This document shows positions 1 through 64,000 of a DNA stretch of 64,000 nt, piece by piece. Position numbers and translations under genes: made by a program. Below the pieces are notes generated by a model. It was not told the DNA's origin. It was given only the letters and a program-made list of their open reading frames with translations, and made no database searches. The stretch comes from a bacterium OL-1 (GTDB lineage Bacteria > Actinomycetota > Coriobacteriia > Coriobacteriales > Atopobiaceae): NCBI GenBank assembly GCA_000752675.2, contig LM994625.1, forward strand, positions 365,940 through 429,939, read 5' to 3'. How positions within the stretch are numbered: position 1 is the stretch's first letter; every line of letters starts with the position of its first letter.

Positions 1-1017
1 GCGCGCGTCCGGAACGCGCCCGTCGGCGAGGAGGTCGGCCAGCAGCGAGTCCGCATCGTCCGCCGCAACCGCCACGAGGAGCCCGCCCGAGGTCTCCGGG
101 CAGAAGAGGAGGTCGGCAAGGTCCTGCGGCACGCCCGTTGCGTCCACAGACGCCTCGGCAAAGTGGCGGTTGCGATACATTCCCGCAGGCAGAATGCCCA
201 GACGCGCCCAGTCGCGCGCGTGGGCGAGAAGCGCCGGCGCACCGGCGTCGATCACCGCACGAACGCCTGCGCCCTGTGCCATCTCCAGCGAATGGCCCAT
301 GAGGCCAAAGCCCGTCACATCGGTAGTCGCGTGGACGTCGTGACGCACGATCACGTCACGAGCCCAGCGGTTGAGGCACATCATCTGGCGCTCCGCAGCC
401 GCAACGTCCACGGGGTCTGCCAGGCCGCCCTTCTCGGCAGTGGTAATGACTCCCACGCCGAGCGCCTTGGTGAGCACAAGGACGTCACCTGGGCGCGCAC
501 CCGAGTTGGTGAGCATGCGGTGCGGGTCCACAAAGCCCGTGACTGCCAGGCCGTACTTGGGCTCCTCGTCGTAAATGCTGTGCCCACCCACGATGGAGGC
601 GCCGGCCTCGTAGACCTTCTCGTAGCCGCCCCGCAGGATCTCATGGACAACGTCGGAGGGCATGTCCTCGGGCACGGCCATCACGTTGAGCGCCACCTTG
701 GGCTCGCCGCCCATGGCATAGACGTCCGAGAGCGCGTTGGTGGCGGCAATGGCACCATAGGTGTAGGGGTCGTCGGCGATGGGCGGGAAGAAGTCGACCG
801 TCTCCACAATGGCCACGTCGTCGGTCACGCGGTAGACCGCCGCATCGTCAGACTTGTCAAAGCCAACCAGGAGGTTGGGGTCGCGCTGGACCTTGATGTC
901 CTTGAGGAGCTTGGCAAGCTCGCCCGCACCCACCTTGGCGCCGCAGCCGGCACACTCGGCGAGCTTGGTGAGCTTGACGTCGTTGCCGCCAGCGGATGTC
1001 ACGTTGTTCTCGGCCAT
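1..1017 (-). CDS. selD: Selenophosphate synthase (partial, C-terminus beyond window)
   Basis: Makes selenophosphate from selenide and ATP, the selenium donor for all downstream selenium uses. The N-terminus has KLTKLAECAGCGAKVG, the usual SelD loop; the catalytic position is cysteine (TGC), not selenocysteine. The AIRS-type ATP-binding region follows (VETVDFFPPIADDPY, then GGHSI and TGFGLMGH). ATG at 1017 is chosen because it lies 2 nt after the yqeB stop, with GGAGGG just upstream inside yqeB. The frame stays open for 339 codons to the window edge; SelD is normally about 340-350 aa, so only a few residues are missing. Last gene of the yedF-to-selD operon, so here it most likely feeds the labile selenium cofactor of molybdenum hydroxylases. 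Confidence 0.96.
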   Translation of the reverse strand, partial: MAENNVTSAGGNDVKLTKLAECAGCGAKVGAGELAKLLKDIKVQRDPNLLVGFDKSDDAAVYRVTDDVAIVETVDFFPPIADDPYTYGAIAATNALSDVYAMGGEPKVALNVMAVPEDMPSDVVHEILRGGYEKVYEAGASIVGGHSIYDEEPKYGLAVTGFVDPHRMLTNSGARPGDVLVLTKALGVGVITTAEKGGLADPVDVAAAERQMMCLNRWARDVIVRHDVHATTDVTGFGLMGHSLEMAQGAGVRAVIDAGAPALLAHARDWARLGILPAGMYRNRHFAEASVDATGVPQDLADLLFCPETSGGLLVAVAADDADSLLADLLADGRVPDAR

Positions 1018-1019
1018 TG

Positions 1020-1826
1020 CTATCCCTCCAGTCTGTGCGAGAAGTGCAGCAGCGCCTCAAGGACGCCACCGCCCACGGCGCGTGCCTTGTCAGAGACGCT
1101 AAAGCAGTGCCCCACCTTGCAGCGCGGGTCGATGTCTCCGGACTTCATGCCCTTGGTGACGGGGCAGCCCTCCTGGAGAAGGCCGCGAAGCACGCCGTCG
1201 ATGGTTGCGTAGAGGGGCTCGCCAGAGACCTTGGCCACGAGGTCGCCCTTCTTGACCTGGTCGCCAATCTTTGCGATGGGCTCGAAGGGGCCGTCTGCCG
1301 GCGCGCGCAGCACGCGTTCGGTGGTGTAGCCACCAATGTTTCCCGGCACGCCGGTGTTGGGGATGGGCGAGCCGTCGTAGATAACGCGCCCCAGGTAGTG
1401 GCCGCGCTTGGTCTCGATGGCGGCATGGCAGTCCGCGTTGGAGCTCTCGCCCGCGTGGAAGCCAGGCCCCACGCCAATCACCACGGGCGCCATGTCCTTG
1501 GTGGTCCCCAGGTTCTCCTTGGCGAGAATGGCGTCGATAACGGCCTCGGGCGCAAGTTTGGGGATGCTCTCCCCCTTGGGGTCCACCAGCACGGCAATGG
1601 TACCTGTGGCCGCGACCTTGGCCGCCTCGGACGCGCTCTCGCAGCGCACCGCGCGGATGCCCTCGACCTCGGCCTCGCCAAGACGCACGGCCTCCGAGAA
1701 GCACACGGTGCGGCGCACCGAGGTTGGCACCGCCACGTCCAGCATCACGATGGACGCCCCCGAGCGGTGGAGCCTCACGGCAATGCCCGAGGCAATATCT
1801 CCCGCCCCTCTCACAACAACCAGCAT
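1020..1826 (-). CDS. yqeB: Selenium-dependent molybdenum hydroxylase maturation protein YqeB (EF2563 family)
   Basis: 268 aa, the normal size for the YqeB/EF2563 family, which is found only with selenium-dependent molybdenum hydroxylases and is needed to mature them; its chemistry is not established. A Rossmann-type start (VVVRGAGDIASGIAVRL) is followed by a central VVIGVGPGFHAG segment. A lipoyl/biotinyl-like hairpin (EPIAKIGDQVKKGDLVAKV) lies near residue 195, and GDIDPR near the C-terminus is typical of the family. It sits 34 nt after the DUF3343 gene and 2 nt before selD, so it is almost certainly cotranscribed with both. Its presence is the strongest local marker that the xanthine dehydrogenases in this window carry selenium. 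Confidence 0.93.
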   Translation of the reverse strand: MLVVVRGAGDIASGIAVRLHRSGASIVMLDVAVPTSVRRTVCFSEAVRLGEAEVEGIRAVRCESASEAAKVAATGTIAVLVDPKGESIPKLAPEAVIDAILAKENLGTTKDMAPVVIGVGPGFHAGESSNADCHAAIETKRGHYLGRVIYDGSPIPNTGVPGNIGGYTTERVLRAPADGPFEPIAKIGDQVKKGDLVAKVSGEPLYATIDGVLRGLLQEGCPVTKGMKSGDIDPRCKVGHCFSVSDKARAVGGGVLEALLHFSHRLEG

Positions 1827-1860
1827 GTCTCCCCCTCAGTCCAACTAGGAACAGACGCCC

Positions 1861-2100
1861 CTAGAGTTCCAGCTCGTACAATCCGGCGCAGGCAAAGCGG
1901 CCCTTTGCGAGCCGCTCGAAGTCACCGCGCGCCTCCGGCGGCATGGACCAGGCAAGCCCGCAGTCCGCGCGAATGCTCACGGGCGTTGGGATAATCCTTC
2001 CCGCGACGCCCGCCTCCTTGCAGGCAGCCTCGCAGGCCAGCGCCTCGTGCGTCGAGTCAAACGACGCCACAACGCGTGGCTCGCGCCTATGACGTGGCAT
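1861..2100 (-). CDS. DUF3343 putative Se/S carrier-like protein
   Basis: A 79-aa protein of the DUF3343 family (Pfam describes it as a putative Se/S carrier). It shows the family layout: an N-terminal VASFDSTHEALACEAACKEAG, then GRIIPTPVSIRADCGLAWSM with a conserved cysteine that is the likely selenium or sulfur acceptor, and a short FACAGLYELEL tail. ATG at 2100 overlaps the end of the upstream aminotransferase gene by 14 nt, indicating translational coupling. Known family context: next to yedF, cysteine-desulfurase-like genes and yqeB in selenium-cofactor clusters. Inferred role: passing persulfide or perselenide from the class V aminotransferase to the next acceptor. Confidence 0.85.
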   Translation of the reverse strand: MPRHRREPRVVASFDSTHEALACEAACKEAGVAGRIIPTPVSIRADCGLAWSMPPEARGDFERLAKGRFACAGLYELEL

Positions 2101-3286
2101 CGTCGTCGCCCTCCCCCTCTGCGGCCAGCTCGGCCAGGGCGGTAAGCGCCGCATCCACGTCCTTCTCAGTGGTAAAGCACCCAAACGAGAAGCGCACGAC
2201 GCCCGTATCCTGCGTACCCAGCGCCCGATGCATGCGCGGCGCGCAATGGCCGCCCGCACGCACGGCGATGTCGTAGTCGTGGCCGAGGGCGTCCGCAACC
2301 TCGGAGGAGTCCCAGCCCGGCAGGTTCACGCTCACAACCGGCGCGTGGTCAAAGCCGGGGGCGAGAAGCGCCTCCTCCGTTGCCGGGAAGTCGCCGTAGA
2401 CTGTGGCGCCCGTACGGCGCGCACCGGTCACGAAACGCCTCACGAGCACGAGGTCGTGCGCGTGGATGGTGTCGAGGCCCTTCTCGGCGATCCATGCCGC
2501 CGCAGCCGAGAGGCCCGCGATGCCATGGCCGTTGAGCGTGCCTGCCTCCAGGTGCTCGGGGTAGCCCGCGGGCTGGCCCTCCTCGAAGGAGAGCACGCCC
2601 GTGCCGCCGCGCAGCACCGGGTGAACGTCCACGCCTGACGCCACGGCTAGGCCACCCGTGCCCTGCGGCCCCATGAGGGCCTTGTGCCCCGTGAAGGCCA
2701 CGAGGTCAATGCCCAGCTCGTCCATGCAGATGGGGCGAGCACCCGCCGTCTGCGCGCAGTCGAGAAGCACCGGCGCCCCCACGCCATGCGCCGCCTTGAC
2801 CACGCGCGCCAGCTCCTCGCGTGAGAGGACGTTGCCCGTGAGGTTCGAGGCATGCGTGAGGCACACGAGGCTCGTACCAGGCACGATGGCGTTTACCAAG
2901 GCGTCTGTGTCCAGTACGCCGCGGCGGTCTGCCGCCGCGAAGCTGAGCGTCGCGCCCCTCTCGTCCCGCAGGCGGTAGAGCGGCCGCAGAATGGAGTTGT
3001 GGTCCCAGTCCGTGGCCACCACGCGGCCACCGTCGGGCACCGTGCCCAGGATGGCCAGGTTGAGCGCCTCGGTGGCGTTGGCGGCAAAGACCAGCCGCTC
3101 GGGGTGGCCAAAGCCGAGAAGCGCCGAGACCCGCTCCCGCGCGAGGGCGATGGAGCGGGCCGCAGCAAGCTCGGACTCGTGGGCGCCGCGGCCGCACGAG
3201 CCAAAGGTTCGCATGGCGTCCGCGACGGCGTCGACCACGCACTCGGGACGCTGGTGCGACGTGGCGGCACAGTTGAGGTAGATCAT
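2087..3286 (-). CDS. Cysteine desulfurase-like class V aminotransferase
   Basis: 399-aa PLP enzyme of the cysteine desulfurase/selenocysteine lyase family. The PLP lysine is in VAFTGHKALMGPQGTGG (near residue 200). The catalytic-loop cysteine lies in the C-terminal region (RAGGHCAPRMHRALGT), and LSREELARVVKAAHGVG and LDCAQTAGARP precede the lysine as in NifS/CsdB-type proteins. It would release sulfur or selenium from cysteine or selenocysteine. It starts 16 nt after yedF and overlaps the DUF3343 gene, so it is probably the selenium- or sulfur-mobilising enzyme of the selenium-cofactor operon rather than a housekeeping IscS. The true substrate cannot be read from sequence. Confidence 0.9.
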   Translation of the reverse strand: MIYLNCAATSHQRPECVVDAVADAMRTFGSCGRGAHESELAAARSIALARERVSALLGFGHPERLVFAANATEALNLAILGTVPDGGRVVATDWDHNSILRPLYRLRDERGATLSFAAADRRGVLDTDALVNAIVPGTSLVCLTHASNLTGNVLSREELARVVKAAHGVGAPVLLDCAQTAGARPICMDELGIDLVAFTGHKALMGPQGTGGLAVASGVDVHPVLRGGTGVLSFEEGQPAGYPEHLEAGTLNGHGIAGLSAAAAWIAEKGLDTIHAHDLVLVRRFVTGARRTGATVYGDFPATEEALLAPGFDHAPVVSVNLPGWDSSEVADALGHDYDIAVRAGGHCAPRMHRALGTQDTGVVRFSFGCFTTEKDVDAALTALAELAAEGEGDDDATS

Positions 3287-3302
3287 GGCGCAGGCCTTGT
3301 CG

Positions 3303-3914
3303 CTACAGCGTAGTGACGCCCGGCTCGCCGGCCATGACCTTGGCGATCTCGTACAGGTTGGTCACGCCGCCCACCGCAAGCTTCTCGCGGATGCCGTAGA
3401 AGTCCAGGCAGGTGCCGCAGGTGAGGATCTGCGTCCCGCGGCTCTCGAGCTCCTTGATGTCCTCGAGCGACTCCGAGCCCTCGCAGGTTAGGTGCGCGCC
3501 GCCGTTGAAGAAGATCATCTTCTTGGGGACGGACTCGCCGTGCGCCAGGGCGTAGATGAGCCCCTTCATGAGGATGTGGCCGAGCTTCTCGTCACCGCGA
3601 CCCATGGTGTCGGTGTCCACGGCAATGACGGAGGCGCCGGTAGCGGGCAGGTCGCAGAAGGCCTGAGCCTCAGAGGCGGCGTTCTCGGAAGCGCTCACCT
3701 CGCCGCGCGGGGTCAGCGTGAGGGTGGTTTCGTCGCCGGACGCGGTGGTGGTAAGGTCGCAGTTCTTCTCGGCCGCCAGGCGCGTGAGGTTGCCAAGGGC
3801 AACGGAATCATTGACAACGACCTCGAGGGACTCGCCAGCAGCGAGCTTGGGCAGAGCCTCCAGCGTGAGCACGACGGGCTTGGGGCAGGTGAGGTTGCGT
3901 GCGTCGATCTTCAT
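3303..3914 (-). CDS. yedF: Sulfurtransferase-like selenium metabolism protein YedF
   Basis: 203 aa with the two-domain form seen in selenium-metabolism YedF. A TusA-like N-terminal domain (MKIDARNLTCPKPVVLTLEAL, Cys in the CPxP motif near residue 10) is joined to a DsrE/F-like C-terminal domain (about residues 95-203) with GAHLTCEGS and TQILTCGTCLDFYG cysteines. TusA-like proteins carry persulfides, and this longer form co-occurs with SelD and Se-dependent Mo hydroxylases. First gene of the minus-strand selenium operon; its upstream region contains a large palindromic element at 3999-4116. Inferred role: selenium or sulfur relay into the molybdenum cofactor; not proven. Confidence 0.92.
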   Translation of the reverse strand: MKIDARNLTCPKPVVLTLEALPKLAAGESLEVVVNDSVALGNLTRLAAEKNCDLTTTASGDETTLTLTPRGEVSASENAASEAQAFCDLPATGASVIAVDTDTMGRGDEKLGHILMKGLIYALAHGESVPKKMIFFNGGAHLTCEGSESLEDIKELESRGTQILTCGTCLDFYGIREKLAVGGVTNLYEIAKVMAGEPGVTTL

Positions 3915-3998
3915 GGTGACTCCAATCTGTTTGCCGGCGGAGCGCCGCGACTGGTGCCGGGGCGTCGTCGGGCGTTAACCACATGAGTGTATAACGTC

Positions 3999-4116
3999 GA
4001 GCCGAAAGGAAGTAGCAAAGGGAGTTTCCCTTTGTCCCATCCGGTATGCTATTGGACAAGGGAAACTCCCTCTATGAGACAAAGGGAAACTCCCTTTGTC
4101 TCATTCCTTTCGGCTC
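3999..4116. repeat. Composite palindromic element (three-stem cruciform)
   Basis: Outer arms GAGCCGAAAGGAA (3999-4011) and TTCCTTTCGGCTC (4104-4116) are exact inverted repeats. They enclose two further hairpins: one pairing GGGAGTTTCCCTTTGTCC (4020-4037) with 4054-4070 (one base missing), and one at 4074-4104 with 14-bp arms ATGAGACAAAGGGA/TCCCTTTGTCTCAT around AAC. The GAGACAAAGGGA arm recurs at about 25.4 kb and 32.6 kb. The element lies between the divergent yedF and yqeC genes. Confidence 0.85.
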
Positions 4117-4150
4117 TAGTAGAGCATATGACTTTTTGTAAGGGTTCCTC

Positions 4151-4858
4151 ATGAATCTTGCTGATTTGCTGCGAACGGATAGCGGCGTTCTATCAGTGGT
4201 TGGGAGCGGGGGCAAATCCACCCTCGTTAACGAGCTGGCACGCGAGCTGGGATGTACCGTGGTCATAGCCACGTCTACGCATATGCTGGCACCTGAGGGC
4301 TGCCCGCTCCTGCTTGATCCCACGGAGCTCGACGTGGAACAAGCGCTCTGGTACACCCGCGTGGTCTGCGTGGGGACCCGTGCGCCCGGTGCAGAGGGCG
4401 ATGCCGGAAAGCTGTGCGCGCCATCGCTTGGCTTTGGCACGCTCTCCGTACTTGCCGACCGCGTGCTGGTGGAGGCCGATGGTGCACGCAGGTTGCCCCA
4501 CAAGGCGCACGCCGCGCACGAGCCCGTGGTTCCGGCTGAGAGCAGCCAGACCATCCAAGTGGTGGGCGCGTCTGGCTTTGGCGGGCGCGTGGGTGAGGTT
4601 GTTCATCGACCGGAGCTCATGTGTGCGGCCGTGGGCTGCTCCGCGAGCGACGAGTGCACGCCCGAGCTGTACGCGCGCTTCGTGGCCAACGAGCACGCAG
4701 CTGGCGTGGTACACGCAGATAACATTGTGGTGAACCAGGCCGATGACCAGGCTGGCATTGAACTTGCCGTGCGGTTTGCCGCCGAGCTGCGCGCGTGCGG
4801 GGACGAGACGCCCGTCACTGCCGGCTCCGTGCGCGAGCACCGCCTGGAGTTAGTGTAG
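4151..4858 (+). CDS. yqeC: Selenium-dependent hydroxylase accessory protein YqeC
   Basis: 235 aa, typical for YqeC, a P-loop protein known only from organisms with selenium-dependent molybdenum hydroxylases. The Walker A variant VGSGGKSTLVNELA begins near residue 17, followed by VVIATSTHM and VLVEADGARRLPHKA, the family's conserved acidic block, and NIVVNQAD near residue 190. ATG at 4151 is preceded by AAGGG. Divergent from yedF with the palindromic element between them. The biochemical role (selenium insertion into Mo hydroxylases) is inferred from phylogenetic co-occurrence, not demonstrated. Confidence 0.92.
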   Translation: MNLADLLRTDSGVLSVVGSGGKSTLVNELARELGCTVVIATSTHMLAPEGCPLLLDPTELDVEQALWYTRVVCVGTRAPGAEGDAGKLCAPSLGFGTLSVLADRVLVEADGARRLPHKAHAAHEPVVPAESSQTIQVVGASGFGGRVGEVVHRPELMCAAVGCSASDECTPELYARFVANEHAAGVVHADNIVVNQADDQAGIELAVRFAAELRACGDETPVTAGSVREHRLELV

Positions 4859-4932
4859 CGCGAGCTCCGGCCTGCCGGCGCTTCGGACGCAGCGGGAAGC
4901 CCTGCCAAAGATCCAGCGGGACCCAAAAGAGC

Positions 4933-5505
4933 CTATGCCCCGGCGGGCAGACAGCACGCAATCACGATGCTCACGACACCGATAAGCGCCAGCGGCACGC
5001 ACCCGTCGACAAACGACGGCAGCGGCTCGAGCCTGTAGTAGAGCACGTAGCACACCAGGCTCACGACAAACCCCACCACGGCAAGCACCGCTACCAGCGC
5101 CGCCACGCCGGTCTGACCCGCGCCCCCAAGCGCCAGCGCGCAGCAGGCTTCCATGCCAAGCCACGCCACAAAGAGCACCAGCTCGGTGGTGGGCTGACGC
5201 TGGAACATGCGCTGCGTGATGCCGAGAAGCACCAGGTAGAGAACAACGGCACCAACCAGGCACCCAACCACAACCCTCGTGGGCGCAAGCTCGGCCGCTC
5301 CTCCGCAGATGCGCGCGGCCCCAAAGACGCCGCACGCCACCGCGCCGAGAATGGCCACGATGCCGATGGTCCTCAACGCTCCGTGTGCAGAGCCACCGCT
5401 CACCTTGGGCCAGAAGAAGATGGCCCACCAGGCAAGATACAGGGCACAGCACGCAGCCATGAGAGCGTGCCCCTGCCTCATCTGCTCAAACGCAATGGCA
5501 TCCAC
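4933..5505 (-). CDS. Six-helix membrane protein of unknown function
   Basis: I do not recognise this family. The GTG at 5505 is preferred because GGGGAGG lies 5 nt upstream; an in-frame ATG at 5559 has no ribosome binding site. This gives 190 aa, nearly all in about six hydrophobic helices (for example HALMAACCALYLAWWAIFFW, VVVGCLVGAVVLYLVLLGI, and a C-terminal LALIGVVSIVIACCL). The size and helix pattern loosely recall DmsC/YnfH-type quinone-linked membrane anchors, but it is shorter and no catalytic partner is adjacent. It lies between yqeC and the purine operon, in the same direction as the latter but past its terminator at 5.67 kb. Confidence 0.7.
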   Translation of the reverse strand: MDAIAFEQMRQGHALMAACCALYLAWWAIFFWPKVSGGSAHGALRTIGIVAILGAVACGVFGAARICGGAAELAPTRVVVGCLVGAVVLYLVLLGITQRMFQRQPTTELVLFVAWLGMEACCALALGGAGQTGVAALVAVLAVVGFVVSLVCYVLYYRLEPLPSFVDGCVPLALIGVVSIVIACCLPAGA

Positions 5506-5663
5506 AATGGCCTCCCCTAACAGATATCGCGGAGTATCGCCTAGAGAACCTCGCAACATCCCGATAATAGCTCTGGTCAGCAGAAGTGCTCTCTAGCTGC
5601 TATCTTGTCGGATTCCGCGATTCTCGTTGTCACTTTCCGCGACCGCGGCCGTCCCGTACGCCG

Positions 5664-5702
5664 AGAAAAACGGGCGGCGCCAGCACCAGCCAGCACCGCC
5701 CG
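5664..5702 (-). terminator. Intrinsic terminator after ridA
   Basis: Arms CGGGCGG (5671-5677) and CCGCCCG (5696-5702). Read on the minus strand the stem is followed by TTTTTCTC. It closes the ygeY-to-ridA operon. Confidence 0.75.
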
Positions 5703-5735
5703 CCTTGGGGAGCAATACTACTGAACGGACCAGAC

Positions 5736-6116
5736 CTACACCCTCGCGACGGCCTTGATCTCGACCTTGCCGCCACCGGGGAGCGCAGCCACCTGGAACG
5801 CCGCACGCGCGGGATACGGGGCCTCAAAGAACTCGGCGTAGATCTCGTTCATGGCACCAAACTCGTTGATGTCGGCGAGAAGGACGGTGGTCTCGACCAC
5901 GTCGGCCATGGAGGCGCCAGCGGCCTCGAGGATGTTCTTCACGTTGGTCAGGCTCTGGCGGGTCTGGCTCTGGATGTCGTCGCCGGCGAGCTTGCCGGTG
6001 GCAGGGTCGATGCCCAGCTGTCCGGACACGTTGATGGACCCGTTGGACACAACGCCCGCGGAGTAGGGACCAAGCGCCTTGGGGGCCTTGTCGGTGACGA
6101 TGGCGGTCTTGCTCAT
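5736..6116 (-). CDS. ridA: RidA family enamine/imine deaminase
   Basis: 126 aa, the full RidA (YjgF/YER057c/UK114) length. It begins MSKTAIVTDKAPKALGPYSAG; the family signature is intact, including the near-C-terminal region AAFQVAALPGGGKVEIKAVA. The catalytic arginine is in YPARAAFQVA. ATG at 6116 is chosen because AAGGAG lies 6 nt upstream. RidA hydrolyses reactive 2-aminoacrylate and related enamines released by PLP lyases. As last gene of the purine operon, its likely job is to clear 2-aminoacrylate made by YgeX (diaminopropionate ammonia-lyase at 24-25.2 kb). That link is inference. Confidence 0.93.
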   Translation of the reverse strand: MSKTAIVTDKAPKALGPYSAGVVSNGSINVSGQLGIDPATGKLAGDDIQSQTRQSLTNVKNILEAAGASMADVVETTVLLADINEFGAMNEIYAEFFEAPYPARAAFQVAALPGGGKVEIKAVARV

Positions 6117-6218
6117 GAGAAACTCCTTCACTTCCTGCCCGCATACGCGGACGGCCAATGGATAAGTAAAACGGGGCCGATAAACCCGCGGAGCTCGCTG
6201 CCCGCGGCGCGCACGGCC

Positions 6219-7604
6219 CTAGCGAGCCACGTAGCGGCCGGGCTTCTCGCCTGTGGGCTCGCCGTCACGCACGGCAAGCGTGCCGTTCACAAAGACGAGC
6301 TTGGCGCGCCCGTGCGCCTCAAAGCCCTCGTAGGTGGTGTAGTCGACGGCCTGGTGCTGGTTGGCCGCGCTGATGGTCCAGCGTGCCGAGGGATCCCACA
6401 CGCAGATGTCCGCGTCGGAGCCAGCGGCAAGCGCGCCTTTGCGCGGGTACATGCCAAACACGCGCGCCTGGCCCTCGGAGAGCAGGTGCAGGTAGTCCAT
6501 GGGACCAAGCTGCCCCTCGAACGTGGTCATGATGAGAGCCGGCCTGTGCTCGACGCCAGGTCCCCCGTTGGGTATCTTAGTGAAGTCGCCACGGCCGCGA
6601 TCCTTCTGGCCATGCAGATTAAACGAGCAGTGGTCGGTCGAGATCTGGTCCACCTCGCCGTCTGCCACGGCCTCGCGCAACGCCGCGATGTCCGTGGGCT
6701 TGCGCAGCGGCGGGCTCATCACGTACTTGGCGCCGGCAAAGCCGTCCTCGCCCTGCTCCAGGTAGCGGGTATCGTCCAGCAGCAGGTACTGCGGGCAGGT
6801 CTCGAGCGACACGCGCACGCCGCGCTCGCGGGCAGCACGCACCTGCTCAAGGCCCAGGCGCGTAGAGCAGTGCACCACGTTCACGCGAGCGCCCGTAAGC
6901 TCGGAGAGGTACATCAGTCGGCTGATAGCCTCGGCCTCGCACTCAGCCGGGCGACTCAGTGGGTGTCCCTCGGGCCCTGTGATGCCCTCGGCAAGCACCC
7001 TACGCTGCAGCTCGTTGACAAGCGTGCCGTTCTCGCAGTGCACGCAGAGAATGCCATCGAAGGGCTTGATGGCCTCGAGCACCTCCATGGTCTGGGCATC
7101 GTCCAGGCGCAGGTGGTCGTAGGCAAAGTACGTCTTGAACGACGTGATCCCCGCTTCGCGCATGTCCGCGATCTCCTCGCGGGTATGGTCGTTCCAATCT
7201 GCGATGGCCATGTGGAAGGCATAGTTAGCCGTGCAGGTGCCATCGGCGCGCTTGTGCCACTCGTCGAGCGCCCGGTGAAGGGTCATGCCCTTGTCCTGCG
7301 TGGCGTAGTCCACGATGGTTGTGGTACCGCCGCAGGCCGCGGCGCGCGTGCCCGTCTCGAAGCTGTCAGCGGTCCAGTCCATGCCCGTCCAGCACTGCAT
7401 GTGTGTGTGCGCATCAATGAAGCCCGGGTAGACCCAGCAGCCCGTGGCGTCGAAGACCTCAGCGTCCGCAAGCTGCGCCTCGTCGACGCCACCGGGAACA
7501 ACGTCCGCGATCTTGTCGCCCTCGATGACCACGTCGCCGAGAAAGACTCCCTTTGGCGTGACCAGCTGGCCGTTCCTCAGGACCTTGCGTGCCTGTGCGA
7601 CCAT
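6219..7604 (-). CDS. hyuA: Dihydropyrimidinase/hydantoinase-type cyclic amidohydrolase
   Basis: 461 aa, full length for the D-hydantoinase/dihydropyrimidinase group. The binuclear metal site is visible: GFIDAHTHMQ (His 66 and 68), the carbamylated lysine in ITSFKTYFAYDHL (near residue 157), later VVHCST and STDHCSF. It opens cyclic ureides (hydantoin, dihydropyrimidine or a purine-derived ring). Homologues (hyuA/ygeZ) sit with ygeW, ygeX, ygeY and ssnA in enterobacterial and clostridial purine clusters. Here it lies 12 nt downstream of the MocA fusion gene. The actual ring opened in this pathway is not known from sequence. Confidence 0.9.
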   Translation of the reverse strand: MVAQARKVLRNGQLVTPKGVFLGDVVIEGDKIADVVPGGVDEAQLADAEVFDATGCWVYPGFIDAHTHMQCWTGMDWTADSFETGTRAAACGGTTTIVDYATQDKGMTLHRALDEWHKRADGTCTANYAFHMAIADWNDHTREEIADMREAGITSFKTYFAYDHLRLDDAQTMEVLEAIKPFDGILCVHCENGTLVNELQRRVLAEGITGPEGHPLSRPAECEAEAISRLMYLSELTGARVNVVHCSTRLGLEQVRAARERGVRVSLETCPQYLLLDDTRYLEQGEDGFAGAKYVMSPPLRKPTDIAALREAVADGEVDQISTDHCSFNLHGQKDRGRGDFTKIPNGGPGVEHRPALIMTTFEGQLGPMDYLHLLSEGQARVFGMYPRKGALAAGSDADICVWDPSARWTISAANQHQAVDYTTYEGFEAHGRAKLVFVNGTLAVRDGEPTGEKPGRYVAR

Positions 7605-7616
7605 ACAACCATCCCC

Positions 7617-8633
7617 TTACAGAGAAGAGCCCAGCTCGCCGGGGGCGTTGTCCTTCTCGCCCGCAGCGGGCCATATGTCCTGCCCGGATTCCATGGCCTC
7701 GCGCACAGCCACCAGCTCGCTGGCAACCCGCTCGAGGTCAGACGGGGTGTCAATGTCATCTAGCTCGGCCGGGTAGCGCGCCTCGACAAGCCGCGTAGCG
7801 GCGGCCAAATCTGGGTTCCTGCGCAGCAGCTCGCCTCCGCCCACGTCTCCCTCAAGGCCGAGAAGCGCGTCTGCCAGGTAGCCCGGAAAGATCACGGGGC
7901 TCCCCGGCTTGTCCTGCCACGCGAGACGCGCTACGCAGGCAGGATGCGCGGCAAACTCGTCGAGCAGGGCCTCGACACTCGCGCCAGAGAGCAGCGGCTG
8001 GTCGCCCTGCACAAAGAGGTAGCCCGCGCGCTTGCCCAGCACCTCGATGCCCGCACGCAGCGTTTGGCTTTGCAGCGCGCCTGCGGGCTCCACACATGTC
8101 ACGTGCCTGGCCTCGCACACGGCACGGACGCGATTCCACCTTGTGGAGACCACCACGTCCAGGCGCGGTGACACCAGTGCGTCAAGCGTGTGCGAGACCA
8201 CCGCCCGGCCACGCAGCGGCTCCACGAGCTTCTGCCTGCCAAAGCGCGTAGCCTCGCCATTTGCCATGACCACGCAGCCCAGCCGGGGCACCCCCGCAAC
8301 GCCGGCAAACGCTGCCGAGAAGCCCGCGTCTGCCGCAGCGGTGACACCCTGGCGCCAGGCTTCGTAGCGGTGTAGGAAGTCCTCCCCTTCGGACGTGAGG
8401 CTCGAGCTTCCGCCCCTCTCGCCACCAATTGAGCGCACAGTAAGCGGGAATCCCAGGGCACGCTCGGCATCGTGCAGAATGCGCATGGCCTTGGTGTAGC
8501 TCATGCCCATGGCCTTGGCGGAGGCAGAGAGGCTACCCATCTCGCGAACGCCAGCGAGCAGGGCCATGGGACCCGGGCCAAAGAAGCGCCCGCCATCCTC
8601 ATCAATGAGGAACGAAAAGACCCGTGGTTCCAT
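7617..8633 (-). CDS. mocA: ModE-like HTH fused to molybdenum cofactor cytidylyltransferase (MocA-type)
   Basis: 338 aa with two domains. Residues about 5-100 are a ModE-type winged helix (GPGPMALLAGVREMGSLSAS, then AKAMGMSYTKAMRILHDAER). Residues about 115-305 are a MocA/MobA-like nucleotidyltransferase (VVMANGEATRFGRQKL, VVSHTLDALV, LFVQGDQPLLSG). MocA adds CMP to molybdopterin to give MCD, the cofactor form of xanthine dehydrogenases. ATG at 8633 is chosen for GAGGTGAG just upstream; a GTG 9 nt earlier is possible. The nucleotide-binding loop is divergent (ANGEATRFG rather than AAGxSxRMG). The fusion suggests the enzyme may also sense molybdate or bind DNA; this is inference. Confidence 0.88.
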   Translation of the reverse strand: MEPRVFSFLIDEDGGRFFGPGPMALLAGVREMGSLSASAKAMGMSYTKAMRILHDAERALGFPLTVRSIGGERGGSSSLTSEGEDFLHRYEAWRQGVTAAADAGFSAAFAGVAGVPRLGCVVMANGEATRFGRQKLVEPLRGRAVVSHTLDALVSPRLDVVVSTRWNRVRAVCEARHVTCVEPAGALQSQTLRAGIEVLGKRAGYLFVQGDQPLLSGASVEALLDEFAAHPACVARLAWQDKPGSPVIFPGYLADALLGLEGDVGGGELLRRNPDLAAATRLVEARYPAELDDIDTPSDLERVASELVAVREAMESGQDIWPAAGEKDNAPGELGSSL

Positions 8634-8674
8634 GGCCCTCACCTCGCGCGCATTGCCGTTGCGATGTCTACATG

Positions 8675-9616
8675 CTACCCACGGACGATGGTACCAGTCT
8701 TGCCGGCAATGCCGTCCGCCGCACGGTCGAGCTCAGTGATGAGCGACATGCGTCCGGGACCGGACTGGGCGAACTGCAGCGCCGCCTGGACCTTGGGCAG
8801 CATCGAGCCGGGGGCAAACTCGCCAGCTTCAATATAGCGCTGGGCAGTCTCGGGCGTGAGCTCGTCAAGCTCGGTCTGGTCGGGCTTGCCAAAGTGGATG
8901 GCGACCTTCTCGACAGCTGTGAGGATGACAAGCGCGTCGGCATCAAGCTGCTCGGCAAGGCGGGCTGCGGCAAAGTCCTTGTCGATGACGGCAGCGGCGC
9001 CCTTCAGGTGGTGGCCCTCGGTGTGGTAGACGGGGATGCCGCCGCCACCGCAGGCAATGACCACGTGGTCGGCCTCGACCAGCGAGCGAATGGTGTCAAG
9101 CTCGACGATGGCCTGGGGCTTGGGGCTTGCGACCACACGGCGCCAGCCGCGGCCGGAGTCCTCGACCACCGTGTAGCCGCGCTCGGCCACCATGCGGTCG
9201 GCCTCCTCCTTGGTCATGAAGGCACCAATGGGCTTGGTGGGGTTCTCGAATGCAGGGTCGTTAGGGTCGACCTCGACCTGAGTGAGCACCGTGGTCACGC
9301 CGTGGTGGATGTCGCGGTTGGCCAGCTCCTCGCGGATGGCGTTCTGGAGGTCGTAGCCAATGTAGCCCTGGCTCATGGCAACGCAGACCGAGAGCGGGCA
9401 GGGAATGTACTTCTCGGGATCAGAGCGCGTGAGCTGGGTCATGGCCTCCTGGATCATGCCCACCTGCGGTCCGTTGCCGTGCGCCACGATGACCTCGTTG
9501 CCCTCGGCAATAAGGTCGACGATGGCCTTGGACGTGTGCTTCACGGCCGCCATCTGCTCTGGCAGGTTCTTCCCCAACGCGTTGCCGCCCAGTGCGACGA
9601 CGATTCTCTTGCCCAT
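8675..9616 (-). CDS. arcC: Carbamate kinase
   Basis: 313 aa, full carbamate kinase length. N-terminal RIVVALGGNALGKN, VAHGNGPQVGMI, the IACGGGGIPVY loop and AAVIDKDFAAARLAEQL are all family motifs. Converts carbamoyl phosphate and ADP to ATP, ammonia and CO2, the likely energy-yielding step of this pathway. Its usual partner, a carbamoyltransferase, is the upstream ygeW gene. ATG at 9616 is chosen over an upstream in-frame start because GGAGAGGA precedes it. A strong hairpin with a U-tract separates it from ygeW, so the two may be expressed at different levels. Confidence 0.95.
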   Translation of the reverse strand: MGKRIVVALGGNALGKNLPEQMAAVKHTSKAIVDLIAEGNEVIVAHGNGPQVGMIQEAMTQLTRSDPEKYIPCPLSVCVAMSQGYIGYDLQNAIREELANRDIHHGVTTVLTQVEVDPNDPAFENPTKPIGAFMTKEEADRMVAERGYTVVEDSGRGWRRVVASPKPQAIVELDTIRSLVEADHVVIACGGGGIPVYHTEGHHLKGAAAVIDKDFAAARLAEQLDADALVILTAVEKVAIHFGKPDQTELDELTPETAQRYIEAGEFAPGSMLPKVQAALQFAQSGPGRMSLITELDRAADGIAGKTGTIVRG

Positions 9617-9644
9617 GCGTTCCTCTCCGTTCTCCCCTTGTCGT

Positions 9645-9704
9645 GTGAAAAAAGAGCGCGGGCCGGCCAACCGAGCTCACAGGCTCGGCCCGACCAGCCC
9701 GCGC
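9645..9704 (-). terminator. Hairpin with U-tract between ygeW and arcC
   Basis: Arms GCGCGGGC (9656-9663) and GCCCGCGC (9697-9704) with an inner CCGAGC/GCTCGG stem. On the minus strand it is followed by TCTTTTTTCAC. It looks like an intrinsic terminator inside the operon, so arcC and later genes may depend on readthrough or an internal promoter. Confidence 0.65.
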
Positions 9705-9745
9705 GTTCCCCTGTGGGTACTGCGCCAGTCGCCCCGATGCCCGGC

Positions 9746-10948
9746 TTAGGCCTCGAGCCAGCGGCTGCGGCCGCGCTGCTCGAGCTCCTTGAGCATGGCA
9801 ACGGGATCCTTGGCCTTCTGCAGGAAGATCATGGCTGCCACGGCGTACGGCTTGTAGCTGGCCTCCTTGTACAGGCCGTCGCGGTGGGCGTCAAAGACCT
9901 CGTTGGCAACCTCGCCGTGCTCGCAGGAGACGCCCTCGATGTCGGCCGGCAGCGGGTGCATGTAGATGGTGTCCATGCCGTTTGCGGTCTTGGCCATGAG
10001 CTCGGGCGTGCAGTGCCAGTCCATGTGGGTGGCGTTCTGGGCGAGAAGCTCCTTCTCCAGGGTGTCGATGCCCTCGGAGTCGCCGGCGGCGTAAAGCTTG
10101 GTGCGCTTCTCCATGGCCGCATAAGGAGCCCAGCTCTTGGGAACCACGATGTCAGCGCCCTCGAAGGCCTCCTCCATGGAGTGGGCCTGGGTGAACGTGG
10201 CGCCAGACTCCTGAGCGAAGACGCCGGCCTGCTTGACCAGCTCGGGCATGAGGTCGTAGCCCTCGGGGTGAGCCAGGGTGACGTTCATGCCAAAGCGGGT
10301 GAGCAGCATGATGAGCGACTGCGGGCAGGAGAGGGGCTTGCCGTAGGACGGGCTATAGGCCCAGGTGACGGCGACCTTCTTGCCCTTGAGGTTGTCAAGG
10401 CCACCAAACTCGTTGATGAGGTAGAGCAGGTCGGCCGAAGACTGCGTGGGGTGGTCGGAGTCGGACTGCAGCGAGACGAGCGTGGGACGGTGGTCGAGGA
10501 TGCCGTCGGCGTAGGACTGCGCCACGGACTCCGAGACCTCCTTCATGTACGCGTCGCCCTCGCCGATGAACTTGTCGTCACGGATGCCGATGACATCAGC
10601 CATGAAGCTGATCATCGTGGCGGTCTCGCGCACGGTCTCGCCGTGGGCGATCTGCGACTTGGACTCGTCGAGGTCCTGGAGCTGCAGGCCCAGCATGTTG
10701 GTGCCAGAGGCAAACGAGAAGCGCGTACGGGTGGAGTTGTCGCGGAAGTTGGAGACCGCAAGGCCGGAGTCGAAGATGCGCGTGGAGATGTTGCGCTCGC
10801 GCAGGTTGCGAAGGGCGTCGGCGACCAGGTAAAGAGCGCGGAGCTCGTCGGTGGTCTTATCCCACGTGTGCAGGAAGTCGTTGTTGTACATCTTGGAGTA
10901 GTCGAGCTTCTCGAGCTGGTCGAGGTAGTTCTGGAATATGGCGTCCAT
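9746..10948 (-). CDS. ygeW: Knotted carbamoyltransferase YgeW
   Basis: 400 aa, matching YgeW rather than the roughly 330-aa ornithine transcarbamylases. The carbamoyl-phosphate loop is NSTRTRFSFASG (near residue 80); later motifs are HPTQSSADLLY and MHPLPADIEG. YgeW forms a knotted transcarbamylase fold, and its natural substrate is unresolved, though it always sits with purine-catabolic genes. ATG at 10948 has AAAGGGA upstream. Following ygeY and preceding arcC, it probably phosphorolyses a carbamoylated intermediate so that ArcC can make ATP. Confidence 0.95.
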   Translation of the reverse strand: MDAIFQNYLDQLEKLDYSKMYNNDFLHTWDKTTDELRALYLVADALRNLRERNISTRIFDSGLAVSNFRDNSTRTRFSFASGTNMLGLQLQDLDESKSQIAHGETVRETATMISFMADVIGIRDDKFIGEGDAYMKEVSESVAQSYADGILDHRPTLVSLQSDSDHPTQSSADLLYLINEFGGLDNLKGKKVAVTWAYSPSYGKPLSCPQSLIMLLTRFGMNVTLAHPEGYDLMPELVKQAGVFAQESGATFTQAHSMEEAFEGADIVVPKSWAPYAAMEKRTKLYAAGDSEGIDTLEKELLAQNATHMDWHCTPELMAKTANGMDTIYMHPLPADIEGVSCEHGEVANEVFDAHRDGLYKEASYKPYAVAAMIFLQKAKDPVAMLKELEQRGRSRWLEA

Positions 10949-11015
10949 TCGTTTCCCTTTCTTTGATACGTGTGACTGGGTCTTCCCGGTGACCGCTGGG
11001 TCTACGTGCAGAGGA

Positions 11016-11044
11016 CCCGGTCGCAGCGGTGCGCCGCGACCGGG
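11016..11044 (-). other. Hairpin between ygeY and ygeW
   Basis: Perfect 9-bp arms CCCGGTCGC (11016-11024) and GCGACCGGG (11036-11044). There is no U-tract, so it is more likely an mRNA processing or stability element than a terminator. Confidence 0.5.
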
Positions 11045-11054
11045 ACGCAGATAA

Positions 11055-12437
11055 CTACTTGATGTCGTTGCCGGTGAGGCTGGCGCGGAACTCGGTGGCG
11101 TCGCCGGTTGCCTGGCTGGGGTCATAGAGGTTCACGGCCGCAACGTAGAGCGCGGCGCAGGTGGAGAGGTCCTGCTTGTAGGTGACCTCGTTGGGCGCGT
11201 GCGCCTGGGACTCGGCGCCGGGGCCAAAGCCAACGCAGGGGATGCCATAGCGGCCCTGGATGGAGACGCAGTTCGTGGAGAAGGTCCACTTGTCGCACAG
11301 AGGCCTGCCCTCACGCTTGTCCATGGACTTCTCGCAGCCGATGCGCTTGTCGCCAAAGAGGGCCTTGTGGGCGTCGACCAGTGCCTTGACGTGCGGCGCG
11401 CTCTCCTTGTTGATCCACGTGGGGAAGTATGCCTCGGTCTCGTAGACCTCGCCGGTCCAGCTGGGACGGTCGTACATGTACATGGAGACCTTCACGTCGT
11501 CGCCGCACTTCTTGACGGCGGGGAGGTTGCGGACCTCCTCGAGGCAGGACTCGTAGGTCTCGCCGGCGGTCATGCGGCGGTCGATGGAGATGGCGCAGGA
11601 GTCAGCCACGGCGCAGCGCGAGGGGCTGGTGTAGAAGATCTGAGAGACGGTGCAGGTCCCGCGGCCCAGGAAGCGAGCGTCCTCGTAGTGCTCGGGGTTG
11701 TACTTGGGGTCGAGCATCTTGACGAGGCCGCGAATCTCGGTTGACTCGTCGGCGCCGTTGTTGTTGAGGGCGCGGACGTCGTTGATGATGTCGGCCATCT
11801 TGTAGATGGCGTTGTCACCGCGCTCGGGCGCGGAGCCGTGGCAGGAGACGCCCTTCACGTCGACGCGGATCTCCATGCGGCCGCGGTGGCCACGGTAGAT
11901 GCCGCCGTCGGTAGGCTCGGTGGAGATGACGAACTCGGGCTTGATGCCATCTACGTTGTAGATGTACTGCCAGCACATGCCGTCGCAGTCCTCTTCCTGG
12001 ACGCTGCCCACGACCATGATCTTGTAGCCCTCGGGAATGAGGTCCATGTCCTTCATCATCTTGGCCGCGTAGGTGGCGGAGGCAACGCCGCCCTCCTGGT
12101 CGGAGCCGCCACGGCCGCCGATGAGCTGGTCATCCTCGAAGCCCTTGTACGGGTCGAAGTCCCAGTTGTCGCGGTTGCCAATGCCAACAGTGTCGATGTG
12201 GCCGTCGATGGCGATGATCTTGTCGCCCGTGCCCATGAAGCCCATCACGTTGCCCAGGCCGTCAACCTTGACCTCGTCAAAGCCGAGCTTCTCCATCTCG
12301 GCCTTGATGCAGGCCACAACGTCGCCCTCCTCGCAGGACTCGCTGGGGTGGGAGATCATGGCGCGCAGGAACGCAGTCATGTCCGCGTTGTAGGCCTTCG
12401 CCGCTTCCTTGATCTTGTCGTAGTCGAGTTCCTTCAT
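11055..12437 (-). CDS. ygeY: YgeY family selenium-metabolism-linked hydrolase (M20 fold)
   Basis: 460 aa, full YgeY length. M20 peptidase-type zinc ligands are visible in [14 protein letters not shown], the SDQEGG region and VQEEDCDGM, followed by an [19 protein letters not shown] segment and a lid domain. YgeY proteins are annotated as linked to selenium metabolism because they track with Se-dependent xanthine dehydrogenase. The reaction is presumed to be deacylation or carbamoyl-bond hydrolysis of a purine-derived amino acid. First gene of its operon; ATG at 12437 has GAGGAGGA upstream. A palindromic operator candidate lies 64 nt upstream. Confidence 0.93.
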
Positions 12438-12500
12438 TGGGTCCTCCTCGCATCGGGCAACGTTCTTGCTGACTTGGTGCCGTAAACAATAAGTCTGCTT

Positions 12501-12519
12501 ACCAAACTTTTTGTTTGGT
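12501..12519 (-). promoter_or_regulatory. Palindromic operator candidate upstream of ygeY
   Basis: Exact palindrome ACCAAACTTTTTGTTTGGT with 7-bp arms around TTTTT, 64 nt upstream of the ygeY start. On the minus strand it is followed by CAGACTTATTGT, a possible -10 region. The core and the flanking AGTCTG recur upstream of the NCS2 permease, and the core recurs at ygeX. No transcription start can be proven from sequence. Confidence 0.6.
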
Positions 12520-12674
12520 TGACCTAATTAAAGCACGTGCGAGAGGGAATTCAAGGGCCTTTGGCAAACTGTTCACTTTTCTCGCAGACGGTCTTTTTGA
12601 CGCGGTGGACGGTGAGCGCGGAGGAGCGATTCTTCCCCGTGCAAACGTTGGGGCGGGGCGGCTCGGGGCGTGGC

Positions 12675-12819
12675 GCTACACATTCGGACCCGATTGCGTA
12701 TCCCGCGCAGGACGGTACAGGTTCGGGCGACGAATGCGTGTCGGCTCGCCACAGGTTCGTGACCGATTGCGTATCCCGCGCAGGACGCCACAGGTTCGGG
12801 GACCGAATGCGTGGCGGCG
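12675..12819. repeat. Tandem 73-bp repeat made of inverted 26-bp units
   Basis: Two copies (12675-12747 and 12748-12819) share CGATTGCGTATCCCGCGC plus the following AGGACG exactly. Each copy contains two imperfect palindromic units of the type ACAnnTTCG-n4/6-CGAnTGCGT. Similar units recur at 32501-32572 and 39753-39820. No coding content was recognised in the 12438-12898 gap beyond this repeat, the operator and the terminator module. Confidence 0.75.
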
Positions 12820-12885
12820 AAAGTCGCCGCCGGCCACGAAGAAGGCCCCGGCGACGAAATGCCGCCGGGGCCAAGGTCCCACGTT
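12809..12885. terminator. Terminator module, copy 1 (uninterrupted)
   Basis: Two stacked hairpins. The first is GGCGGCGA-AAG-TCGCCGCC. The second pairs GGCCCCGGCG (12844-12853) with CGCCGGGGCC (12863-12872). It follows the 3' end of the GH3 gene on the minus strand. The 77-bp module recurs with one mismatch at 17905-18043, where it is split by a 59-bp insertion. Confidence 0.75.
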
Positions 12886-12898
12886 ATTCTCGGCAGTG

Positions 12899-15685
12899 CT
12901 ACTGCTGCGCGCGCCAGCGCTTCATCTTCATGTGGCGACGCACGAAGTACGTGGCCAGCAGGACGATGATTGCCGCAAGCACAACCTCAACCGCGGTGAT
13001 CAGCGGACTCTGCCCAAACATCCCCACCGTAAACGTGCTCGAGGAGTTCGCCTCGGTATAGAGGATGTTGTGGCAAGCGTTACGCAGCGCCTGGTGCCCG
13101 GCGGCCGTGTCCAGCGTGTCGCTGGTAAGCATCTTGTCCTGAAGGAACGCGAGGTAGAGGTCGTTGCCCGCATGCAGCGCCCGGTTGATGTTCGAGGTGT
13201 CAGCGGCAAGCACGCAGTCCGTCACGACAGACCCGCGGAAGCCCCACTCGTTCCTCAGCACCTGGGTGAGCAGCGCGTGGCTCTCGGCAGTGGGCGTGGC
13301 ACCCAGGCGGTTGTAGGAGCTCATCATCGCCATGGCGCCGCCGTCCTTTACGGCAAGCTCGAACGGTCGCAGGTAGATCTCGCGCATTGACTGCTCGTTT
13401 GCCCAGGTCACAAGGCCACCGGCATCGCCACGGTGCGTCTCCTGGTCGTTAAGGGCAAAGTGCTTGACGTAGCAGTACACGCCCTGCGACTGGATGCCGC
13501 GGACCTCGGCAGCAACGATCTCGCCGGTGAGCAGACCGTCCTCGCTCACGTACTCGTAGTTGCGGCCGCCAAAGGGCGAGCGGTGCGTGTCGGCACCGGG
13601 AGCGTACAGGCCGCCGACCTTGAGCGCCGTTGCCTCCTGGGCAAACAGCTCGCCCACACGCTGCGCGAGCTCCTTGTTCCAGGTGTAGCCAAGCACGCTC
13701 TGGCCCGTGAGCTGCGTGCCGTTGTAGCTCGCCATGATGTTGTTCACCCCGTTGGGACCGTCGCACTCGACAATCGCGGGCTTGCCCACGCTCTTGGCCG
13801 AGAAGGTCATCCAGCCGCCGTTGGAGACGAGCATCTTCTGCTCGTTAAGCGTCATCTGGTCGAGGAGCTTGTCCCACTGGGGGTCGTCATAGCTCAGACC
13901 GGTCATGTCGGCCAGGGTAAGGCCGTTCTTCGCGCCATAGGTCACGTCGTCGACATTGGGGTTCTCGACTGGCGCGGGGTTGTCCAGCGCGTCCTTGATT
14001 TCGGCAGGGGCCTCCTTCTCGGCAGGGGCCATCGTGGGGAAGGTGCCGGCCCAATCCGCACGCGAGAGGTACGTGACGCCGCCGCCAAAGCTCACGTCGT
14101 CAAACTGGTTGGTCGCAGCCACACCGTCAGTGGAGCGAGCGCCGTCATTGGCGTCGTTGTAGATGTAGTCACGGTCGATGGTCACCGTGCGGGTGTCCAC
14201 CACGTCGTGAGAGTTGCGACGCAAGCTCACCTGGTAGTCGCCAGCCTCCAGAACGTAGGCACCACCCGGGGCCTTGACCCCGGTGTAGTCGTAGCTCGCC
14301 ATGTCCTCGTGCGTCCAGCTGATCTTGAGCGTCTGGGTCTCCCCAGGCTCAAGCAGCTTAGTCTTGTCAAAGCCGGCGAGAACAACCGCGCTCTTCTCGA
14401 TGCCACCCGGCGTGTAGGGAGCGCTGTAGTAGGCCTCGACCACGTCCTTGCCCGCAACGTCGCCAGTGTTGGTCACGTCGACGGTCATCGTGATGGTGGT
14501 GCCGTCGTCCGAGAAGTCCGCGATCTTCTCGTCGAAGGTGGTATACGAGAGGCCGTAGCCAAACGGGTACTGAACCGTTGCGTCATAGTCGATGTAGCCG
14601 TCTGCCGCCGCGGTCTCGTAGTAGCGGTAGCCCACATAGATGCCTTCGGCATAGTCAACAAAGTGGACGTTCTCGGTGCCGGAAGTCGCATCACCAGAGC
14701 CCGCGAACAGGGACTGGTTGGTGTGCTGCACGTTGGTGTAGTCGTGCGCGCCAAAGTTGTAGTAGCTAGGTGCGCTCTCCGCCTCGTACGGGAAGGTGTC
14801 CACGGTGCGACCGCTTGGGTTCACGGCACCGGTGAGCACCTTGCCAATGGCGTCGCAGCCCGTCGCGCCAGGCGTGCCCACCCACAGGGCGGCGTCCACC
14901 TGGGGGGCGTCAACAAAGCCAAGCTCCATGGCATTGGGGCTGTTGAGCACCACGATCACGCGATCGAAGTTGCCCTCGACCATGGCGAGAAGGTCCTCCT
15001 CGTTGGGCGAAAGCTCAAGGTAGCTGCGGCCGGCCTCGGAGCCCTCATAGGCGGCCATGTCCGTGGGAAGGTCAAAACCTTCGCCGCCCTTGCGGGTGAG
15101 CACCACGATCGCCGTGTCCGAGTACGTCTTTGCGTCGTCGATGACGTCCTGGGTGTAGCTGGACTGCGGCAGCTCGTAGAGGTTCCAGTCCGTGCCCACA
15201 ATGCCCATGTCCTTGGCAGCAGTTGCGTTCTCCTCGTAGAACTGCTCAAGGTTGGGGTTCGCGGAGAGGCCCGCGTCCTCAAGTCCCTGGTAGAAGGTCA
15301 CGTTCTTGCTGGTGTCGCCAGCTCCGGAGCCCGTCCCGCCATAGCTGAAATTGTTTCCAGCCGTCGAGCCAAACACGTTCACCTTGGTCACGCCCGAAAG
15401 CGGCAGGGCGTCGTTCTCGTTCTTGAGCAGCGTGACGCCTTCCGCCTCCACCTCCTCGGTGATGTCGCTCGTGGCCTGACTTGCCTGCCGCACCTCGGTG
15501 GATGCCATGTCCGGCTTGGTAGTGAACGTGGTCACGAGGTCAAAGTACGGAGACACCACGATGCCCACCACAAGCGTCACCGCAACCACGAGCACCGACA
15601 GGATGCACATGATCACAAACAGCGCCTTCTTTGGACGCTTTACCGACTTGGTCGGCTTGGCCTGCTTGTCCTTCTCGTCTGCCAT
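12899..15685 (-). CDS. Membrane-anchored, circularly permuted GH3 beta-glucosidase
   Basis: 928 aa. The domain order is inverted relative to standard GH3. After an N-terminal helix (residues about 18-42) comes the alpha/beta sandwich (GVTLLKNENDALPLSG; DWNLYELPQSSYTQDV), then a fibronectin III-like domain (VDVTNTGDVAGKDVVEAYYS), then the TIM barrel near residues 630-900. In the barrel, YVKHFALNDQETHR carries substrate ligands and GSVVTDCVLAADTSN carries the nucleophile aspartate. A second helix (ITAVEVVLAAIIVLLATYFV) ends the protein, so the catalytic part is probably extracytoplasmic and tethered at both ends. ATG at 15685 has AAAGGGGAGAG upstream. It is divergent from a LytTR/GHKL two-component system. 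The sugar substrate is unknown. Confidence 0.9.
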   Translation of the reverse strand: MADEKDKQAKPTKSVKRPKKALFVIMCILSVLVVAVTLVVGIVVSPYFDLVTTFTTKPDMASTEVRQASQATSDITEEVEAEGVTLLKNENDALPLSGVTKVNVFGSTAGNNFSYGGTGSGAGDTSKNVTFYQGLEDAGLSANPNLEQFYEENATAAKDMGIVGTDWNLYELPQSSYTQDVIDDAKTYSDTAIVVLTRKGGEGFDLPTDMAAYEGSEAGRSYLELSPNEEDLLAMVEGNFDRVIVVLNSPNAMELGFVDAPQVDAALWVGTPGATGCDAIGKVLTGAVNPSGRTVDTFPYEAESAPSYYNFGAHDYTNVQHTNQSLFAGSGDATSGTENVHFVDYAEGIYVGYRYYETAAADGYIDYDATVQYPFGYGLSYTTFDEKIADFSDDGTTITMTVDVTNTGDVAGKDVVEAYYSAPYTPGGIEKSAVVLAGFDKTKLLEPGETQTLKISWTHEDMASYDYTGVKAPGGAYVLEAGDYQVSLRRNSHDVVDTRTVTIDRDYIYNDANDGARSTDGVAATNQFDDVSFGGGVTYLSRADWAGTFPTMAPAEKEAPAEIKDALDNPAPVENPNVDDVTYGAKNGLTLADMTGLSYDDPQWDKLLDQMTLNEQKMLVSNGGWMTFSAKSVGKPAIVECDGPNGVNNIMASYNGTQLTGQSVLGYTWNKELAQRVGELFAQEATALKVGGLYAPGADTHRSPFGGRNYEYVSEDGLLTGEIVAAEVRGIQSQGVYCYVKHFALNDQETHRGDAGGLVTWANEQSMREIYLRPFELAVKDGGAMAMMSSYNRLGATPTAESHALLTQVLRNEWGFRGSVVTDCVLAADTSNINRALHAGNDLYLAFLQDKMLTSDTLDTAAGHQALRNACHNILYTEANSSSTFTVGMFGQSPLITAVEVVLAAIIVLLATYFVRRHMKMKRWRAQQ

Positions 15686-15832
15686 CTCTCCCCTTTCCCC
15701 TGGGATCTTGCCTTCCCGCCGCATAATCGCGGTGGGGGTTCCGTCAGATGGCCCCATGGTGGTCAAGACGCCCGCAGGTTGGGGGCTGCTGTCATAATCG
15801 GGTGAGAGCCACGACTTAGTTGGGAGGCAACC

Positions 15833-16549
15833 GTGGCGTACCGAATTCTTATCGTGGAAGACTCCCCCGCAGAGGCGGACGTCTTGCGAGGGCATCTAGA
15901 CCGCTATGCAGCAGAGAGGGGTCTCTCGTTTGCCGTGACCGTGCTCTCCTCGGCGGTGGAGTTCGTGAACGCAAGCCACCCGGCGGACCTGATCTTCATG
16001 GACATCGACCTGCCTGGCATCAACGGCATGGAGGCGGCACAGATCCTTCGCGGCTACGACGAGCAGACGCCGCTGGTGTTTGTGACCAACCTGGCACAGT
16101 ACGCCATAAAGGGGTACCAGGTGGACGCCCTCGACTTCATGGTGAAGCCCGTCGCCTACGATGACTTCTCCCTTCGCATGGACCGTGCCATGCGCATGGT
16201 CAGGCGGACGTCCAAGGGCACCGTTGCCATCCCAACGCCCGACGGCATCCGCGTGGTGCGCCTCGATGACGTGCTCTACGTGGACATCGTCAAGCACGAC
16301 CTGCACTACCACCTTGCCGGGGAGCCCAACCCCCTGCGGGTGCGCGGCACCATCACCAAGGTTGCGGAGGAGCTTGCCGAGAAGGGCTTCCTCAAGATTG
16401 CCGCCAGCTGCGTCATCAACATGGCCCAGGTGGCGCGGATACGGGCGACCTCGGTGGTCATGTCGGACGGCACGGAGCTGTTCTTTAGCAGGTCGCAGCG
16501 AAAGGCGGCGCTCGAGCGCCTCACGGCATACGTGGGAAGGAGCGCGTAA
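15833..16549 (+). CDS. LytTR-family response regulator
   Basis: 238 aa. A receiver domain (residues about 3-125) has ILIVEDSP, the phospho-acceptor in LIFMDIDLPGING (Asp57) and the DFMVKPVAYDDF lysine. A LytTR DNA-binding domain follows (about 138-235; VRLDDVLYVDIVKHDLHYHL, FLKIAASCVINMAQVARI). GTG at 15833 is chosen because TGGGAGG lies 5 nt upstream. The stop overlaps the start of the kinase gene (TAATG). Divergent from the GH3 gene, which is its most obvious candidate target. Confidence 0.93.
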   Translation: MAYRILIVEDSPAEADVLRGHLDRYAAERGLSFAVTVLSSAVEFVNASHPADLIFMDIDLPGINGMEAAQILRGYDEQTPLVFVTNLAQYAIKGYQVDALDFMVKPVAYDDFSLRMDRAMRMVRRTSKGTVAIPTPDGIRVVRLDDVLYVDIVKHDLHYHLAGEPNPLRVRGTITKVAEELAEKGFLKIAASCVINMAQVARIRATSVVMSDGTELFFSRSQRKAALERLTAYVGRSA

Positions 16550-17880
16550 TGGGCGAGGTCGCAACTGCAGCCCTGAGCACCACGTTCCTTCTCGCACGCG
16601 TCATCTTTGGGATTGGCCTGTTTGCAGTTGCCCTCGAGCCGCGAGAGCACTTTGGCAGGAGGCTCGCTCTTGCGGCGATTCTGTGCATCGCCGCCCTGAC
16701 GCTTCTCTTCTGCCTCGAGGGAATGCTGCCCGGCATCTCCCGAACTCAGGCATATGCCGGCGAGGAGGTGTTCTTCTCCGCACTGCTCGTTGCATGCTCC
16801 GTCGCCGTGACCTACCTCTTTGACGCCTCCATCTGGACGGCGCTCTTCTGCTGCTCGGCGGGATATGCCATCCAAAACCTTGCCTCCGGCGTGGGCGAGG
16901 CGGCATGGCTGCTCATGGAGGGAACCGGACCGGAGGCGGCCAGGGGGCGAGAAGTGCCACTGGGGACGTTCGCCCTCATCACCCTAGTAGTCACCGTTGC
17001 AACGTACGCGATTGCATATCTGCTGATAACCCGTCGGCTGAGCCGCCGCGGCCTGGAGCAGGTGAGCGACCGCTCGATGATCGCAATGATGGCCGTGGTC
17101 ATGCTCATGGTCATTGGGTTTGACCTGGTGATCAAGAGCCTCTGCGAGATGGGCATACCAGTAGCATACGCGCTGATGCTCCGGTTTGTGCATGGGTTCA
17201 TCTGCGTGTTCACGGTTTGGATGGAATACGAGCTGCTGGTCAACCGCAAACTCGCATCCGAGAAGGACACGACCGAGCGAGTGCTCGCCGAGCGCGAGCG
17301 CCAGTACGAGCAGAGCCGCGAGAGCATCGAGGCGATCAACATCAAGTGCCACGACCTGCGCCATCAGATACGAGCGCTGGCAGACGGGGGTGCCGTGGTT
17401 GATCCGGCCGCGTTAGCAGACGTCGCGCGTGAGGTCGACGTGTACGATGCGGCAGTTCACACGGGCAACGAGGCCCTGGACACAATACTTACCGAGAAGA
17501 GCCTGGTCTGCCAGCGCGAGGGCATCACGCTCACCTGCGTGGCAGACGGGTCGGCACTCGACTTCATGGCGCCGGCAGACATCTACGCGCTCTTTGGCAA
17601 CGCCCTGGACAACGCCGTCGAGGCCGCTCGCGGGGCGAGTCGGCGGTCGATTTCCGTGGTAGTGCGGCGCACGATGGGAGTCACGTCCGTAAGCGTCGAG
17701 AACTACTACGACCTGGGCGCCCAGCCCACCTTTGAAGACGGCCTGCCGCAGACGACCAAGGCGGACAAGGCCAACCACGGGTTTGGCATGCGCTCAATGC
17801 GCGCGATAGCGGAGCGCTACGGCGGCGCGCTGGTGGCCCGTGCAGAGGATGGAACGTTCTCTCTCGACATCATGATGTAG
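16549..17880 (+). CDS. GHKL-type sensor histidine kinase (AgrC/ComD-like)
   Basis: 443 aa. The N-terminal half (about residues 1-215) is six or so membrane helices. A short coiled segment (KDTTERVLAERERQYEQSRE) leads to a phosphoacceptor region (NIKCHDLRHQIRAL) and a GHKL ATPase domain (NALDNAVEAARG; NHGFGMRSMRAIAERYGG). This architecture is that of peptide- or small-molecule-sensing kinases paired with LytTR regulators. It overlaps the regulator gene by one base (TAATG). The signal is unknown; no propeptide gene is visible nearby. Confidence 0.92.
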   Translation: MGEVATAALSTTFLLARVIFGIGLFAVALEPREHFGRRLALAAILCIAALTLLFCLEGMLPGISRTQAYAGEEVFFSALLVACSVAVTYLFDASIWTALFCCSAGYAIQNLASGVGEAAWLLMEGTGPEAARGREVPLGTFALITLVVTVATYAIAYLLITRRLSRRGLEQVSDRSMIAMMAVVMLMVIGFDLVIKSLCEMGIPVAYALMLRFVHGFICVFTVWMEYELLVNRKLASEKDTTERVLAERERQYEQSRESIEAINIKCHDLRHQIRALADGGAVVDPAALADVAREVDVYDAAVHTGNEALDTILTEKSLVCQREGITLTCVADGSALDFMAPADIYALFGNALDNAVEAARGASRRSISVVVRRTMGVTSVSVENYYDLGAQPTFEDGLPQTTKADKANHGFGMRSMRAIAERYGGALVARAEDGTFSLDIMM

Positions 17881-17904
17881 GTGCGGAGATCGACGCACCT
17901 CGGA

Positions 17905-18043
17905 GCGTGGCGGCGAAAGTCGCCGCCGGCTACGAAGAAGGCCCCGGCGACGAAATTGAACTGCCTCCCATTTCTCGGACTTTACTTACTTGTCCAAGAA
18001 ATGGGAGGCAGTTCAAATGCCGCCGGGGCCAAGGTCCCACGTT
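17905..18043. repeat. Terminator module, copy 2, split by a 59-bp insertion
   Basis: Same 77-bp module as 12809-12885 (76 of 77 positions identical once the insert is removed), in the same orientation. It lies between the convergent kinase gene and the membrane-protein gene at 18069. The insertion sits in the loop of the GGCCCCGGCG/CGCCGGGGCC hairpin. Together the two copies form direct repeats around the GH3 and two-component block. Confidence 0.85.
17957..18015. mobile_element. 59-bp MITE-like inverted-repeat insertion
   Basis: 23-bp terminal inverted repeats (17957-17979 and 17993-18015; 22 of 23 match; ends TGAACTGCC and GGCAGTTCA) around a 13-bp centre. It is flanked by AAT on both sides (17954-17956 and 18016-18018). 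The uninterrupted module at 12.8 kb has a single AAT at the same site, so this looks like an insertion with a 3-bp target duplication. It has no coding capacity. Confidence 0.8.
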
Positions 18044-18068
18044 CTTCTCGATAGACGCTCCAAAGACG

Positions 18069-18380
18069 CTATCGCCGGTGCGTCACCGCAGCGCGCACGC
18101 GACCGCGCGGGTCTTTCACAAGAAGCGTCACAACCCAGATGACCAGTCCAAGAGCAACCACGCAAACACCCAGGAACGCGTCGTTGGAAAGTTGCTCGCC
18201 AGACGGCTGGAAGATAGCCACGCCCTCCTGGAGATACTCGGCCACCGCGTCGACCAGCCACATGAGCGACGCGCCCCAGAACATGAGGCACGGCAGACCC
18301 AAGCAGAGGTCGTTGTCGCGGCGCAAGTACCACACAAGCGTGAAGGCGACAGCCACCAGGACGGTGATGGCAAGCGTCAT
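18069..18380 (-). CDS. Small membrane protein, unknown
   Basis: 103 aa with about three hydrophobic helices: ITVLVAVAFTLVWYL, LPCLMFWGASLMWLVDAVAEY and FLGVCVVALGLVIWVVTLLV, ending in a basic tail (DPRGRVRAAVTHRR). I do not recognise the family. It begins 3 nt after the gene at 18384-18758, so the two form an operon and probably act together in the membrane. No enzymatic motif is visible. Confidence 0.75.
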   Translation of the reverse strand: MTLAITVLVAVAFTLVWYLRRDNDLCLGLPCLMFWGASLMWLVDAVAEYLQEGVAIFQPSGEQLSNDAFLGVCVVALGLVIWVVTLLVKDPRGRVRAAVTHRR

Positions 18381-18383
18381 CGG

Positions 18384-18758
18384 CTACACCTCAAGCGCCG
18401 GGGCCTGCTCGGAGGCGGCGCGCTGCTCAATCGCGTTCGCGACGGCGCACAGGCCACCCCAGGCGGCAGTTACCACGACGGCCATCGCGACGCCGGTCGT
18501 CGCCATCTCGCCGAACATCGCCGCAGCGTCCGCAGGCGTGGCCATGGCAGAAAGGAACGGGAAGAACGGCACGACCTCGCCATGCCAGACGTGCTCAAAG
18601 GCGAGAAGGGCGCTGCCGCCCCAAAGCATCTTGGAGAGCCAGCCGAGACGCTCGACACGGCGGGCGCATGCCTCGGTGTTCTCGCTGCTCTTCTTGGCCT
18701 TCTGCTCGATGACCTTCACAACGGCGCCCTCGGCGGCGGGTACGACAAAGCAAGCCAT
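18384..18758 (-). CDS. Small membrane protein, unknown (MACFVVPAAE type)
   Basis: 124 aa. It starts MACFVVPAAEGAVVKVIEQK, then has a charged helix with KKSSENTEACARRVERLGW, and two hydrophobic segments (KMLWGGSALLAFEHVW; TTGVAMAVVVTAAWGGLCAVA). ATG at 18758 is chosen because GAAGGGA lies upstream and the protein-like composition begins there. First gene of the two-gene operon with 18069-18380. The function is unknown. Confidence 0.75.
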   Translation of the reverse strand: MACFVVPAAEGAVVKVIEQKAKKSSENTEACARRVERLGWLSKMLWGGSALLAFEHVWHGEVVPFFPFLSAMATPADAAAMFGEMATTGVAMAVVVTAAWGGLCAVANAIEQRAASEQAPALEV

Positions 18759-19050
18759 GGCAAATCCCTTCGTTGGGGTGTGGTCGACACTTGTGCATTT
18801 TATTGTACGTTCTTGCGCGGCGTTCGCGGAAGTCGCACTCACCTTTGTAACCAAGTTTGTTGGACGCCCGCCGGGCAGACCGCCGAACATTTGCCGGAGT
18901 TTAGCTCCTCTTCTTACTAGCAGAATCGCCGACCTGCGGGAATGCGGCCGCCGATTAAGAAAAGGAGCTGTTCTCCGCGCATGGGACGAGAAGGATGCGG
19001 GGCGTTGGCGCCGGAAGGCACGCCTCGTACAAAATCCCATCGAAAGGAGG
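18759..19050. other. Non-coding gap
   Basis: About 290 bases between the small membrane-protein operon and the terminator of the BceB-type gene. It presumably holds the promoter for the operon at 18758. I saw no gene, RNA or repeat that I can support. Confidence 0.5.
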
Positions 19051-19079
19051 CTCTCCGGCGCAAAAATGACGCCGGAGAG
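19051..19079 (-). terminator. Terminator after the BceB-type permease gene
   Basis: 10-bp arms CTCTCCGGCG (19051-19060) and CGCCGGAGAG (19070-19079) with an A-rich loop, just past the permease stop. The U-tract is weak. Confidence 0.55.
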
Positions 19080-19104
19080 TGAGTTTCCGCAGCGCCGACC
19101 GCAC

Positions 19105-21162
19105 CTACAGCGCGCGGCGCGTGGTGCGCACGGCGGAGCGCACAATTCCGTGGGCCATCCGGTACGTAAGTGCCAGGTACCCGCCGTACACCAGCGCAAA
19201 CAGCACCAGCCCCAGGGTCATCCCGTCAAGCGCGTCGCTGTACCCAAAGGCGCTCACAAGCTCGTTCAACACGCTGATTGCGCAGAGCGAGTGCGCCAAT
19301 CCCACGGCAAGCGGCAGCGCAAAGGCAATAGCCACCTGTGCCCGCAGCGACCCAAAGATCAGACGCTCGGAGCACCCCAGCTCAGAGAGGGTGCGATAGC
19401 TGCCCGCAGAATCGCTCGCGTTGGAGAGCTGCTGGATGGCGAGAATGGCGGCGCAGGCAATGACCAGCACAAATCCAATGTAGATGGCCATGTACGAGAT
19501 GAGCCCCGTTGTGGTTGTGCCATCGGCAAGCACGCTCGTGACGGTGTCGACGGTCGTAAGCGCCGATCGCTCGCCCAGGCTATCGCTCAGTCTCTCCTCC
19601 AACCCCTTGAGCGCAGCGTCGCCCTCCTCGGTGGGGCCAGCGTACATGACGTCAATCACCTGCTGGTACGTGGGCAAGCTCGCCGCCAGGTCATCTGCCA
19701 CTACAAACGTGCCGGGATTGGCCCCCAGGCCGTTGTCCTGGAGTACGGCCGAGGCGTCGTCAATCACCGTGGCGCGCGCCGGCGTGAGTGTGACATCTCC
19801 CACCGTGACAGAGAAGCCCTTCTCAAGCCCCCCGTTCACAAACGGCTCCACCTGGTCCATGTTGCAGAGCAGGAGGTACTGGCCATCCGCAAGCGAAACG
19901 GGCTCCATTCCCAGCAACGCACGGGCGGCGTTGTAGTCCGAGAGGCTCACGACCTCCCCCACCATGGCGTGCTCGAACCCCTTGGGGATGGTCTCCCCAG
20001 TAAGCTCCGAGATGCGCTGGAAGGTCGAGGTGGCGCCCTCAAGCTCGGACGGGATGACGGCAATTCTCACCGTGGCGTGGCTTCCCACCGCAGAGAGGTC
20101 GATGCCCACCTTTGCAACCTCTGCCTCAAGGTCTATGGGATCCGCAACGGGGTCCGTCGGGAGCACCGAGATCGACGCGCTGTAGGGGGTTCCCTTCTCG
20201 ACCATGGCGTTGAGGGTGTTGCAGATGCTCATGCCCGTGGTCATGGCCGTCATGGCAAGGAAGAGTATGAGCGCAATGACCCCCATGGAGAGCGCTGTGG
20301 TGTTCACGCGAGAGGCGATCTGTCGCGTCGTGAACATGTGGAGATCGCGCCAATAGAAGCCCCTCATGTGCGTGAGCAGCGCGGTAAGCGTGCCTGCAAG
20401 GCCATAGAAGAAGACGAACGTGCCCACTGCGACCATGATGGTGGTGATGATGAAGCCCCCCTGCATGGAGTTATCCATGGGGAATCCGTCCCTGATAAGG
20501 CGCCAGTACGCAACGCCCATGAGCACAAGGCCCGCCGCCGTCAACACAATGGAGAGCGGCAGCCTGCGCACAAACTGCTTCTCGTTCTGTCGCGCAGAGC
20601 TCATGAGGTCGATGAGCCTCACGCGGCGCAGCGTTATCCAGTTGAAGAGCATCATCACAACAAAGATCACGCCAAAGCACGCCAGGGTGAGCATAAACGC
20701 GTCCGTTGAGAAGAAGAACGAGAAGTGCTGGACGGTCGTCGCAAACATGCGAGCCGTGACAAAGAGCAGGACCTGCGAGACAAGCACCCCCAGGGCAATG
20801 CCCACGCCAAACGAGACTGCGGCAACCAGCAGCGTCTCCAGCGCAAGAACCACGTTCACCTGCCCCGTACGCATACCCAACACCTGGTAGAGACCAAGCT
20901 CCTTCTTGCGCCTGCGCATGAGGAAGTTGTTCGCGTACACCATGAGAAAGCCAAGGATCACGGCGAGAAAGACGGTAAGCCCATCGAGGATCTGTCCCAC
21001 CTGGCTGAGCGTCTCGCCCACGTCGCCGCGGAGAAAGTCGCCCTGGACGCTCATGGTGTTGAACGCATAGAACACGGCCACGCCCAGCACAAGCGTGAGG
21101 AAGTACACGGCATAGTCATGCAGGAGCTTGCGCATGTTGCCAAAGGCAAGCTTAGCGAGCAT
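19105..21162 (-). CDS. BceB-type ABC transporter permease (FtsX/MacB fold)
   Basis: 685 aa, the size of BceB permeases for peptide-antibiotic detoxification. About ten membrane helices are present, beginning DYAVYFLTLVLGVAVFYAF. A large extracellular domain of about 200 residues lies between helices 7 and 8 (from about NTLNAMVEKGTPYSASISVL to YMAIYIGFVLV), as in BceB. ATG at 21162 has GGGAGGGG upstream and overlaps the ATPase stop by 11 nt. It works with the ATPase and the kinase/regulator upstream. The specific antibiotic recognised cannot be told from sequence. Confidence 0.9.
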   Translation of the reverse strand: MLAKLAFGNMRKLLHDYAVYFLTLVLGVAVFYAFNTMSVQGDFLRGDVGETLSQVGQILDGLTVFLAVILGFLMVYANNFLMRRRKKELGLYQVLGMRTGQVNVVLALETLLVAAVSFGVGIALGVLVSQVLLFVTARMFATTVQHFSFFFSTDAFMLTLACFGVIFVVMMLFNWITLRRVRLIDLMSSARQNEKQFVRRLPLSIVLTAAGLVLMGVAYWRLIRDGFPMDNSMQGGFIITTIMVAVGTFVFFYGLAGTLTALLTHMRGFYWRDLHMFTTRQIASRVNTTALSMGVIALILFLAMTAMTTGMSICNTLNAMVEKGTPYSASISVLPTDPVADPIDLEAEVAKVGIDLSAVGSHATVRIAVIPSELEGATSTFQRISELTGETIPKGFEHAMVGEVVSLSDYNAARALLGMEPVSLADGQYLLLCNMDQVEPFVNGGLEKGFSVTVGDVTLTPARATVIDDASAVLQDNGLGANPGTFVVADDLAASLPTYQQVIDVMYAGPTEEGDAALKGLEERLSDSLGERSALTTVDTVTSVLADGTTTTGLISYMAIYIGFVLVIACAAILAIQQLSNASDSAGSYRTLSELGCSERLIFGSLRAQVAIAFALPLAVGLAHSLCAISVLNELVSAFGYSDALDGMTLGLVLFALVYGGYLALTYRMAHGIVRSAVRTTRRAL

Positions 21163-21964
21163 CGTCGACCCCTCCCTGCACGGCCACAACCTGCATGATC
21201 CGCTCGAAGAAGGCGTGACGGGAGTCGCTGCCGCGGTCGAGCTCGGTGAAGACACGCCCGTCACGAATGAAGAGCACGCGGCGGCAGTAGCTCGCGGCGG
21301 TCTCGTCGTGGGTGACCATGAGGACGGTGGCACCTCTCGACTGGTTCATGGACTCGAGGCTCTCGAGCAGGAGCTTGGCGTTCTTGGAGTCAAGGGCACC
21401 GGTGGGCTCGTCGGCAAGCACCAGCTGCGGGCTGGTGACAAGCGCCCTAGCCGCCGCCACGCGCTGGCGCTGGCCACCGGACATCTGGTAGGGATACTTG
21501 TCGAGCACCTCCTCGATGCCCAGCGAGGTGGCTGCCGCAACCACGTCGGCCTCAATCTGTGCGGCGGGCACGCGCCCAATGGTCAGCGGCAGCGAGATGT
21601 TCTCGCGCGCGGTAAGGCTGTCCAGCAGGTTGGAGTCCTGGAAGATGAAGCCGAGCTTCTCTCGGCGAAAGTCCGCCAGGCGCGAACGGGAGATGCGCGA
21701 GACGTCCGTTCCCGCAAGCATGATGGTGCCCGAGGTGGGCGCGTCGATCGTGGCAATGCAGTTGAGCAGCGTGGACTTACCCGATCCCGAGGGGCCCATG
21801 AGGGCGACGAACTCTCCCGCCGCGATGGTGAGGTTGATGCCGTTGAGTGCGTGCGTGGTGGCGCTGTGACCGCCGTAGGTCTTTGTTGCGTCACGAACCT
21901 CGAGCACGGGCGCCGGGGCGCCGTGGGCCATGCTCGCGCTGCCGCTGTCCATATGGCGTGCCAT
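21152..21964 (-). CDS. BceA-type ABC transporter ATPase
   Basis: 270 aa MacB/LolD-class ATPase. Walker A MGPSGSGKSTLLNC, signature MSGGQRQRVAAARAL, Walker B LVLADEPTGALDSKN and the H-loop VTHDETAA are all intact. ATG at 21964 has GAAGGAG 6 nt upstream. Partner of the overlapping BceB-type permease. In Bce systems the transporter both senses and removes lipid-II-cycle-targeting peptides and switches on the linked kinase. Confidence 0.93.
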   Translation of the reverse strand: MARHMDSGSASMAHGAPAPVLEVRDATKTYGGHSATTHALNGINLTIAAGEFVALMGPSGSGKSTLLNCIATIDAPTSGTIMLAGTDVSRISRSRLADFRREKLGFIFQDSNLLDSLTARENISLPLTIGRVPAAQIEADVVAAATSLGIEEVLDKYPYQMSGGQRQRVAAARALVTSPQLVLADEPTGALDSKNAKLLLESLESMNQSRGATVLMVTHDETAASYCRRVLFIRDGRVFTELDRGSDSRHAFFERIMQVVAVQGGVDDAR

Positions 21965-22121
21965 GTGTGGCTCCTTCTCGTGTTGGTGCGGGCGGGCCGT
22001 TGCGGCCACCCGCCTTGTGATTGCGAGATACATGGTGGACCGCAACCGTCTGGGCTGCCATCGATTGCCGTGACACAACCTTACGTTTGTGTCACGTCTC
22101 GCACGGCACGAGAAGCGCCTG

Positions 22122-23174
22122 CTACACGACGCGCGACCGCTCCCTGGGAAAGGCGATGCTCATGGTTGTGCCAACGCCTACGGCGCTTGTGGCCCCCACG
22201 GCAAGGCCCATCTTCTCGCAGAGCGTCCGCACAAGGTAGAGCCCCATGCCGGTAGAGCGCTCGTGCGACCGGCCATTGGTGCCGGTAAAGCCGCGTTCGA
22301 AGATGCGGCCAAGGTCCGCCTCGGAGATTCCGCACCCATTGTCGGCCACGTCGAGCACCACGCGCTCGCTGGCGCTGCCGGCACCCTCGACGCGTGCCGA
22401 GAAGCTCAGTCGCGCCTCTCGCCCGTCGTGCTCGGGCACGGCGCGGTAGCGCACGGCGTTGTCGATGAGCTGCCCCAGGATGAAGACCATCCACTTGGGG
22501 TCACAGAAGACCCAGAGGTCCTTCTCGTCTTCAAGGCCACCCAGGTCAACGGCCATGCGCGCCTCGACGAGCGCGCGTGCGCGGGACTTCACGGCCTCGC
22601 GCACCAGGTCCGTCAGCTCGCAGCGACGCAGGAGGTAGTCCTCGGCCACCGAGGTGCTGCGCGCGTAGTAGAGGGCGTTCTCCACGTCCGCCTCCACGCG
22701 GGCAACCTCGCGCGAGAGGGACCGAGCGTCCTCGCCGCGGCTGTTTGCCAGCGTGAGGTTCATCGCGGCAAGCGGGGTCTTGATCTCGTGGACCCAAAGC
22801 TCGACGTAGCGGCGATAGTCCTGCATCTCCTCCTCGAGCTGGGCCCCTCCGCGGCGCGAGGCCTGGGCCACGCTCTGCAGCGCATCCCAGGCAAGCTCGC
22901 CCTCGGGGTAATTGGGCTCCGGCAGGGTGTCGGCGGCATCGAGCACGTCCTCCTCGCCCTCGGCCAGCCGCGCAAGTCCCCGCATGAACGAACGCTCGCG
23001 CAGCCACTCCCACACAATGCTCACCAGTTCAAGCACAGCAACGAGAAGCACCACGAGTTGAGTGGCGCCCGCCTCCACGCCAACCATAGGCAGCATGACG
23101 GCGAGCAGGGCAACCACTGCCACGGAGCAGACTAGCCGCAGCGCGTGGCTGCGAAGGTACGTAAGAGGGCTCAT
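22122..23174 (-). CDS. BceS-type intramembrane-sensing histidine kinase
   Basis: 350 aa. Two N-terminal helices with almost no extracellular loop (LVCSVAVVALLAVMLPMVGV; TQLVVLLVAVLELVSIVW) are typical of BceS kinases, which sense through the transporter. The H-box is LWVHEIKTPLAAMNLTLA; the N-box QLIDNAVRYRA and G-boxes DVADNGCGISEAD and STGMGLYLVRTL are intact. The start overlaps the regulator stop (ATGA). Located upstream of the BceAB genes in the same direction. Confidence 0.92.
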   Translation of the reverse strand: MSPLTYLRSHALRLVCSVAVVALLAVMLPMVGVEAGATQLVVLLVAVLELVSIVWEWLRERSFMRGLARLAEGEEDVLDAADTLPEPNYPEGELAWDALQSVAQASRRGGAQLEEEMQDYRRYVELWVHEIKTPLAAMNLTLANSRGEDARSLSREVARVEADVENALYYARSTSVAEDYLLRRCELTDLVREAVKSRARALVEARMAVDLGGLEDEKDLWVFCDPKWMVFILGQLIDNAVRYRAVPEHDGREARLSFSARVEGAGSASERVVLDVADNGCGISEADLGRIFERGFTGTNGRSHERSTGMGLYLVRTLCEKMGLAVGATSAVGVGTTMSIAFPRERSRVV

Positions 23175-23848
23175 GCGTTATCGACCCGCAGCGAGTAGCC
23201 CATGCCGCGATGCGTTGTGATGGCGTGCGGCAGCCCCACCTTGCCAAGCGCCTGGCGCAGGCGGGTGACGTTGACCGTAAGGGTGTTGTCATCCACAAAG
23301 GCGTCGGTTGCCCAGAGAGCCTCCATGAGGTCCTCGCGAGAGACAATGGCGCCCGGCTGGCGCATGAGGCACTCGAGAATGCGCAGCTCATTGCGGGAGA
23401 GCTCGACGGTCTTGCCGCCGTAGCTTGCCTCTGCGCGCACCACGTCGAGGCTCAGGCCACCCGCGCTGACACGGGAAGCCTTGCTCGGCTGTCTGCGGCG
23501 CAGCAGCGCCTCAAGGTGCGCAAGGATGAGCTGCGGGTTTGCGGACTTGGCCACAAAGTCATCGGCGCCCATCGAGAGGCTCATGAGCTCGTCAAGCTCG
23601 GAGGTGCGGCTGGTGAGCACCATGATGGGGACGTCGCTCCTCTGCCTGAGGGCACGCGCCACATACTGGCCGTCGGTCCCGGGAAGGCCCAGGTCAAGCA
23701 CCACGGCATCGGGCAAGGCGGCGGTGATGTCCTCGACCAGGTGGTCAAAGCGGGTGGCACACTGGACGTGGTGGCCAGCGTTTGAGAGAAGCACCGACAG
23801 CTGCTCGCGCACGCTGGGGTCATCCTCAACGAGGTAGAGATTGGCCAT
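23171..23848 (-). CDS. OmpR-family response regulator (BceR-type)
   Basis: 225 aa. A receiver domain (LYLVEDDPSVREQLSVLLSN; phospho-acceptor in AVVLDLGLPGTDG; MGADDFVAKSANPQ) is followed by an OmpR-type winged helix (VELSRNELRILECLMRQPG; DDNTLTVNVTRLRQAL; ITTHRGMGYSLRV). First gene of the four-gene regulator-kinase-ATPase-permease operon. It is expected to activate the transporter genes when peptide stress is sensed. Confidence 0.93.
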   Translation of the reverse strand: MANLYLVEDDPSVREQLSVLLSNAGHHVQCATRFDHLVEDITAALPDAVVLDLGLPGTDGQYVARALRQRSDVPIMVLTSRTSELDELMSLSMGADDFVAKSANPQLILAHLEALLRRRQPSKASRVSAGGLSLDVVRAEASYGGKTVELSRNELRILECLMRQPGAIVSREDLMEALWATDAFVDDNTLTVNVTRLRQALGKVGLPHAITTHRGMGYSLRVDNA

Positions 23849-23909
23849 CGCGCCCTCCGCATCCAGACTTGGTTATCTCGTACGGACAATCTTAGCATCG
23901 AGAAGGACG

Positions 23910-23939
23910 CGGCCGGCACGCATGCGCGCACCGGCCGCC
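23910..23939 (-). terminator. Hairpin downstream of ygeX
   Basis: 8-bp arms GCGGCCGG (23910-23917) and CCGGCCGC (23932-23939), followed on the minus strand by GTCCTTCTCG. Probable ygeX terminator; the U-tract is weak. Confidence 0.55.
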
Positions 23940-23998
23940 ATGGCCCTGGGAGGCAGGGCTCGTCCTTTGCAATGACGCCCGCAGGCGTTGGGGTGGTT

Positions 23999-25222
23999 CT
24001 ACTCGGCCTTCTCGCTCTGCCACGCGCCGTCCCAGACAATCTGGCGGTAGCGGACGGGGTCGGTGTCGCCCTCGGTCGAGAAGAGCAGCACCTGGGAGTC
24101 GGGGCCAAGCTCGAGGGCCTCGCGCAGCTCGGCGTAGGCAGGGTCGGTCATGAGGGTGGAGATGACGCCCATGCCCACGGCGCCGGACTCGCCGGAGGTG
24201 ACCGCCGGGTCGCCCTTCACAGGTGCGGCCAGCATGCGCATACCCTTGGAGGAGACCCAGTCGGGGCAGCTCACGAAGGCGTCCGCGTGGTTGCGCAGGA
24301 TGTCCCAGCCAATGGTGTTGGGCTCACCGCAGGCAAGGCCGGCCATGATGGTCTGGAGGTCGCCACCCACAATGCGCGGGTTACCATCAGCCGCAACGGC
24401 GCCCTGGTAGAGGCAGTCGGCGGCGCCGGCCTCCATGATCACGAACTTGGGCGGGTTGCTCGGGAAGAGGTTAGTGAAGAAGCCCACCATGGAGCTTGCG
24501 AGCGAGCCCACGCCGGCCTGGACAAAGACGTGGGTGGGACGGTTGACCTCAAGTTGGCGCAGCTGGTCTGCCGCCTCGGCGGCCATGGTGCCGTAGCCCT
24601 GCATGATCCAGGACGGAATCTTGGTGTAGCCATCCCAGGCGGTGTCCTGCACGATCACGCCGTGCTCGGTCTCTTCGGCCTCCTTGGCGGCAAGGCGCAC
24701 GCAGTCGTCGTAGTTGAGCTCCTCGATCGTGACCTTGGCGCCCTCCTTGGCGATGTTGTCGAAGCGGGTCTTCGTGGAGCCCTTGGGCATGTGCACCACG
24801 GCATTCTGGTGCAGACGGTGGGCGGCCCAGGCAACGCCGCGGCCGTGGTTGCCGTCGGTGGCGGTGAAGAAGGTCGCGTGGCCAAAGTCATGCTCGAGCT
24901 GGTCGGACGTGAGGTAGTCAAAGTCGCAGTCCGCCACATCGCGGCCGGTCTCCTCGGCGATGTAGCGAGCCATGGCGAAGGAGCCGCCCAGGACCTTGAA
25001 CGCGTTGAGGCCAAAGCGGTAGCTCTCGTCCTTCACGTAGAGGCCGCCCAGACCAAGGCGGTTAGCCATACCGGAGAGGTTGGCAAGCGGGGTCACGGAG
25101 TACTGCGGGAAGCTCTTGTGGAACGCGCGGGCCTTGGCAACGTTCTCCAGGCTCATGACCTGCAGGTTCTTGTCCTCGCTCTTGGGCATGTGATTGGTGA
25201 CCCACTTGAACTTAGGCTCCAT
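23999..25222 (-). CDS. ygeX: Diaminopropionate ammonia-lyase YgeX
   Basis: 407 aa fold-type II PLP enzyme, full YgeX length. The PLP lysine is in RFGLNAFKVLGGSFAMA (near residue 76). The ATDGNHGRGVAWAA phosphate loop and the glycine-rich VQAGVGSLASSMVG are intact. It cleaves 2,3-diaminopropionate to pyruvate and two ammonia through a 2-aminoacrylate intermediate. In purine-degrading anaerobes ygeX is a standard member of the pathway set. It is a single-gene unit here, divergent from a guanine deaminase, with an operator-like site 67 nt upstream of its ATG. Confidence 0.95.
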   Translation of the reverse strand: MEPKFKWVTNHMPKSEDKNLQVMSLENVAKARAFHKSFPQYSVTPLANLSGMANRLGLGGLYVKDESYRFGLNAFKVLGGSFAMARYIAEETGRDVADCDFDYLTSDQLEHDFGHATFFTATDGNHGRGVAWAAHRLHQNAVVHMPKGSTKTRFDNIAKEGAKVTIEELNYDDCVRLAAKEAEETEHGVIVQDTAWDGYTKIPSWIMQGYGTMAAEAADQLRQLEVNRPTHVFVQAGVGSLASSMVGFFTNLFPSNPPKFVIMEAGAADCLYQGAVAADGNPRIVGGDLQTIMAGLACGEPNTIGWDILRNHADAFVSCPDWVSSKGMRMLAAPVKGDPAVTSGESGAVGMGVISTLMTDPAYAELREALELGPDSQVLLFSTEGDTDPVRYRQIVWDGAWQSEKAE

Positions 25223-25288
25223 GGTGCTCCCCTCTCTCTGCGTCGGCTCCCGACGCTTGCTGGACCAGATAAGAAAAAGTGTCTTACA

Positions 25289-25306
25289 GCCAAACTTTTT
25301 GTTAGC
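25289..25306. promoter_or_regulatory. Operator candidate between ygeX and guaD
   Basis: Imperfect palindrome GCCAAACTTTTTGTTAGC. The CCAAACTTTTTGTT core is identical to that upstream of ygeY (12502-12515). It could serve ygeX (minus) and the divergent guanine deaminase (plus). Confidence 0.55.
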
Positions 25307-25387
25307 ACATCAATTACACCACTTCCAAAGCACATTGCAAGGGCTATTGTCACCCCTCCGGCAAAAGGTTGGTCGCAGGCTTTGGAC

Positions 25388-25422
25388 GGATGAGACAAGG
25401 GGACAGTCCCTTTGTCTCATCC
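25388..25422. repeat. GAGACAAAGGGA-family palindrome
   Basis: Arms CGGATGAGACAAGGGGAC and GTCCCTTTGTCTCATCCG around a single A, with one mismatch. Same family as the elements at 4074-4104 and 32578-32606. It lies 54 nt before the guaD start. Confidence 0.75.
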
Positions 25423-25475
25423 GCTCCAACCCGTTAGACTGGGGCCACCAGGGCAGCAAACGGGAGGTCGGCGGC

Positions 25476-26843
25476 ATGGCAGCAGACGTACGGCAGGCGT
25501 TTCTCGGCTCGTTTTTCCACACACCCACGTATGGCTCGTTCGAGTACCTCGAGGACGCGCTTGTCGAGGTGGACGCAGGTGGCGTCATTGTGCGCGTCGT
25601 GCGCGCAAGCGACCCACGTCACGACGAGCTGGCACGCGCCTACCGGGAGTCCGGCATCCTTGTAGAGCTGGGGCCGGGACGCTATGGACTTCCCGGGTTT
25701 GTTGACCTGCACGTGCATGCGTGCCAGTGGCCACAGGCGGGCATCGCGCTTGACGAGCCGCTTGACCGTTGGCTTCTCGAGCGCACCTTCCCGCTGGAGT
25801 CCAAGTTCGCGGACGTCGAGTTTGCCCACACGGTCTACCGGGACCTCGTGCGCCAGCTCCTGGCACGCGGCACCACGACCGTTGTCTACTTCGGCAGCGC
25901 GCACCTTGCGGCCTCGATCGAGCTTGCCCGCGCCTGTGTTGACGCAGGTCAGCGAGGCCTTGTGGGTAAGACGGTGATGGATGACCCCGCGGCGAACCCA
26001 GACTATTACCGCGACGCGTCTCCCAAGAAGGCCGTCGAGGAGACCGCCCAACTCATCCGCGAGGTCGAAGCCATGCGCCCGGATGCACCCCAAGGCGTCT
26101 GGCCCGTGATCACGCCTCGCTTCATTCCCAGCTGCACCGATGAAGTTCTTCGCGGCCTGGGAAACCTTGCCGCGGAGCACGACGCCTACGTCCAGAGCCA
26201 CTGCAACGAGGGCCAGTGGGAGCATGACACGGTTCTGGCACGCTTTGGCAAGGAGGACCCCTACGCGCTGCGCGACTTTGGCCTTCTCCGCGAGCACTCA
26301 ATCATGGCGCACTGCACCTTCCTCACGCCGGATGAGGGCGAGCTCTTTGCGCAGGTGGGCGCGGGGATTGCTCACTGCCCCATCTCGAACGCGTACTTTG
26401 CGAGCAGCGTCTTGCCAGTGAAGCGTCTGCGTGAGCAGGGCGTGCACATTGGCCTGGGCACCGATATCTCGGGCGGCTTTAGCCCCAACATGTACGACAA
26501 CATCCGCCAGGCGGTCATGGCATCGCGCATGCTCGAGACGGGCTTCGATGCGCAGCGGCCCGAGGCCGAGCGCGGGAGCGGAGATGCGCGCATCTCTGTG
26601 GTGGAGGCGCTCTATCTGGCAACGGCAGGCGGCGCAGAGGCGCTTGGGCTGCCCGTGGGTACCTTTGAGCCAGGACGCGCCTTTGACCTGCAGGTTATTG
26701 ACACGCGCCTACCGTACGCCAATCTCACCGGCTTTGGCGTCTTCGACGCCCCGGAAGACCGTCTGGCACGCATCCTCTACCTTGCCACACCGGACAACAT
26801 CCGCCAGGTCTACGTGCAGGGCAGGCGCGTCATCGACAAGTAA
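25476..26843 (+). CDS. guaD: Guanine deaminase (amidohydrolase), copy 1
   Basis: 455 aa, full GuaD length. Metal ligands are in GLPGFVDLHVHACQWPQAG, VQSHCNEGQWEH, HSIMAHCTFLTPDE and IGLGTDISGGFSP. GuaD turns guanine into xanthine and ammonia, feeding the xanthine dehydrogenases. ATG at 25476 follows GGGAGG with a 10-nt gap. It is the only plus-strand gene in this part of the island and is convergent with the NCS2 permease, whose stop is 22 nt away. A second GuaD-type enzyme is at 36.6-37.9 kb. Confidence 0.88.
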   Translation: MAADVRQAFLGSFFHTPTYGSFEYLEDALVEVDAGGVIVRVVRASDPRHDELARAYRESGILVELGPGRYGLPGFVDLHVHACQWPQAGIALDEPLDRWLLERTFPLESKFADVEFAHTVYRDLVRQLLARGTTTVVYFGSAHLAASIELARACVDAGQRGLVGKTVMDDPAANPDYYRDASPKKAVEETAQLIREVEAMRPDAPQGVWPVITPRFIPSCTDEVLRGLGNLAAEHDAYVQSHCNEGQWEHDTVLARFGKEDPYALRDFGLLREHSIMAHCTFLTPDEGELFAQVGAGIAHCPISNAYFASSVLPVKRLREQGVHIGLGTDISGGFSPNMYDNIRQAVMASRMLETGFDAQRPEAERGSGDARISVVEALYLATAGGAEALGLPVGTFEPGRAFDLQVIDTRLPYANLTGFGVFDAPEDRLARILYLATPDNIRQVYVQGRRVIDK

Positions 26844-26849
26844 AAAAGA

Positions 26850-26912
26850 GAGTTTTCCCTTATCTCATTTATCCTCATCGATGTGAGAAGGGGTAACTCC
26901 CTCTGTCTCATC
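26850..26912. repeat. Degenerate palindromic repeat spanning the permease 3' end
   Basis: Arms AGAGTTTTCCCTTATCTCAT and GTGAGAAGGGGTAACTCCCT resemble degraded GAGACAAAGGGA-family elements. The right half is inside the coding region of the NCS2 permease and encodes its last dozen or so residues. Confidence 0.5.
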
Positions 26913-28271
26913 AAGCGGCTTGAGGTTGCGCTGCTCGGGCGTATTGTCCTCGGGCGGCAGGACGCTGTTCAGGATGATTGCCATGACGGCGCAGGGCGTG
27001 ATGGCCGAAGTGCCAAAGATCGTGGAGATCCACTCGGGCATGCCGGGACCGGCCAGCGAGCCGGATACCTGCGCAATGCCAATGCCAAATGCCACCGAGA
27101 TGCCAAAGACGGTGCAGGCACGCGGGGTGAGGCCGTCCTTCACCAGGATTCGGATGCCGTTCAGTGTGATGGTGCCAAAGACGCTAATGGTGGCGCCGCC
27201 AATGACCGGCTGGGGAATCATGAGCAAGAGCGCCGAGAGCTTGGGGCAGAGTCCCGCGGCGAGAAACACAAACGCCGCGCCGCCAAAGACCCACTTGTTG
27301 ATGACCTTGGTGCTCACGATGATGCCCACGTTCTGGCCAAAGGCCGAGGTGGGAAGGCCACCGAAGAAGGACGAGATAATGCTCACCATACCTTGGGCCT
27401 TGATGGCGCCGCCAATCTCGCGCTCGTTGGGCATGCGGTCCAGCGAGCCCGCGGATGCCGCGGAGAGGTCGCCGATGAGCTGAACGTTGACCATCACGTA
27501 GACCACGCCGAGCGTGATGCAGGCAGCCGGGTTGAACTCGATGCCATACGGCATGAATCGCGGCAGGGAGAACCACCCAGCGCTGAGCACCTCTGAGCCG
27601 TCGACCATGCCAAACGGGATGGCAACAATGCAGCCAATGATGATGCCAAAGAAGATCGAGCCGAGCTTGAGCACGCCCTTGCCAAAGTTGGCCAGGGCGA
27701 AGACCACGGCAAAGGTTATGAGGCCAACGATCCAGTTATAAATGCCTCCAAAGTTGGCCGAGCCAGCGCCGCCCGCCATGTACCTGATTGCCGTGGGGTA
27801 CAGCGAAACACCGATGGTGAAGATAACGGTACCGGTTACCAGAGGCGGAAAGAGCCGTCGCACCTTGCTGTAGAAGATGCCAAAGAGAATGGCGACGATG
27901 CCGCCCACCAGCTCTGCGCCGAGAAGTACCGAGAAGCCAAACTGAGCACCCACCGCCTGGAACGCGGGCAGGAACGCGAACGAGACGCCGGTAAGGATGG
28001 GGAGCCCCGCGCCGATGCGGCTGAAGAGCGGGAACTGCTGGAGCAGCGTGTCGATGGCCGAGAGGATGAGCGCCACCTGGATGATGGCGGTCTCCTGCTC
28101 CTGCGTAAACCCGCAGGTGGTGGCTATCATCATGGCCGGCGTGATAACGCCGGCGAAGGAGGCGAGGACGTGCTGGAGGGACATGGGGACGAGCGACCCC
28201 ACCGGCGGTAGTCCTTCCCGCTTAAAGAGCGACTCGTCGAGCTCCTGCTCTGCCTGTGCCCGCACTGCCAT
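26865..28271 (-). CDS. NCS2 family xanthine/uric acid permease
   Basis: 468 aa nucleobase:cation symporter-2 protein with about 14 membrane helices. The family motif is in the region TSAFGQNVGIIVSTKV, preceded by NEREIGGAIKAQGMVS; the amino-terminal PMSLQHVLASFAGVITPAMM is the usual substrate-site helix. It would import xanthine, uric acid or uracil with protons; the exact substrate cannot be assigned. ATG at 28271 has GGGGGAGG upstream. The C-terminal tail (about DETEGVTPSHIDEDK) appears to derive from a palindromic repeat. Monocistronic, with an operator-like palindrome 96 nt upstream. Confidence 0.9.
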   Translation of the reverse strand: MAVRAQAEQELDESLFKREGLPPVGSLVPMSLQHVLASFAGVITPAMMIATTCGFTQEQETAIIQVALILSAIDTLLQQFPLFSRIGAGLPILTGVSFAFLPAFQAVGAQFGFSVLLGAELVGGIVAILFGIFYSKVRRLFPPLVTGTVIFTIGVSLYPTAIRYMAGGAGSANFGGIYNWIVGLITFAVVFALANFGKGVLKLGSIFFGIIIGCIVAIPFGMVDGSEVLSAGWFSLPRFMPYGIEFNPAACITLGVVYVMVNVQLIGDLSAASAGSLDRMPNEREIGGAIKAQGMVSIISSFFGGLPTSAFGQNVGIIVSTKVINKWVFGGAAFVFLAAGLCPKLSALLLMIPQPVIGGATISVFGTITLNGIRILVKDGLTPRACTVFGISVAFGIGIAQVSGSLAGPGMPEWISTIFGTSAITPCAVMAIILNSVLPPEDNTPEQRNLKPLDETEGVTPSHIDEDK

Positions 28272-28366
28272 GTGAGCCTCCCCCGAGCGCCCCTGCGCCC
28301 CGTCGGATGTCCTTGACGTGCTCAAGCGTGCCACAGCTCGCTTGGCCGCGACAAATTATTAGTCTG

Positions 28367-28391
28367 ATTGCCATACAAATTGTTTGGCAAT
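28367..28391 (-). promoter_or_regulatory. Palindromic operator candidate upstream of the NCS2 permease
   Basis: 25-bp near-perfect palindrome with arms ATTGCCATACAA and TTGTTTGGCAAT around a central A (11 of 12 pairs). The preceding AGTCTG has the same spacing as at ygeY. On the minus strand it is followed by CAGACTAATAAT, a possible -10 region. Confidence 0.6.
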
Positions 28392-28527
28392 CGGCTGGAG
28401 TACCTAAACGGTAGGAATCCTCCCGTCAGCGGCATAGTCGAACGAGACTGCGAAGGACCAACAAGCAGGGATTCCAAAATCTGCAGACTGTTCGGCTGAC
28501 GATGAATGCCCACATCTGGACAGAAAA

Positions 28528-28571
28528 CCAGGGAACACCGGATGGAACAACTCCATCTCAGCGTTCCCTGG
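28528..28571 (-). terminator. Intrinsic terminator after the TDT transporter gene
   Basis: 9-bp arms CCAGGGAAC (28528-28536) and GTTCCCTGG (28563-28571), followed on the minus strand by TTTTCTGTCC. The rest of the 28272-28617 gap holds only this and the operator site. Confidence 0.75.
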
Positions 28572-28617
28572 CAGCAAACGGCGGTGCCCTAGGCCCTTGG
28601 CGCGCGATGCGATGCGC

Positions 28618-29550
28618 CTAGGCCTTGTGCTCCTGGGCCTTCTCCCCACCAAAGATGTGCATGAGGAAGCGAATCAGCGCGTACAGCACAAGCGCGGTCG
28701 CGATGATTGTCTCAATCAGTACGATGGGTGCAAGCCAGGGCGCGGGCGCCTCCAGCTTTGCCACGCAGGCCATGGTCTGCCTAAGCGCGATGGCAGAGAT
28801 CACAAACGGGAAGGTGTAGGCCGCGTAGCTCGGCGCGAAGGCGGTGACCTTGAGGAAGCGAGGCAGCTGCGTGAGAACCACCACATAGAGGACAGTTGCA
28901 ACGATCTCAAGGCACACAAGCAGCGGGAGCACCTTGGGCGTCACGGACTGCACGTATGCGGCCACGCAGAGGCTCGCCGGTGCGGTCATGATGCAGAACA
29001 CCGGGCGTGCCGGAACGGGCGGCTCCCCCACCTTGGCATAGCGGCAGATGATTGCAACGGTCAGGACGACAAAGGTCACCAGGCCAAACCAGAAGCACGC
29101 CGCGCCAACGGCCTCCGTACCAAATGCCGGAGCGCTTACAGACGCGGCGGCGATGCCCACATAGACAATGTACCAGCTAGGGAACACCTGCTTGAGGTTG
29201 AAGTGCGCCACATACTTGACCGTGAACCACACAATCAGGCAAATATGCAGGACAAGGCCAACCCACCACAGGGCAACGCCAAAGCCTTCGGACAGTGGCT
29301 TTGCGTACGCAGCAAGAAGCAGCAATGCCATGGAGAAGGTGCCCGAGATGCTCGCAAGCATCGGGTTCTGCATGTCCTTACGCACAGACCCAAAGTCGCC
29401 GACGAGCTTAGCCAGGAAAAGCACGCCGAGCAGCGCGGAGATAACGCCAAAGACAAGGCGAACGCCCTCGCTGTAGCTCTGGAGCAGGTTGCCCAGCGCC
29501 GCACAGCCAAGCATGGCGCCCGTAATGGGAAGGGGAACCCTCTTAAGCAA
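28618..29550 (-). CDS. TDT-family (SLAC1-like) transporter
   Basis: 310 aa, about ten helices, matching the tellurite-resistance/dicarboxylate transporter (TDT, SLAC1-like) family: LPITGAMLGCAALGNLLQ, SGTFSMALLLLAAYAKPL, APSYAAYTFPFVISAIALR. The start is a TTG at 29550, chosen because AAGGAGG lies 6 nt upstream; it overlaps the upstream stop by 8 nt. TDT proteins move small anions such as malate, sulfite or chloride. As the last gene of an operon with two cysteine-rich redox proteins, it may export or import the substrate or product of that pair; the ion is unknown. Confidence 0.82.
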   Translation of the reverse strand: MLKRVPLPITGAMLGCAALGNLLQSYSEGVRLVFGVISALLGVLFLAKLVGDFGSVRKDMQNPMLASISGTFSMALLLLAAYAKPLSEGFGVALWWVGLVLHICLIVWFTVKYVAHFNLKQVFPSWYIVYVGIAAASVSAPAFGTEAVGAACFWFGLVTFVVLTVAIICRYAKVGEPPVPARPVFCIMTAPASLCVAAYVQSVTPKVLPLLVCLEIVATVLYVVVLTQLPRFLKVTAFAPSYAAYTFPFVISAIALRQTMACVAKLEAPAPWLAPIVLIETIIATALVLYALIRFLMHIFGGEKAQEHKA

Positions 29551-30118
29551 CGAAGTCCTCCTTCTTCATGGGCTCAACGTCATCGATCTTGCGACGGGGC
29601 AGGGGCTCGGCGCCACCCTCGACGCCCTCGTCGAGGTTCTTGATGCCCTCCTCGCGGCAGACGATCGTGGCGACCTTCCAGGCGCAGAGTCCGGTGAACC
29701 AGATGCACTGCTCCTTGTGCTCGCCATGGCCCATGTCGAACTCGCGGGTAAGAACACGGCAGCACAGGGCATGCTTGCCGTTCTCGTCACGGAACCAGTC
29801 GTGCAGCTCATGGGTGAGACTCATGCACTTCAGGACGGCAGGATCGGTAGGGCCGTTCTGGGTGGTGCGGCCATAGAGCAGGCCAAGCGCGGCAACTCCG
29901 CCATTGGCGGCACCGCACATGCAGCCGGACTTGCCCACGCCCACGGACATGCCCGAGACCATTGCGATGACCTGCTCGGGGACGTCGAGCTTGAAGCAGT
30001 CGCGGATGGCGCACATGACGGCCTCGTCGCAGAAGAATCCGCCCTTGTAGTAGCTCTCGGCCAGACGCTGTACCTTGTGCGGGCTGACCTCGGTTGCATT
30101 GATCTTTACGTTAGCCAT
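29543..30118 (-). CDS. C_GCAxxG_C_C family redox protein
   Basis: 191 aa. The family signature is clear: GGFFCDEAVMCAIRDCF, then KSGCMCGAANGGVAALG, then HALCCRVLTREFD and CIWFTGLCAWKVATIVC. Members are small cytosolic proteins with conserved cysteines, found mostly in anaerobes and thought to be redox-active or metal-binding; no reaction is established. ATG at 30118 has GAAGGGA upstream. It is sandwiched between the dehydratase-like [4Fe-4S] protein and the TDT transporter, in one operon. Confidence 0.85.
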   Translation of the reverse strand: MANVKINATEVSPHKVQRLAESYYKGGFFCDEAVMCAIRDCFKLDVPEQVIAMVSGMSVGVGKSGCMCGAANGGVAALGLLYGRTTQNGPTDPAVLKCMSLTHELHDWFRDENGKHALCCRVLTREFDMGHGEHKEQCIWFTGLCAWKVATIVCREEGIKNLDEGVEGGAEPLPRRKIDDVEPMKKEDFVA

Positions 30119-30212
30119 GAAGAATATCCCTTCATCGGGCCCCGCCACAGGCGGAGCCCAGAGTTTCAGAAGTATGTTGTTGAAGACGTGGCCCCGTGCG
30201 GGCCAAGCCACC

Positions 30213-31496
30213 CTAGATCATCTCGAGGAAGGCCTGGATACGCGTTGTGAGCTGGCCGTCGCCCTCCGCGGAGTAGTCGGTCGAGAGGTGCATGTATGGA
30301 ATGCCAGCCTCCTGCGCGGCCTTCTCCATGTCGAACGCCTCCATCTCGTAGATGGTGCAGAACGAGAGAGACGCGTCGATGATGCCGTCGGCGTGGAGCT
30401 CGCGCGCCATGCGGATGACGTCGTCGCGACGACCCTGGTTGGGCGTGAAGATGGCGCACTGGATGTTGAGGTAGCGGTCTGCGATGTCGTCGAGCATCTC
30501 GTCGACAGTGGCGCCGTCCTCTGGCACGAGGTCCTTGTAGTACCGGCTGCCAGTGCAGCACTCCTCGCCTACCACCACGCCGCCGGCCTTCTCAATGATG
30601 TTGAAGAGCTTCCAGTTGGGCACGGCCATTGGCGTGCCGGTGTAGAGGATGCGCTTGGCTCCCTTGGGTGCAGCGCCAATACCCTCTGCCACGCGCTTCT
30701 CGCACTCGTCGGCCATCTGGTTGATTGCGCCGGTCAGACGCGCCGAGTCATCCATAAAGGCAGCTTGCACGGTAAGCAGGGAGTCCAGACCGGAGATGGG
30801 CGCGGGATCCGCCGCGCGAGTGGCCGAGAGGCGCTGCAGGGCACGGCGCTTGTCGTTGGCAAGCTTGATTGATGCCCGCAGGCTCTCCTCGGTGATCTTC
30901 TGGCCCGTCTCCTCCTCAATGCGCGCGGCAAGCGCGTGGACCTGGTGACGCCACTGAAGCTTGGTGTCCTCGTTGCGGACATGCGGCACGTCCATGATGT
31001 ACATGGGCTTGAGCTTGGAGAACTGCTCGTAGGCCTTCTTCTTGCCATCGCAGGTGTTCTCGCCAACCACAAGGTCGGCGCTCTCGATGTAGGGGCACAC
31101 GCGACCCAGCTTGAAGCCCATGAAGCCCTTGATGAGCGGGCAGGTGTTGCGCGGCACGTACCTCTCGGCATCCTCGGGCGCCCACTCGGCACCAGCGCAG
31201 AGGCCAACCTCCACGGCGCCCGCGGCAGTCACGACCTCCTCGGGCACGTAGAGGCAGAAGCTGCCGATGATCTTCTTGGGGTTGCCCTCGCTGCGGCCGT
31301 CCACCATCTCGCGGATGCGGCCGGAGTGCAGGTTTGCGGCAACGCCGTCCAGGTAGGACGTGGACGCCGGTCGGTTCTTCTGCGTGAGAAACATGGTCTG
31401 GTACATCTCGCCCACAACGCCCAGAAGGCCATCGTGCGCCTCGACGTCCATGCCCAGATCACCCCACATTTTGTGGTAGTCGTACTCGTCTGCCAT
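30213..31496 (-). CDS. 2-hydroxyacyl-CoA dehydratase-type (HgdB/YjiM, double-cubane-like) protein
   Basis: 427 aa of the 2-hydroxyacyl-CoA dehydratase subunit D superfamily. Conserved cysteines occur in SFCLYVPEE, NTCPLIKGFMG, ENTCDGKKKAYE, EECCTGSRYY and SFCTIYEMEAFD. Only one subunit gene is present, whereas true dehydratases need two; a single-gene form is typical of double-cubane-cluster reductases such as YjiM. Those depend on an ATP-hydrolysing activator (HgdC/YjiL type), which is not in this window. ATG at 31496 has GGAGAGGAG upstream. First gene of the operon with the C_GCAxxG protein and the TDT transporter. The substrate is unknown. Confidence 0.85.
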   Translation of the reverse strand: MADEYDYHKMWGDLGMDVEAHDGLLGVVGEMYQTMFLTQKNRPASTSYLDGVAANLHSGRIREMVDGRSEGNPKKIIGSFCLYVPEEVVTAAGAVEVGLCAGAEWAPEDAERYVPRNTCPLIKGFMGFKLGRVCPYIESADLVVGENTCDGKKKAYEQFSKLKPMYIMDVPHVRNEDTKLQWRHQVHALAARIEEETGQKITEESLRASIKLANDKRRALQRLSATRAADPAPISGLDSLLTVQAAFMDDSARLTGAINQMADECEKRVAEGIGAAPKGAKRILYTGTPMAVPNWKLFNIIEKAGGVVVGEECCTGSRYYKDLVPEDGATVDEMLDDIADRYLNIQCAIFTPNQGRRDDVIRMARELHADGIIDASLSFCTIYEMEAFDMEKAAQEAGIPYMHLSTDYSAEGDGQLTTRIQAFLEMI

Positions 31497-31900
31497 GGTG
31501 ACTCCTCTCCTGCGTCCACGCATGGCCGACGTCCTCACGTCCAGGCAGAACCTTGCGAGAGACCCACATAACTGCAGCACTGCACCCGCCTGGGGGCGTC
31601 CTTACGCCAACCCAGCCCTGACGGGCAATCTCTAGGCGTCCACCGTTATCTTTTCTCGTGACTATCGGTGGTGCTGTTTCATCATAACAGTTTGTAAGGT
31701 TTCCTGAATATCTATTGGGCGTATGGCAGACGAACGGTGCCATAAGAACGAAGAGCGCCCAAAGAGCTCGGCGAACGGTGAACATGCGCCCCCAAGCGAA
31801 CTGCTCCTTGCGCAGAGGCACATCGCGGTATTATCGGCTCAACAAACCCTGCGTACCGCCAGATACGCCTCATGCGACAAGACGCCAGAACGGAGAAACT
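31497..31900. other. Intergenic region between divergent genes
   Basis: About 400 bases between the dehydratase-like gene (minus) and the hypothetical gene (plus). The minus-strand leader is GC-rich. A weak operator-like site, TAACAGTTTGTAA, lies near 31685-31697, in an AT-richer stretch that probably holds both promoters. I saw no RNA motif I can name. Confidence 0.4.
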
Positions 31901-32407
31901 ATGAACGAGACAAACGCCAACATGCCGCAGCCAACGGAGCTCATCTCTGCAGAAGACGCCCGCGCCCTCACTGCAGCTGCCAAGCCGGGCCGATCTCAGG
32001 CCGAGGCGGACACCCTTGCCACAAATGCCCTGCGGTGGGCCATGCGCAACGCAGAGGGCCAGACCAGCACGCGCATTCGCACGTACGCCATGTACGGCAG
32101 GACATCGGTGATGCTCAAGTTTGCACCTGGCGAGACGGACTGCGCTGGTGCTGGCAACGCCTTCTACAACGATCTTCTCGCAAACAGTAACGTCCTGGTA
32201 GCCGATGCCATCTCGAGCATTATCCACGGTCGGCCTCAGGGGCTCATCTCTCCCCTGCAGGAGATGCGCCTGCTCAACGAGTACAACGCCAAGCTCGTGG
32301 CGTTCCTGCGACGCCTGCGCCGAGCCGGCTATGACGTAAAGGCCGGCGAGGAGCTTGCTTCCGAGGGCGTGCATGACAACAGCACCGTCGTGGTGAGCTG
32401 GGGCTAG
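31901..32407 (+). CDS. Hypothetical cytosolic protein
   Basis: 168 aa; I do not recognise the family. The N-terminal third is predicted helical (ISAEDARALTAAAKPGRSQAE; ADTLATNALRWAMRNA). A beta-like stretch follows (TRIRTYAMYGRTSVMLKF), then a basic helix (YNAKLVAFLRRLRRAGYDV), ending STVVVSWG. There is no signal peptide or membrane helix. ATG at 31901 is chosen for CGGAGAAA upstream. It stands alone, divergent from the dehydratase-like operon and convergent with xdhC. Confidence 0.7.
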   Translation: MNETNANMPQPTELISAEDARALTAAAKPGRSQAEADTLATNALRWAMRNAEGQTSTRIRTYAMYGRTSVMLKFAPGETDCAGAGNAFYNDLLANSNVLVADAISSIIHGRPQGLISPLQEMRLLNEYNAKLVAFLRRLRRAGYDVKAGEELASEGVHDNSTVVVSWG

Positions 32408-32500
32408 AAGCGAGCGGGGGTCTCCTCCACCCTGGCACGAATTTGCGGTTGGGCATCGTCTGCCAGAGCATCAATGCCCGTCCGTATGGCCTCACTTTGC

Positions 32501-32572
32501 AACACATTCGTCGCACGATTCTGTAACAAGCAGGGCGCGTCACACATTCGTCTCCGATTGTGTGACGCGCCC
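32501..32572. repeat. Paired palindromic units (TTCG/CGA family) with a strong hairpin
   Basis: Unit 1 (32501-32526) is AACACATTCGTCGCACGATT followed by CTGTAA. Unit 2 (32533-32572) has exact 14-bp arms GGGCGCGTCACACA and TGTGTGACGCGCCC. Same family as the units at 12.7 kb and 39.8 kb. It may also terminate transcription from either side. Confidence 0.7.
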
Positions 32573-32575
32573 TCA

Positions 32576-32620
32576 GATGAGACAAAGGGACTGTCCCTTT
32601 GTCTCACTACCTTTGTCTCA
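32576..32620. repeat. GAGACAAAGGGA-family palindrome plus a half-copy
   Basis: 13-bp arms TGAGACAAAGGGA (32578-32590) and TCCCTTTGTCTCA (32594-32606) around CTG, then an extra right half-arm CTTTGTCTCA (32611-32620). It directly abuts the xdhC stop codon. Confidence 0.8.
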
Positions 32621-33115
32621 CTAGGCGTCCTCGCCCATCACGCCGTCAAGCACGTCGACAGCCTTCTCGACTGCGTTCACGATGTTCTCGTAGCCCGTGC
32701 AACGGCACAGATGGCCCGAGAGCTGCTTACGGATCTCGTCACGGGTGTAGGTCTTGCCCGTGCGCTCCATCTCGATTGCGCTCATGATGATGCCAGGAAT
32801 GCAGAAGCCACACTGAACGGCAAATTCGTCAATGAAGGCCTGCTGAACCGGGTCAAGCGAGCCGTCCGCCTTCTGGACGCCCTCGATGGTGAGGATGTCC
32901 TTGCCCTGTGCCCAGTCCGTGAGGTAGAGGCAGGAGTCGGTTGCCACGCCGTCGATGAGGACGGTGCACGCACCGCACTCGCCGACCTCGCAGCCACGCT
33001 TGGTGCCCGTGAGGTGAAGCCTGTCGCGCAGCGTGTCGAGCAGCGACTCGCGAGGGTCGTAGCCAACCTCCACCGGCTTGCCGTTGATGGTGCACTTGAG
33101 AATGCGCATTGCCAT
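32621..33115 (-). CDS. xdhC: Xanthine dehydrogenase [2Fe-2S] subunit
   Basis: 164 aa, the usual small iron-sulfur subunit. The plant-type [2Fe-2S] ligands are in GCEVGECGACTVLIDG and the later SCLYL cysteine. The second cluster is held by QCGFCIPGII and HLCRCTGYENIV. It transfers electrons from the Mo site of XdhA to the FAD of XdhB. The ATG overlaps the xdhB stop (TAATG). Last gene of the xdhA-xdhB-xdhC operon, the same order as in E. coli. Confidence 0.95.
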   Translation of the reverse strand: MAMRILKCTINGKPVEVGYDPRESLLDTLRDRLHLTGTKRGCEVGECGACTVLIDGVATDSCLYLTDWAQGKDILTIEGVQKADGSLDPVQQAFIDEFAVQCGFCIPGIIMSAIEMERTGKTYTRDEIRKQLSGHLCRCTGYENIVNAVEKAVDVLDGVMGEDA

Positions 33116-33996
33116 TAGATATCAGCCCCTCCCTTGCGCGCGGCCTCGATGAGCGAGCGACGCGACATCTCGCCAATAAGCTGCAGGCGGAAGTCCTTCG
33201 ACGCGCGCCAGGAGTCGCGCGGGTGCGTCTCGGCCTGGGCGAGCTCGCCGATCTTCTCGACCGCCTCGGCAACGGGAAGGCCGCGCACCGCGTCCTCGGC
33301 GCCCGTGGCACGCATGGGGGTGGGAGCGGCAACGCCAAAGGCGAGGCGTATGTCATCAATCGTGGACTTGTCTGCGCCCAGCTTCACCAGGCAGCAGCAT
33401 CCCATAGTTGCGATCTCGAGCGCACGACGCTTGCCGTACTTGAAGTAATGGCCGGTAAAGCCCTCATAGTGGTCACGCGGGATACGAATCTTGACCAGCA
33501 CCTCGTCGCGCTCCCTGTAGGAACGACCAGGGCCGGCATACCACTCCTCAATGGGGATGGTGCGCTTGCCGCGCGTGCTCACCACGTCGAGCAGGGCGCC
33601 GTACGCAAAGAGCGTCGAGGCGCTGTCTGCCGAGGTGGCAGCGTTGCACACGTTTCCACCGATGGTGCCCGAGACGCGCAGCTGCGGGCCACCCGGCGTG
33701 TCGCAGGCCTCGCCCAGCGTGGGAACCGTAGCCTGGATGACGGGGCTCGTAGTGACGTGGTGGAACCACGTGATGGGGCCAATCTCGACCGTGCCGTCGT
33801 CGGCCAGGGTCACGCCATCCAGCTCGTCGTGCAGGTTGTGAATCGAGACCAGGTGTGCGCCCGCAAGCTTGCCGCCGCGCACCTTTACGAGCACGTCGGT
33901 ACCGCCAGCAATGACGATGGCCTGGGGGTCCTCGGCCAGGGCACGGCAGGCGTCCTCGACGCTCGTGGCCTCGTACAGGGATTCAATGTCGTACAT
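33115..33996 (-). CDS. xdhB: Xanthine dehydrogenase FAD-binding subunit
   Basis: 293 aa CoxM/XdhB-type flavoprotein. FAD-binding motifs are AIVIAGGTDVLVKVRGGKL near residue 35 and TIGGNVCNAATSADS near residue 115; the C-terminal CO dehydrogenase flavoprotein domain follows. It passes electrons to NAD or another acceptor. The start overlaps the xdhA stop (ATGA), so the two are translationally coupled. Its presence distinguishes this three-subunit enzyme from the fused xanthine dehydrogenase at 46.6 kb, which has no FAD subunit. Confidence 0.95.
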   Translation of the reverse strand: MYDIESLYEATSVEDACRALAEDPQAIVIAGGTDVLVKVRGGKLAGAHLVSIHNLHDELDGVTLADDGTVEIGPITWFHHVTTSPVIQATVPTLGEACDTPGGPQLRVSGTIGGNVCNAATSADSASTLFAYGALLDVVSTRGKRTIPIEEWYAGPGRSYRERDEVLVKIRIPRDHYEGFTGHYFKYGKRRALEIATMGCCCLVKLGADKSTIDDIRLAFGVAAPTPMRATGAEDAVRGLPVAEAVEKIGELAQAETHPRDSWRASKDFRLQLIGEMSRRSLIEAARKGGADI

Positions 33997-36338
33997 CAGA
34001 TCAGCCCCTCCCTCTTGAAGCCCTCAACAAGACGCTGCGGGGTCATGGGCATGTGATAGAACTTCACGCCGGTGGCATTGAGAATGGCGTCGCGGATGGC
34101 GGGCGCCGGGGAGATGATGGGCGTCTCGCCAACGGCCTTGTTGCCGTAGGGGCCCGTGGGGTCATCGGACTCGACGAATTCGGCCTTGAGGTCGGGCAGG
34201 TCCATCATCGTGGGAATCTTGTAGTCGAGCAGGGTATCGTTGAGCACGCGCCCGGTCTTGGGGTCCACCTGGACCTCCTCGGAGAGCGCGAAGCCAATGG
34301 ACTGGCCCATGCCGCCGTGTGCCTGCTGCTCCACGAGCTTGGGGTTGATAAGACGGCCGTTGTCCTGCACGGAGATGATCCTGTTGACCGTAACCTTGCC
34401 GAGCGGCATGTCCACCGTGACGTCGGCAAAGGTGCAGCCCGTAGCGATGGCGTTGGTGTGGACGTTGGCCGTGGCATAGGCGCTCAGCTGGTCGTTGGCG
34501 TCCACGTTGTAGTAGGCCTCAAGGGCGAGCGAGGCAAGCGTGCATACCTGGCGGCCGGTGGCGTCCCAGATAGCGTGGTCGCGCAGGTCGAGGTTCTCAC
34601 CGGCGGCGGGGTATAGGCGGTGCGCAAAGGCAAGGATCTTCTCGCGCAGCTCAAGGCCGGCCTTCTTGACGGCCGTACCAGAGACGTAGGTCTGGCGCGA
34701 CGCGTAGGCGCCGGGGTCATACGGGGTCACGTCCGTGTCCTGGAACGATACGATGTGGACGTCCTCGGTGTCGACGCCAATGGCCTCGGCAGCCATCTGC
34801 GAGAAGACCGTATCGGCGCCCTGGCCAATCTCGGTGGCGCCCATCTGAAGCTGCACCGTGCCGTCCTGGTTGAGCGTTACGCGCGACGTTGCCGTCTCGA
34901 GCGCGAACGGCGCGACGGCCGTCTTGTACACAAAGAACGCGACGCCCACGCCGTGGCGGATGGGGCCGGTCTGGTTAGCGTACTCGCGCTTCTTCTCGTC
35001 CCAGTGAATCCACTCCTTGCCCTTCTCCGCGCACTGCGGAAGCGTGCAGGTGTGGGCGGCAACGGCGCCACCGGGCGTGAACTCGTCCACGAAGCCCTCG
35101 CGGATGCAGTTCTTGAGGCGGAACTCGACACCGTCCCACCCGTTGTCATGGGCGATGTCGCCCATGAGGCACTCGGCCGTCCAGACGCCCTCGGGCACAC
35201 CGTAGGCGCGCATGGCGCCAGTGTGCGGGCCGTTGGTGTAGACGGTCCAGGCCTCGCTTCTGGAGGCCACCTCGTTGGTGTGGTAGAGCCAGCGGAACGA
35301 GTTCACCGAGTTGAGCACCAGTGCATGTCCGTGGTGGATGTAGCCGCCGGTGTTGGACCAGCCACGGATGGAACGGGCATGCAGGAGCATGTCGTCTCCG
35401 TAGGAGGCCTCGACGTCAAAGGACTTGGGCTGACGGCCCGAGGTGTCCCAGAAGAGCTCCTCACGCGAGAGCTCAAGGCGCACGCAGCGCCCGCCGAGCT
35501 GCTGGCAGATCCAGGCGTTGAGCGGCTCGTAGTGGATGTCCTGCTTGGTGCCAAAGCCACCACCGATGTAGGGCTTGATCACGCGCACATCGCCCCAGGG
35601 GATGCCCAGGGCCTGGCCAATCACGCGGCGCATGATGTGCGGGATCTGGGTGGAGGCCACGCAGACGATCTTGCCACCCTCCATGTAGCAGAACGAAGTG
35701 CAGGTCTCGATATGGACCTGGGACTGCTCGCCCGTCTCGGTGTGGATGGCAATGTGGTGGTACGCCGGATCGTTGATGGCGTCGTCCACCGTCTTGTAGC
35801 CGTACTTGGCGAGGTTCTCAGGGCTGGTAAGCGCGCAGGTGTGGGCCACCAGGTTGTCTGGCTTGATGTCCTGAACCGGGTGCTCGGTTCCCTTGAGCGA
35901 CTCCTTGGGGTCGTAGACGACCGGCCACTCCTCGTACTCGACCTTGATCTTGCGCAAGGCGCGATCGCAGGCCACGGTATCCTCGGCCACGACCACGGCG
36001 ATGTTGTCGCCATAGATGCGAATGCGGTCGTCGAGGAGCTTTCTGTCCGCAAGGTCGCGCTTCTCGGCGTGGCTGTCGGCGTACCAAGGGTGACCCGCCA
36101 CTGGGTAAGGCCTATCGGGCACGTCAAAGCAGGTGAAGACCGCCACCACACCGGGAACCTTCTTGGCCTCGGTGGTGTCGATCGAAAGCACCCGTCCGTT
36201 GCCGATTGTCGAGTGGAGAATCCTCGCCTCAAGGCAGGGCTTGGGGCAGAGGTCGTCGGTGAACATGGCACGTCCCGTGACCTTGTCGTATGCATCGACG
36301 CGCTTGACGGGACGTCCGACCTCCCTCAGCTGTTCCAT
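33996..36338 (-). CDS. xdhA: Xanthine dehydrogenase molybdenum-binding subunit
   Basis: 780 aa molybdopterin subunit. Motifs: GRAMFTDDL at the N-terminus, YIGGGFGTKQDIHYEP, MRAYGVPEGVWTAE (Mo-domain arginine), MGATEIGQGADTVFSQ, and the catalytic glutamate in GNKAVGETPIISPAPA (Glu738). Oxidises hypoxanthine or xanthine, or could run in reverse on urate. With YqeB, YqeC and SelD nearby it is probably a selenium-dependent enzyme, though selenium dependence cannot be read from this polypeptide. First gene of the operon, with a TAACAAAATGTTA palindrome 36 nt upstream. Confidence 0.95.
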   Translation of the reverse strand: MEQLREVGRPVKRVDAYDKVTGRAMFTDDLCPKPCLEARILHSTIGNGRVLSIDTTEAKKVPGVVAVFTCFDVPDRPYPVAGHPWYADSHAEKRDLADRKLLDDRIRIYGDNIAVVVAEDTVACDRALRKIKVEYEEWPVVYDPKESLKGTEHPVQDIKPDNLVAHTCALTSPENLAKYGYKTVDDAINDPAYHHIAIHTETGEQSQVHIETCTSFCYMEGGKIVCVASTQIPHIMRRVIGQALGIPWGDVRVIKPYIGGGFGTKQDIHYEPLNAWICQQLGGRCVRLELSREELFWDTSGRQPKSFDVEASYGDDMLLHARSIRGWSNTGGYIHHGHALVLNSVNSFRWLYHTNEVASRSEAWTVYTNGPHTGAMRAYGVPEGVWTAECLMGDIAHDNGWDGVEFRLKNCIREGFVDEFTPGGAVAAHTCTLPQCAEKGKEWIHWDEKKREYANQTGPIRHGVGVAFFVYKTAVAPFALETATSRVTLNQDGTVQLQMGATEIGQGADTVFSQMAAEAIGVDTEDVHIVSFQDTDVTPYDPGAYASRQTYVSGTAVKKAGLELREKILAFAHRLYPAAGENLDLRDHAIWDATGRQVCTLASLALEAYYNVDANDQLSAYATANVHTNAIATGCTFADVTVDMPLGKVTVNRIISVQDNGRLINPKLVEQQAHGGMGQSIGFALSEEVQVDPKTGRVLNDTLLDYKIPTMMDLPDLKAEFVESDDPTGPYGNKAVGETPIISPAPAIRDAILNATGVKFYHMPMTPQRLVEGFKREGLI

Positions 36339-36374
36339 GACAAGCTCCCTCTCCTAGAAACCTGTATTGCTGCA

Positions 36375-36387
36375 TAACAAAATGTTA
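36375..36387 (-). promoter_or_regulatory. Operator candidate upstream of xdhA
   Basis: Exact palindrome TAACA-AAA-TGTTA, 36 nt upstream of the xdhA ATG. It matches the AACAA/TTGTT core seen at other purine promoters in this window. Confidence 0.5.
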
Positions 36388-36528
36388 GTGACCCCGCGAG
36401 GGGCCGCGGTGAGGCAGCGGCGAATGGTCACAAACCGCTGCCGACCGTTCATCTATCTGCAATCGTCTCACATACCCTCTGAGCTGGGCGTTATTCACGT
36501 AAAAAAGCAACGCCCTCTAGAGCAAAGA

Positions 36529-36556
36529 AGCGCCGGACGCAGGGGCGTCCGGCGCT
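36529..36556 (-). terminator. Terminator after the second guanine deaminase
   Basis: 12-bp arms AGCGCCGGACGC (36529-36540) and GCGTCCGGCGCT (36545-36556) with an AGGG loop, followed on the minus strand by TCTTTGCTC. It separates the permease-guaD operon from xdhABC. Confidence 0.75.
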
Positions 36557-36572
36557 GCAACACCAGCGCAAC

Positions 36573-37856
36573 CTACAGCACGCGCGTACCCGCAACGTAC
36601 TTCTCGACGATGCGCCCGCCCTCCTCGGCGAGGTACATGTAGCGCTCGACGCGCTCGGCGGGGTTGCACTCGAGCGTCGTACGCAGGCCGGAGTCATCCA
36701 GGACCAGGACGTCTGCGTCATAGCCCTGCTCGAAGGTGCCCACCTTACCAAAGAACGCGCCGCCGCCAACCGTGGCAATGTAGAACGCCTCGGCGGTAGA
36801 GAGCGGCTTGAGGTTCTGGTCCACCAGGCGCCAGCGAAGCTTGGAGCAGCCCACCAGGTCTGCCACCGCGCGGAACATCGAAAGCGACGCGCCGCCCGCA
36901 ACGTCGGTGCCAAGGCCAACGTTCATGCCCTCGACCAGGTAGCGGCGAATGGGAGCGATGCCCGAGGACAGCTGCATGTTGGACTGCGGGCAGGTTGCGA
37001 TAAAGACGTTGTGCTTCTTGAGGATGGCGATCTCCTCGTCCGTGGAGTAGTTGCAGTGGGCCATCACGGTCTTGCCCTCGCCGTCAAGCTGGCCAAAGTG
37101 CTCGTAGGTCTGGCCGTAGCAGGTCGACCACGGCGCCAGGCCATGCACCCAGTCAATCTCGGACAGGTTCTCGGAGAGGTGCGACTGCAGGGGCAGGCCC
37201 CTCTCCTGCTTGAGCTTGCCCAGACCCTCCATGAGCTCGTCGGAGCAGGTGGGGGTGAAGCGCGGCGTAAGGATGGGCTTGGTGTTGGCGTAGCCCTTGG
37301 CCTCGACGTCGTTGAGCCAGCGCACCGTGTCGGCAAGCGAGGTGGCAGCGTCCTTCTCGCATAGATAATCCGGGCTGTTGCGGTCCATGTTGACCTTGCC
37401 CACATAGGTCTTGAGGCCCGTTGCCTCGAGCTTGTCCATGAGGAGCTCGGTGGGCTCCACGTGCATGGTGCCAAAGACAACCGCACGCGTGGTGGGCGAG
37501 TGGAGCAGGTCGTCGGTAAAGATGTCGTAGGCACGCTCGGCGTACGAGAGGTCAGCGTACTTGCTCTCCTCAGGGAACGTGTGGGTGTTAAGCCACTCGA
37601 GGAGCTCGAGGTCCATGCCCATGCCACGGAAGCTGTACTGCGGGGCGTGGACGTGGATGTCGTTCATGCCAGGGATGACAAGCTTGCCCGTGTGGTCAAC
37701 AATGCGAATGCCCTCGTACTCGGCAGGAAGCTCCTGGTAGACGCCCTGGACAACACCATCAACAACTACCAGGTAGCCGTCCTTTGCCCAGGAGAGCGTG
37801 TGGTTGTGGCGCGACCAGACGATGTCGCCCTTGATTGCAAATGTGTTCTCGTTCAT
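36573..37856 (-). CDS. guaD: Guanine deaminase-type amidohydrolase, copy 2
   Basis: 427 aa amidohydrolase of the guanine deaminase group. Metal ligands: VIPGMNDIHVHAPQYSFRG, LQSHLSENLSEIDW, VMAHCNYSTDEE and VGLGTDVAGGASLSM. It is somewhat shorter and clearly divergent from the GuaD at 25.5 kb, so it may prefer another amino-purine. ATG at 37856 lies 44 nt after the AzgA-type permease stop, in the same operon. This pairing of permease and deaminase suggests guanine (or a related purine) uptake and immediate deamination. Confidence 0.85.
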   Translation of the reverse strand: MNENTFAIKGDIVWSRHNHTLSWAKDGYLVVVDGVVQGVYQELPAEYEGIRIVDHTGKLVIPGMNDIHVHAPQYSFRGMGMDLELLEWLNTHTFPEESKYADLSYAERAYDIFTDDLLHSPTTRAVVFGTMHVEPTELLMDKLEATGLKTYVGKVNMDRNSPDYLCEKDAATSLADTVRWLNDVEAKGYANTKPILTPRFTPTCSDELMEGLGKLKQERGLPLQSHLSENLSEIDWVHGLAPWSTCYGQTYEHFGQLDGEGKTVMAHCNYSTDEEIAILKKHNVFIATCPQSNMQLSSGIAPIRRYLVEGMNVGLGTDVAGGASLSMFRAVADLVGCSKLRWRLVDQNLKPLSTAEAFYIATVGGGAFFGKVGTFEQGYDADVLVLDDSGLRTTLECNPAERVERYMYLAEEGGRIVEKYVAGTRVL

Positions 37857-37900
37857 GACGTACTCCCCTCACGTAAGGCGCACAGCGCGTGTGCCACCGA

Positions 37901-39283
37901 CTAGATGAAGAAATACTTGATGCAGAACAGCACGAACAGAACCCACATCACGCCAGAGATCTTCTTGCGGTTCTCAGCACCCGAGCAGGCGTTGATTGCC
38001 ACGTAGGAGATGATGCCCAGAGAGATGCCCTCGGCGATAGAGTACATGAAGGGCATGGCCACGATGGCGACGAACGCAGGCACGGCCTCGGTCGCGGTGC
38101 CCCAGTCGATCTGCGTGACGGCACCAAACATCATGAAGCCCACGATGACAAGGGCAGGCGCCGTGGCGAACGACGGGATGGCAAGGAAGATCGGCGAGAG
38201 GAACAGCGACAGCAGGAAGAGGATGGCCGTGGTAATGCCCGTGAGGCCGGTGCGTCCGCCCTGGGCGATGCCTGCGGTGCACTCGACGGCGGTCGCGGTA
38301 GACGAGGTGCCAATGAGGCCGGCAAACGTGGTGGCCAGGGACTCGGCGAGCAGGGCGCCCTTCACGTTGGGAAGCTTGCCGTTCTCGTCGAGAAGGTCTG
38401 CCTTGGACGCGGAGCCGATCAGCGTGCCAATGGTGTCAAAGAGGTTGGTGAAGAGGAACGCAAAGACTACCGACGCAAAACCAACCGAGAAGAAGTTGGA
38501 GAAATCCAGCTTGAAGGCAATGGGTGCAATCGAGGGAACCGAGAGGCCGCGCGAGAAGTCGGGCAGGAGGCTTGCGAAGCCGGCGTCGGGGTTGGGCACG
38601 TAGACGCCGGTGAGCTGGCAGATGATGCCGATGCCCCAGGTGATGAGGATGCCAAGCAGGATGTTGCCACGCACGTTGTTGCACACCAGGATTGCGGTGA
38701 TGATGATGCCGATAAGGGCAAGCAGCGCCGAAATGCCGGAGGTCGAGAAGGTGCCCGCCTCGATAGAGCCATGGAACGAGAACATCGAGACAAGCGTGGC
38801 CTCATTGGAGATGACCAGGCCGGAGTTCTTGAGGCCGATGATCGTGATGAACAGGCCAACGCCGGCGGTGATTGCGTACTTGAGGTTCATGGGGATGGCG
38901 TTGAAGATGGCCTCACGCACGTTGGTAAGCGAGAGGATCACAAAGATGATGCCCTCGACAAAGATCGCGGTGAGCGCCGTCTGCCAGGAGTAGCCCATGC
39001 CCAAGCACACGGTGTAGGCGAAGTAGGCGTTGATGCCCATGCCCGGCGCCAGGATGAAGGGGTAGTTGGTGAGAAACGCCATCATCAGGGTGCCGATGGT
39101 GGAGATGAGGACCGTCGCGGTGAACAGGGCGTCCTGCGGCATGCCCGTGGCCGAGAGAACCGAGGGGTTCACGGCAAGGATATACGCCGCCGTGATGAAC
39201 GTTGTAAGGCCGGCGAGAAGCTCAGTCCTTACGGTGGTTCCACGCTCCTTGAGGTGGAAGAACTTATCAAGTGCACTCTCCAT
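37901..39283 (-). CDS. AzgA-type (NCS2) guanine/hypoxanthine permease
   Basis: 460 aa, about 12-14 helices. It has the AzgA/PbuG signature: an N-terminal FFHLKERGTTVRTELLAGLT, TFITAAYILAVNPSVLSATG, APGMGINAYFAYTVC, and GTSSTATAVECTAGIAQGGR. Members import guanine, hypoxanthine or adenine by proton symport. ATG at 39283 is chosen by homology to the family start (ESALDKFFHLKERG); its ribosome binding site is weak. Upstream in-frame ATGs near 39421 lack one too. First gene of an operon with guaD copy 2. A long untranslated leader is implied if the operator-like site at 39562 marks its promoter. Confidence 0.9.
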   Translation of the reverse strand: MESALDKFFHLKERGTTVRTELLAGLTTFITAAYILAVNPSVLSATGMPQDALFTATVLISTIGTLMMAFLTNYPFILAPGMGINAYFAYTVCLGMGYSWQTALTAIFVEGIIFVILSLTNVREAIFNAIPMNLKYAITAGVGLFITIIGLKNSGLVISNEATLVSMFSFHGSIEAGTFSTSGISALLALIGIIITAILVCNNVRGNILLGILITWGIGIICQLTGVYVPNPDAGFASLLPDFSRGLSVPSIAPIAFKLDFSNFFSVGFASVVFAFLFTNLFDTIGTLIGSASKADLLDENGKLPNVKGALLAESLATTFAGLIGTSSTATAVECTAGIAQGGRTGLTGITTAILFLLSLFLSPIFLAIPSFATAPALVIVGFMMFGAVTQIDWGTATEAVPAFVAIVAMPFMYSIAEGISLGIISYVAINACSGAENRKKISGVMWVLFVLFCIKYFFI

Positions 39284-39752
39284 GTCACACACCACTTTCT
39301 CGTTGTTGGATACCAACAGGTACTGCCCACAGACGGCCTTGGCAGCGTCTGCGGGTTGATTCCACGCTTGATGTGTGTCTGAAGGTGCCGCGCTCTTGGC
39401 GAGCCATCGGGGCTCGCTCATGCAGCCATCGTGACTGCCGGCAGGTGCGCGGTTGAACTGACATTCGAAGTAAGTTGCTTGTTGGGAGGGCTGCTCGTCT
39501 CAACGGGTGATGGCGGGCATTGCTCTGCGCCATCGTCGTGCCGTGTTGCTCGGGACCTACCAACAAGTTTTGTTATCGCACTATTTGTTTTTTTGTAATG
39601 TCGATATTAAGTAAGCATTTCAGATTGGTGTCATCACACCCGCAGGCGGTAGGCACTACTCCGCAAGCGGCTGCATATTCTTTCGAAATTGATTAACCGT
39701 TATGCATATAGGTACCTAACGGAGGGCTAGTTGCGGGGTCCCTGGCAGCGAC
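39284..39752. other. Long gene-free leader and promoter region
   Basis: The 697-base gap between the AzgA-type permease and the BMP lipoprotein gene has no credible gene. The part nearest the permease (39284-39560) would be its mRNA leader and has a GCGAGCC/GGCTCGC hairpin near 39399-39417. I could not match it to a known riboswitch. An AT-rich stretch at 39560-39720 includes the operator candidate. Confidence 0.4.
39562..39574 (-). promoter_or_regulatory. Operator candidate upstream of the AzgA-type permease
   Basis: AACAAGTTTTGTT, a near palindrome of the AACAA/TTGTT type, 279 nt upstream of the permease ATG. Weaker than the ygeY and NCS2 sites. Confidence 0.4.
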
Positions 39753-39820
39753 ACCACACAATCGTCGCTCGAATCTGTAGCGACCTGCGGGGGTCACACG
39801 TTCGCATCCGAATGAGTGAC
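39753..39820. repeat. Paired palindromic units (TTCG/CGA family)
   Basis: Unit 1 contains CACACAATCGTCGCTCGAAT then CTGTAG. Unit 2 is GTCACACGTTCGCATCCGAA then TGAGTGAC. Unit 1 closely matches the first unit at 32501, and unit 2 resembles the second. Confidence 0.65.
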
Positions 39821-39899
39821 AAGCTAACTCTGGGGGCTCCAGCGGCACGGAGCGAGGCCACGCCGCAGAGAAGGAATAAGTTGCACTTCCTGCACAAAC

Positions 39900-39934
39900 G
39901 GGCCTTCCGGCGTCAAAATCTCGCCGGAAGGCCC
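39900..39934 (-). terminator. Terminator after the second BMP lipoprotein gene
   Basis: 13-bp arms GGGCCTTCCGGCG (39900-39912) and CGCCGGAAGGCCC (39922-39934), loop TCAAAATCT, 46 nt past the lipoprotein stop. It closes the ABC importer operon. Confidence 0.75.
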
Positions 39935-39980
39935 GCAGTGCTCAACTACCTGCAGAAACGCTGCTTTGGGCGTCATGCGC

Positions 39981-41069
39981 CTAGAGCGTGTTCTTTATCG
40001 CATCGACCTCGTCATCGCTGAGGAAGGAGTCCGCCTTGATCTGCTCGGTGTACTCCGCGACCTTGTCCTGGACCTCCTGCGAGACCTTATTGGAATAGCT
40101 GCCCAGGTAGACGCCGCCATTGCCCATGTTGGCCTCTATCACGACGCCATTTCCAAAGGAGCCAGCCTCGACCTCGTCCATGGCCTGGCCAAACATCCAG
40201 TCGGTGACGGTCGAGGTGATCACGCTGGGGTTGTCCGACCCCACCGAATCGATGGGCTGCGCGATGTCGAAGTGCGTGTCGATGCCGGCCTCTTCGAGCG
40301 CCTGGCGCGCGCCGTTGTCGACAGCCGAGGCGTCGCCCCACATGACGTCGACGTTGTTCGATGCAATCCACTGGTTGGTGATGTTGGTGCCAAAGGACGC
40401 GTCAGTGAAGCCCGCATCAAAGTTGTAATGGCCCTCGACCTTGGGGTTCACCTTCTGCGCGGCCGCGAGGTAGGCGGCGTACTTGGTGAGCGTGGTGGGG
40501 AGCCGCATCCCGCCGATGAAGCCAATCTCCCCCGTGTTGGTCATGAGGCCAGCCACAACTCCGGCAAGGGCACCGGTCTGCTTGAGGTTCACCTGAACCG
40601 TCTCGACCTTCTCGAGGGTCTCGTAGTCTGCCAGGTCGGTGGCAGGGTCGGTGTTGGTCATGAGGAAGTGCACGTTGGGGTTCGAATCCGCCGCCTCGGC
40701 CACAACGTCACCCCATGCCGAGACAAACTCGTTGCCAGCGGCAATGATGAGGTCGACGTCCTGGTCAACGTAGGACTGCGCCGCAGATGCCGCGTCCGCC
40801 GAGGCGGTGTTCTCCTTGGGCTCGAGCATCTCCCAATTGGGATGAGACTCGATAGCCTTGGTGAGAGACTCGTAGTGGCCCTGGCCCCAGCCACCGTCGT
40901 TCTTTGGGCCGCTGATGACCATTGCCACCTTGTAGCTGGTCTTCTCGGTGGCGTCCGTGCCAGACCCACTTGAAGAGGACCCGCATCCCGCAAGCGCAAG
41001 CCCGCATGCGGCCGCAGCGCCTCCCAGGCCAAGCGAGATGGCATCCCTGCGCGTAACGTTTGCTGCCAT
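39981..41069 (-). CDS. BMP-family purine/nucleoside-binding lipoprotein, copy 2
   Basis: 362 aa. The signal peptide has a twin-arginine-like TRRDAISLG and a lipobox ALAGC (Cys29), then a Ser/Gly-rich linker and a BMP (PnrA/Med-type) periplasmic-binding domain (SYKVAMVISGPKNDGGWGQG; VHFLMTNTDPATD; VDVMWGDASAVDNGARQAL). ATG at 41069 has GGGAGG upstream. It is very similar to the lipoprotein at 41.7-42.8 kb at protein and DNA level, pointing to tandem duplication. It would bind a nucleoside or purine base outside the cell for the ABC permeases at 43-45 kb. Confidence 0.9.
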   Translation of the reverse strand: MAANVTRRDAISLGLGGAAAACGLALAGCGSSSSGSGTDATEKTSYKVAMVISGPKNDGGWGQGHYESLTKAIESHPNWEMLEPKENTASADAASAAQSYVDQDVDLIIAAGNEFVSAWGDVVAEAADSNPNVHFLMTNTDPATDLADYETLEKVETVQVNLKQTGALAGVVAGLMTNTGEIGFIGGMRLPTTLTKYAAYLAAAQKVNPKVEGHYNFDAGFTDASFGTNITNQWIASNNVDVMWGDASAVDNGARQALEEAGIDTHFDIAQPIDSVGSDNPSVITSTVTDWMFGQAMDEVEAGSFGNGVVIEANMGNGGVYLGSYSNKVSQEVQDKVAEYTEQIKADSFLSDDEVDAIKNTL

Positions 41070-41109
41070 TGGTACCTCCCTCTCCTGGACAGGCTTCCCT
41101 GTGCCTGCC

Positions 41110-41607
41110 CTAGTCCCAATACCCCGCATGTACAGCCGCGGCCTCGGCCTCAAGCTCGGGGAACGGCCCCACGACCTCGATGGGCTTCTGGCCAGCGGCA
41201 AAGATCTTCCTGCACGGCAGGTCAAACGTGGGGTTTTGCTCGTTTGAGCCCGTGAGCTCGAGGAGCCTGCGCTCGGTCATGGCATAGACCACGCGCCCCA
41301 CGTTTCCCCAGTAGATGGCGCCAGAGCACATCGAGCAGGGCTCGGCAGACGTGTAGAGAGAGCAGTCCCAGAGGTAGCCCTTCTCGTACTGCTGGCTCGC
41401 GCGCTCCATGAGCTGCGTCTCTGCGTGCCCAGTGCACTTGTGCGTCTTGATCTCGACGTTCTCCTGCTCGAGAAGAACCTCGCCCTCGGGCGAGACGAGA
41501 ATTGCCCCAAACGGCGTGTTCCCGTGCTCGCGCGAGCTCTTGGAGACCTCGATGGCCCTTCTCAGCAGTGCCACGTCCTCGCCGTGCGAGAACTCCTTGC
41601 GCGCCAT
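41110..41607 (-). CDS. Cytidine/deoxycytidylate deaminase-fold nucleoside or purine deaminase
   Basis: 165 aa zinc deaminase. The site is CTGHAETQL (His61, Glu63) and SAEPCSMCSGAIYW (Cys91, Cys94). It resembles the small GuaD/TadA-like nucleoside deaminases rather than CDA. Lying between two BMP lipoprotein genes in a purine importer operon, it probably deaminates an imported purine or nucleoside (guanine, adenine or a pyrimidine); the substrate is not resolved. A housekeeping tRNA-adenosine deaminase (TadA) is less likely from context. ATG at 41607 has GAGAGGAG upstream. Confidence 0.85.
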   Translation of the reverse strand: MARKEFSHGEDVALLRRAIEVSKSSREHGNTPFGAILVSPEGEVLLEQENVEIKTHKCTGHAETQLMERASQQYEKGYLWDCSLYTSAEPCSMCSGAIYWGNVGRVVYAMTERRLLELTGSNEQNPTFDLPCRKIFAAGQKPIEVVGPFPELEAEAAAVHAGYWD

Positions 41608-41681
41608 GCCCCCTACTCCTCTCCGGCTCGAAGCAATGAACCGATTGGTATTACCTTTCACAGGAGTATACAGCCAAAAAA

Positions 41682-41706
41682 GGGCCGCCCCCGAAGGAAG
41701 CGGCCC
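41682..41706 (-). terminator. Intrinsic terminator after BMP lipoprotein copy 1
   Basis: 7-bp arms GGGCCGC (41682-41688) and GCGGCCC (41700-41706), followed on the minus strand by TTTTTTGG. It lies inside the importer gene string, so the deaminase and BMP copy 2 may be expressed at a lower level. Confidence 0.75.
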
Positions 41707-41723
41707 CTGATGCGGTGAACGTC

Positions 41724-42848
41724 CTAGAGCGTGTTCTGGATGGCAGAGACCTCATCGTCGGTGACGAAGGTGCCGGCCTTGATCTGCTCGGAGTACTCCT
41801 TGATCTTGTCCTGAACGTCCTGGGAGACCTTGTCAGAGAACTTTCCAAGCGTGATGCCACCGTTGTCCATGTTACCGGTAATGGCCTTGCCGCCGCCAAA
41901 GGAGCCGGACTCGATCTCGTCCATGGCCTGGCCAATCATCCAGTCGGTGACGGTGGAGGTCACAACGGTGGGCTGGTCGGCACCCACGATGTCGATGGGC
42001 TGCGCGATGTCGAAGTGCGTGTCGGCACCGGCGGCCTCGAGCGCCTGGCGTGCGCCGTTGTCGACAGCCGAGGCGTCACCCCACATGACGTCGACGTTGT
42101 TGGAGGCAATCCACTGCTGCGTGAGGTTGGTGCCGAGAGACGCATCGGTAAAGCCGGCCTCGAAGTTGTACTGGCCCTGAATCGACGGGTCAATCTTCTG
42201 AGCAGCCGCCAGGTATGCGGAGTACTTGGTAATCGTGGAGGGGAGCTTCATGCCGCCGATGAAGCCGATGCTCTTGGTCTGCGTCATGAGGCCAGCCACC
42301 ACGCCGGCGAGAGCACCCGTCTGCTTGAAGTCGGGAAGAACCGTCTCGACGGGATCGAGGGTCTCGTAGTCGGTCATCTCGGCTGTGGGGTCGGTGTTGG
42401 TGATCAGGAAGTGAACCTTGGGGTGGCTGTCGGCCGCGTCGGCGACAACCTCTGCCCAGTCGGAGGCAAACTGGTTGCCGTTGCCGATGATGAGGTCGAC
42501 GTCCTGATCGACGTAGGTCTGCGCCGCGGTTGCAGCGTCGGCGTCAGCGGTGTTCTCCTTGGGCTCGAGCATGGTCCACTTGGGGTGAGACTCCAGGGCC
42601 CTCTTGAGGGACTCATAGTGGCCCTGATCCCAGCCGCCGTCGGTGATGATGCCGCTCATAATCATGGCGACCTTGTAGCTGCTCTGCTCGGAATCGGACC
42701 CAGAGGCGGAGCTATCGGACGAGCTGGAGCTGGAGCCAGAACCACCGCAGCCGGCAAGGGCGAGCGCACCCACGCTGCCGAGTCCCAGGGCGATGGCCTG
42801 GCGCCTGTCGAGCATAGCGGCGGACAGAGACTTCTTGTTTTCACTCAT
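41724..42848 (-). CDS. BMP-family purine/nucleoside-binding lipoprotein, copy 1
   Basis: 374 aa. It has a DRRQAIALGLG twin-arginine-like signal, lipobox ALAGC (Cys34), a long Ser-rich linker, then the BMP domain (SYKVAMIMSGIITDGGWDQG; VHFLITNTDPTAEM; NVDVMWGDASAVDNGA; QKIDPSIQGQYNFEAG). ATG at 42848 has GGAGGAAGGAAAG upstream. Substrate-binding partner of the ABC genes at 43.0-46.6 kb. Nearest paralogue is the lipoprotein 650 bp downstream. Confidence 0.92.
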   Translation of the reverse strand: MSENKKSLSAAMLDRRQAIALGLGSVGALALAGCGGSGSSSSSSDSSASGSDSEQSSYKVAMIMSGIITDGGWDQGHYESLKRALESHPKWTMLEPKENTADADAATAAQTYVDQDVDLIIGNGNQFASDWAEVVADAADSHPKVHFLITNTDPTAEMTDYETLDPVETVLPDFKQTGALAGVVAGLMTQTKSIGFIGGMKLPSTITKYSAYLAAAQKIDPSIQGQYNFEAGFTDASLGTNLTQQWIASNNVDVMWGDASAVDNGARQALEAAGADTHFDIAQPIDIVGADQPTVVTSTVTDWMIGQAMDEIESGSFGGGKAITGNMDNGGITLGKFSDKVSQDVQDKIKEYSEQIKAGTFVTDDEVSAIQNTL

Positions 42849-42961
42849 GATGTGCCCTTTCCTTCCTCCGTTACGAGAGGCGCAGGGTGCGCCCCTCATC
42901 TCAAACTCTCCCCTCTGAACGTTACTCGTACGCAAGGGGAATGAAACCACAGAGTAACCTA

Positions 42962-42999
42962 AGCGGCACCCACCCCTCGGTGACGGGCCGGGTGCCGCT
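42962..42999 (-). other. Hairpin between permease and BMP lipoprotein genes
   Basis: 10-bp arms AGCGGCACCC (42962-42971) and GGGTGCCGCT (42990-42999), just past the permease stop. The U-tract is weak. Such hairpins often stabilise or partly terminate transcripts so that the binding protein is made at a different level. Confidence 0.55.
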
Positions 43000-43004
43000 G
43001 TGGA

Positions 43005-43937
43005 CTAGCGCTGCTCGCGGAAGTACGGCTGCCCGTTTGCCTTGGGGCCGGCGTGCTTGGAGCCAAAGAAGATGAGTGCCACGATGGTGAAGATGTACGG
43101 GATCATCTTGAAGAACATGACCGGCGCAGCCTGGAACTGGGCCTGGAGCGCCACGTTGAGGCCGTCGAAGAAGCCAAAGAGCAGGCTGGCACCCAGTACG
43201 CCAAGCGCGCTCCAACGGCCAAAGATGACCGTTGCCAGGGCGATGAAGCCGCGCCCCATCACGATGCCGTCTGTGTAGATGGGCGTGTAGCACAGGGTGA
43301 GGAACGCGCCGCCGGCAGCGGTGAGCGCGCCGCAGACGATGCAGGCCAGGTACTTAACGCGCACGACGTCGATGCCAAGGGTCTCGGCCGCGTGGGGGTT
43401 CTCGCCCACAGAGCGGAAGGAGAGACCGGCGCGGAAGTGCTTGAAGAAGTAGCGCACCAGGGGGACCAGGACAAACGCCAGGTAGGCAAGAAGCGTCTGG
43501 TTAAAGAACGCGTTGCCTATGAAGGGGATGCTCGAGAGCCCCGGAATGGCAATGCTCGCCATCTGGTCGCCAGTGGCATTGGCCGAGTTGGAGCCAACGA
43601 AGAGGTTGTAGCCAAAGAGCGCGATGGCCGGCGCCAGAATGTTGATGGCCATACCGGTGACCACCTGGTCGGCACAGAGCGTGACCGTGCAGAACGCATA
43701 GAGCATGTTGATGAGGACACCCGCGAGCATGGCAACGAAAAGGCCAACCCAAAGGTTGCCGGTCATCTTTCCAACGGCGAAGCCCACAAATGCGCCAATG
43801 GCCATAACGCCCTCGAGGCCAATGTTCACGAGGCCGGCTCGCTCGGAGAAGACCTCACCTAGCGCCGCCAACAGAATAGGCACGGCGCCCATGGTCATGG
43901 CCTTGAGGATGGTGGGAAGTGCAGTCATGAAGTCCAT
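43005..43937 (-). CDS. Purine/nucleoside ABC importer permease (YufQ-type)
   Basis: 310 aa, eight to ten helices, of the branched-chain amino acid/BMP-linked permease class: PILLAALGEVFSERAGLVNIGLEGVM (split here: PILLAALGEVFSERAGLV, then NIGLEGVMAIGAF), YNLFVGSNS, SFRSVGENPHAAETLGIDV (the cytoplasmic coupling loop). It pairs with the overlapping permease at 43937-45028. The ATG shares one base with the upstream stop, showing tight coupling. Confidence 0.92.
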   Translation of the reverse strand: MDFMTALPTILKAMTMGAVPILLAALGEVFSERAGLVNIGLEGVMAIGAFVGFAVGKMTGNLWVGLFVAMLAGVLINMLYAFCTVTLCADQVVTGMAINILAPAIALFGYNLFVGSNSANATGDQMASIAIPGLSSIPFIGNAFFNQTLLAYLAFVLVPLVRYFFKHFRAGLSFRSVGENPHAAETLGIDVVRVKYLACIVCGALTAAGGAFLTLCYTPIYTDGIVMGRGFIALATVIFGRWSALGVLGASLLFGFFDGLNVALQAQFQAAPVMFFKMIPYIFTIVALIFFGSKHAGPKANGQPYFREQR

Positions 43938-45028
43938 TACGCGTTCACCTCGGCCTTCTTGGCCTTAGCGTCCTGCCTTGCGGCGACGTAGGCCTTGATC
44001 TTGGGGAGCTTGACGGCGGCCATGCCGGCGACGGCGAAGATGATGATGAGGCCGCGGATGATTTCGACGATGGCGGTGGGAACCCCAATGACGCTCTGCA
44101 TCATGGTTCCGCCAGTGGAGAGGACGCCAAAGAAGAACGCCACGAAGATGGCAGCGATGGGGTTGAGCTGAGCGATGAGGGCAATTGCCACGCCGTCAAA
44201 GCCAAAGCCCGAGCCAAAGCCATCGGCCAGGCGGTACGGGGTCTTGCCGAGGAGCTCGACGGCACCGCCCAGGCCCGCAATGGCGCCCGAGAGGATGAAG
44301 GCGAGCAGAACCAGGCGACGCACAGGGAAGCCGTTGACCCTCGAGGCAATGGGGTTCATGCCAACCGCGCGAATCTTGAAGCCGAAGGACGTGCGGAAGA
44401 TGACGTACCAGATGAAGATGCCCAGCACGATGGCGAGAATGACGCCCACGTGCGTGCCAAAGACCTCGGGCAGGCGCGCGGACTGCGGAATGGCGATGGT
44501 CTTGGGCAGGCCGTTATCGGAGTAGACGTTCTTGTAGATGTACTCCATGAAGTACATGGCCACGTAGTTGAGCATGATCGTGGTGATCATCTCGTTGAGG
44601 CCGCGAGTGATCTTCATGATGCCCGGCAGGAGCCCCCAGATGGCGCCAGCCACGATGCCGGCGACAAGCCCCAGCGCAAGGCCGGCAGGGCCCTCGAGCC
44701 CCAAGCCGAGCACGCACGTTGCGGTGGCGCAGGCACCCATGATGAACTGTCCCTCGCCGCCCAGGTTAAAGACGCCGCACTTGTAGGCGAACGCCGCGCA
44801 CAGGCCGGTGAAGATGAGCGGGCAGGCGCGCTCGAGCGTCTTGCTCAACTTTGCGCCGTCACCCAGGGAACCCTGGATCATGGCCGCATAGCCCTCGAGC
44901 GGGTTCTTCCCCAGGCATGCGATGATGATTGCGCCAATGATCAGAGCCAGGAGCACGGCGACGACCGGCGTGAGGATCATCAGGCGCCTCTCGCTGCGCT
45001 CCTCCGGGCTCAGAGCCTTCTTTGCCAC
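43937..45028 (-). CDS. Purine/nucleoside ABC importer permease (YufP-type)
   Basis: 363 aa, about ten helices, partner of the YufQ-type permease. It has FTGLCAAFAYKCGVFNLGGE, EGQFIMGACATATCVLGLG, GLNEMITTIMLNYVAMYF and RAVGMNPIASRVNGFPVRR (coupling loop). The start is a GTG at 45028, supported by AGGAGGGGG a few bases upstream. It is 12 nt after the ATPase gene stop. Confidence 0.92.
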   Translation of the reverse strand: MAKKALSPEERSERRLMILTPVVAVLLALIIGAIIIACLGKNPLEGYAAMIQGSLGDGAKLSKTLERACPLIFTGLCAAFAYKCGVFNLGGEGQFIMGACATATCVLGLGLEGPAGLALGLVAGIVAGAIWGLLPGIMKITRGLNEMITTIMLNYVAMYFMEYIYKNVYSDNGLPKTIAIPQSARLPEVFGTHVGVILAIVLGIFIWYVIFRTSFGFKIRAVGMNPIASRVNGFPVRRLVLLAFILSGAIAGLGGAVELLGKTPYRLADGFGSGFGFDGVAIALIAQLNPIAAIFVAFFFGVLSTGGTMMQSVIGVPTAIVEIIRGLIIIFAVAGMAAVKLPKIKAYVAARQDAKAKKAEVNA

Positions 45029-45040
45029 GTTAACCCCCTC

Positions 45041-46552
45041 CTACTTTCCTGCCATGGCGAGCGAAATCTCCTTGATGGGAGGATTCGCACCCGGGTACGT
45101 GCCCATGATCTGGCCCTCGAAAAGCACCACGATGCGGTCGGAGAGCTTGAGCACCTCGTCGAAGTCTGCCGAGATGAGAAGCACCGCGCACCCGGCGTCG
45201 CGCTGGGCCACGATCTGGTTGTGGATGAACTCGGTGGCGCCAATGTCCAGGCCGCGGGTGGGATAGACCGCCACAAGAAGCTTGGGGTGCCCCTCAAGCT
45301 CGCGGGCAAGGATGACCTTCTGCTGGTTGCCGCCGGAGAGGCTGCGGGCCGTCTGGTCAACGGAGGTGCAGCGGATGTCGTTCTCCTCGCGCAGGCGCTC
45401 GGCGTAGGAGTGAATCTCGCCCATCTTGAGCCACTTGCCATGGCCGAGGGAGAACTGGTCGGACTCTGTCTGCTTGAGCACGAGGTTCTCGGCGATGGTC
45501 ATGTCTCCCACAAGGCCCATCTTGTTACGGTCCTCGGGGATGTTGCCCAGGCCGGCATCGATGAAGGTCTCGGGCGAGAAGACCGCAATCTCTGTTCCAT
45601 CGGGGCCGATGACCTTGCCGGAGTCCGGCTTCACCAGGCCAGTCACGACCTCGGCCAGGGGCGTCTGGCCGTTGCCGTCGATGCCTGCGACACCCAGGAT
45701 CTCTCCCTTGTGGATGGTGAGCGAGACGTCCTTCAGGCCGCCATGCTTGATCTCGGGGTGATACGAGACGTTCTGGAGGACGAACTCGTCCTTGGTGGCG
45801 CCCGTGACCTTCTCGTAGGTGTTCTCGACGAACTTCTGGCCAATCATGAGGTCCGCGAGCTCCTGCTCGGTGGTGTCGGCAACGCGCAACGTCTCGACCG
45901 TCTCGCCGCGGCGAAGCACTGTGACGCGGTCGGAGATGCGCATGACCTCGCGCATCTTGTGGGAGATAAAGACGATGCCCTTGCCCTCGGCAGTGAGCGA
46001 ACGCATGATGTCGAAGAGCCCCTCGACCTCAAGGTCGGTGAGGACGGCCGTGGGCTCGTCGAGGATAAGCAGGTCTGCCCCGCGGAACAGCACCTTCATA
46101 ATCTCAACGCGCTGCTGCATGCCAATGGACATGTCGCCGACCTTCTCGTCGAGGTCAATCTCAAGGCCGTAGCGGTCCATGATGTCCTCAACGGTCTTGC
46201 GATCCTCGCCCTCCTGCAGAAGCGGCGAGTTGTGGCGCTTGTCGCCCAGGATGATGTTCTCGAGGCCCGTCATATCATCGATGAGCATGAAGTGCTGGTG
46301 GACCATGCCAATGCCCTGCCCCACGGCCACTCGCGGCGAGGAGATGCTCACCTCCTTGCCGTGCATGAAGATCTTGCCCTCGGTGGGCTGGTAAAGCCCT
46401 ATGAGGACGTTCATGAGCGTGGACTTGCCTGCGCCGTTTTCGCCCAGGAGGGTGTGCACCTCCCCCTCCTGAACGTCGAAGGTCACGTTCTTGTTCGCGT
46501 AGAACGAACCGAAGCGCTTGCTGATGTTCTCCATTCTCAGCAACTCGGCCAT
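45041..46552 (-). CDS. Purine/nucleoside ABC importer ATPase (YufO-type, duplicated)
   Basis: 503 aa with two ABC domains in tandem, the usual form for sugar and nucleoside importers of this class. Domain 1 has Walker A LLGENGAGKSTLMNVLIG, signature MSIGMQQRVEIMK, and Walker B LLILDEPTAVLTD. Domain 2 has a degenerate Walker A (VAGIDGNGQTPLAEVVTG) and signature LSGGNQQKVILAREL. ATG at 46552. First gene of the importer operon, with an operator-like site 45 nt upstream in the short gap after the fused xanthine dehydrogenase gene. Confidence 0.94.
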   Translation of the reverse strand: MAELLRMENISKRFGSFYANKNVTFDVQEGEVHTLLGENGAGKSTLMNVLIGLYQPTEGKIFMHGKEVSISSPRVAVGQGIGMVHQHFMLIDDMTGLENIILGDKRHNSPLLQEGEDRKTVEDIMDRYGLEIDLDEKVGDMSIGMQQRVEIMKVLFRGADLLILDEPTAVLTDLEVEGLFDIMRSLTAEGKGIVFISHKMREVMRISDRVTVLRRGETVETLRVADTTEQELADLMIGQKFVENTYEKVTGATKDEFVLQNVSYHPEIKHGGLKDVSLTIHKGEILGVAGIDGNGQTPLAEVVTGLVKPDSGKVIGPDGTEIAVFSPETFIDAGLGNIPEDRNKMGLVGDMTIAENLVLKQTESDQFSLGHGKWLKMGEIHSYAERLREENDIRCTSVDQTARSLSGGNQQKVILARELEGHPKLLVAVYPTRGLDIGATEFIHNQIVAQRDAGCAVLLISADFDEVLKLSDRIVVLFEGQIMGTYPGANPPIKEISLAMAGK

Positions 46553-46596
46553 GCCTACCGCCTTTCGCCGACAAACGCTATCAAACCGTCAGTTGA

Positions 46597-46612
46597 GCAA
46601 ACGAATTGTTGC
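46597..46612 (-). promoter_or_regulatory. Operator candidate upstream of the ABC importer operon
   Basis: Imperfect palindrome GCAAACGAATTGTTGC in the 69-bp gap between the ATPase start and the upstream gene, 45 nt before the ATG. It fits the AACAA/TTGTT class loosely. Confidence 0.4.
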
Positions 46613-46621
46613 ATCCGCGTG

Positions 46622-49420
46622 TTACCGGGACTTTTCCGCCTCCTTGCCAGCCGTCTTCTTGCGGGAATATGGCGTCCCCTCAAGGGGAAGCTTGGTACGA
46701 AGCACACCATCGACCCGGTGATAGGCGTTCTGGATGGCGGGTGCCGTGGGAATGGTGGCAATCTCGCCAATACCCTTGCCGCCGTATGCAACCGGGAGCA
46801 GGTGTTCCTTCTCGACGTAGATGGCATCGATGTGGGGGATCTGGTTGGCGCGGAGAAGACCCAGGGTGCCATAGTGCGCCTGGGGGACGCAGTCCTTGAG
46901 CGGGAAGTCCTCGGTGAGCGCATAGCCCATGCTCATGAGGACGCCACCCTCGATCTGGCCCTGGATGGCGATGGGGTTCACGACCTTGCCCGAGTCGTGG
47001 GCAGCATAGACCTCGCTCACGCGGCGGTCCTTGTCGAGAATCACGCAGGTGGTGGCGTAGCCGTAGCACACGTGGCTCTTGGGGTTGGGCTTGTCGGCAC
47101 CCAGCTTGTCCGTGGGCTCGAAGTAGACGTAGCGGAACTCGTGGCCCTCGAGCGCAGCGAGCGCCGCAACCGGGTCTTGGGGCACCACGGCGTGGCCGGC
47201 CGTGAGATCACCCGGGTGGTTGTCCACGTAGGGGGTGTCATCGTCGTACTCGATGGTGGCGCCGTCTCCATGGGCGCACACGGGGGCCGCAGGAACCTCC
47301 TGGCCGCGCTCGACGGCAAGCATGGCGTCGCGCAGCAGGAAGGCGGCGCCGCGCACGGCCTCGCCGGTAATGACGGTCTGACGCGAACCCGAGGTGGTGC
47401 CGGAGTCCGGAGCGGCCTCGGTGGAGCACTCGCCGTTCTCGATGGCAGACTTGGGAAGGCCCGTTGCCTCGGCAACATCCTGCTGGAAGACTGTGTTGCA
47501 GCCCTGACCAATGTCAGAGGTGGCCGAGTAGATCACGGCGCGGCCGCCCTCGACGCGGATGTTGGCGCGACCGGCGTCGGGCAGGCCCACGCCCACGCCG
47601 GAGTTCTTCATGGCGCAGGCGAGACCGGCGTGGTCGGCGTTCTTCTCGTACACGTCCTTGACCGCCAGCAGGGTCTCCTTGAGGGCGGTGGAGCAATCGG
47701 CAATCTGTCCGTTGGGCAGTGCCTCTCCAGGCTCGATGGCGTTCCTGTAGCGAATCTCCCACGGAGAGATACCAACCTCGTCGGCGAGGAGGTCGATAAG
47801 GCACTCGAGGGCAAACTCGCTCTGGCAGACGCCAAAGCCACGGAAGGCACCGGCGGGTGGGTTGTTGGTGTAGTAGCCGTAGCCGCGGATGTCAGTGTTC
47901 TGGTAGGTGTAGGGGCCAACGGCGTGGGTGCAGGCTCGCTCGAGCACCGGGCCGCAGAGGCTCGCGTAGGCGCCGGTGTCGAAGTTGATCTCGCAGTCCA
48001 GGCCGGTGAACTTGCCGTTCTCGTCGCAGCCCAGGGTGAAGGTGCCCAGCATGGCATGGCGCTTGGGATGGAAGTCGATGGACTCCTGGCGCGTGAAACG
48101 GCACTTGATTGCACGCTTGAAGCGGTAGGCGGCAAGCGCGGCAAGGTGCTGGGCCGAGACGTCCTCCTTGCCACCAAAGCCACCGCCCACGAGCATGGTC
48201 TGGACCACCACGCGCTCGGGGGACTTGTCCCAGCCAAACATGTGGGCGACCTCCTTGCGCGTATCGTAGGCACCCTGGTCGGTCGAGAAGATCTTCACGC
48301 CGTCCTTGTAGGGAATGGCAACGGCGCACTCCGGCTCGAGGAAGGCGTGCTCGGTGAAGGGGGTCTCGAAGGTGTGCGTGACCACATGCGCCGAGTGGGC
48401 GAGGGCCTCCTTGGCGTTGCCGCGGGTGACGTGGCGGCTCTGACAGACGTTGTCGTGCAGCTCGACGAGGTTGCCAAAGGCGTTAAAGCTCTTGTGGATG
48501 ATGGGGGCATCGGGAGCCTTTGCCTCGGCGATGTTGCGCACGGGCTCCAGGGGCTCATAGTCAACGCGCACAAGTCGCTTGGCGCGCTCGAGGGTCTTGG
48601 CGTCCTCGGCAACAACCAGGCAGATGGCGTCGCCCACAAAGCGGGTGATGTCGCCCTCGGCAATGAAGACGTCCCAGTCCTGGATGAGGTGGCCAACCTG
48701 GTTCACCGGCACGTCCTTGGCCGTAAGGACGCCAAGAACGCCAGGCAGGACCTCTGCCTTGGATGCGTCGATCTTGAGGACGCGGGCACGAGGGTACTTG
48801 GAGCGCACGGCAGACGCGTACGCCATGTCCGGGAAGTCGCGATCGTCCAGGTCATCGGGGTACTTGCCGTAGCCCAGGACCTTGCGGCGCACGTCTACGC
48901 GGAAGGCACGCTTGCCCACGCCGTACTCGTCGCCATGCTCGAGGTCCTCGTCAATCTGCGCCTCGCCGCGCAGGACTGCGGCGGCGAGCTGAATGCCCTC
49001 GATGATCTTCTTGTAGCCCGTGCAGCGGCACACGTTGCCGCGGATGGCCCACCTGACCTCTTCCTCGGTGGGGTTAGGGTTCTGGCGCACCAGGGCGGCG
49101 CCGCTCATCACCATGCCGGGGATGCAGAAGCCACACTGCACGGCGCCCACGGCGCCGAAGGCGTAGACGAACGCCTCCTGCTCCTCGTGGGTAAGGCCCT
49201 CCACGGTGAGGATGTGCTTGCCCTGGGCGAGCTTGGTGGTCATGACGCAGCCCTTGGTGGCAATGCCGTCGATGACCACGGTGCAGGTGCCGCAGGCGCC
49301 CTCCGAGCAGCCGTCCTTCACGGAGGTGAGATGTAGGTCGTCACGCAGGAAGCGCAGGAGCGACTTGTTCTCCTCGGTCGTGATCTCCTGACCGTTTACA
49401 AAGAAGCTGTAGGTTGCCAT
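46622..49420 (-). CDS. xdhD: Selenium-dependent xanthine dehydrogenase (fused [2Fe-2S] and Mo domains)
   Basis: 932 aa. Residues 1-150 are the [2Fe-2S] domain (Cys38/43/46/58 in GCSEGACGTC and KGCV; Cys96/99 and Cys131/133 in QCGFC and VCRCTG). From about 170 on is the Mo domain: VGGGFGGKEDVSAQ, GAFRGFGVCQSEFAL, SDIGQGCNTVFQQD, and the catalytic Glu886 in GGKGIGEIATIP. This single-chain form is that of E. coli XdhD and of the selenium-dependent XDH family. There is no FAD subunit; electrons must leave by another route, probably the adjacent ferredoxin and YgfK. It may reduce urate or oxidise xanthine; the direction is not readable. Confidence 0.93.
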   Translation of the reverse strand: MATYSFFVNGQEITTEENKSLLRFLRDDLHLTSVKDGCSEGACGTCTVVIDGIATKGCVMTTKLAQGKHILTVEGLTHEEQEAFVYAFGAVGAVQCGFCIPGMVMSGAALVRQNPNPTEEEVRWAIRGNVCRCTGYKKIIEGIQLAAAVLRGEAQIDEDLEHGDEYGVGKRAFRVDVRRKVLGYGKYPDDLDDRDFPDMAYASAVRSKYPRARVLKIDASKAEVLPGVLGVLTAKDVPVNQVGHLIQDWDVFIAEGDITRFVGDAICLVVAEDAKTLERAKRLVRVDYEPLEPVRNIAEAKAPDAPIIHKSFNAFGNLVELHDNVCQSRHVTRGNAKEALAHSAHVVTHTFETPFTEHAFLEPECAVAIPYKDGVKIFSTDQGAYDTRKEVAHMFGWDKSPERVVVQTMLVGGGFGGKEDVSAQHLAALAAYRFKRAIKCRFTRQESIDFHPKRHAMLGTFTLGCDENGKFTGLDCEINFDTGAYASLCGPVLERACTHAVGPYTYQNTDIRGYGYYTNNPPAGAFRGFGVCQSEFALECLIDLLADEVGISPWEIRYRNAIEPGEALPNGQIADCSTALKETLLAVKDVYEKNADHAGLACAMKNSGVGVGLPDAGRANIRVEGGRAVIYSATSDIGQGCNTVFQQDVAEATGLPKSAIENGECSTEAAPDSGTTSGSRQTVITGEAVRGAAFLLRDAMLAVERGQEVPAAPVCAHGDGATIEYDDDTPYVDNHPGDLTAGHAVVPQDPVAALAALEGHEFRYVYFEPTDKLGADKPNPKSHVCYGYATTCVILDKDRRVSEVYAAHDSGKVVNPIAIQGQIEGGVLMSMGYALTEDFPLKDCVPQAHYGTLGLLRANQIPHIDAIYVEKEHLLPVAYGGKGIGEIATIPTAPAIQNAYHRVDGVLRTKLPLEGTPYSRKKTAGKEAEKSR

Positions 49421-49432
49421 CTCTCCTCCTCC

Positions 49433-49903
49433 CTAGAAGTCCTTGGCAATGATGCCGAACGCATCGTGGATGACCCCACGCGGGCATTTGGACGCGCACA
49501 TGCCGCAGGAGATGCAGTCCTCCTGGCTGATGACGGCAAGGTTATCGGTCACGTGGACCGCGTCCGACGTGCAGGCACGCTCGCAGGCGCCGCAGGCGAT
49601 GCAGCTCACCTGGCACACCGCGCGTGCGGCAGAGCCAGTCTCGTGGTTGGAGCAGAGCACCTGGATGCGCTGGTGGCGCGGGACAATATCGATGATGTGC
49701 TGCTCGCACATGCGAGCGCACAGGCCACAGCCAATGCAGGCCTCGCGGTTCACATGCGCCACGCCGTTCTCATTAAGTTCGATTGCATGCATGCGACAGG
49801 CGGCAACGCATGAGCCGCAGCCGATACAACCCTCTGAGCAGCGGTCGGGCGCGGGTCCCCCGGCGCACCTCACCACCGCAACCATGTCTCTTTTTCGTGC
49901 CAT
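49433..49903 (-). CDS. Polyferredoxin (four [4Fe-4S] motifs)
   Basis: 156 aa, four CxxCxxCxxxC motifs: CIGCGSCVAAC, CIGCGLCARMC, CIACGACERAC and CISCGMCASKC. There is no membrane helix or signal. ATG at 49903 is preferred, with GGGGGA upstream; an in-frame ATG 15 nt earlier is possible. It lies between ygfK and the FAD-less xanthine dehydrogenase, so the natural inference is electron transfer between those two. Confidence 0.88.
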   Translation of the reverse strand: MARKRDMVAVVRCAGGPAPDRCSEGCIGCGSCVAACRMHAIELNENGVAHVNREACIGCGLCARMCEQHIIDIVPRHQRIQVLCSNHETGSAARAVCQVSCIACGACERACTSDAVHVTDNLAVISQEDCISCGMCASKCPRGVIHDAFGIIAKDF

Positions 49904-49928
49904 AACTCGGTCCCCCATATGAGCTACA

Positions 49929-49954
49929 GCGGGACGGCCGCACGGCCGCCCCGC
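49929..49954 (-). other. Hairpin between ygfK and the ferredoxin gene
   Basis: 12-bp arms GCGGGACGGCCG (49929-49940) and CGGCCGCCCCGC (49943-49954), one mismatch, tiny loop. There is no U-tract; probably an RNA processing or partial termination element. Confidence 0.5.
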
Positions 49955-49989
49955 CAGTGTGATCTTCGAGGCGCGAAGGCGCCTGGTGC

Positions 49990-52986
49990 CTACTTCCTGG
50001 CGAGCAGATAGCCGTAGTCGTCACGCACGGCCACGATGGTCGCGCGGACCGCTTCGGGAAGGCCGCAGGCGACGTCGTCCACATCGTAGACTGCCGTAGT
50101 TCCGTCGAGCCTCACGAGCATGCCACCCTCGACGGGAAGGAAGCCCTCGTTCTGGGAGTCGTCGAAGTCCTCCCTGCTCCAGAACAGGGTGAGCTTATCG
50201 CGATAGGGCTTACCCTCGGAGTACGGGCAGAACACGGCGCAGTTGCCGCACTCGTTGCACATGCCGTCCACGTGAACGATCTGGCGCTCGCGCATGCCGG
50301 GCACGCGAATGGCAACGTTGGCGCGGTTGGGGCAGACCTCGCAGCAGGTCTCGCACACGGTGGCGCAGCCAAGGCAGCGCGTGTGGACGAGCGACGCGAC
50401 GTCAGCCTCGAGGGTTCCTCGGGACGCGAGAGGTGTCTCGTAGCAGGGGTCGACGTTTGCCTCGCCCTTGGCGTCGAAGGAAGCACCCGCAATGGCCGTT
50501 GTGACGGTCATTGCGTCGGCGATGGCCTTAACAACGGTGGCCGGACCACGACGGGCGTCGCCGGCGGCAAAGACGTGCGACACGCTGGTCTCGAGGGAGT
50601 CCGAGACAACGGGACGTCCCTTCTCGTCCAGCTCGCAGCCGGTGGCCTGGTAGAGACCCTGCTCGATGCGCTCGCCCACGGCAGTGATGACTGCGGTGGC
50701 AGGCACGCCCACGGTCTCGCCCGTAGGCTCGGGGGCGCGACGGCCAGAGGCATCAGGCGCACCAAGGCGCATGACCTCGCAGGTCAGCGTGCCGTTGGCA
50801 AGGTCGCCCGGCGAGAGGAGCTCCATGAACTCCACGCCGTCCTCGAGCGCCATGACAAGCTCTTCCTCGTCGGCGGGCATGTAGCGACGGGTGCGGCGGT
50901 AGACCAGGCGCACGTGCTCCACGCCGGGCACGCGCTTGGCGGCACGCGCCACGTCCATGGCGGTGTTGCCGCCGCCGATGACCACCACGTCAGAGCCGAG
51001 CTTGCACTGGGCAGGGTCCTCCTTGAAGTCGCGCAGGAAGTCGATGGCGTCAAGCGCCTCGCCGCTGCGCAGGGCCGGACGGCCCGGCGCCCAGGCGCCA
51101 ATTGCCACCACGACGTCGGTGAAGCCCTGGTCGAGAAGGTCGCGCGCGTTGGTTACCTCGACGCCCGTCTTGAACGTAGCGCCATATGCCGAGCAGAGCT
51201 CAACATCGTGATCGATGGCCTCGTCAGAGATGCGGAAGCCGGGAATCACGTGGCGAACGATGCCGCCGAGCTGGCCGGTGCGCTCGAACACGGTGACGTC
51301 CACGCCGGCGCGCGAGAGGAACGACGCCGCGGCAAGACCGGCAGGGCCAGCGCCCACGACGGCCACCTTGCGCCCAGTCACGCTACCACGCGCGGAGAGC
51401 GTGGGCAGGACCTCTGCCAGGCCATTCTCGGCAGCCAGGAGCTTGAACTCGCGAATGTGCACGTGCTCCTCGTAGTAGTTGCGCATGCAGGAGTTTCCGC
51501 AGGTGTGCGGGCAGATGGTGCCCGTGGTGAAGGGAAGCGCGTTGCGCTCGAGGATGATGTTGAGGGCATCGGCGTAGCGGCCCTCCTCGCAGGCGCGAAG
51601 ATAGCCAGGGATGTCCTGCTCGATGGGGCAGTCCTCGCGGCAGGGAGCCGTGAAGCAGTCAATGAGGGGCAGCTCGTGGCCCACGTGACGCTCGGGCGTA
51701 GGCTTGACGGGCTTGCGGTAGCGCGGGTTGGTGAGGGCGTCGTCCACGATGGCGGCAACCTTGGCGGGGTCAACGCCCGAGAAGGGCTTCTCGTCGATGC
51801 CGGCGAGGGCCTCGTCAATCTGGCCAAGGTGCTGGTACCCACCGGGCTTGAGGAGCGTGGTTGCCACGGTGACGGGCCAGATGCCCGCGTCGACGAGCGA
51901 GCGAACGTTGAGGGCGTCCGCACCACCGGAGAACGAGATGCGCAGGCTGCCGTCGAACTCGTCGGCAATGCGCTTGGCAAGCGAGACGGTAAGCGGGTAA
52001 AGCGAGCGGCCCGACATGTACATCTCGTCGCTGGGTAGCTCGGAGCGGGTGACGTCCACCGGGAAGGTGTTGGTGAGCTTGACGCCAAACTCGACGCCGC
52101 GCTCCTTTGCCAGCGCGATGAGGCGGTTGAGCATGGGCACGGCGTCGACCCACTGCAGGTCCTCGTTGAAGTGGTGCTCGTCGAAGACGATGTAGTCGAA
52201 GCCCAGCGAGTCGAGCGTCTTACGCGCGTACTCATAGCCCAGGAGCGTGGGGTTGCACTTGATGTAGGTGTTCAGGCCCTTCTCGGTGATGAGGTGCGTC
52301 GCGATGCGCTCGATCTCGGCCGGCGGGCAGCCGTGGAGCGTGGACTCAGTGACGGAGCGGGAGACGCACGGCGAGATGGAGTCGACAAACGCGGCGTCAA
52401 CGTGCTGGAAGCGGTCGAGGTTGGCCTTGGCCCACGCAATGGCCTCCTGGAAGACAGGGGTGTTGGAGGCGTCCTTCATGTTGTTGATGTAGGTGTCGAC
52501 CTTCTCGCCCTTGATGCCCTCGAGGTCGTAGCCAACCGACATGTTGAAGACGAAGCCATCGGGGTCGCCAAAGCCAAACTCCTGGGCAAGGAGCTTGCAG
52601 GCAACCCACGCCTTGACGTACTCGTCAAAGGCGCCGGGCACAGTGAGCTCGGTGGACCACTCGCAGTTGTAGCCCTCGTCAGCAGCAAGGATGCAGGGCT
52701 TGTTCACGCAGGCAGAGAGCTCGGCGCCGTCCATCTTCTGGACGGTCTTGAGCTCGAAGAAGCGAGCGCCAGTGACGTAGGCGGCAATGATGTTCTGCGC
52801 GAGCTGGGTGTTGGGACCTGCAGCCGGGCCAACGGGCGACTCGACCTTCTCGCCAAAGATGGGACGGGCGTGGCCGCCGAGCTTGGCGAGACGAGACTCG
52901 CCAAAGATGGTTCCCTGGGTCTTCTTCTCGGTAAGGATCCAGTCCATGAGCTGGTCGAACGGGATGGGACGCATGATGTCGCTCAT
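49990..52986 (-). CDS. ygfK: YgfK: selenate reductase-like flavin/iron-sulfur oxidoreductase
   Basis: 998 aa multi-domain oxidoreductase. Residues about 1-420 form a dihydroorotate-dehydrogenase-like barrel (PVGPAAGPNTQLAQN; YIKCNPTLLGYEYA). Cysteines at 444-454 and 492-500 (CPHTCGNSC) form the GltD-type iron-sulfur domain. GxGxxG motifs for FAD (VAVVGAGPAGLAAA, near 541) and NAD(P)H (VVVIGGGNTAMD, near 667) follow. The C-terminus has CLGCATVCETCCEVC (871-885) and CNECGNCAVFC (910-920). It would move electrons between NAD(P)H, flavin and ferredoxin. ATG at 52986 has GGAGAGGA upstream. E. coli ygfK was linked to selenate reduction, but its constant place in purine clusters argues for purine redox chemistry. 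Confidence 0.93.
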   Translation of the reverse strand: MSDIMRPIPFDQLMDWILTEKKTQGTIFGESRLAKLGGHARPIFGEKVESPVGPAAGPNTQLAQNIIAAYVTGARFFELKTVQKMDGAELSACVNKPCILAADEGYNCEWSTELTVPGAFDEYVKAWVACKLLAQEFGFGDPDGFVFNMSVGYDLEGIKGEKVDTYINNMKDASNTPVFQEAIAWAKANLDRFQHVDAAFVDSISPCVSRSVTESTLHGCPPAEIERIATHLITEKGLNTYIKCNPTLLGYEYARKTLDSLGFDYIVFDEHHFNEDLQWVDAVPMLNRLIALAKERGVEFGVKLTNTFPVDVTRSELPSDEMYMSGRSLYPLTVSLAKRIADEFDGSLRISFSGGADALNVRSLVDAGIWPVTVATTLLKPGGYQHLGQIDEALAGIDEKPFSGVDPAKVAAIVDDALTNPRYRKPVKPTPERHVGHELPLIDCFTAPCREDCPIEQDIPGYLRACEEGRYADALNIILERNALPFTTGTICPHTCGNSCMRNYYEEHVHIREFKLLAAENGLAEVLPTLSARGSVTGRKVAVVGAGPAGLAAASFLSRAGVDVTVFERTGQLGGIVRHVIPGFRISDEAIDHDVELCSAYGATFKTGVEVTNARDLLDQGFTDVVVAIGAWAPGRPALRSGEALDAIDFLRDFKEDPAQCKLGSDVVVIGGGNTAMDVARAAKRVPGVEHVRLVYRRTRRYMPADEEELVMALEDGVEFMELLSPGDLANGTLTCEVMRLGAPDASGRRAPEPTGETVGVPATAVITAVGERIEQGLYQATGCELDEKGRPVVSDSLETSVSHVFAAGDARRGPATVVKAIADAMTVTTAIAGASFDAKGEANVDPCYETPLASRGTLEADVASLVHTRCLGCATVCETCCEVCPNRANVAIRVPGMRERQIVHVDGMCNECGNCAVFCPYSEGKPYRDKLTLFWSREDFDDSQNEGFLPVEGGMLVRLDGTTAVYDVDDVACGLPEAVRATIVAVRDDYGYLLARK

Positions 52987-53061
52987 TGCGATTCCTCTCC
53001 AGAAACGCATTTCCGTGGGGACGTGAGGCGTGCGCGGCGCCACGGGATCCGCGCACGTCGT

Positions 53062-53090
53062 GGCAGCGGCGACCTTGGAGCGCCGCTGCC
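53062..53090 (-). other. Hairpin between ssnA and ygfK
   Basis: 10-bp arms GGCAGCGGCG (53062-53071) and CGCCGCTGCC (53081-53090). There is no U-tract; likely an mRNA stability or partial termination element. Confidence 0.5.
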
Positions 53091-53100
53091 GGGAAGGTGC

Positions 53101-54456
53101 CTAGTACTCGCGGTCGTTGAGCTCTCCCCAGAGCTTCTTGGACTGGTCGAGCACAAAGGCATCAATCCTATCCTTGTCGATGTCCGTGAACTCACGGTCA
53201 TGGTAGACCACGCGGCCGTTCACGATAGTGGTACGGCAGTCGTGACCCTCGACGCCAAAGAGGATGTGGCCATCGATGTTCTCCGCGCCAATGGGCGTGG
53301 GCGCCGGATAGTCAAACACGGCGACGTCCGCGGCGGCACCGGGCGCAAGCACGCCCAGGGGCTTGCCCTGCGGCTTGGAGGCGAAGTACATGTTGGCGAC
53401 CTCGGCGTTGTTCTTGAAGAGCATGGTCATGGCCTCGCCCCAGGCCACGTTGGGCAGCGCGGAGTTGAGGCGCTGCAGGGGCACGAAGGCCTTGAGGGAC
53501 TGCAGCATGTCGTGGGTGTAGGCGTCGGTGCCCATGGTCACGGTGATGCCACGCTTGAAGAACTCGAGCACCGGGGCAGTGCCCACGGCGTTGTTGGCAT
53601 TGGACTGCGGGTTGTTGACGATCTTGGTGTGGGTCTCGGCAACAACGTCCATGTCGGCGGGGGTGATGTGGATGCAGTGGCCGAGCATGGTCTTCTCGCC
53701 CAGGATGCCGTGGTCGAGGAGGCGGTGGATCGACGTGCAGCCGTGCTTCTGGGCCGAGTCGTAGACGTCGTTCATGCCCTCGCACACGTGGATGTGGAAG
53801 CCGGTGAGGCCGTTGTTCGCCTCGACCATGCGGTCGAGCGCCTCGTCCGGCAGCGTGAAGAGGGCGTGACCGCCAAACATGGCGGCGATCATGTCGGAGT
53901 CCTGGCTGGCGGCCCAGCGGGCGAAGTCGGCGTTCTCCTGAATGGACTGATCGAGCTTCTCCTTGCCGTCACGGTCAGAGACCTCATAGCACAGGCAGGC
54001 ACGCATGCCCATCTCCTGCGCCACGTCCTTGATGGCAAAGAGGGAGCCGGGAATCTCGCGGAAGCTTGCGTGGTGATCGAAGATGGTGGTCACGCCATTG
54101 CGGAACGACTCCATCATGGTCACGTACGCGCAGGCACGCGTGCCATCGAGCGTGAGGTGACGGTCGATGTTCCACCACTGCTGCTCGAGGTTCTCGAGGA
54201 AGTTGGTGGGGTTGCAGCCCTTGATGGCAAGGCCGCGCGCCAGACCGGAGTAGATGTGGGTGTGGCAGTTGATAAGACCGGGCATGATAAGGCCGCCGTG
54301 GGCATCGATGAACTCTGCCGTGGGGTAGGCGGCATCCATCTTGGCACGCGTGCCAACTGCCACGATCTTGTCGTGGTCGATGACAACGGCACCGTCCTCG
54401 ATAAAGGGCACCTGGGGATCCCTGGTTACGACCCGACCGTTTCCAACAAGTAGCAT
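53101..54456 (-). CDS. ssnA: SsnA family aminohydrolase
   Basis: 451 aa amidohydrolase. Metal ligands: MPGLINCHTHIYSGLARG (His65, His67), GLTGFHIHVCEGM, MLGHCIHITPADM and TVTMGTDAYTHDML. SsnA proteins are of unknown substrate but always occur with ygfK and the Se-dependent XDH; they resemble guanine and chlorohydrolase-type deaminases. ATG at 54456 has AAGGAGGAG upstream. First gene of the ssnA-ygfK-ferredoxin-XDH operon, divergent from the YheO-type regulator. Confidence 0.93.
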   Translation of the reverse strand: MLLVGNGRVVTRDPQVPFIEDGAVVIDHDKIVAVGTRAKMDAAYPTAEFIDAHGGLIMPGLINCHTHIYSGLARGLAIKGCNPTNFLENLEQQWWNIDRHLTLDGTRACAYVTMMESFRNGVTTIFDHHASFREIPGSLFAIKDVAQEMGMRACLCYEVSDRDGKEKLDQSIQENADFARWAASQDSDMIAAMFGGHALFTLPDEALDRMVEANNGLTGFHIHVCEGMNDVYDSAQKHGCTSIHRLLDHGILGEKTMLGHCIHITPADMDVVAETHTKIVNNPQSNANNAVGTAPVLEFFKRGITVTMGTDAYTHDMLQSLKAFVPLQRLNSALPNVAWGEAMTMLFKNNAEVANMYFASKPQGKPLGVLAPGAAADVAVFDYPAPTPIGAENIDGHILFGVEGHDCRTTIVNGRVVYHDREFTDIDKDRIDAFVLDQSKKLWGELNDREY

Positions 54457-54681
54457 AGGACCTCTCCTCCTTGCTACATGCCGCAGATCAGCTACGGCCC
54501 AACCTGTGTTCATCGCGGCCCTCTCATGCCGCGACGGCCGGGCGTTGCGCGAACGCGATTGCGCCGCATGGGCACCCGACTACCCAGCTGCAAACGAAGC
54601 GCAGGTACAAGGTCCTTCCCCGTTGGCCTCTCCCTGCAAATCACCGTATTGGCGAATCTTCGCACTTCTTGTAATACAACC
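54457..54681. other. Leader region of ssnA
   Basis: About 225 bases between the ssnA start and the operator-like site. It has a GCGGC/GCCGC inverted pair near 54519-54541 but I recognised no riboswitch or small gene in it. Confidence 0.35.
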
Positions 54682-54695
54682 TAACAAATATTTTG
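54682..54695 (-). promoter_or_regulatory. Operator candidate upstream of ssnA
   Basis: TAACAAATATTTTG, similar to the AACAA/TTGTT sites at other purine promoters; on the minus strand it is followed by GGTTGTATTAC, a possible -10 region. If it marks the promoter, the leader is about 200 nt. Confidence 0.4.
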
Positions 54696-54775
54696 CTTCA
54701 AATTGGCGTCCGGCTCGTCCCGGTCTGGAGAACATCGGCGTACGGTCGATTGCCGGTGTGGACGGTAACGTTATA

Positions 54776-54860
54776 TTTTGAGAAAACTAACGTAGACGCG
54801 CCGGTCACCAAGTCTGCACGCCTTTTTGAGAAAACAATACCAATGAGCTGGGAATTGTTT
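54776..54860. promoter_or_regulatory. Direct repeats and inverted pair between ssnA and the YheO-type regulator
   Basis: TTTTGAGAAAAC occurs twice (54776-54787 and 54824-54835), 48 bp apart. It is followed by AAACAAT (54832-54838) and ATTGTTT (54854-54860), an inverted pair. The 48-bp spacing is close to a whole number of helical turns, so two proteins could bind on one DNA face. The rest of 54861-55124 holds the regulator's promoter (possible -10 TAGTAT near 55007) and no gene. Confidence 0.45.
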
Positions 54861-55124
54861 ATGGCGCAACGGCAGAGGAACCCATGGTGGTAATGAGCGG
54901 AAGGACGATATATCGCCGTGCTTGGACAACACCATGTCGCGTTCGCAAGCGTTTACGTTGAAACAGGCGTTCCCTTACATTCAATAAGCCCCTCGTGGTG
55001 CTAGTATTTCTTAACTGTTGGCTTCCCCGCCCATATAGATAAGTGCGCCATGCAGCCCGCGCCCGTGCGCTGAGAACGCACGCGGCTCGACCGAGCGGGC
55101 CCGCCAGAAAGGGATCGAGGAATC

Positions 55125-55775
55125 ATGAAGAAGTCCGAGGTCGAGTTTCTCTCTCGCCTTGCAAAGGGCATTGCCGCCCAGTTTGGAAGCAACTGCGAGG
55201 TCGTTGTCCATGACCTTGAGTCCGATGACCCCGATAGCACTATCGTTGCGATAGAGAACGGCCACGTCTCTGGCAGAAAGCTCGGCGATGGTCCCTCCAA
55301 CGTAGTGCTCAAGGCCCTGAGCTCCGATCCGGACAAGCTCCAGGACCACTTTGCCTACCACACGCGCACCGAGGACGGCCGCGAGCTACGCTCGAGCACG
55401 GTCTTCTTCCGCGACGAGACGGGCAAGCCCGTGGCGATCTTTGCCATCAACTATGACTCCACGCCCATCATGGCGCTGCAGAACATGCTCAAGGGCTTCA
55501 CCGCGCTTGCCAGCCCCGCTACAGACGAGCCGGAGGTCATTCCCCACAACGTGAATGACCTCCTAGACGAGCTCATCGACCAGAGCGTGCGGCTGGTGGG
55601 TAAGCCGGTGGCACTCATGACCAGGGAAGACAAGGTCAGGGCAATAGGCTTCCTCAACGACTCCGGCGCCTTCCTCATCACCAAGGCCGGCCAGAAGGTC
55701 TGCAACTACTTTGGCATCTCGAAGTACACGCTGTACAGCTACATGGACGAAGCCAAGGCGCAGAAGAAGGAGTAG
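55125..55775 (+). CDS. YheO-type PAS/HTH transcriptional regulator
   Basis: 216 aa. A YheO-like PAS domain (about residues 5-118: FGSNCEVVVHDLESDDPDST; STVFFRDETGKPVAIFAIN) is joined to an HTH_22-type DNA-binding domain at the C-terminus (LNDSGAFLITKAGQKVCNYF, then ISKYTLYSYM). Such regulators sense small ligands by the PAS domain. ATG at 55125 has GAGGA upstream. It is divergent from ssnA and is the only free-standing DNA-binding regulator in the purine gene set, so it is the best candidate for controlling the shared operator sites. Confidence 0.9.
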   Translation: MKKSEVEFLSRLAKGIAAQFGSNCEVVVHDLESDDPDSTIVAIENGHVSGRKLGDGPSNVVLKALSSDPDKLQDHFAYHTRTEDGRELRSSTVFFRDETGKPVAIFAINYDSTPIMALQNMLKGFTALASPATDEPEVIPHNVNDLLDELIDQSVRLVGKPVALMTREDKVRAIGFLNDSGAFLITKAGQKVCNYFGISKYTLYSYMDEAKAQKKE

Positions 55776-55779
55776 GTAC

Positions 55780-57006
55780 ATGTCCGGCGAGCGACACACT
55801 GACGACGAGGCAACAGAGCTCACGTCACGGCTCGTGGGCACAGAGAGCACGGATCCCGGTGCCTTCGAGGGGCCCATCGAAGAATTTGTACACACATGGC
55901 TGCAGGGTCGTCGCATGCGCGCCGGCAGCCTTGCCGGGTCCATACAAATCGAAGAGCTCGAGGCGCTGCCGGGACGCCGTTGCCTGCGAGCGCTCATTCC
56001 CGCGGCAGGGACGAGCGACACCGCTAACGGTCCCGCTGACCTCACATTTCTCTGTCACTTGGACACCGTGCGCGTGGGTGCCGGCTGGAGCGAGGACACG
56101 CCGGCCTTCTCGCCCGTTCTGCGCGATGGCGAGCTCTATGGCCGCGGCTCGTGCGACATGAAGGGCGGCCTGGCCTGCGCGCTTCTCGCCTTTTCGGATG
56201 CGCTTGACGAGGTTGGTCGGCGCGGGAGCCTGCCCGGGCGCTCGCTGGCGATTGTGTGCACCGTGGACGAGGAGGACGAGATGCGCGGCTCGGAGGCCGC
56301 CATCCGCGCAGGTTGGCTGGGCGCCACCGGCTGGGTCCTCGACACCGAGCCCACCGATGGCCGTGCGCGCGGCTCGCACAAGGGACGCACCTGGTACGTC
56401 ATCGACATGCACGGCGTCACCGCGCACGCCAGCACGCCCTGGCGTGGGGCAGACGCCATTGCCGCCATGGCGGAGGCCGTCTGCCGGATTCGCGGAGCTG
56501 TTGCGGCACTGCCCACCCACCCCGAGCTCGGCCGCTCGACCGTCACGTTTGGGCAGGTCAAAGGTGGTTACAGCCCCTACGTGGTGCCCGACGAGTGCCA
56601 CGTGACCATCGACATGCGACTGGTGCCGCCCACGGGCTCCTCAGACGCCGAGAAGATCGTGCGCAATGCCTGCGCCGCGGCAGAGGCAGCCGTGCCTGGC
56701 ACCCATGCGGACGTGCGCTGCACCGGGGACAGGCCGCCCATCGAGCTTGACCCGGCGTCGCCGCTGCTTACAGCCCTTGCGCGGGCAAGCGAGGAGGACT
56801 GGGGCGAGACGCCGGCGACGGACGTCTTCACCGGCTACACCGACTCTGCCGTCGTGGCGGGTACCTGCGGGAACCCCACGTGCCTCTCGTACGGGCCGGG
56901 AAGCCTCGAGGTTGCCCACAAGCCCAACGAGCACGTTCCCGTGGCAGACCTCGCGCGCGTTCGCGCGGTGCTCTCTCGGCTTGCCGCCAATACGCTGTGG
57001 GGCTAG
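55780..57006 (+). CDS. M20 family zinc hydrolase (ArgE/DapE-like)
   Basis: 408 aa. The M20 ligands are in LTFLCHLDTVRVG, YGRGSCDMKGGLACAL, VDEEDEMRGSE, LDTEPTDGRARG and the C-terminal VAHKPNEHVPV. These enzymes deacylate or decarbamoylate amino acids, or split small peptides. It starts 4 nt after the regulator stop with AAGGAG upstream, so it is cotranscribed with it. Related in fold to YgeY (11-12.4 kb) and may act on a similar N-substituted amino acid of purine origin. The substrate is unknown. Confidence 0.88.
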   Translation: MSGERHTDDEATELTSRLVGTESTDPGAFEGPIEEFVHTWLQGRRMRAGSLAGSIQIEELEALPGRRCLRALIPAAGTSDTANGPADLTFLCHLDTVRVGAGWSEDTPAFSPVLRDGELYGRGSCDMKGGLACALLAFSDALDEVGRRGSLPGRSLAIVCTVDEEDEMRGSEAAIRAGWLGATGWVLDTEPTDGRARGSHKGRTWYVIDMHGVTAHASTPWRGADAIAAMAEAVCRIRGAVAALPTHPELGRSTVTFGQVKGGYSPYVVPDECHVTIDMRLVPPTGSSDAEKIVRNACAAAEAAVPGTHADVRCTGDRPPIELDPASPLLTALARASEEDWGETPATDVFTGYTDSAVVAGTCGNPTCLSYGPGSLEVAHKPNEHVPVADLARVRAVLSRLAANTLWG

Positions 57007-57166
57007 CGGGCCCTTCTCGGCAACGGATTCCGGCGGCGGGCCTCACCTGCAGCACCCATCCTCCTGCGACGTCCACCCTCGCGGTTCTCGTAAATGCTAC
57101 TGTGCAAGTAGGGTATAAGGCCCCCGATGACCAAAGCCACACCACGGCCAATCAAAGGAGAAACCC

Positions 57167-58027
57167 ATGCTCAGACATGCAGCCAACGTCGTTAAGGGGT
57201 ACCGCACGCAGGACGGTGCCGGAGTGAGCCTCGTACGCGTACTGGGTGACCAGACCGCACGCGACTTTGACCCCTTCCTCATGCTGGACTCGTTTGACAG
57301 CACCAACCCGGATGACTACACCGCAGGATTCCCACTTCACCCCCACCGCGGCATCGAGACCGTAAGCTACCTGCGCGAAGGCGCGATGCACCACCGAGAC
57401 ACCATGGGGTTCGAGGACACCGTGACCTCGGGCGAGGTGCAGTGGATGTGCGCCGGCTCGGGTGTGGAGCACGAGGAGACCATTCCAGCCGCACGACGCC
57501 TGCTTGGCGTACAGCTGTGGCTGAACCTCCCGGCAGCCGAGAAGATGGCACAACCCACCTACCACGCCGTGAAGCGCGACGCCATCGAGTCCGTGCCGCT
57601 TGACGGCGCTGTGCTGCGACTGCTCGCCGGGCGTTATGTTGACGAGAATGGCAAGTCCCACCAGGGGTTTGTTGGCAGCCACCTTCCACTTGACTACTAC
57701 GAGCTCACCGTGGAGGCGGGCCACAGTGTCGAGATTCCCGTAGACGAGGACCGCTCGGTCCTGGCGTTCACGCTCGAGGGGCCCGCGCTCATCGGCGGCC
57801 TGCCGTTGGGCGAGAAGACCGCGGTCAAGCTTGTGGAAGGGGACCGCGTGGGCATCACCGCCACAGACGAGAAGCCCTCGGTGGTGCTGCTCATGAGCTC
57901 TGTTGCCCTGCGCGAGCCCATAGCATGGGGCGGGCCCATCGTGATGAACAGCACTGCCGAGCTGCGGCAAGCCTTCCGCGACCTCGACGAGGGGACGTTC
58001 ATCAGGGAAGACGTCCGGAGCCTGTAA
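57167..58027 (+). CDS. Pirin family protein
   Basis: 286 aa bicupin. The metal-binding pirin motif is FPLHPHRGIETVSYLREG, then GEVQWMCAGSGVEHEE. It starts MLRHAANVVKGYRTQDGAGV, and the C-terminal cupin half is intact. Some bacterial pirins have quercetinase activity, others act as redox-sensing modulators; no reaction can be assigned. ATG at 57167 has AAAGGAG 7 nt upstream. It is 160 nt downstream of the M20 gene, with room for its own promoter. Confidence 0.92.
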   Translation: MLRHAANVVKGYRTQDGAGVSLVRVLGDQTARDFDPFLMLDSFDSTNPDDYTAGFPLHPHRGIETVSYLREGAMHHRDTMGFEDTVTSGEVQWMCAGSGVEHEETIPAARRLLGVQLWLNLPAAEKMAQPTYHAVKRDAIESVPLDGAVLRLLAGRYVDENGKSHQGFVGSHLPLDYYELTVEAGHSVEIPVDEDRSVLAFTLEGPALIGGLPLGEKTAVKLVEGDRVGITATDEKPSVVLLMSSVALREPIAWGGPIVMNSTAELRQAFRDLDEGTFIREDVRSL

Positions 58028-58047
58028 GTAGGCCCCTCTCGTCTCTG

Positions 58048-58155
58048 CCTCCCTCCCCCCCTCCGTTCTTTAGCGGTTATTGAGAAATGAGACCTGCGTT
58101 TGCCCAGTTGGCGAGCATCGCAATTCACAAATACCGATAAAGAAGGGGAGGGAGG
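58048..58155. repeat. Large imperfect inverted repeat between convergent genes
   Basis: Left arm CCTCCCTCCCC, an extra CCCTCCG, then TTCTTTAGCGGTTATT (to 58081). The right arm (58130-58155) is the complement of CCTCCCTCCCC and TTCTTTATCGGTATT. The loop is about 48 bp. It could act as a bidirectional terminator for the pirin and mogA genes, or be a decayed mobile repeat. Confidence 0.65.
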
Positions 58156-58189
58156 AGAGGAGGGAAGGAAGGGCCGCCAAGGAGGCGGG

Positions 58190-58729
58190 CTATCGGCGCT
58201 CCGCGGCGCAGTCGGCGGGCCCGCCACGCAGGATGCGCAGCCCATGCGCGATGGGCCCAATCACCGCAGAGATGTTCTCGCATGCAGCCTTGGGGCTACC
58301 GGGCAAGTTCACCACGAGCGTGCCCCCAAGGATGCCCGCCGTCTCGCGGGAAAGGCAGGCGTGCGGCGTAATGGCCATCGACGCGGCTCGCATGGCTTCC
58401 GGGATGCCTGGTGCCATGCGCTCGCACACGGCAGCAGTGGCCTCGGGCGTCACGTCGCGCGGCGAGAAGCCCGTACCGCCCGTGGTGAGAACGAGCGCCA
58501 CGTCCGCGGCCGCAGCCCCGCGGATGGCATCCTCGATCTGAGGACGCTCGTCGGGCACCACGCTCGTAGAGACAACGCGGTAGCCCTTCTCGCCGAGAAG
58601 CTCCGCGAGCGCTGGGCCAGAGGCGTCCTCGCGCTCGCCACGCGAGCAGCGGTCGCTCACGGTAATCACTGCTGCCGTGTAGGCCTCACCTTCTGTGACC
58701 TGCGGCTTGTTTGTCTCGCTAGGGCTCAT
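58190..58729 (-). CDS. mogA: Molybdopterin adenylyltransferase MogA/MoaB
   Basis: 179 aa MoCF domain. Motifs: AAVITVSDRCSRGEREDASG, VPDERPQIEDAI, VLTTGGTGFSPRDVTPEAT, and LVVNLPGSPKAACENI. It adenylates molybdopterin before molybdenum insertion. ATG at 58729 has TAGGAG upstream and lies 5 nt after the stop of the molybdopterin-binding gene. Last gene of the molybdenum operon. Confidence 0.92.
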   Translation of the reverse strand: MSPSETNKPQVTEGEAYTAAVITVSDRCSRGEREDASGPALAELLGEKGYRVVSTSVVPDERPQIEDAIRGAAAADVALVLTTGGTGFSPRDVTPEATAAVCERMAPGIPEAMRAASMAITPHACLSRETAGILGGTLVVNLPGSPKAACENISAVIGPIAHGLRILRGGPADCAAERR

Positions 58730-58734
58730 GTCTC

Positions 58735-59808
58735 CTACTTTCCAAACGGGCACACAGGGAAGGTGCACGGCGAGCAGTGCAGGCACAGCCCGCCCTCGCC
58801 CATCTGCACCAGGTCGCGGCGTTGCACCTCCACGCCGGCAACAAGGCGAGGCAGCACCAGGTCGAAGACCGTGGCCGCGTTGTACATGACGCAACCCGGA
58901 AGCCCCACCACGGGCACCGTGCGGGCTTCGCCCTCCGCGTCCTTCTCGTCAAAGTAGCCTACCAGGAGCATCGCACCCGGCAGGACCGGCGCACCATAGG
59001 TCACGATGCGCGCGCCTGCGCGCTTGATGGCGCCAGGGGTGTTGTCATCGGGGTCAACGCTCATGCCACCCGTGCACACGACCATGTCGACACCGGTCGC
59101 GAGCGCCTCGTGTATGGCCGCTACCAGGGCATCCATGTTGTCACCGGGCGTGGCGTGCCAGGTGGTTTCAACGCCGTAGAGCGCAAGCTTTGCCTCGACC
59201 ACGGGAGTGAAGCGGTCCTCGATGAGGCCCTTGGCCACCTCGGAGCCCGTGGCGATGATGGCTGCCGTCTTGAGGCGCCACGGCTCCACGCGCATGAGCG
59301 GCCCGTTCTTCTCGACGTCTGCCGCGTGCTCCGCCGCCTCGACCACGGACTCCTTCACCACGAGCGGAATCACGCGCGTGCCAGCCAGGTCGTCGCCCGC
59401 AGAAACGGCAAAGCCGCCCTTGCGGGTGGCCACCATGACCTCCTCGCAGTCGTTCACGGCAATAAGGCGCTCGGAATCGACGAGAAACACGCCGTCATGT
59501 TCCGCCTTGATGCCGATCTTGCCCTCGCGGGGCTCTCCGGCGGCAACGCACCCCCGCCCAAGGCAGAGCGCTGCCAGGCGCCGCGCCGCGTCGTCCTCGT
59601 GCAGCATGCCGGGACCGGCCTCCCACACGTAGAGGTGCTCCTTGCCCATCGAGAGCAGCACGGGCACGTCCTCGGCGGTGACCACGTGCCCCTTCTTGAA
59701 GCGTGGCCCCTTAAAACGCGGCGACCCTTTGCCATCGCCGGGCAGAATCTGCGTCATGTCGTGGCACAGAACGTGCCCGATGGCGTCCTCGGTTCTCACA
59801 AGCTTCAT
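58735..59808 (-). CDS. Molybdopterin-binding (MoeA-related) protein with cysteine-rich tail
   Basis: 357 aa, with a MoCF/MogA-like domain in the second half ([59 protein letters not shown]). The N-terminal part ([18 protein letters not shown]) is MoeA-like but shorter than in full MoeA. The C-terminus is [16 protein letters not shown], a CxxCxxCxxxxC tail that may bind a metal or Fe-S cluster. It probably takes part in molybdenum insertion or MCD formation. It overlaps the MoaC/MOSC gene by 4 nt. Confidence 0.88.
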
Positions 59809-60785
59809 GCCAGTTCGTCCTCCCCCATCACACGAACCTCGTCACCGGCGCGCACGATGCCGCCGCGCGTCACCACACAGAAGATGCCGTCGGTGGGCAT
59901 GACGCACATGCCGGTAAGACGGCGAATCTCGCAGTCGTTGTGGCAGGTCTTTCCAATCTGCGTCACCACCATGCGCGCGGGCCCCACGGCCACGGTGGTG
60001 CCCACGGGCAGGCTCTTCACGTCAATCCCGCGCGTGAGCACGTTCTCGGCAAAGTCTCCGGGCGCAAGGTCGATGCCCTTTGCGCGCATGAGGTCCACGG
60101 ACTCGTTTGCCAGCAGGCTCACCTGGCGGTGCCAGGTGCCGGCGTGGGCGTCGCCCGCAATGCCCTTGCCCACCACAAGCTCGATGGAGTCGACGGGGTG
60201 CTTGCGCGTGCCCTTCTTCTCCGAGATGCAGGTGGCGACAACGGTGCCGTGCGGCAGCTCCGACGCGGCGGGCGCCGCAGCCGCAGACGCATCCAGCGGC
60301 GCCGTGGGGTTGTCCCCCTCGGCGCGCACGAAGTGCCCGGACTTGCCGCCGTCCTTCTCGAGCAGACGCACCTCGGTAATCACCATGTCGCGCTGGTGGG
60401 CCTTGCACATGTCGTAGATGGTGAGGCCGGCAACGGAGGCCGCCGTGAGCGCCTCCATCTCGACACCCGTCTCACCGCAGCAGCGTGTTGTTGCCGTGAA
60501 GGCAATGCCGTCCTCCTCGTACTCAAACGAGACGTCGACGCCCGTGAGCTGCACGGGATGGCACATGGGCACCAGCTCCCAGCAGCGCTTGGCAGCCATG
60601 ATGCCCGCAACCTGCGCCACGGCAAGCACGTCTCCCTTGCGCACGCCGCCCGTGCGCACAAGCTCCAGCGTGTCCGGACGCATGAGGACCTTGCCGGCGG
60701 CACGGGCCACCCGCTGGGTCTTTGGCTTATCGGACACGTCCACCATGCGGGCGCGGCCCTCCTCGTTGAAATGCGTGAGCCCCAT
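59805..60785 (-). CDS. moaC: MoaC-MOSC fusion protein
   Basis: 326 aa. Residues about 1-155 are MoaC (cyclic pyranopterin monophosphate synthase): [71 protein letters not shown]. An Ala/Pro-rich linker leads to a MOSC domain (about 185-326: [27 protein letters not shown]-type [36 protein letters not shown] with conserved cysteine). MOSC domains carry sulfur to the cofactor. It lies 3 nt after moaA and 4 nt overlapping the next gene. Confidence 0.93.
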
Positions 60786-60788
60786 GGC

Positions 60789-61736
60789 TCATCCCCCTAT
60801 CTCGTTCATGGCGCGCAGCGAATCGCTTGCGCGCCCGTCATCCATCCTGTGCCCGCGCGGCTTTGCCGCAATGCCCGCGCGCATGGCATCGACCAGCTCT
60901 TGGCCCACAAGGCCGCGCAGGTTGACCTCAGTTGCGGAGTGCAGGCAAGGCTTGAGACGCCCGTCCGCCGTCACGCGTATGCGATCGCAGCTGCCGCAGA
61001 ACCGGTGGGTCATGGGCCGGATGAGACCCACGTTGCCCTTCCATCCCGGCGCGTGGTAGAGCTCCGAGACGCCCTGGCCGCCCACCGGCGCAAGCTCCGG
61101 CACGGCCGAGAGGACCTCGTCTGCCGAGACAAAGCGTCCCCTGGGCCAGTCGGCGCACTCCCCCATGCGCATGAGCTCGATGAAGCGCACGGTGAGGTCG
61201 CGGTCGCGCGCAAGCTCGGCCAGCGGTCGCAGCTCGTCGTCATTCACGCCGCCGACAAGCACGCAGTTAATCTTGGTGTTGGTGAAGCCTGCGGCGTGGG
61301 CCGCCTCGAGGCCGGCAAGTGCGTCCGCAAGCGAGCCACGCCGCGTGATGGCCTCGTAGCGCGCGGCATCAAGCGTGTCCAGGCTCACGTTGAGGCGCGT
61401 AAGCCCCGCGGCGCACAGGTCGCCAGCAATGGGTGCGAGCAGCGTGGCGTTGGTGGTCATGTCCACCTCTTCGATGCCCGGCACAGAGGCAACCATGCCC
61501 ACAAGGTCAACAATGCCGCGCCTCACCAGGGGCTCCCCACCCGTAAGGCGCACCTTGTGCACTCCCAGTGACGCAGCCGCGGCCACAATGTCGCGCATCT
61601 CCTCAAAGGAGAGGATGTCTGCGTGCGAGAGCATGGGCACGCCATTCTCGGGCATGCAGTAGACGCAGCGGCAGTTGCAGCGGTCGGTCACCGAGAGGCG
61701 CAGGTAGCGTATGTCGCGGCCGTAATCGTCACGCAC
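60789..61736 (-). CDS. moaA: GTP 3',8-cyclase MoaA
   Basis: 315 aa radical SAM enzyme that starts molybdopterin synthesis. The N-terminal cluster is RCNCRCVYCMP (Cys20, 24, 27), with VRLTGGEPLVRRG. The C-terminal cluster region is FCGSCDRIRVTADGRLKPCL, and the protein ends in the required double glycine (NEIGG). The GTG at 61736 is chosen because GGGAGG lies 8 nt upstream; it overlaps the modC stop by 8 nt. The ORF can extend upstream but those residues lack homology. Confidence 0.93.
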   Translation of the reverse strand: MRDDYGRDIRYLRLSVTDRCNCRCVYCMPENGVPMLSHADILSFEEMRDIVAAAASLGVHKVRLTGGEPLVRRGIVDLVGMVASVPGIEEVDMTTNATLLAPIAGDLCAAGLTRLNVSLDTLDAARYEAITRRGSLADALAGLEAAHAAGFTNTKINCVLVGGVNDDELRPLAELARDRDLTVRFIELMRMGECADWPRGRFVSADEVLSAVPELAPVGGQGVSELYHAPGWKGNVGLIRPMTHRFCGSCDRIRVTADGRLKPCLHSATEVNLRGLVGQELVDAMRAGIAAKPRGHRMDDGRASDSLRAMNEIGG

Positions 61737-62871
61737 GAGGCGCGCCTCCCTTCCCTGTGTTGTCCAAAGTAATTGCGTCAGGCGTTTCGCCGTTACCCGC
61801 CGAGACAAGCGGCATGACCGTCTGGGGCGGCGCCACAAGCACCAGCTGCACGGGATTGCCAAGCGCAGCCCAGGCGTCCTTCTCGCACTCGTAGCGAAGT
61901 GAGGCGCCACCGGGCGTGCGGGCCATCACGATCATCGAGAACGTCGAGTCTATCACCCGCTCAACGGTGCAGGGAATCGCATTCCCGCCAGCGGCGCTCG
62001 CAGCGCCGTCGCCTGCCGCATGCGCCTGGAAGTAGTGCGCGCGTATGCCCACGTGCGTAACGCCCTCGGACACGGGAAGCGACGTCTCCAGCGTGACGCC
62101 CCAGTCGTCGCACATAAGCAGGCCGGGGCCCGCCACCCGCGCTCGGCTCACGTTCTTGCAGCCGCTGATGAGGGCCGCCGCCAGCGTTGCCGGAGAAGCA
62201 AAGAGCTCGCGCACGCCCACCTTGGCGTCCGAGCGACCGCGGTCAAGAACGCAGACCGTGTCGCACATGCGGTAGACCTCGTCGCGGTTGTGCGAGACGT
62301 AGACCGCCCCGCCGGGAAACCCGCGCAGGACATCCGTCAGCTCGAGCTCCAGCTGCCAACGCAGGTACCCGTCGAGCGCCGAGAAGGGCTCGTCAAGCAG
62401 GATGAGCTCCGGGTCGCTTGCGAGGATGCGCGCCATGGCGCAGCGCTGCTGCTGGCCGCCGGAGAGCTGAGCGGGCTTACGGTGCTCGAGGCCCTCCAGG
62501 CGCATGGCGGCAATCTCCCTTGCCGCACGCGCCGAGCGCTCCTCACGCGTGGCGCCAGCCGCCCCGGCGCGCACGTTCTGCTCGACGGTCATGGTGGGAA
62601 AGAGCGCATAGCTCTGGAAGAGGTAGCCCACGCGGCGCTGCTGCGGCGGTAGGTCTACGTGCGCGCTGGAATCGAAGAGCGTGCGGCCCCCCAGCACGAT
62701 GCGCCCCGAGTCAGGGCGCTCGATGCCGGCGATGCACTTGAGCGTCATGGACTTGCCGCAGCCCGAGGGGCCGAGCAGCGCCATGATCTCATCCGGGCGC
62801 TCGATGGCAAACGAGACGTCAAGCGAGAAGAATCCGAGCCGCTTGGTGATGTCGACCTCGAGCGTCGTCAT
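61729..62871 (-). CDS. modC: Molybdate ABC transporter ATPase
   Basis: 380 aa. Walker A LLGPSGCGKSMTLKCIAG, signature LSGGQQQRCAMARIL, Walker B LILLDEPFSALDG and the VSHNRDEVYRM H-loop are intact. The C-terminal 150 residues are a TOBE-like regulatory domain. ATG at 62871 overlaps the modB stop (ATGA). It energises molybdate uptake by ModAB. Confidence 0.92.
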   Translation of the reverse strand: MTTLEVDITKRLGFFSLDVSFAIERPDEIMALLGPSGCGKSMTLKCIAGIERPDSGRIVLGGRTLFDSSAHVDLPPQQRRVGYLFQSYALFPTMTVEQNVRAGAAGATREERSARAAREIAAMRLEGLEHRKPAQLSGGQQQRCAMARILASDPELILLDEPFSALDGYLRWQLELELTDVLRGFPGGAVYVSHNRDEVYRMCDTVCVLDRGRSDAKVGVRELFASPATLAAALISGCKNVSRARVAGPGLLMCDDWGVTLETSLPVSEGVTHVGIRAHYFQAHAAGDGAASAAGGNAIPCTVERVIDSTFSMIVMARTPGGASLRYECEKDAWAALGNPVQLVLVAPPQTVMPLVSAGNGETPDAITLDNTGKGGAPRA

Positions 62872-63551
62872 GCGACCGCCCCCTTCGCGCGGGCGGAGCG
62901 AGAACGCGCCTCGAGCATGTTCATGGCGAGAAGCACCACGGCGCTTATCGCCAGGTTCACGAGGACCCACTGGAAGGCAAGGCCATCCTCGCCCGTGCGC
63001 CAGAGCTGGTAGACCGTCGTGGAGACGGTAGCGGTAGAGCCCGGGGTATAACCCGCGACCATCGAGGTGGCGCCATACTCGCCCAGCGCCCGCGCGAAGG
63101 CCAAGACCGAGCCCGCGATGATGCCCTGACGGCAGGCAGGCATCTTGACGCGCCAGAACACCCAGGTATTGGATTTTCCCAGCGTGCGGCCGGCGTCGGC
63201 CAAGCTCTGGTCAAAGCCCTCGAACGCACCGCGCGCCGTGCGGTACATGAGCGGGAAGCTCACCACCACGGTGGCAAAGATGGCCGAGTACCAGGTCATG
63301 GTGAGCTTCACGCCAAAGGTAGCCAGCACCCATGAGCCGATGGGGCGCCTAGGCCCGAGAAGCACCAGCAGGAGGTAGCCCACGACGGTGGGTGGCAGCA
63401 CCAGGGGCAGCGTGAGCACCACGTCGAGGATGCCCTTCACCACCCGGGGCGCCCGCGCCACCACGTCCGCGAGCCAGATGCCGAGAAGGTAGACCACCGC
63501 CGTGGAGATGGCGGCTATTCTCAGCGAGTTGAGAAGCGGATACCAGTCCAT
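62868..63551 (-). CDS. modB: Molybdate ABC transporter permease
   Basis: 227 aa, five to six helices, with the CysTW/ModB EAA loop at EGFDQSLADAGRTLGKSN. TLPLVLPPTVVGYLLLVLLG is the typical second helix. ATG at 63551 lies 6 nt after the modA stop. It forms the membrane channel with ModC. Confidence 0.93.
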   Translation of the reverse strand: MDWYPLLNSLRIAAISTAVVYLLGIWLADVVARAPRVVKGILDVVLTLPLVLPPTVVGYLLLVLLGPRRPIGSWVLATFGVKLTMTWYSAIFATVVVSFPLMYRTARGAFEGFDQSLADAGRTLGKSNTWVFWRVKMPACRQGIIAGSVLAFARALGEYGATSMVAGYTPGSTATVSTTVYQLWRTGEDGLAFQWVLVNLAISAVVLLAMNMLEARSRSARAKGAVA

Positions 63552-63557
63552 GCCGCG

Positions 63558-64000
63558 CTACGCCTCGGCAAGCGGCGTGAAGCCGACCTTCTCGAAGCAG
63601 TCACCGGCATCCTTGGTCTTGAGGAATTTGAGAAAGGATGCGGCGAGCTCGGGCTGGAGGGCATTCTTGGTGGCCGCAGCCGGGTAGACCACGCGGCCGC
63701 ACATCTCCTCCGTTGCCTCGTCCACCATGGTGAGGTTTGCCGACGTGGCGTCGGTCTTGTAGATGACTCCACAGTCGACGGCCGCCTCGGTTACCTGCGA
63801 GGTGACCTCCTTCACATTGGTGCCGTAGGTGATGCAGCCAGCGTTTGCCAGCTCGGTCTCGTCGAGGTTGTAGTAGGCGAGAATCTTCTGGGTGTACTGG
63901 CCCACGGGCACGTCGGAGTTGCCCATCCCCAGCAGGATGTCGTGGGCCTGGAGCTTTTTGGCCATGTCATCGAAGCCCTGGACGGCCTTGGGGTTGCCGT
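63558..64000 (-). CDS. modA: Molybdate-binding protein ModA (partial, N-terminus beyond window)
   Basis: The visible 146 residues are the C-terminal two-thirds of a ModA-type solute-binding protein: ILLGMGNSDVPVGQYTQKIL, then VTSQVTEAAVDCGVIYKTDA (hinge), VVYPAAATKNALQPELAASF and FEKVGFTPLAEA. The frame is open to the window edge. It presumably begins with a signal or lipobox outside the window. First visible gene of the mod-moa operon. Confidence 0.9.
   Translation of the reverse strand, partial: GNPKAVQGFDDMAKKLQAHDILLGMGNSDVPVGQYTQKILAYYNLDETELANAGCITYGTNVKEVTSQVTEAAVDCGVIYKTDATSANLTMVDEATEEMCGRVVYPAAATKNALQPELAASFLKFLKTKDAGDCFEKVGFTPLAEA

Follow-up and report, generated by a model that had tools for sequence, protein, structure and literature searches.

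Our analysis supports the prediction that one regulon under a YheO-type PAS_6/HTH_22 protein has the palindrome CCAAAC-AAAAA-GTTTGG as its primary operator (O1). We consider it likely that O1 serves a local anaerobic uric-acid/purine regulon and is bound by this protein, which would repress ygeY and ygeX in the absence of a purine inducer. A first-pass annotation of the 64,000-nucleotide stretch of DNA analysed here (the window) had proposed an operator shared by purine gene promoters, with sites starting at 12501 (ygeY) and 25289 (ygeX) and a 25-bp palindrome with ATTGCCA...TGGCAAT ends at 28367 (NCS2 permease). These were found at 12501-12519 (ACCAAACTTTTTGTTTGGT), 25289-25306 (GCCAAACTTTTTGTTAGC) and 28367-28391, respectively, and the proposed alignment of the ygeY and NCS2 flanks (AGTCTGnTTnCCAnAC, 13 of 16 bases) is correct. 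The shared operator is further supported by a genome-wide motif search, in which CCAWAC-N5-GTWTGG occurred at exactly four places in the organism's own 2.46 Mb genome (at ygeY, the NCS2 permease gene, modA, which lies just past the window edge, and carA) and its backwards control at none. The features of the two catabolic promoters are as follows.

11055-12437, minus strand: ygeY, target gene (NCBIfam PRK13004.1 / TIGR03526)
12482-12498, minus strand: putative O2, second degenerate operator of ygeY, GCAGACTTATTGTTTAC, 20 bp from O1, 8 of 12 arm positions
12502-12518, minus strand: predicted O1, primary operator of ygeY, CCAAACAAAAAGTTTGG in gene orientation, an exact site at the same position in other genera
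12527-12535, minus strand: extended -10 of ygeY, TGCTTTAAT, from comparison of 14 ygeY rows
12549-12554, minus strand: -35 of ygeY, TTGAAT, 16-bp spacer, read from the sequence
23999-25222, minus strand: ygeX, diaminopropionate ammonia-lyase, target gene (NCBIfam TIGR03528)
25270-25286, minus strand: putative O2 of ygeX, TAAGACACTTTTTCTTA, palindromic though with 5 of 12 arm positions
25290-25306, minus strand: predicted O1 of ygeX, GCTAACAAAAAGTTTGG, conserved in the genus
25313-25321, minus strand: extended -10 of ygeX, TGGTGTAAT, from the sequence and cross-genome alignment
25335-25340, minus strand: -35 of ygeX, TTGCAA, 16-bp spacer, read from the sequence

The strong sites are specific. 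The pattern CCAWACNNNNNGTWTGG was found at 4 places in the own genome and at 21 across 8 genomes of the genus, with no control matches, and all 20 of the 21 genus places that were inspected lie at ygeY, NCS2, modA or carA. Across the whole family sample of 101 genomes, the same pattern with any centre gave 66 sites against 21 control matches, and the addition of an all-A/T centre gave 41 against 0 in the backwards control; this filter was picked after the family match list had been viewed, and its control was run with the same filter. When 38 of these 41 sites were inspected, 37 were found to precede ygeY, ygeX, NCS2, modA, carA or yheO; an A/T-centre site in one genome (G016, locus L114) adjoins no recognised target. 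A looser pattern with one mismatch was unspecific (45/38 matches versus 31/30 in the control). With an A/T centre and at most two mismatches, the own genome holds six places, namely the four exact ones, ygeX (two positions off the pattern) and one other, near which nothing matches the cluster's proteins.

The sites also follow the YheO-type gene. All 41 A/T-centre sites are in yheO-positive genomes, and such a site is present in 28 of 47 yheO-positive versus 0 of 54 yheO-negative genomes, counts that ignore relatedness and leave out yheO matches below 55% identity; 14 of the 17 yheO-positive genera carry a site. Three genomes of a single genus with ygeX and without yheO (G031, G053 and G086) have no A/T-centre site, and upstream of ygeX they show nothing that scores above shuffled sequence. 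An exact A/T-centre site is lacking in 19 of the 47 yheO-positive genomes; the ygeX locus was compared in nine of these, and in all nine either ygeX or ygeY has a site scoring 10/12 or more. Among 170 loci obtained by protein search, sites of at least 10/12 precede ygeX in 25 of 34 distinct regions, the NCS2 gene in 9 of 18, ygeY in 8 of 21, yheO in 15 of 74 and modA in 5 of 5, with none inside genes and at most 0.025 per sequence in shuffles. The counts over all loci, which include loci fetched for holding a site, are 28/40, 17/29, 15/34, 21/86 and 5/5, respectively. Near-identical promoters were collapsed, sequences with too little upstream DNA were dropped, and the NCS2 counts take in sites of the shared yheO-NCS2 intergenic region. 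In 42 further genomes, reached through yheO loci labelled Oscillospiraceae or Clostridia or unlabelled, AAAAA-type sites with at most two mismatches were no commoner than in the control (28 versus 23), and 7 of the 28 are one repeat in G113; nine matches in seven of the 42 genomes lie at purine genes, where placement alone supports them.

The position of the palindrome at ygeY and ygeX bears directly on its mode of action. Upstream of it lies a conserved promoter of the form TTGnnn, about 16 bp, TGnTTTAAT, and the palindrome begins 6-10 bp 3' of the extended -10, so that O1 would cover approximately +2 to +18. TGnTTTAAT is present in 12 of the 14 ygeY rows and TGCTTTACT in one, starting at -16 to -18 from O1; one row (L084, at 228 bp) that resembles the site of another start was retained in this set. 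The extended -10 peaks at -17 from O1 for both ygeY and ygeX (14 rows each; 0 of 500 shuffles each), with no convincing extended -10 in two of the ygeX rows (L205 and L206). A second, weaker palindrome, O2, peaks at +20 from O1 at ygeY, ygeX and the combined NCS2+HGDD set (14, 14 and 7 rows; 0 of 500 shuffles each), and its sequence varies between genomes while this position recurs. Because offset +5, which overlaps O1, had scored as high as +20 in the first scan, the final scan was limited to positions beyond O1. O2 is weak at ygeX in the own genus (5/12) and was not seen at yheO or modA. This arrangement at ygeY and ygeX fits a repressor located around +10 and a further dimer on the same face of the DNA. 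An in-frame TAG was flagged for ygeX in some genomes; at L237, the one locus inspected for this, the frame closes with a normal stop codon close to the C-terminus.

The NCS2 permease gene, by comparison, has the following features.

26865-28334, minus strand: NCS2 permease, target gene (NCBIfam ncs2 over the cut-off, pbuX below it)
28351-28367, minus strand: putative O2 of the NCS2 gene, TCAGACTAATAATTTGT, 20 bp from O1, 8 of 12
28371-28387, minus strand: predicted O1 of the NCS2 purine permease gene, CCAAACAATTTGTATGG, an exact site

Translation of this gene probably begins at the ATG at 28271, which follows GGGGGAGG. It had been suggested that a palindrome just upstream of an AGACT-T/A-AT block marks an activator at the -35 region. 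At ygeY and ygeX this finds no support, as the block is half of O2 (the ygeY O2 includes the earlier 'AGACTTAT') and O1 is itself preceded by the conserved promoter with TTGnnn and extended -10; the supposed -10 belongs to an element that recurs at +20 in varied sequence. The NCS2 gene and modA differ. The NCS2+HGDD rows show no extended -10 peak at -17, the best being at -10 (3 of 500 shuffles), and in the own genus neither gene has a clear -10 upstream of O1. Because the only clear -10-like sequence lies 3' of the palindrome (AATAAT at NCS2; at modA, O1 precedes TATAGT, without a good -35), control of these two genes could differ and could include activation. We nevertheless regard it as unlikely that the protein is an activator at -35, or a dual regulator that represses ygeY and ygeX and activates NCS2 and modA.

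Beyond the catabolic genes, the proposed regulon would extend to uptake and biosynthesis. Contrary to the earlier statement that the operator is not seen at mod, an exact site lies 88 bp upstream of modA, at would-be window position 64591-64607, outside the window as is the mod promoter itself. Such sites are present in the own genus and one near genus (L121), and none was among the sites listed for the modA of locus L213. The dehydrogenases of the uric-acid pathway require molybdenum. For carA, 3 of 30 loci carry a strong site, all in the own genus (locus L286, of another genus, reaches 10/12), and carA was not accepted as a family-wide target. In two Bacillota-side genomes, purE is preceded by a site.

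The regulator and the elements before its gene are as follows.

54973-54989, plus strand: candidate degenerate autoregulatory site of yheO, CCTTACATTCAATAAGC, 8 of 12
54999-55007, plus strand: extended -10 of yheO, TGCTAGTAT, from genus alignment
55125-55775, plus strand: YheO-type regulator (PAS_6 + HTH_22), proposed operator binder, from domain matches and orthologue alignment

The protein matches PF08348 (YheO-like PAS, N-terminal) over residues 8-120 with 127.5 bits (cut-off 27) and PF13309 (HTH_22, C-terminal) over residues 146-207 with 69.3 bits (cut-off 29.6). A helix SKYTLYxY is invariant in 30 aligned orthologues (58-97% identity to the window's protein) and altered in the paralogues examined. 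The AlphaFold model (pLDDT 80.9, pTM 0.51) retrieved PAS proteins and VqmA in Foldseek with low TM-scores, matches that agree with a PAS fold and name no ligand, and a sequence search at E up to 0.01 found no PDB relative. In some relatives the candidate yheO site reads CCTTACATTTTATTAGG or CCTAACAATTTGTTAGA; of the eight sequences aligned from the genus and near-genus, seven have TGCTAGTAT as the extended -10 and one has TGGTAGTAT. In some Atopobiaceae the site overlaps the likely -35, and this suggests autorepression. That the YheO-type protein is the regulator, as first proposed, is supported by the co-occurrence described above, by yheO being linked with ssnA at 75 of the 80 named loci, and by the site at yheO in some genomes.

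It is rather improbable that the operator and regulon are as described and the binder is another regulator travelling with the cluster. Co-occurrence and linkage are indirect, and a site of 10/12 or better is missing before yheO in 59 of 74 distinct regions; against this, the other 15 have one, versus 0.009 per sequence in shuffles. Bacillus-type PurR was considered because sites precede purE and the operator resembles the PurBox. It was rejected, as its PuR_N domain (PF09182) has no match in the own genome or in 10 tested site-bearing genomes outside the family; within the family, 14 of 101 genomes match, 10 of them over the cut-off, at 20.5-30.4 bits in frames of 635-941 aa. We think it very unlikely that the palindrome functions in the RNA, as a 5'-terminal hairpin acting in stability or attenuation. 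In the ygeY and ygeX transcripts it would fold into a stem of 6 bp closed by an A5 loop, and the A-run is in the sense strand in nearly all of these copies; however, 10 of the 41 sites differ at a W position in one arm and none in both arms (several of the sites are orthologous copies, so that few of the events are independent), and on these one-sided arm changes the hairpin was rejected. In addition, both yheO (Thermophilibacter group) and modA have the palindrome on the 5' side of the likely -10, at modA in the opposite orientation, and no Rfam family reached its gathering score in searches of the window, L278 and L003. That A+T-rich intergenic stretches resemble one another by chance is hardly credible as an explanation; this is refuted for the strong sites by the absence of backwards-control matches in 101 genomes (A/T-centre) and by the fixed promoter geometry.

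Weak sites had been assigned to xdhA, the AzgA-type permease, the ABC importer and ssnA, and for the first three chance is conceivable. Two of the four are as follows.

36373-36389, minus strand: candidate xdhA site, weak (8 of 12), with conservation limited to the genus
54680-54696, minus strand: weak candidate site before ssnA, 9 of 12, in a genus-conserved block and unsupported across genera

The four sites match 8-9 of 12 arm positions, a level that, with an A/T-rich centre, 23 places in the window (8/12) and 8 places (9/12) reach. Among distinct upstream regions compared across genera, sites of at least 10/12 occur in 0 of 15 for xdhA, 0 of 11 for the ABC importer, 1 of 7 for AzgA and 2 of 61 for ssnA. 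The xdhA, AzgA and ABC-importer sites are therefore not above chance and are not supported as members of the operator family, and the ssnA site was not confirmed. Within the genus, the sequences before xdhA, AzgA and ssnA are conserved, so they may still act.

We propose that the YheO-type protein binds O1 (CCAAAC-AAAAA-GTTTGG), which by comparison would cover about +2 to +18 at ygeY and ygeX, and that without inducer it would block the start of transcription or promoter escape. As the weaker O2 lies 20 bp, or two helical turns, further on, two dimers could share one face of the DNA and cooperate. The protein would come off the DNA when its PAS_6 pocket binds a purine or a compound of the urate pathway. 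The regulon would also cover the purine permease, molybdate uptake by modA (own genus and one near relative), carAB in the own genus, purE in the two Bacillota-side genomes and, through autorepression in some Atopobiaceae, yheO itself. More tentatively, and with appreciable doubt, a single PAS-type purine sensor may have accompanied the reductive uric-acid cluster through two phyla, its tandem 20-bp-phased operator tying breakdown to uptake, molybdate (modA), carbamoyl-phosphate/pyrimidine synthesis (carAB) and, in some Bacillota, purine synthesis (purE). If so, it would be a general purine-balance switch of gut anaerobes, not a local catabolic repressor.

The reductive uric-acid pathway of gut anaerobes is a recent subject (PMC12507026, 2025) and of medical interest for gout. 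The open-access literature, outside which most subscription journals lie, yielded no published description of the operator and no work on control of uric-acid clusters outside E. coli. The predicted operator, regulator and mode of action make the switch of uric-acid breakdown in the gut directly testable and, if true, would assign a defined operator and a probable class of ligand to a YheO-type protein.

Among known systems, DauR of Pseudomonas aeruginosa is likewise a YheO-type protein, a local repressor of a catabolic operon that responds to D-arginine, without a purine link. PucR of Bacillus subtilis, reportedly an activator of the purine-catabolism regulon, is similar in that one regulator serves one purine-catabolic regulon, but it belongs to an unrelated protein family. 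The lac O1 and other repressor operators are centred near +11, just 3' of the start like the predicted O1 at ygeY and ygeX, and E. coli carAB is likewise under purine control, by PurR; in both cases protein and sequence are unrelated to those described here. Cj1387c of Campylobacter jejuni, of the same PAS_6 + HTH_22 type, is described as repressing its adjacent gene, with a signal stated to be unknown, and differs in pathway and neighbours; the term 'binding site' is absent from the text (PMC4519771). For the E. coli uric-acid cluster, the main text does not contain the terms 'regulator' or 'YheO' and mentions a Crp-binding site in the ygeV-ygeW region; the cluster has the same enzymes, namely XdhD, YgfK, SsnA, YgeY and YgeX (PMC12507026).

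The palindrome at the purine gene promoters is a real, shared operator. In the whole-genome motif search that the first-pass annotation had proposed, CCAWACNNNNNGTWTGG was found at 4 places in the source genome (2.46 Mb; window at G000:C9:365940-429939) and its backwards control at none. All 8 genus genomes carry it, at 21 places in all, with no match to the reversed pattern, and the 20 places inspected precede ygeY in 7 genomes, carA in 6, the NCS2 permease gene in 4 and modA in 3. The strong sites originally described at ygeY, ygeX and NCS2 are exactly as reported, the ygeX site being a version with two mismatches; loosening the pattern to one mismatch removed its specificity (45/38 matches; control 31/30).

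The window carries a reductive uric-acid cluster (ygeW, ygeY, ygeX, purine permease genes, xdhABC-type genes, an xdhD-like gene, ygfK and ssnA), followed by the YheO-type gene and then moaA, moaC, modB and modC. Its enzymes agree with the pathway in PMC12507026. For the NCS2 permease, the probable start is the ATG at window:28269-28271, behind GGGGGAGG, rather than the longest frame's GTG (28334). The mod genes had been taken to lack a site, but an exact operator lies 88 bp upstream of modA (L003:1501-1517 = G000:C9:430530-430546), 591 bp beyond the window end; the apparent absence was thus an edge effect. The molybdate transporter and the purine enzymes that depend on molybdenum are likely under common control. 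Another exact operator stands ~250 bp upstream of carA (L005:1501-1517 = G000:C10:675505-675521), adjoining an IS3-like transposase frame. This 17-mer or a one-base variant occurs in 7 of the 8 genus genomes, before carA in all 6 loci inspected; the seventh genome, G085, has the identical 17-mer. A block CCTTTAA...GGTAC...GAGATACC also recurs before carA in several genera (for example, leaders L298, L300 and L304), and an Rfam scan of L278 returned no family at gathering score.

Regulon membership was tabulated over distinct upstream regions with at least 10 of 12 arm positions and an A/T-rich centre. Among the 170 loci obtained from protein searches only, such sites precede ygeX (25/34), NCS2 (9/18), ygeY (8/21), yheO (15/74), modA (5/5) and HGDD (1/1), rarely ssnA (2/53) or carA (1/26), and never ygfK (0/42), xdhD (0/31), xdhA (0/4) or the ABC importer (0/6), with none inside genes. 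When all loci are counted, including those fetched for their site, the values are 28/40 for ygeX, 17/29 for NCS2, 15/34 for ygeY and 21/86 for yheO. The weak sites suggested at xdhA, AzgA, the ABC importer and ssnA are not confirmed: they match 8-9 of 12 positions, a score that numerous other stretches of the window also reach, and over all loci at least 10/12 was reached in 0/15 (xdhA), 0/11 (ABC importer) and 1/7 (AzgA) upstream regions. Upstream of ssnA (window:54650-54700), the block GTAATACAACCTAACAAATATTTTGCTTCAAA, which may be the ssnA promoter, is near-constant in 8 aligned sequences with variable flanks.

The YheO-type protein is very likely the operator's regulator, a prediction now strengthened by co-occurrence across the family. 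The exact pattern has 66 sites in 101 family genomes (control 21); requiring an all-A/T centre, a filter chosen after the match list had been seen, leaves 41 and reduces the control to 0. All 41 lie in genomes with a YheO orthologue at at least 55% identity (47/101), as do 5 of the 25 other sites. Carriers number 28/47 genomes with the orthologue versus 0/54 without it (Fisher 1e-12, uncorrected for relatedness). Among the 38 sites inspected, 37 precede ygeY, ygeX, NCS2, modA, carA or yheO; the remaining one (L114:9914-9930 = G016:C1:354813-354829) lies 3' of a hydantoinase-like gene and no recognised target follows. In three genomes of one genus with ygeX and no yheO, the ygeX upstream regions contain nothing above shuffles. 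Named yheO loci number 80, from both Atopobiaceae and the Clostridia side; within the stretches examined, 75 contain ssnA, 65 ygfK and 52 NCS2. Thermophilibacter/Olsenella-type genomes have an exact site 65-75 bp upstream of yheO; the source genus has just a degenerate palindrome, located 5' of yheO's conserved TGCTAGTAT. The protein's last helix, SKYTLYxY, is invariant in 30 aligned orthologues, and the paralogues compared have SVPSVYRY or SVPTLYRY. At L185:10709-11299, L191:10709-11299 and L106:8818-9462, the YheO-type gene has a divergent neighbour of the same type (28-31% identity) whose recognition helix differs.

Beyond the family, the site's distribution is patchy. Across 42 genomes with yheO, AAAAA-type sites with at most two mismatches are no more frequent than the control (28 vs 23), and 9 of the 28, in 7 genomes, lie at purine genes: at ygeX or an adjoining ferredoxin-like gene (G142, G101, G109, G106), at NCS2 (G130, where another copy lies 20 bp further along), and at purE (G110, G121). 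The purE sites brought a Bacillus-type PurR into consideration as binder, and this was rejected, its domain having no match in the source genome or in the 10 site-bearing genomes outside the family that were tested. In two Pseudoflavonifractor-labelled genomes, a one-mismatch operator (L256:1501-1517, L258:1501-1517) precedes a purE-like gene, itself followed by purC, by ~20-40 bp and lies immediately 3' of a terminator-like hairpin. Locus L249:1501-1517 (G124) has an exact CCAAACTTTTTGTTTGG and, 73 bp from it, a weaker copy; none of the cluster's proteins has a match nearby.

Aligned in gene orientation, ygeY promoters read CTTGnnn, ~16 bp, TGnTTTAAT, ~8 bp, CCAAACAAAAAGTTTGG, 3 bp, GCAGACnnnnnGTnTAC. 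The block AGACT-T/A-AT, previously read as a promoter element, is the left half of the second palindrome rather than a -10. This second copy peaks exactly 20 bp downstream of the primary operator at ygeY, ygeX and NCS2+HGDD (14, 14 and 7 rows; 0/500 shuffles each), with further examples such as ACAAACTTTTTGTCTGGtaaTCAGACAAAAAGTCGGT in L241; no such peak appears at yheO, carA or modA (15, 3 and 3 rows). The extended -10 score is maximal at -17 from the primary operator for ygeY and ygeX (14 rows each; 0/500 shuffles), with good matches in 13/14 and 12/14 rows. The primary operator would therefore span about +2 to +18, and operators spanning the region just after the start are frequent among repressors. 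At ygeY and ygeX the activator first suggested is thus probably wrong; a repressor acting on two operator copies in tandem, phased by 20 bp, is the better fit. At NCS2 and modA in the source genus, the clearest -10-like sequence is downstream of the primary operator, so either mode is possible there. At Thermophilibacter-group yheO, the operator's right arm overlaps a likely -35 (TTGGCT/TTGGCA).

The sites, their conservation and geometry and the co-occurrence with yheO are shown; in the proposed mechanism, the YheO-type protein would bind the operator, with dimers cooperating, and repress transcription until released by a ligand. The texts searched gave no description of how this pathway is controlled, and the regulon would govern it; as a type of system, it would be an ordinary local repressor regulon, with repression as the predicted mode.
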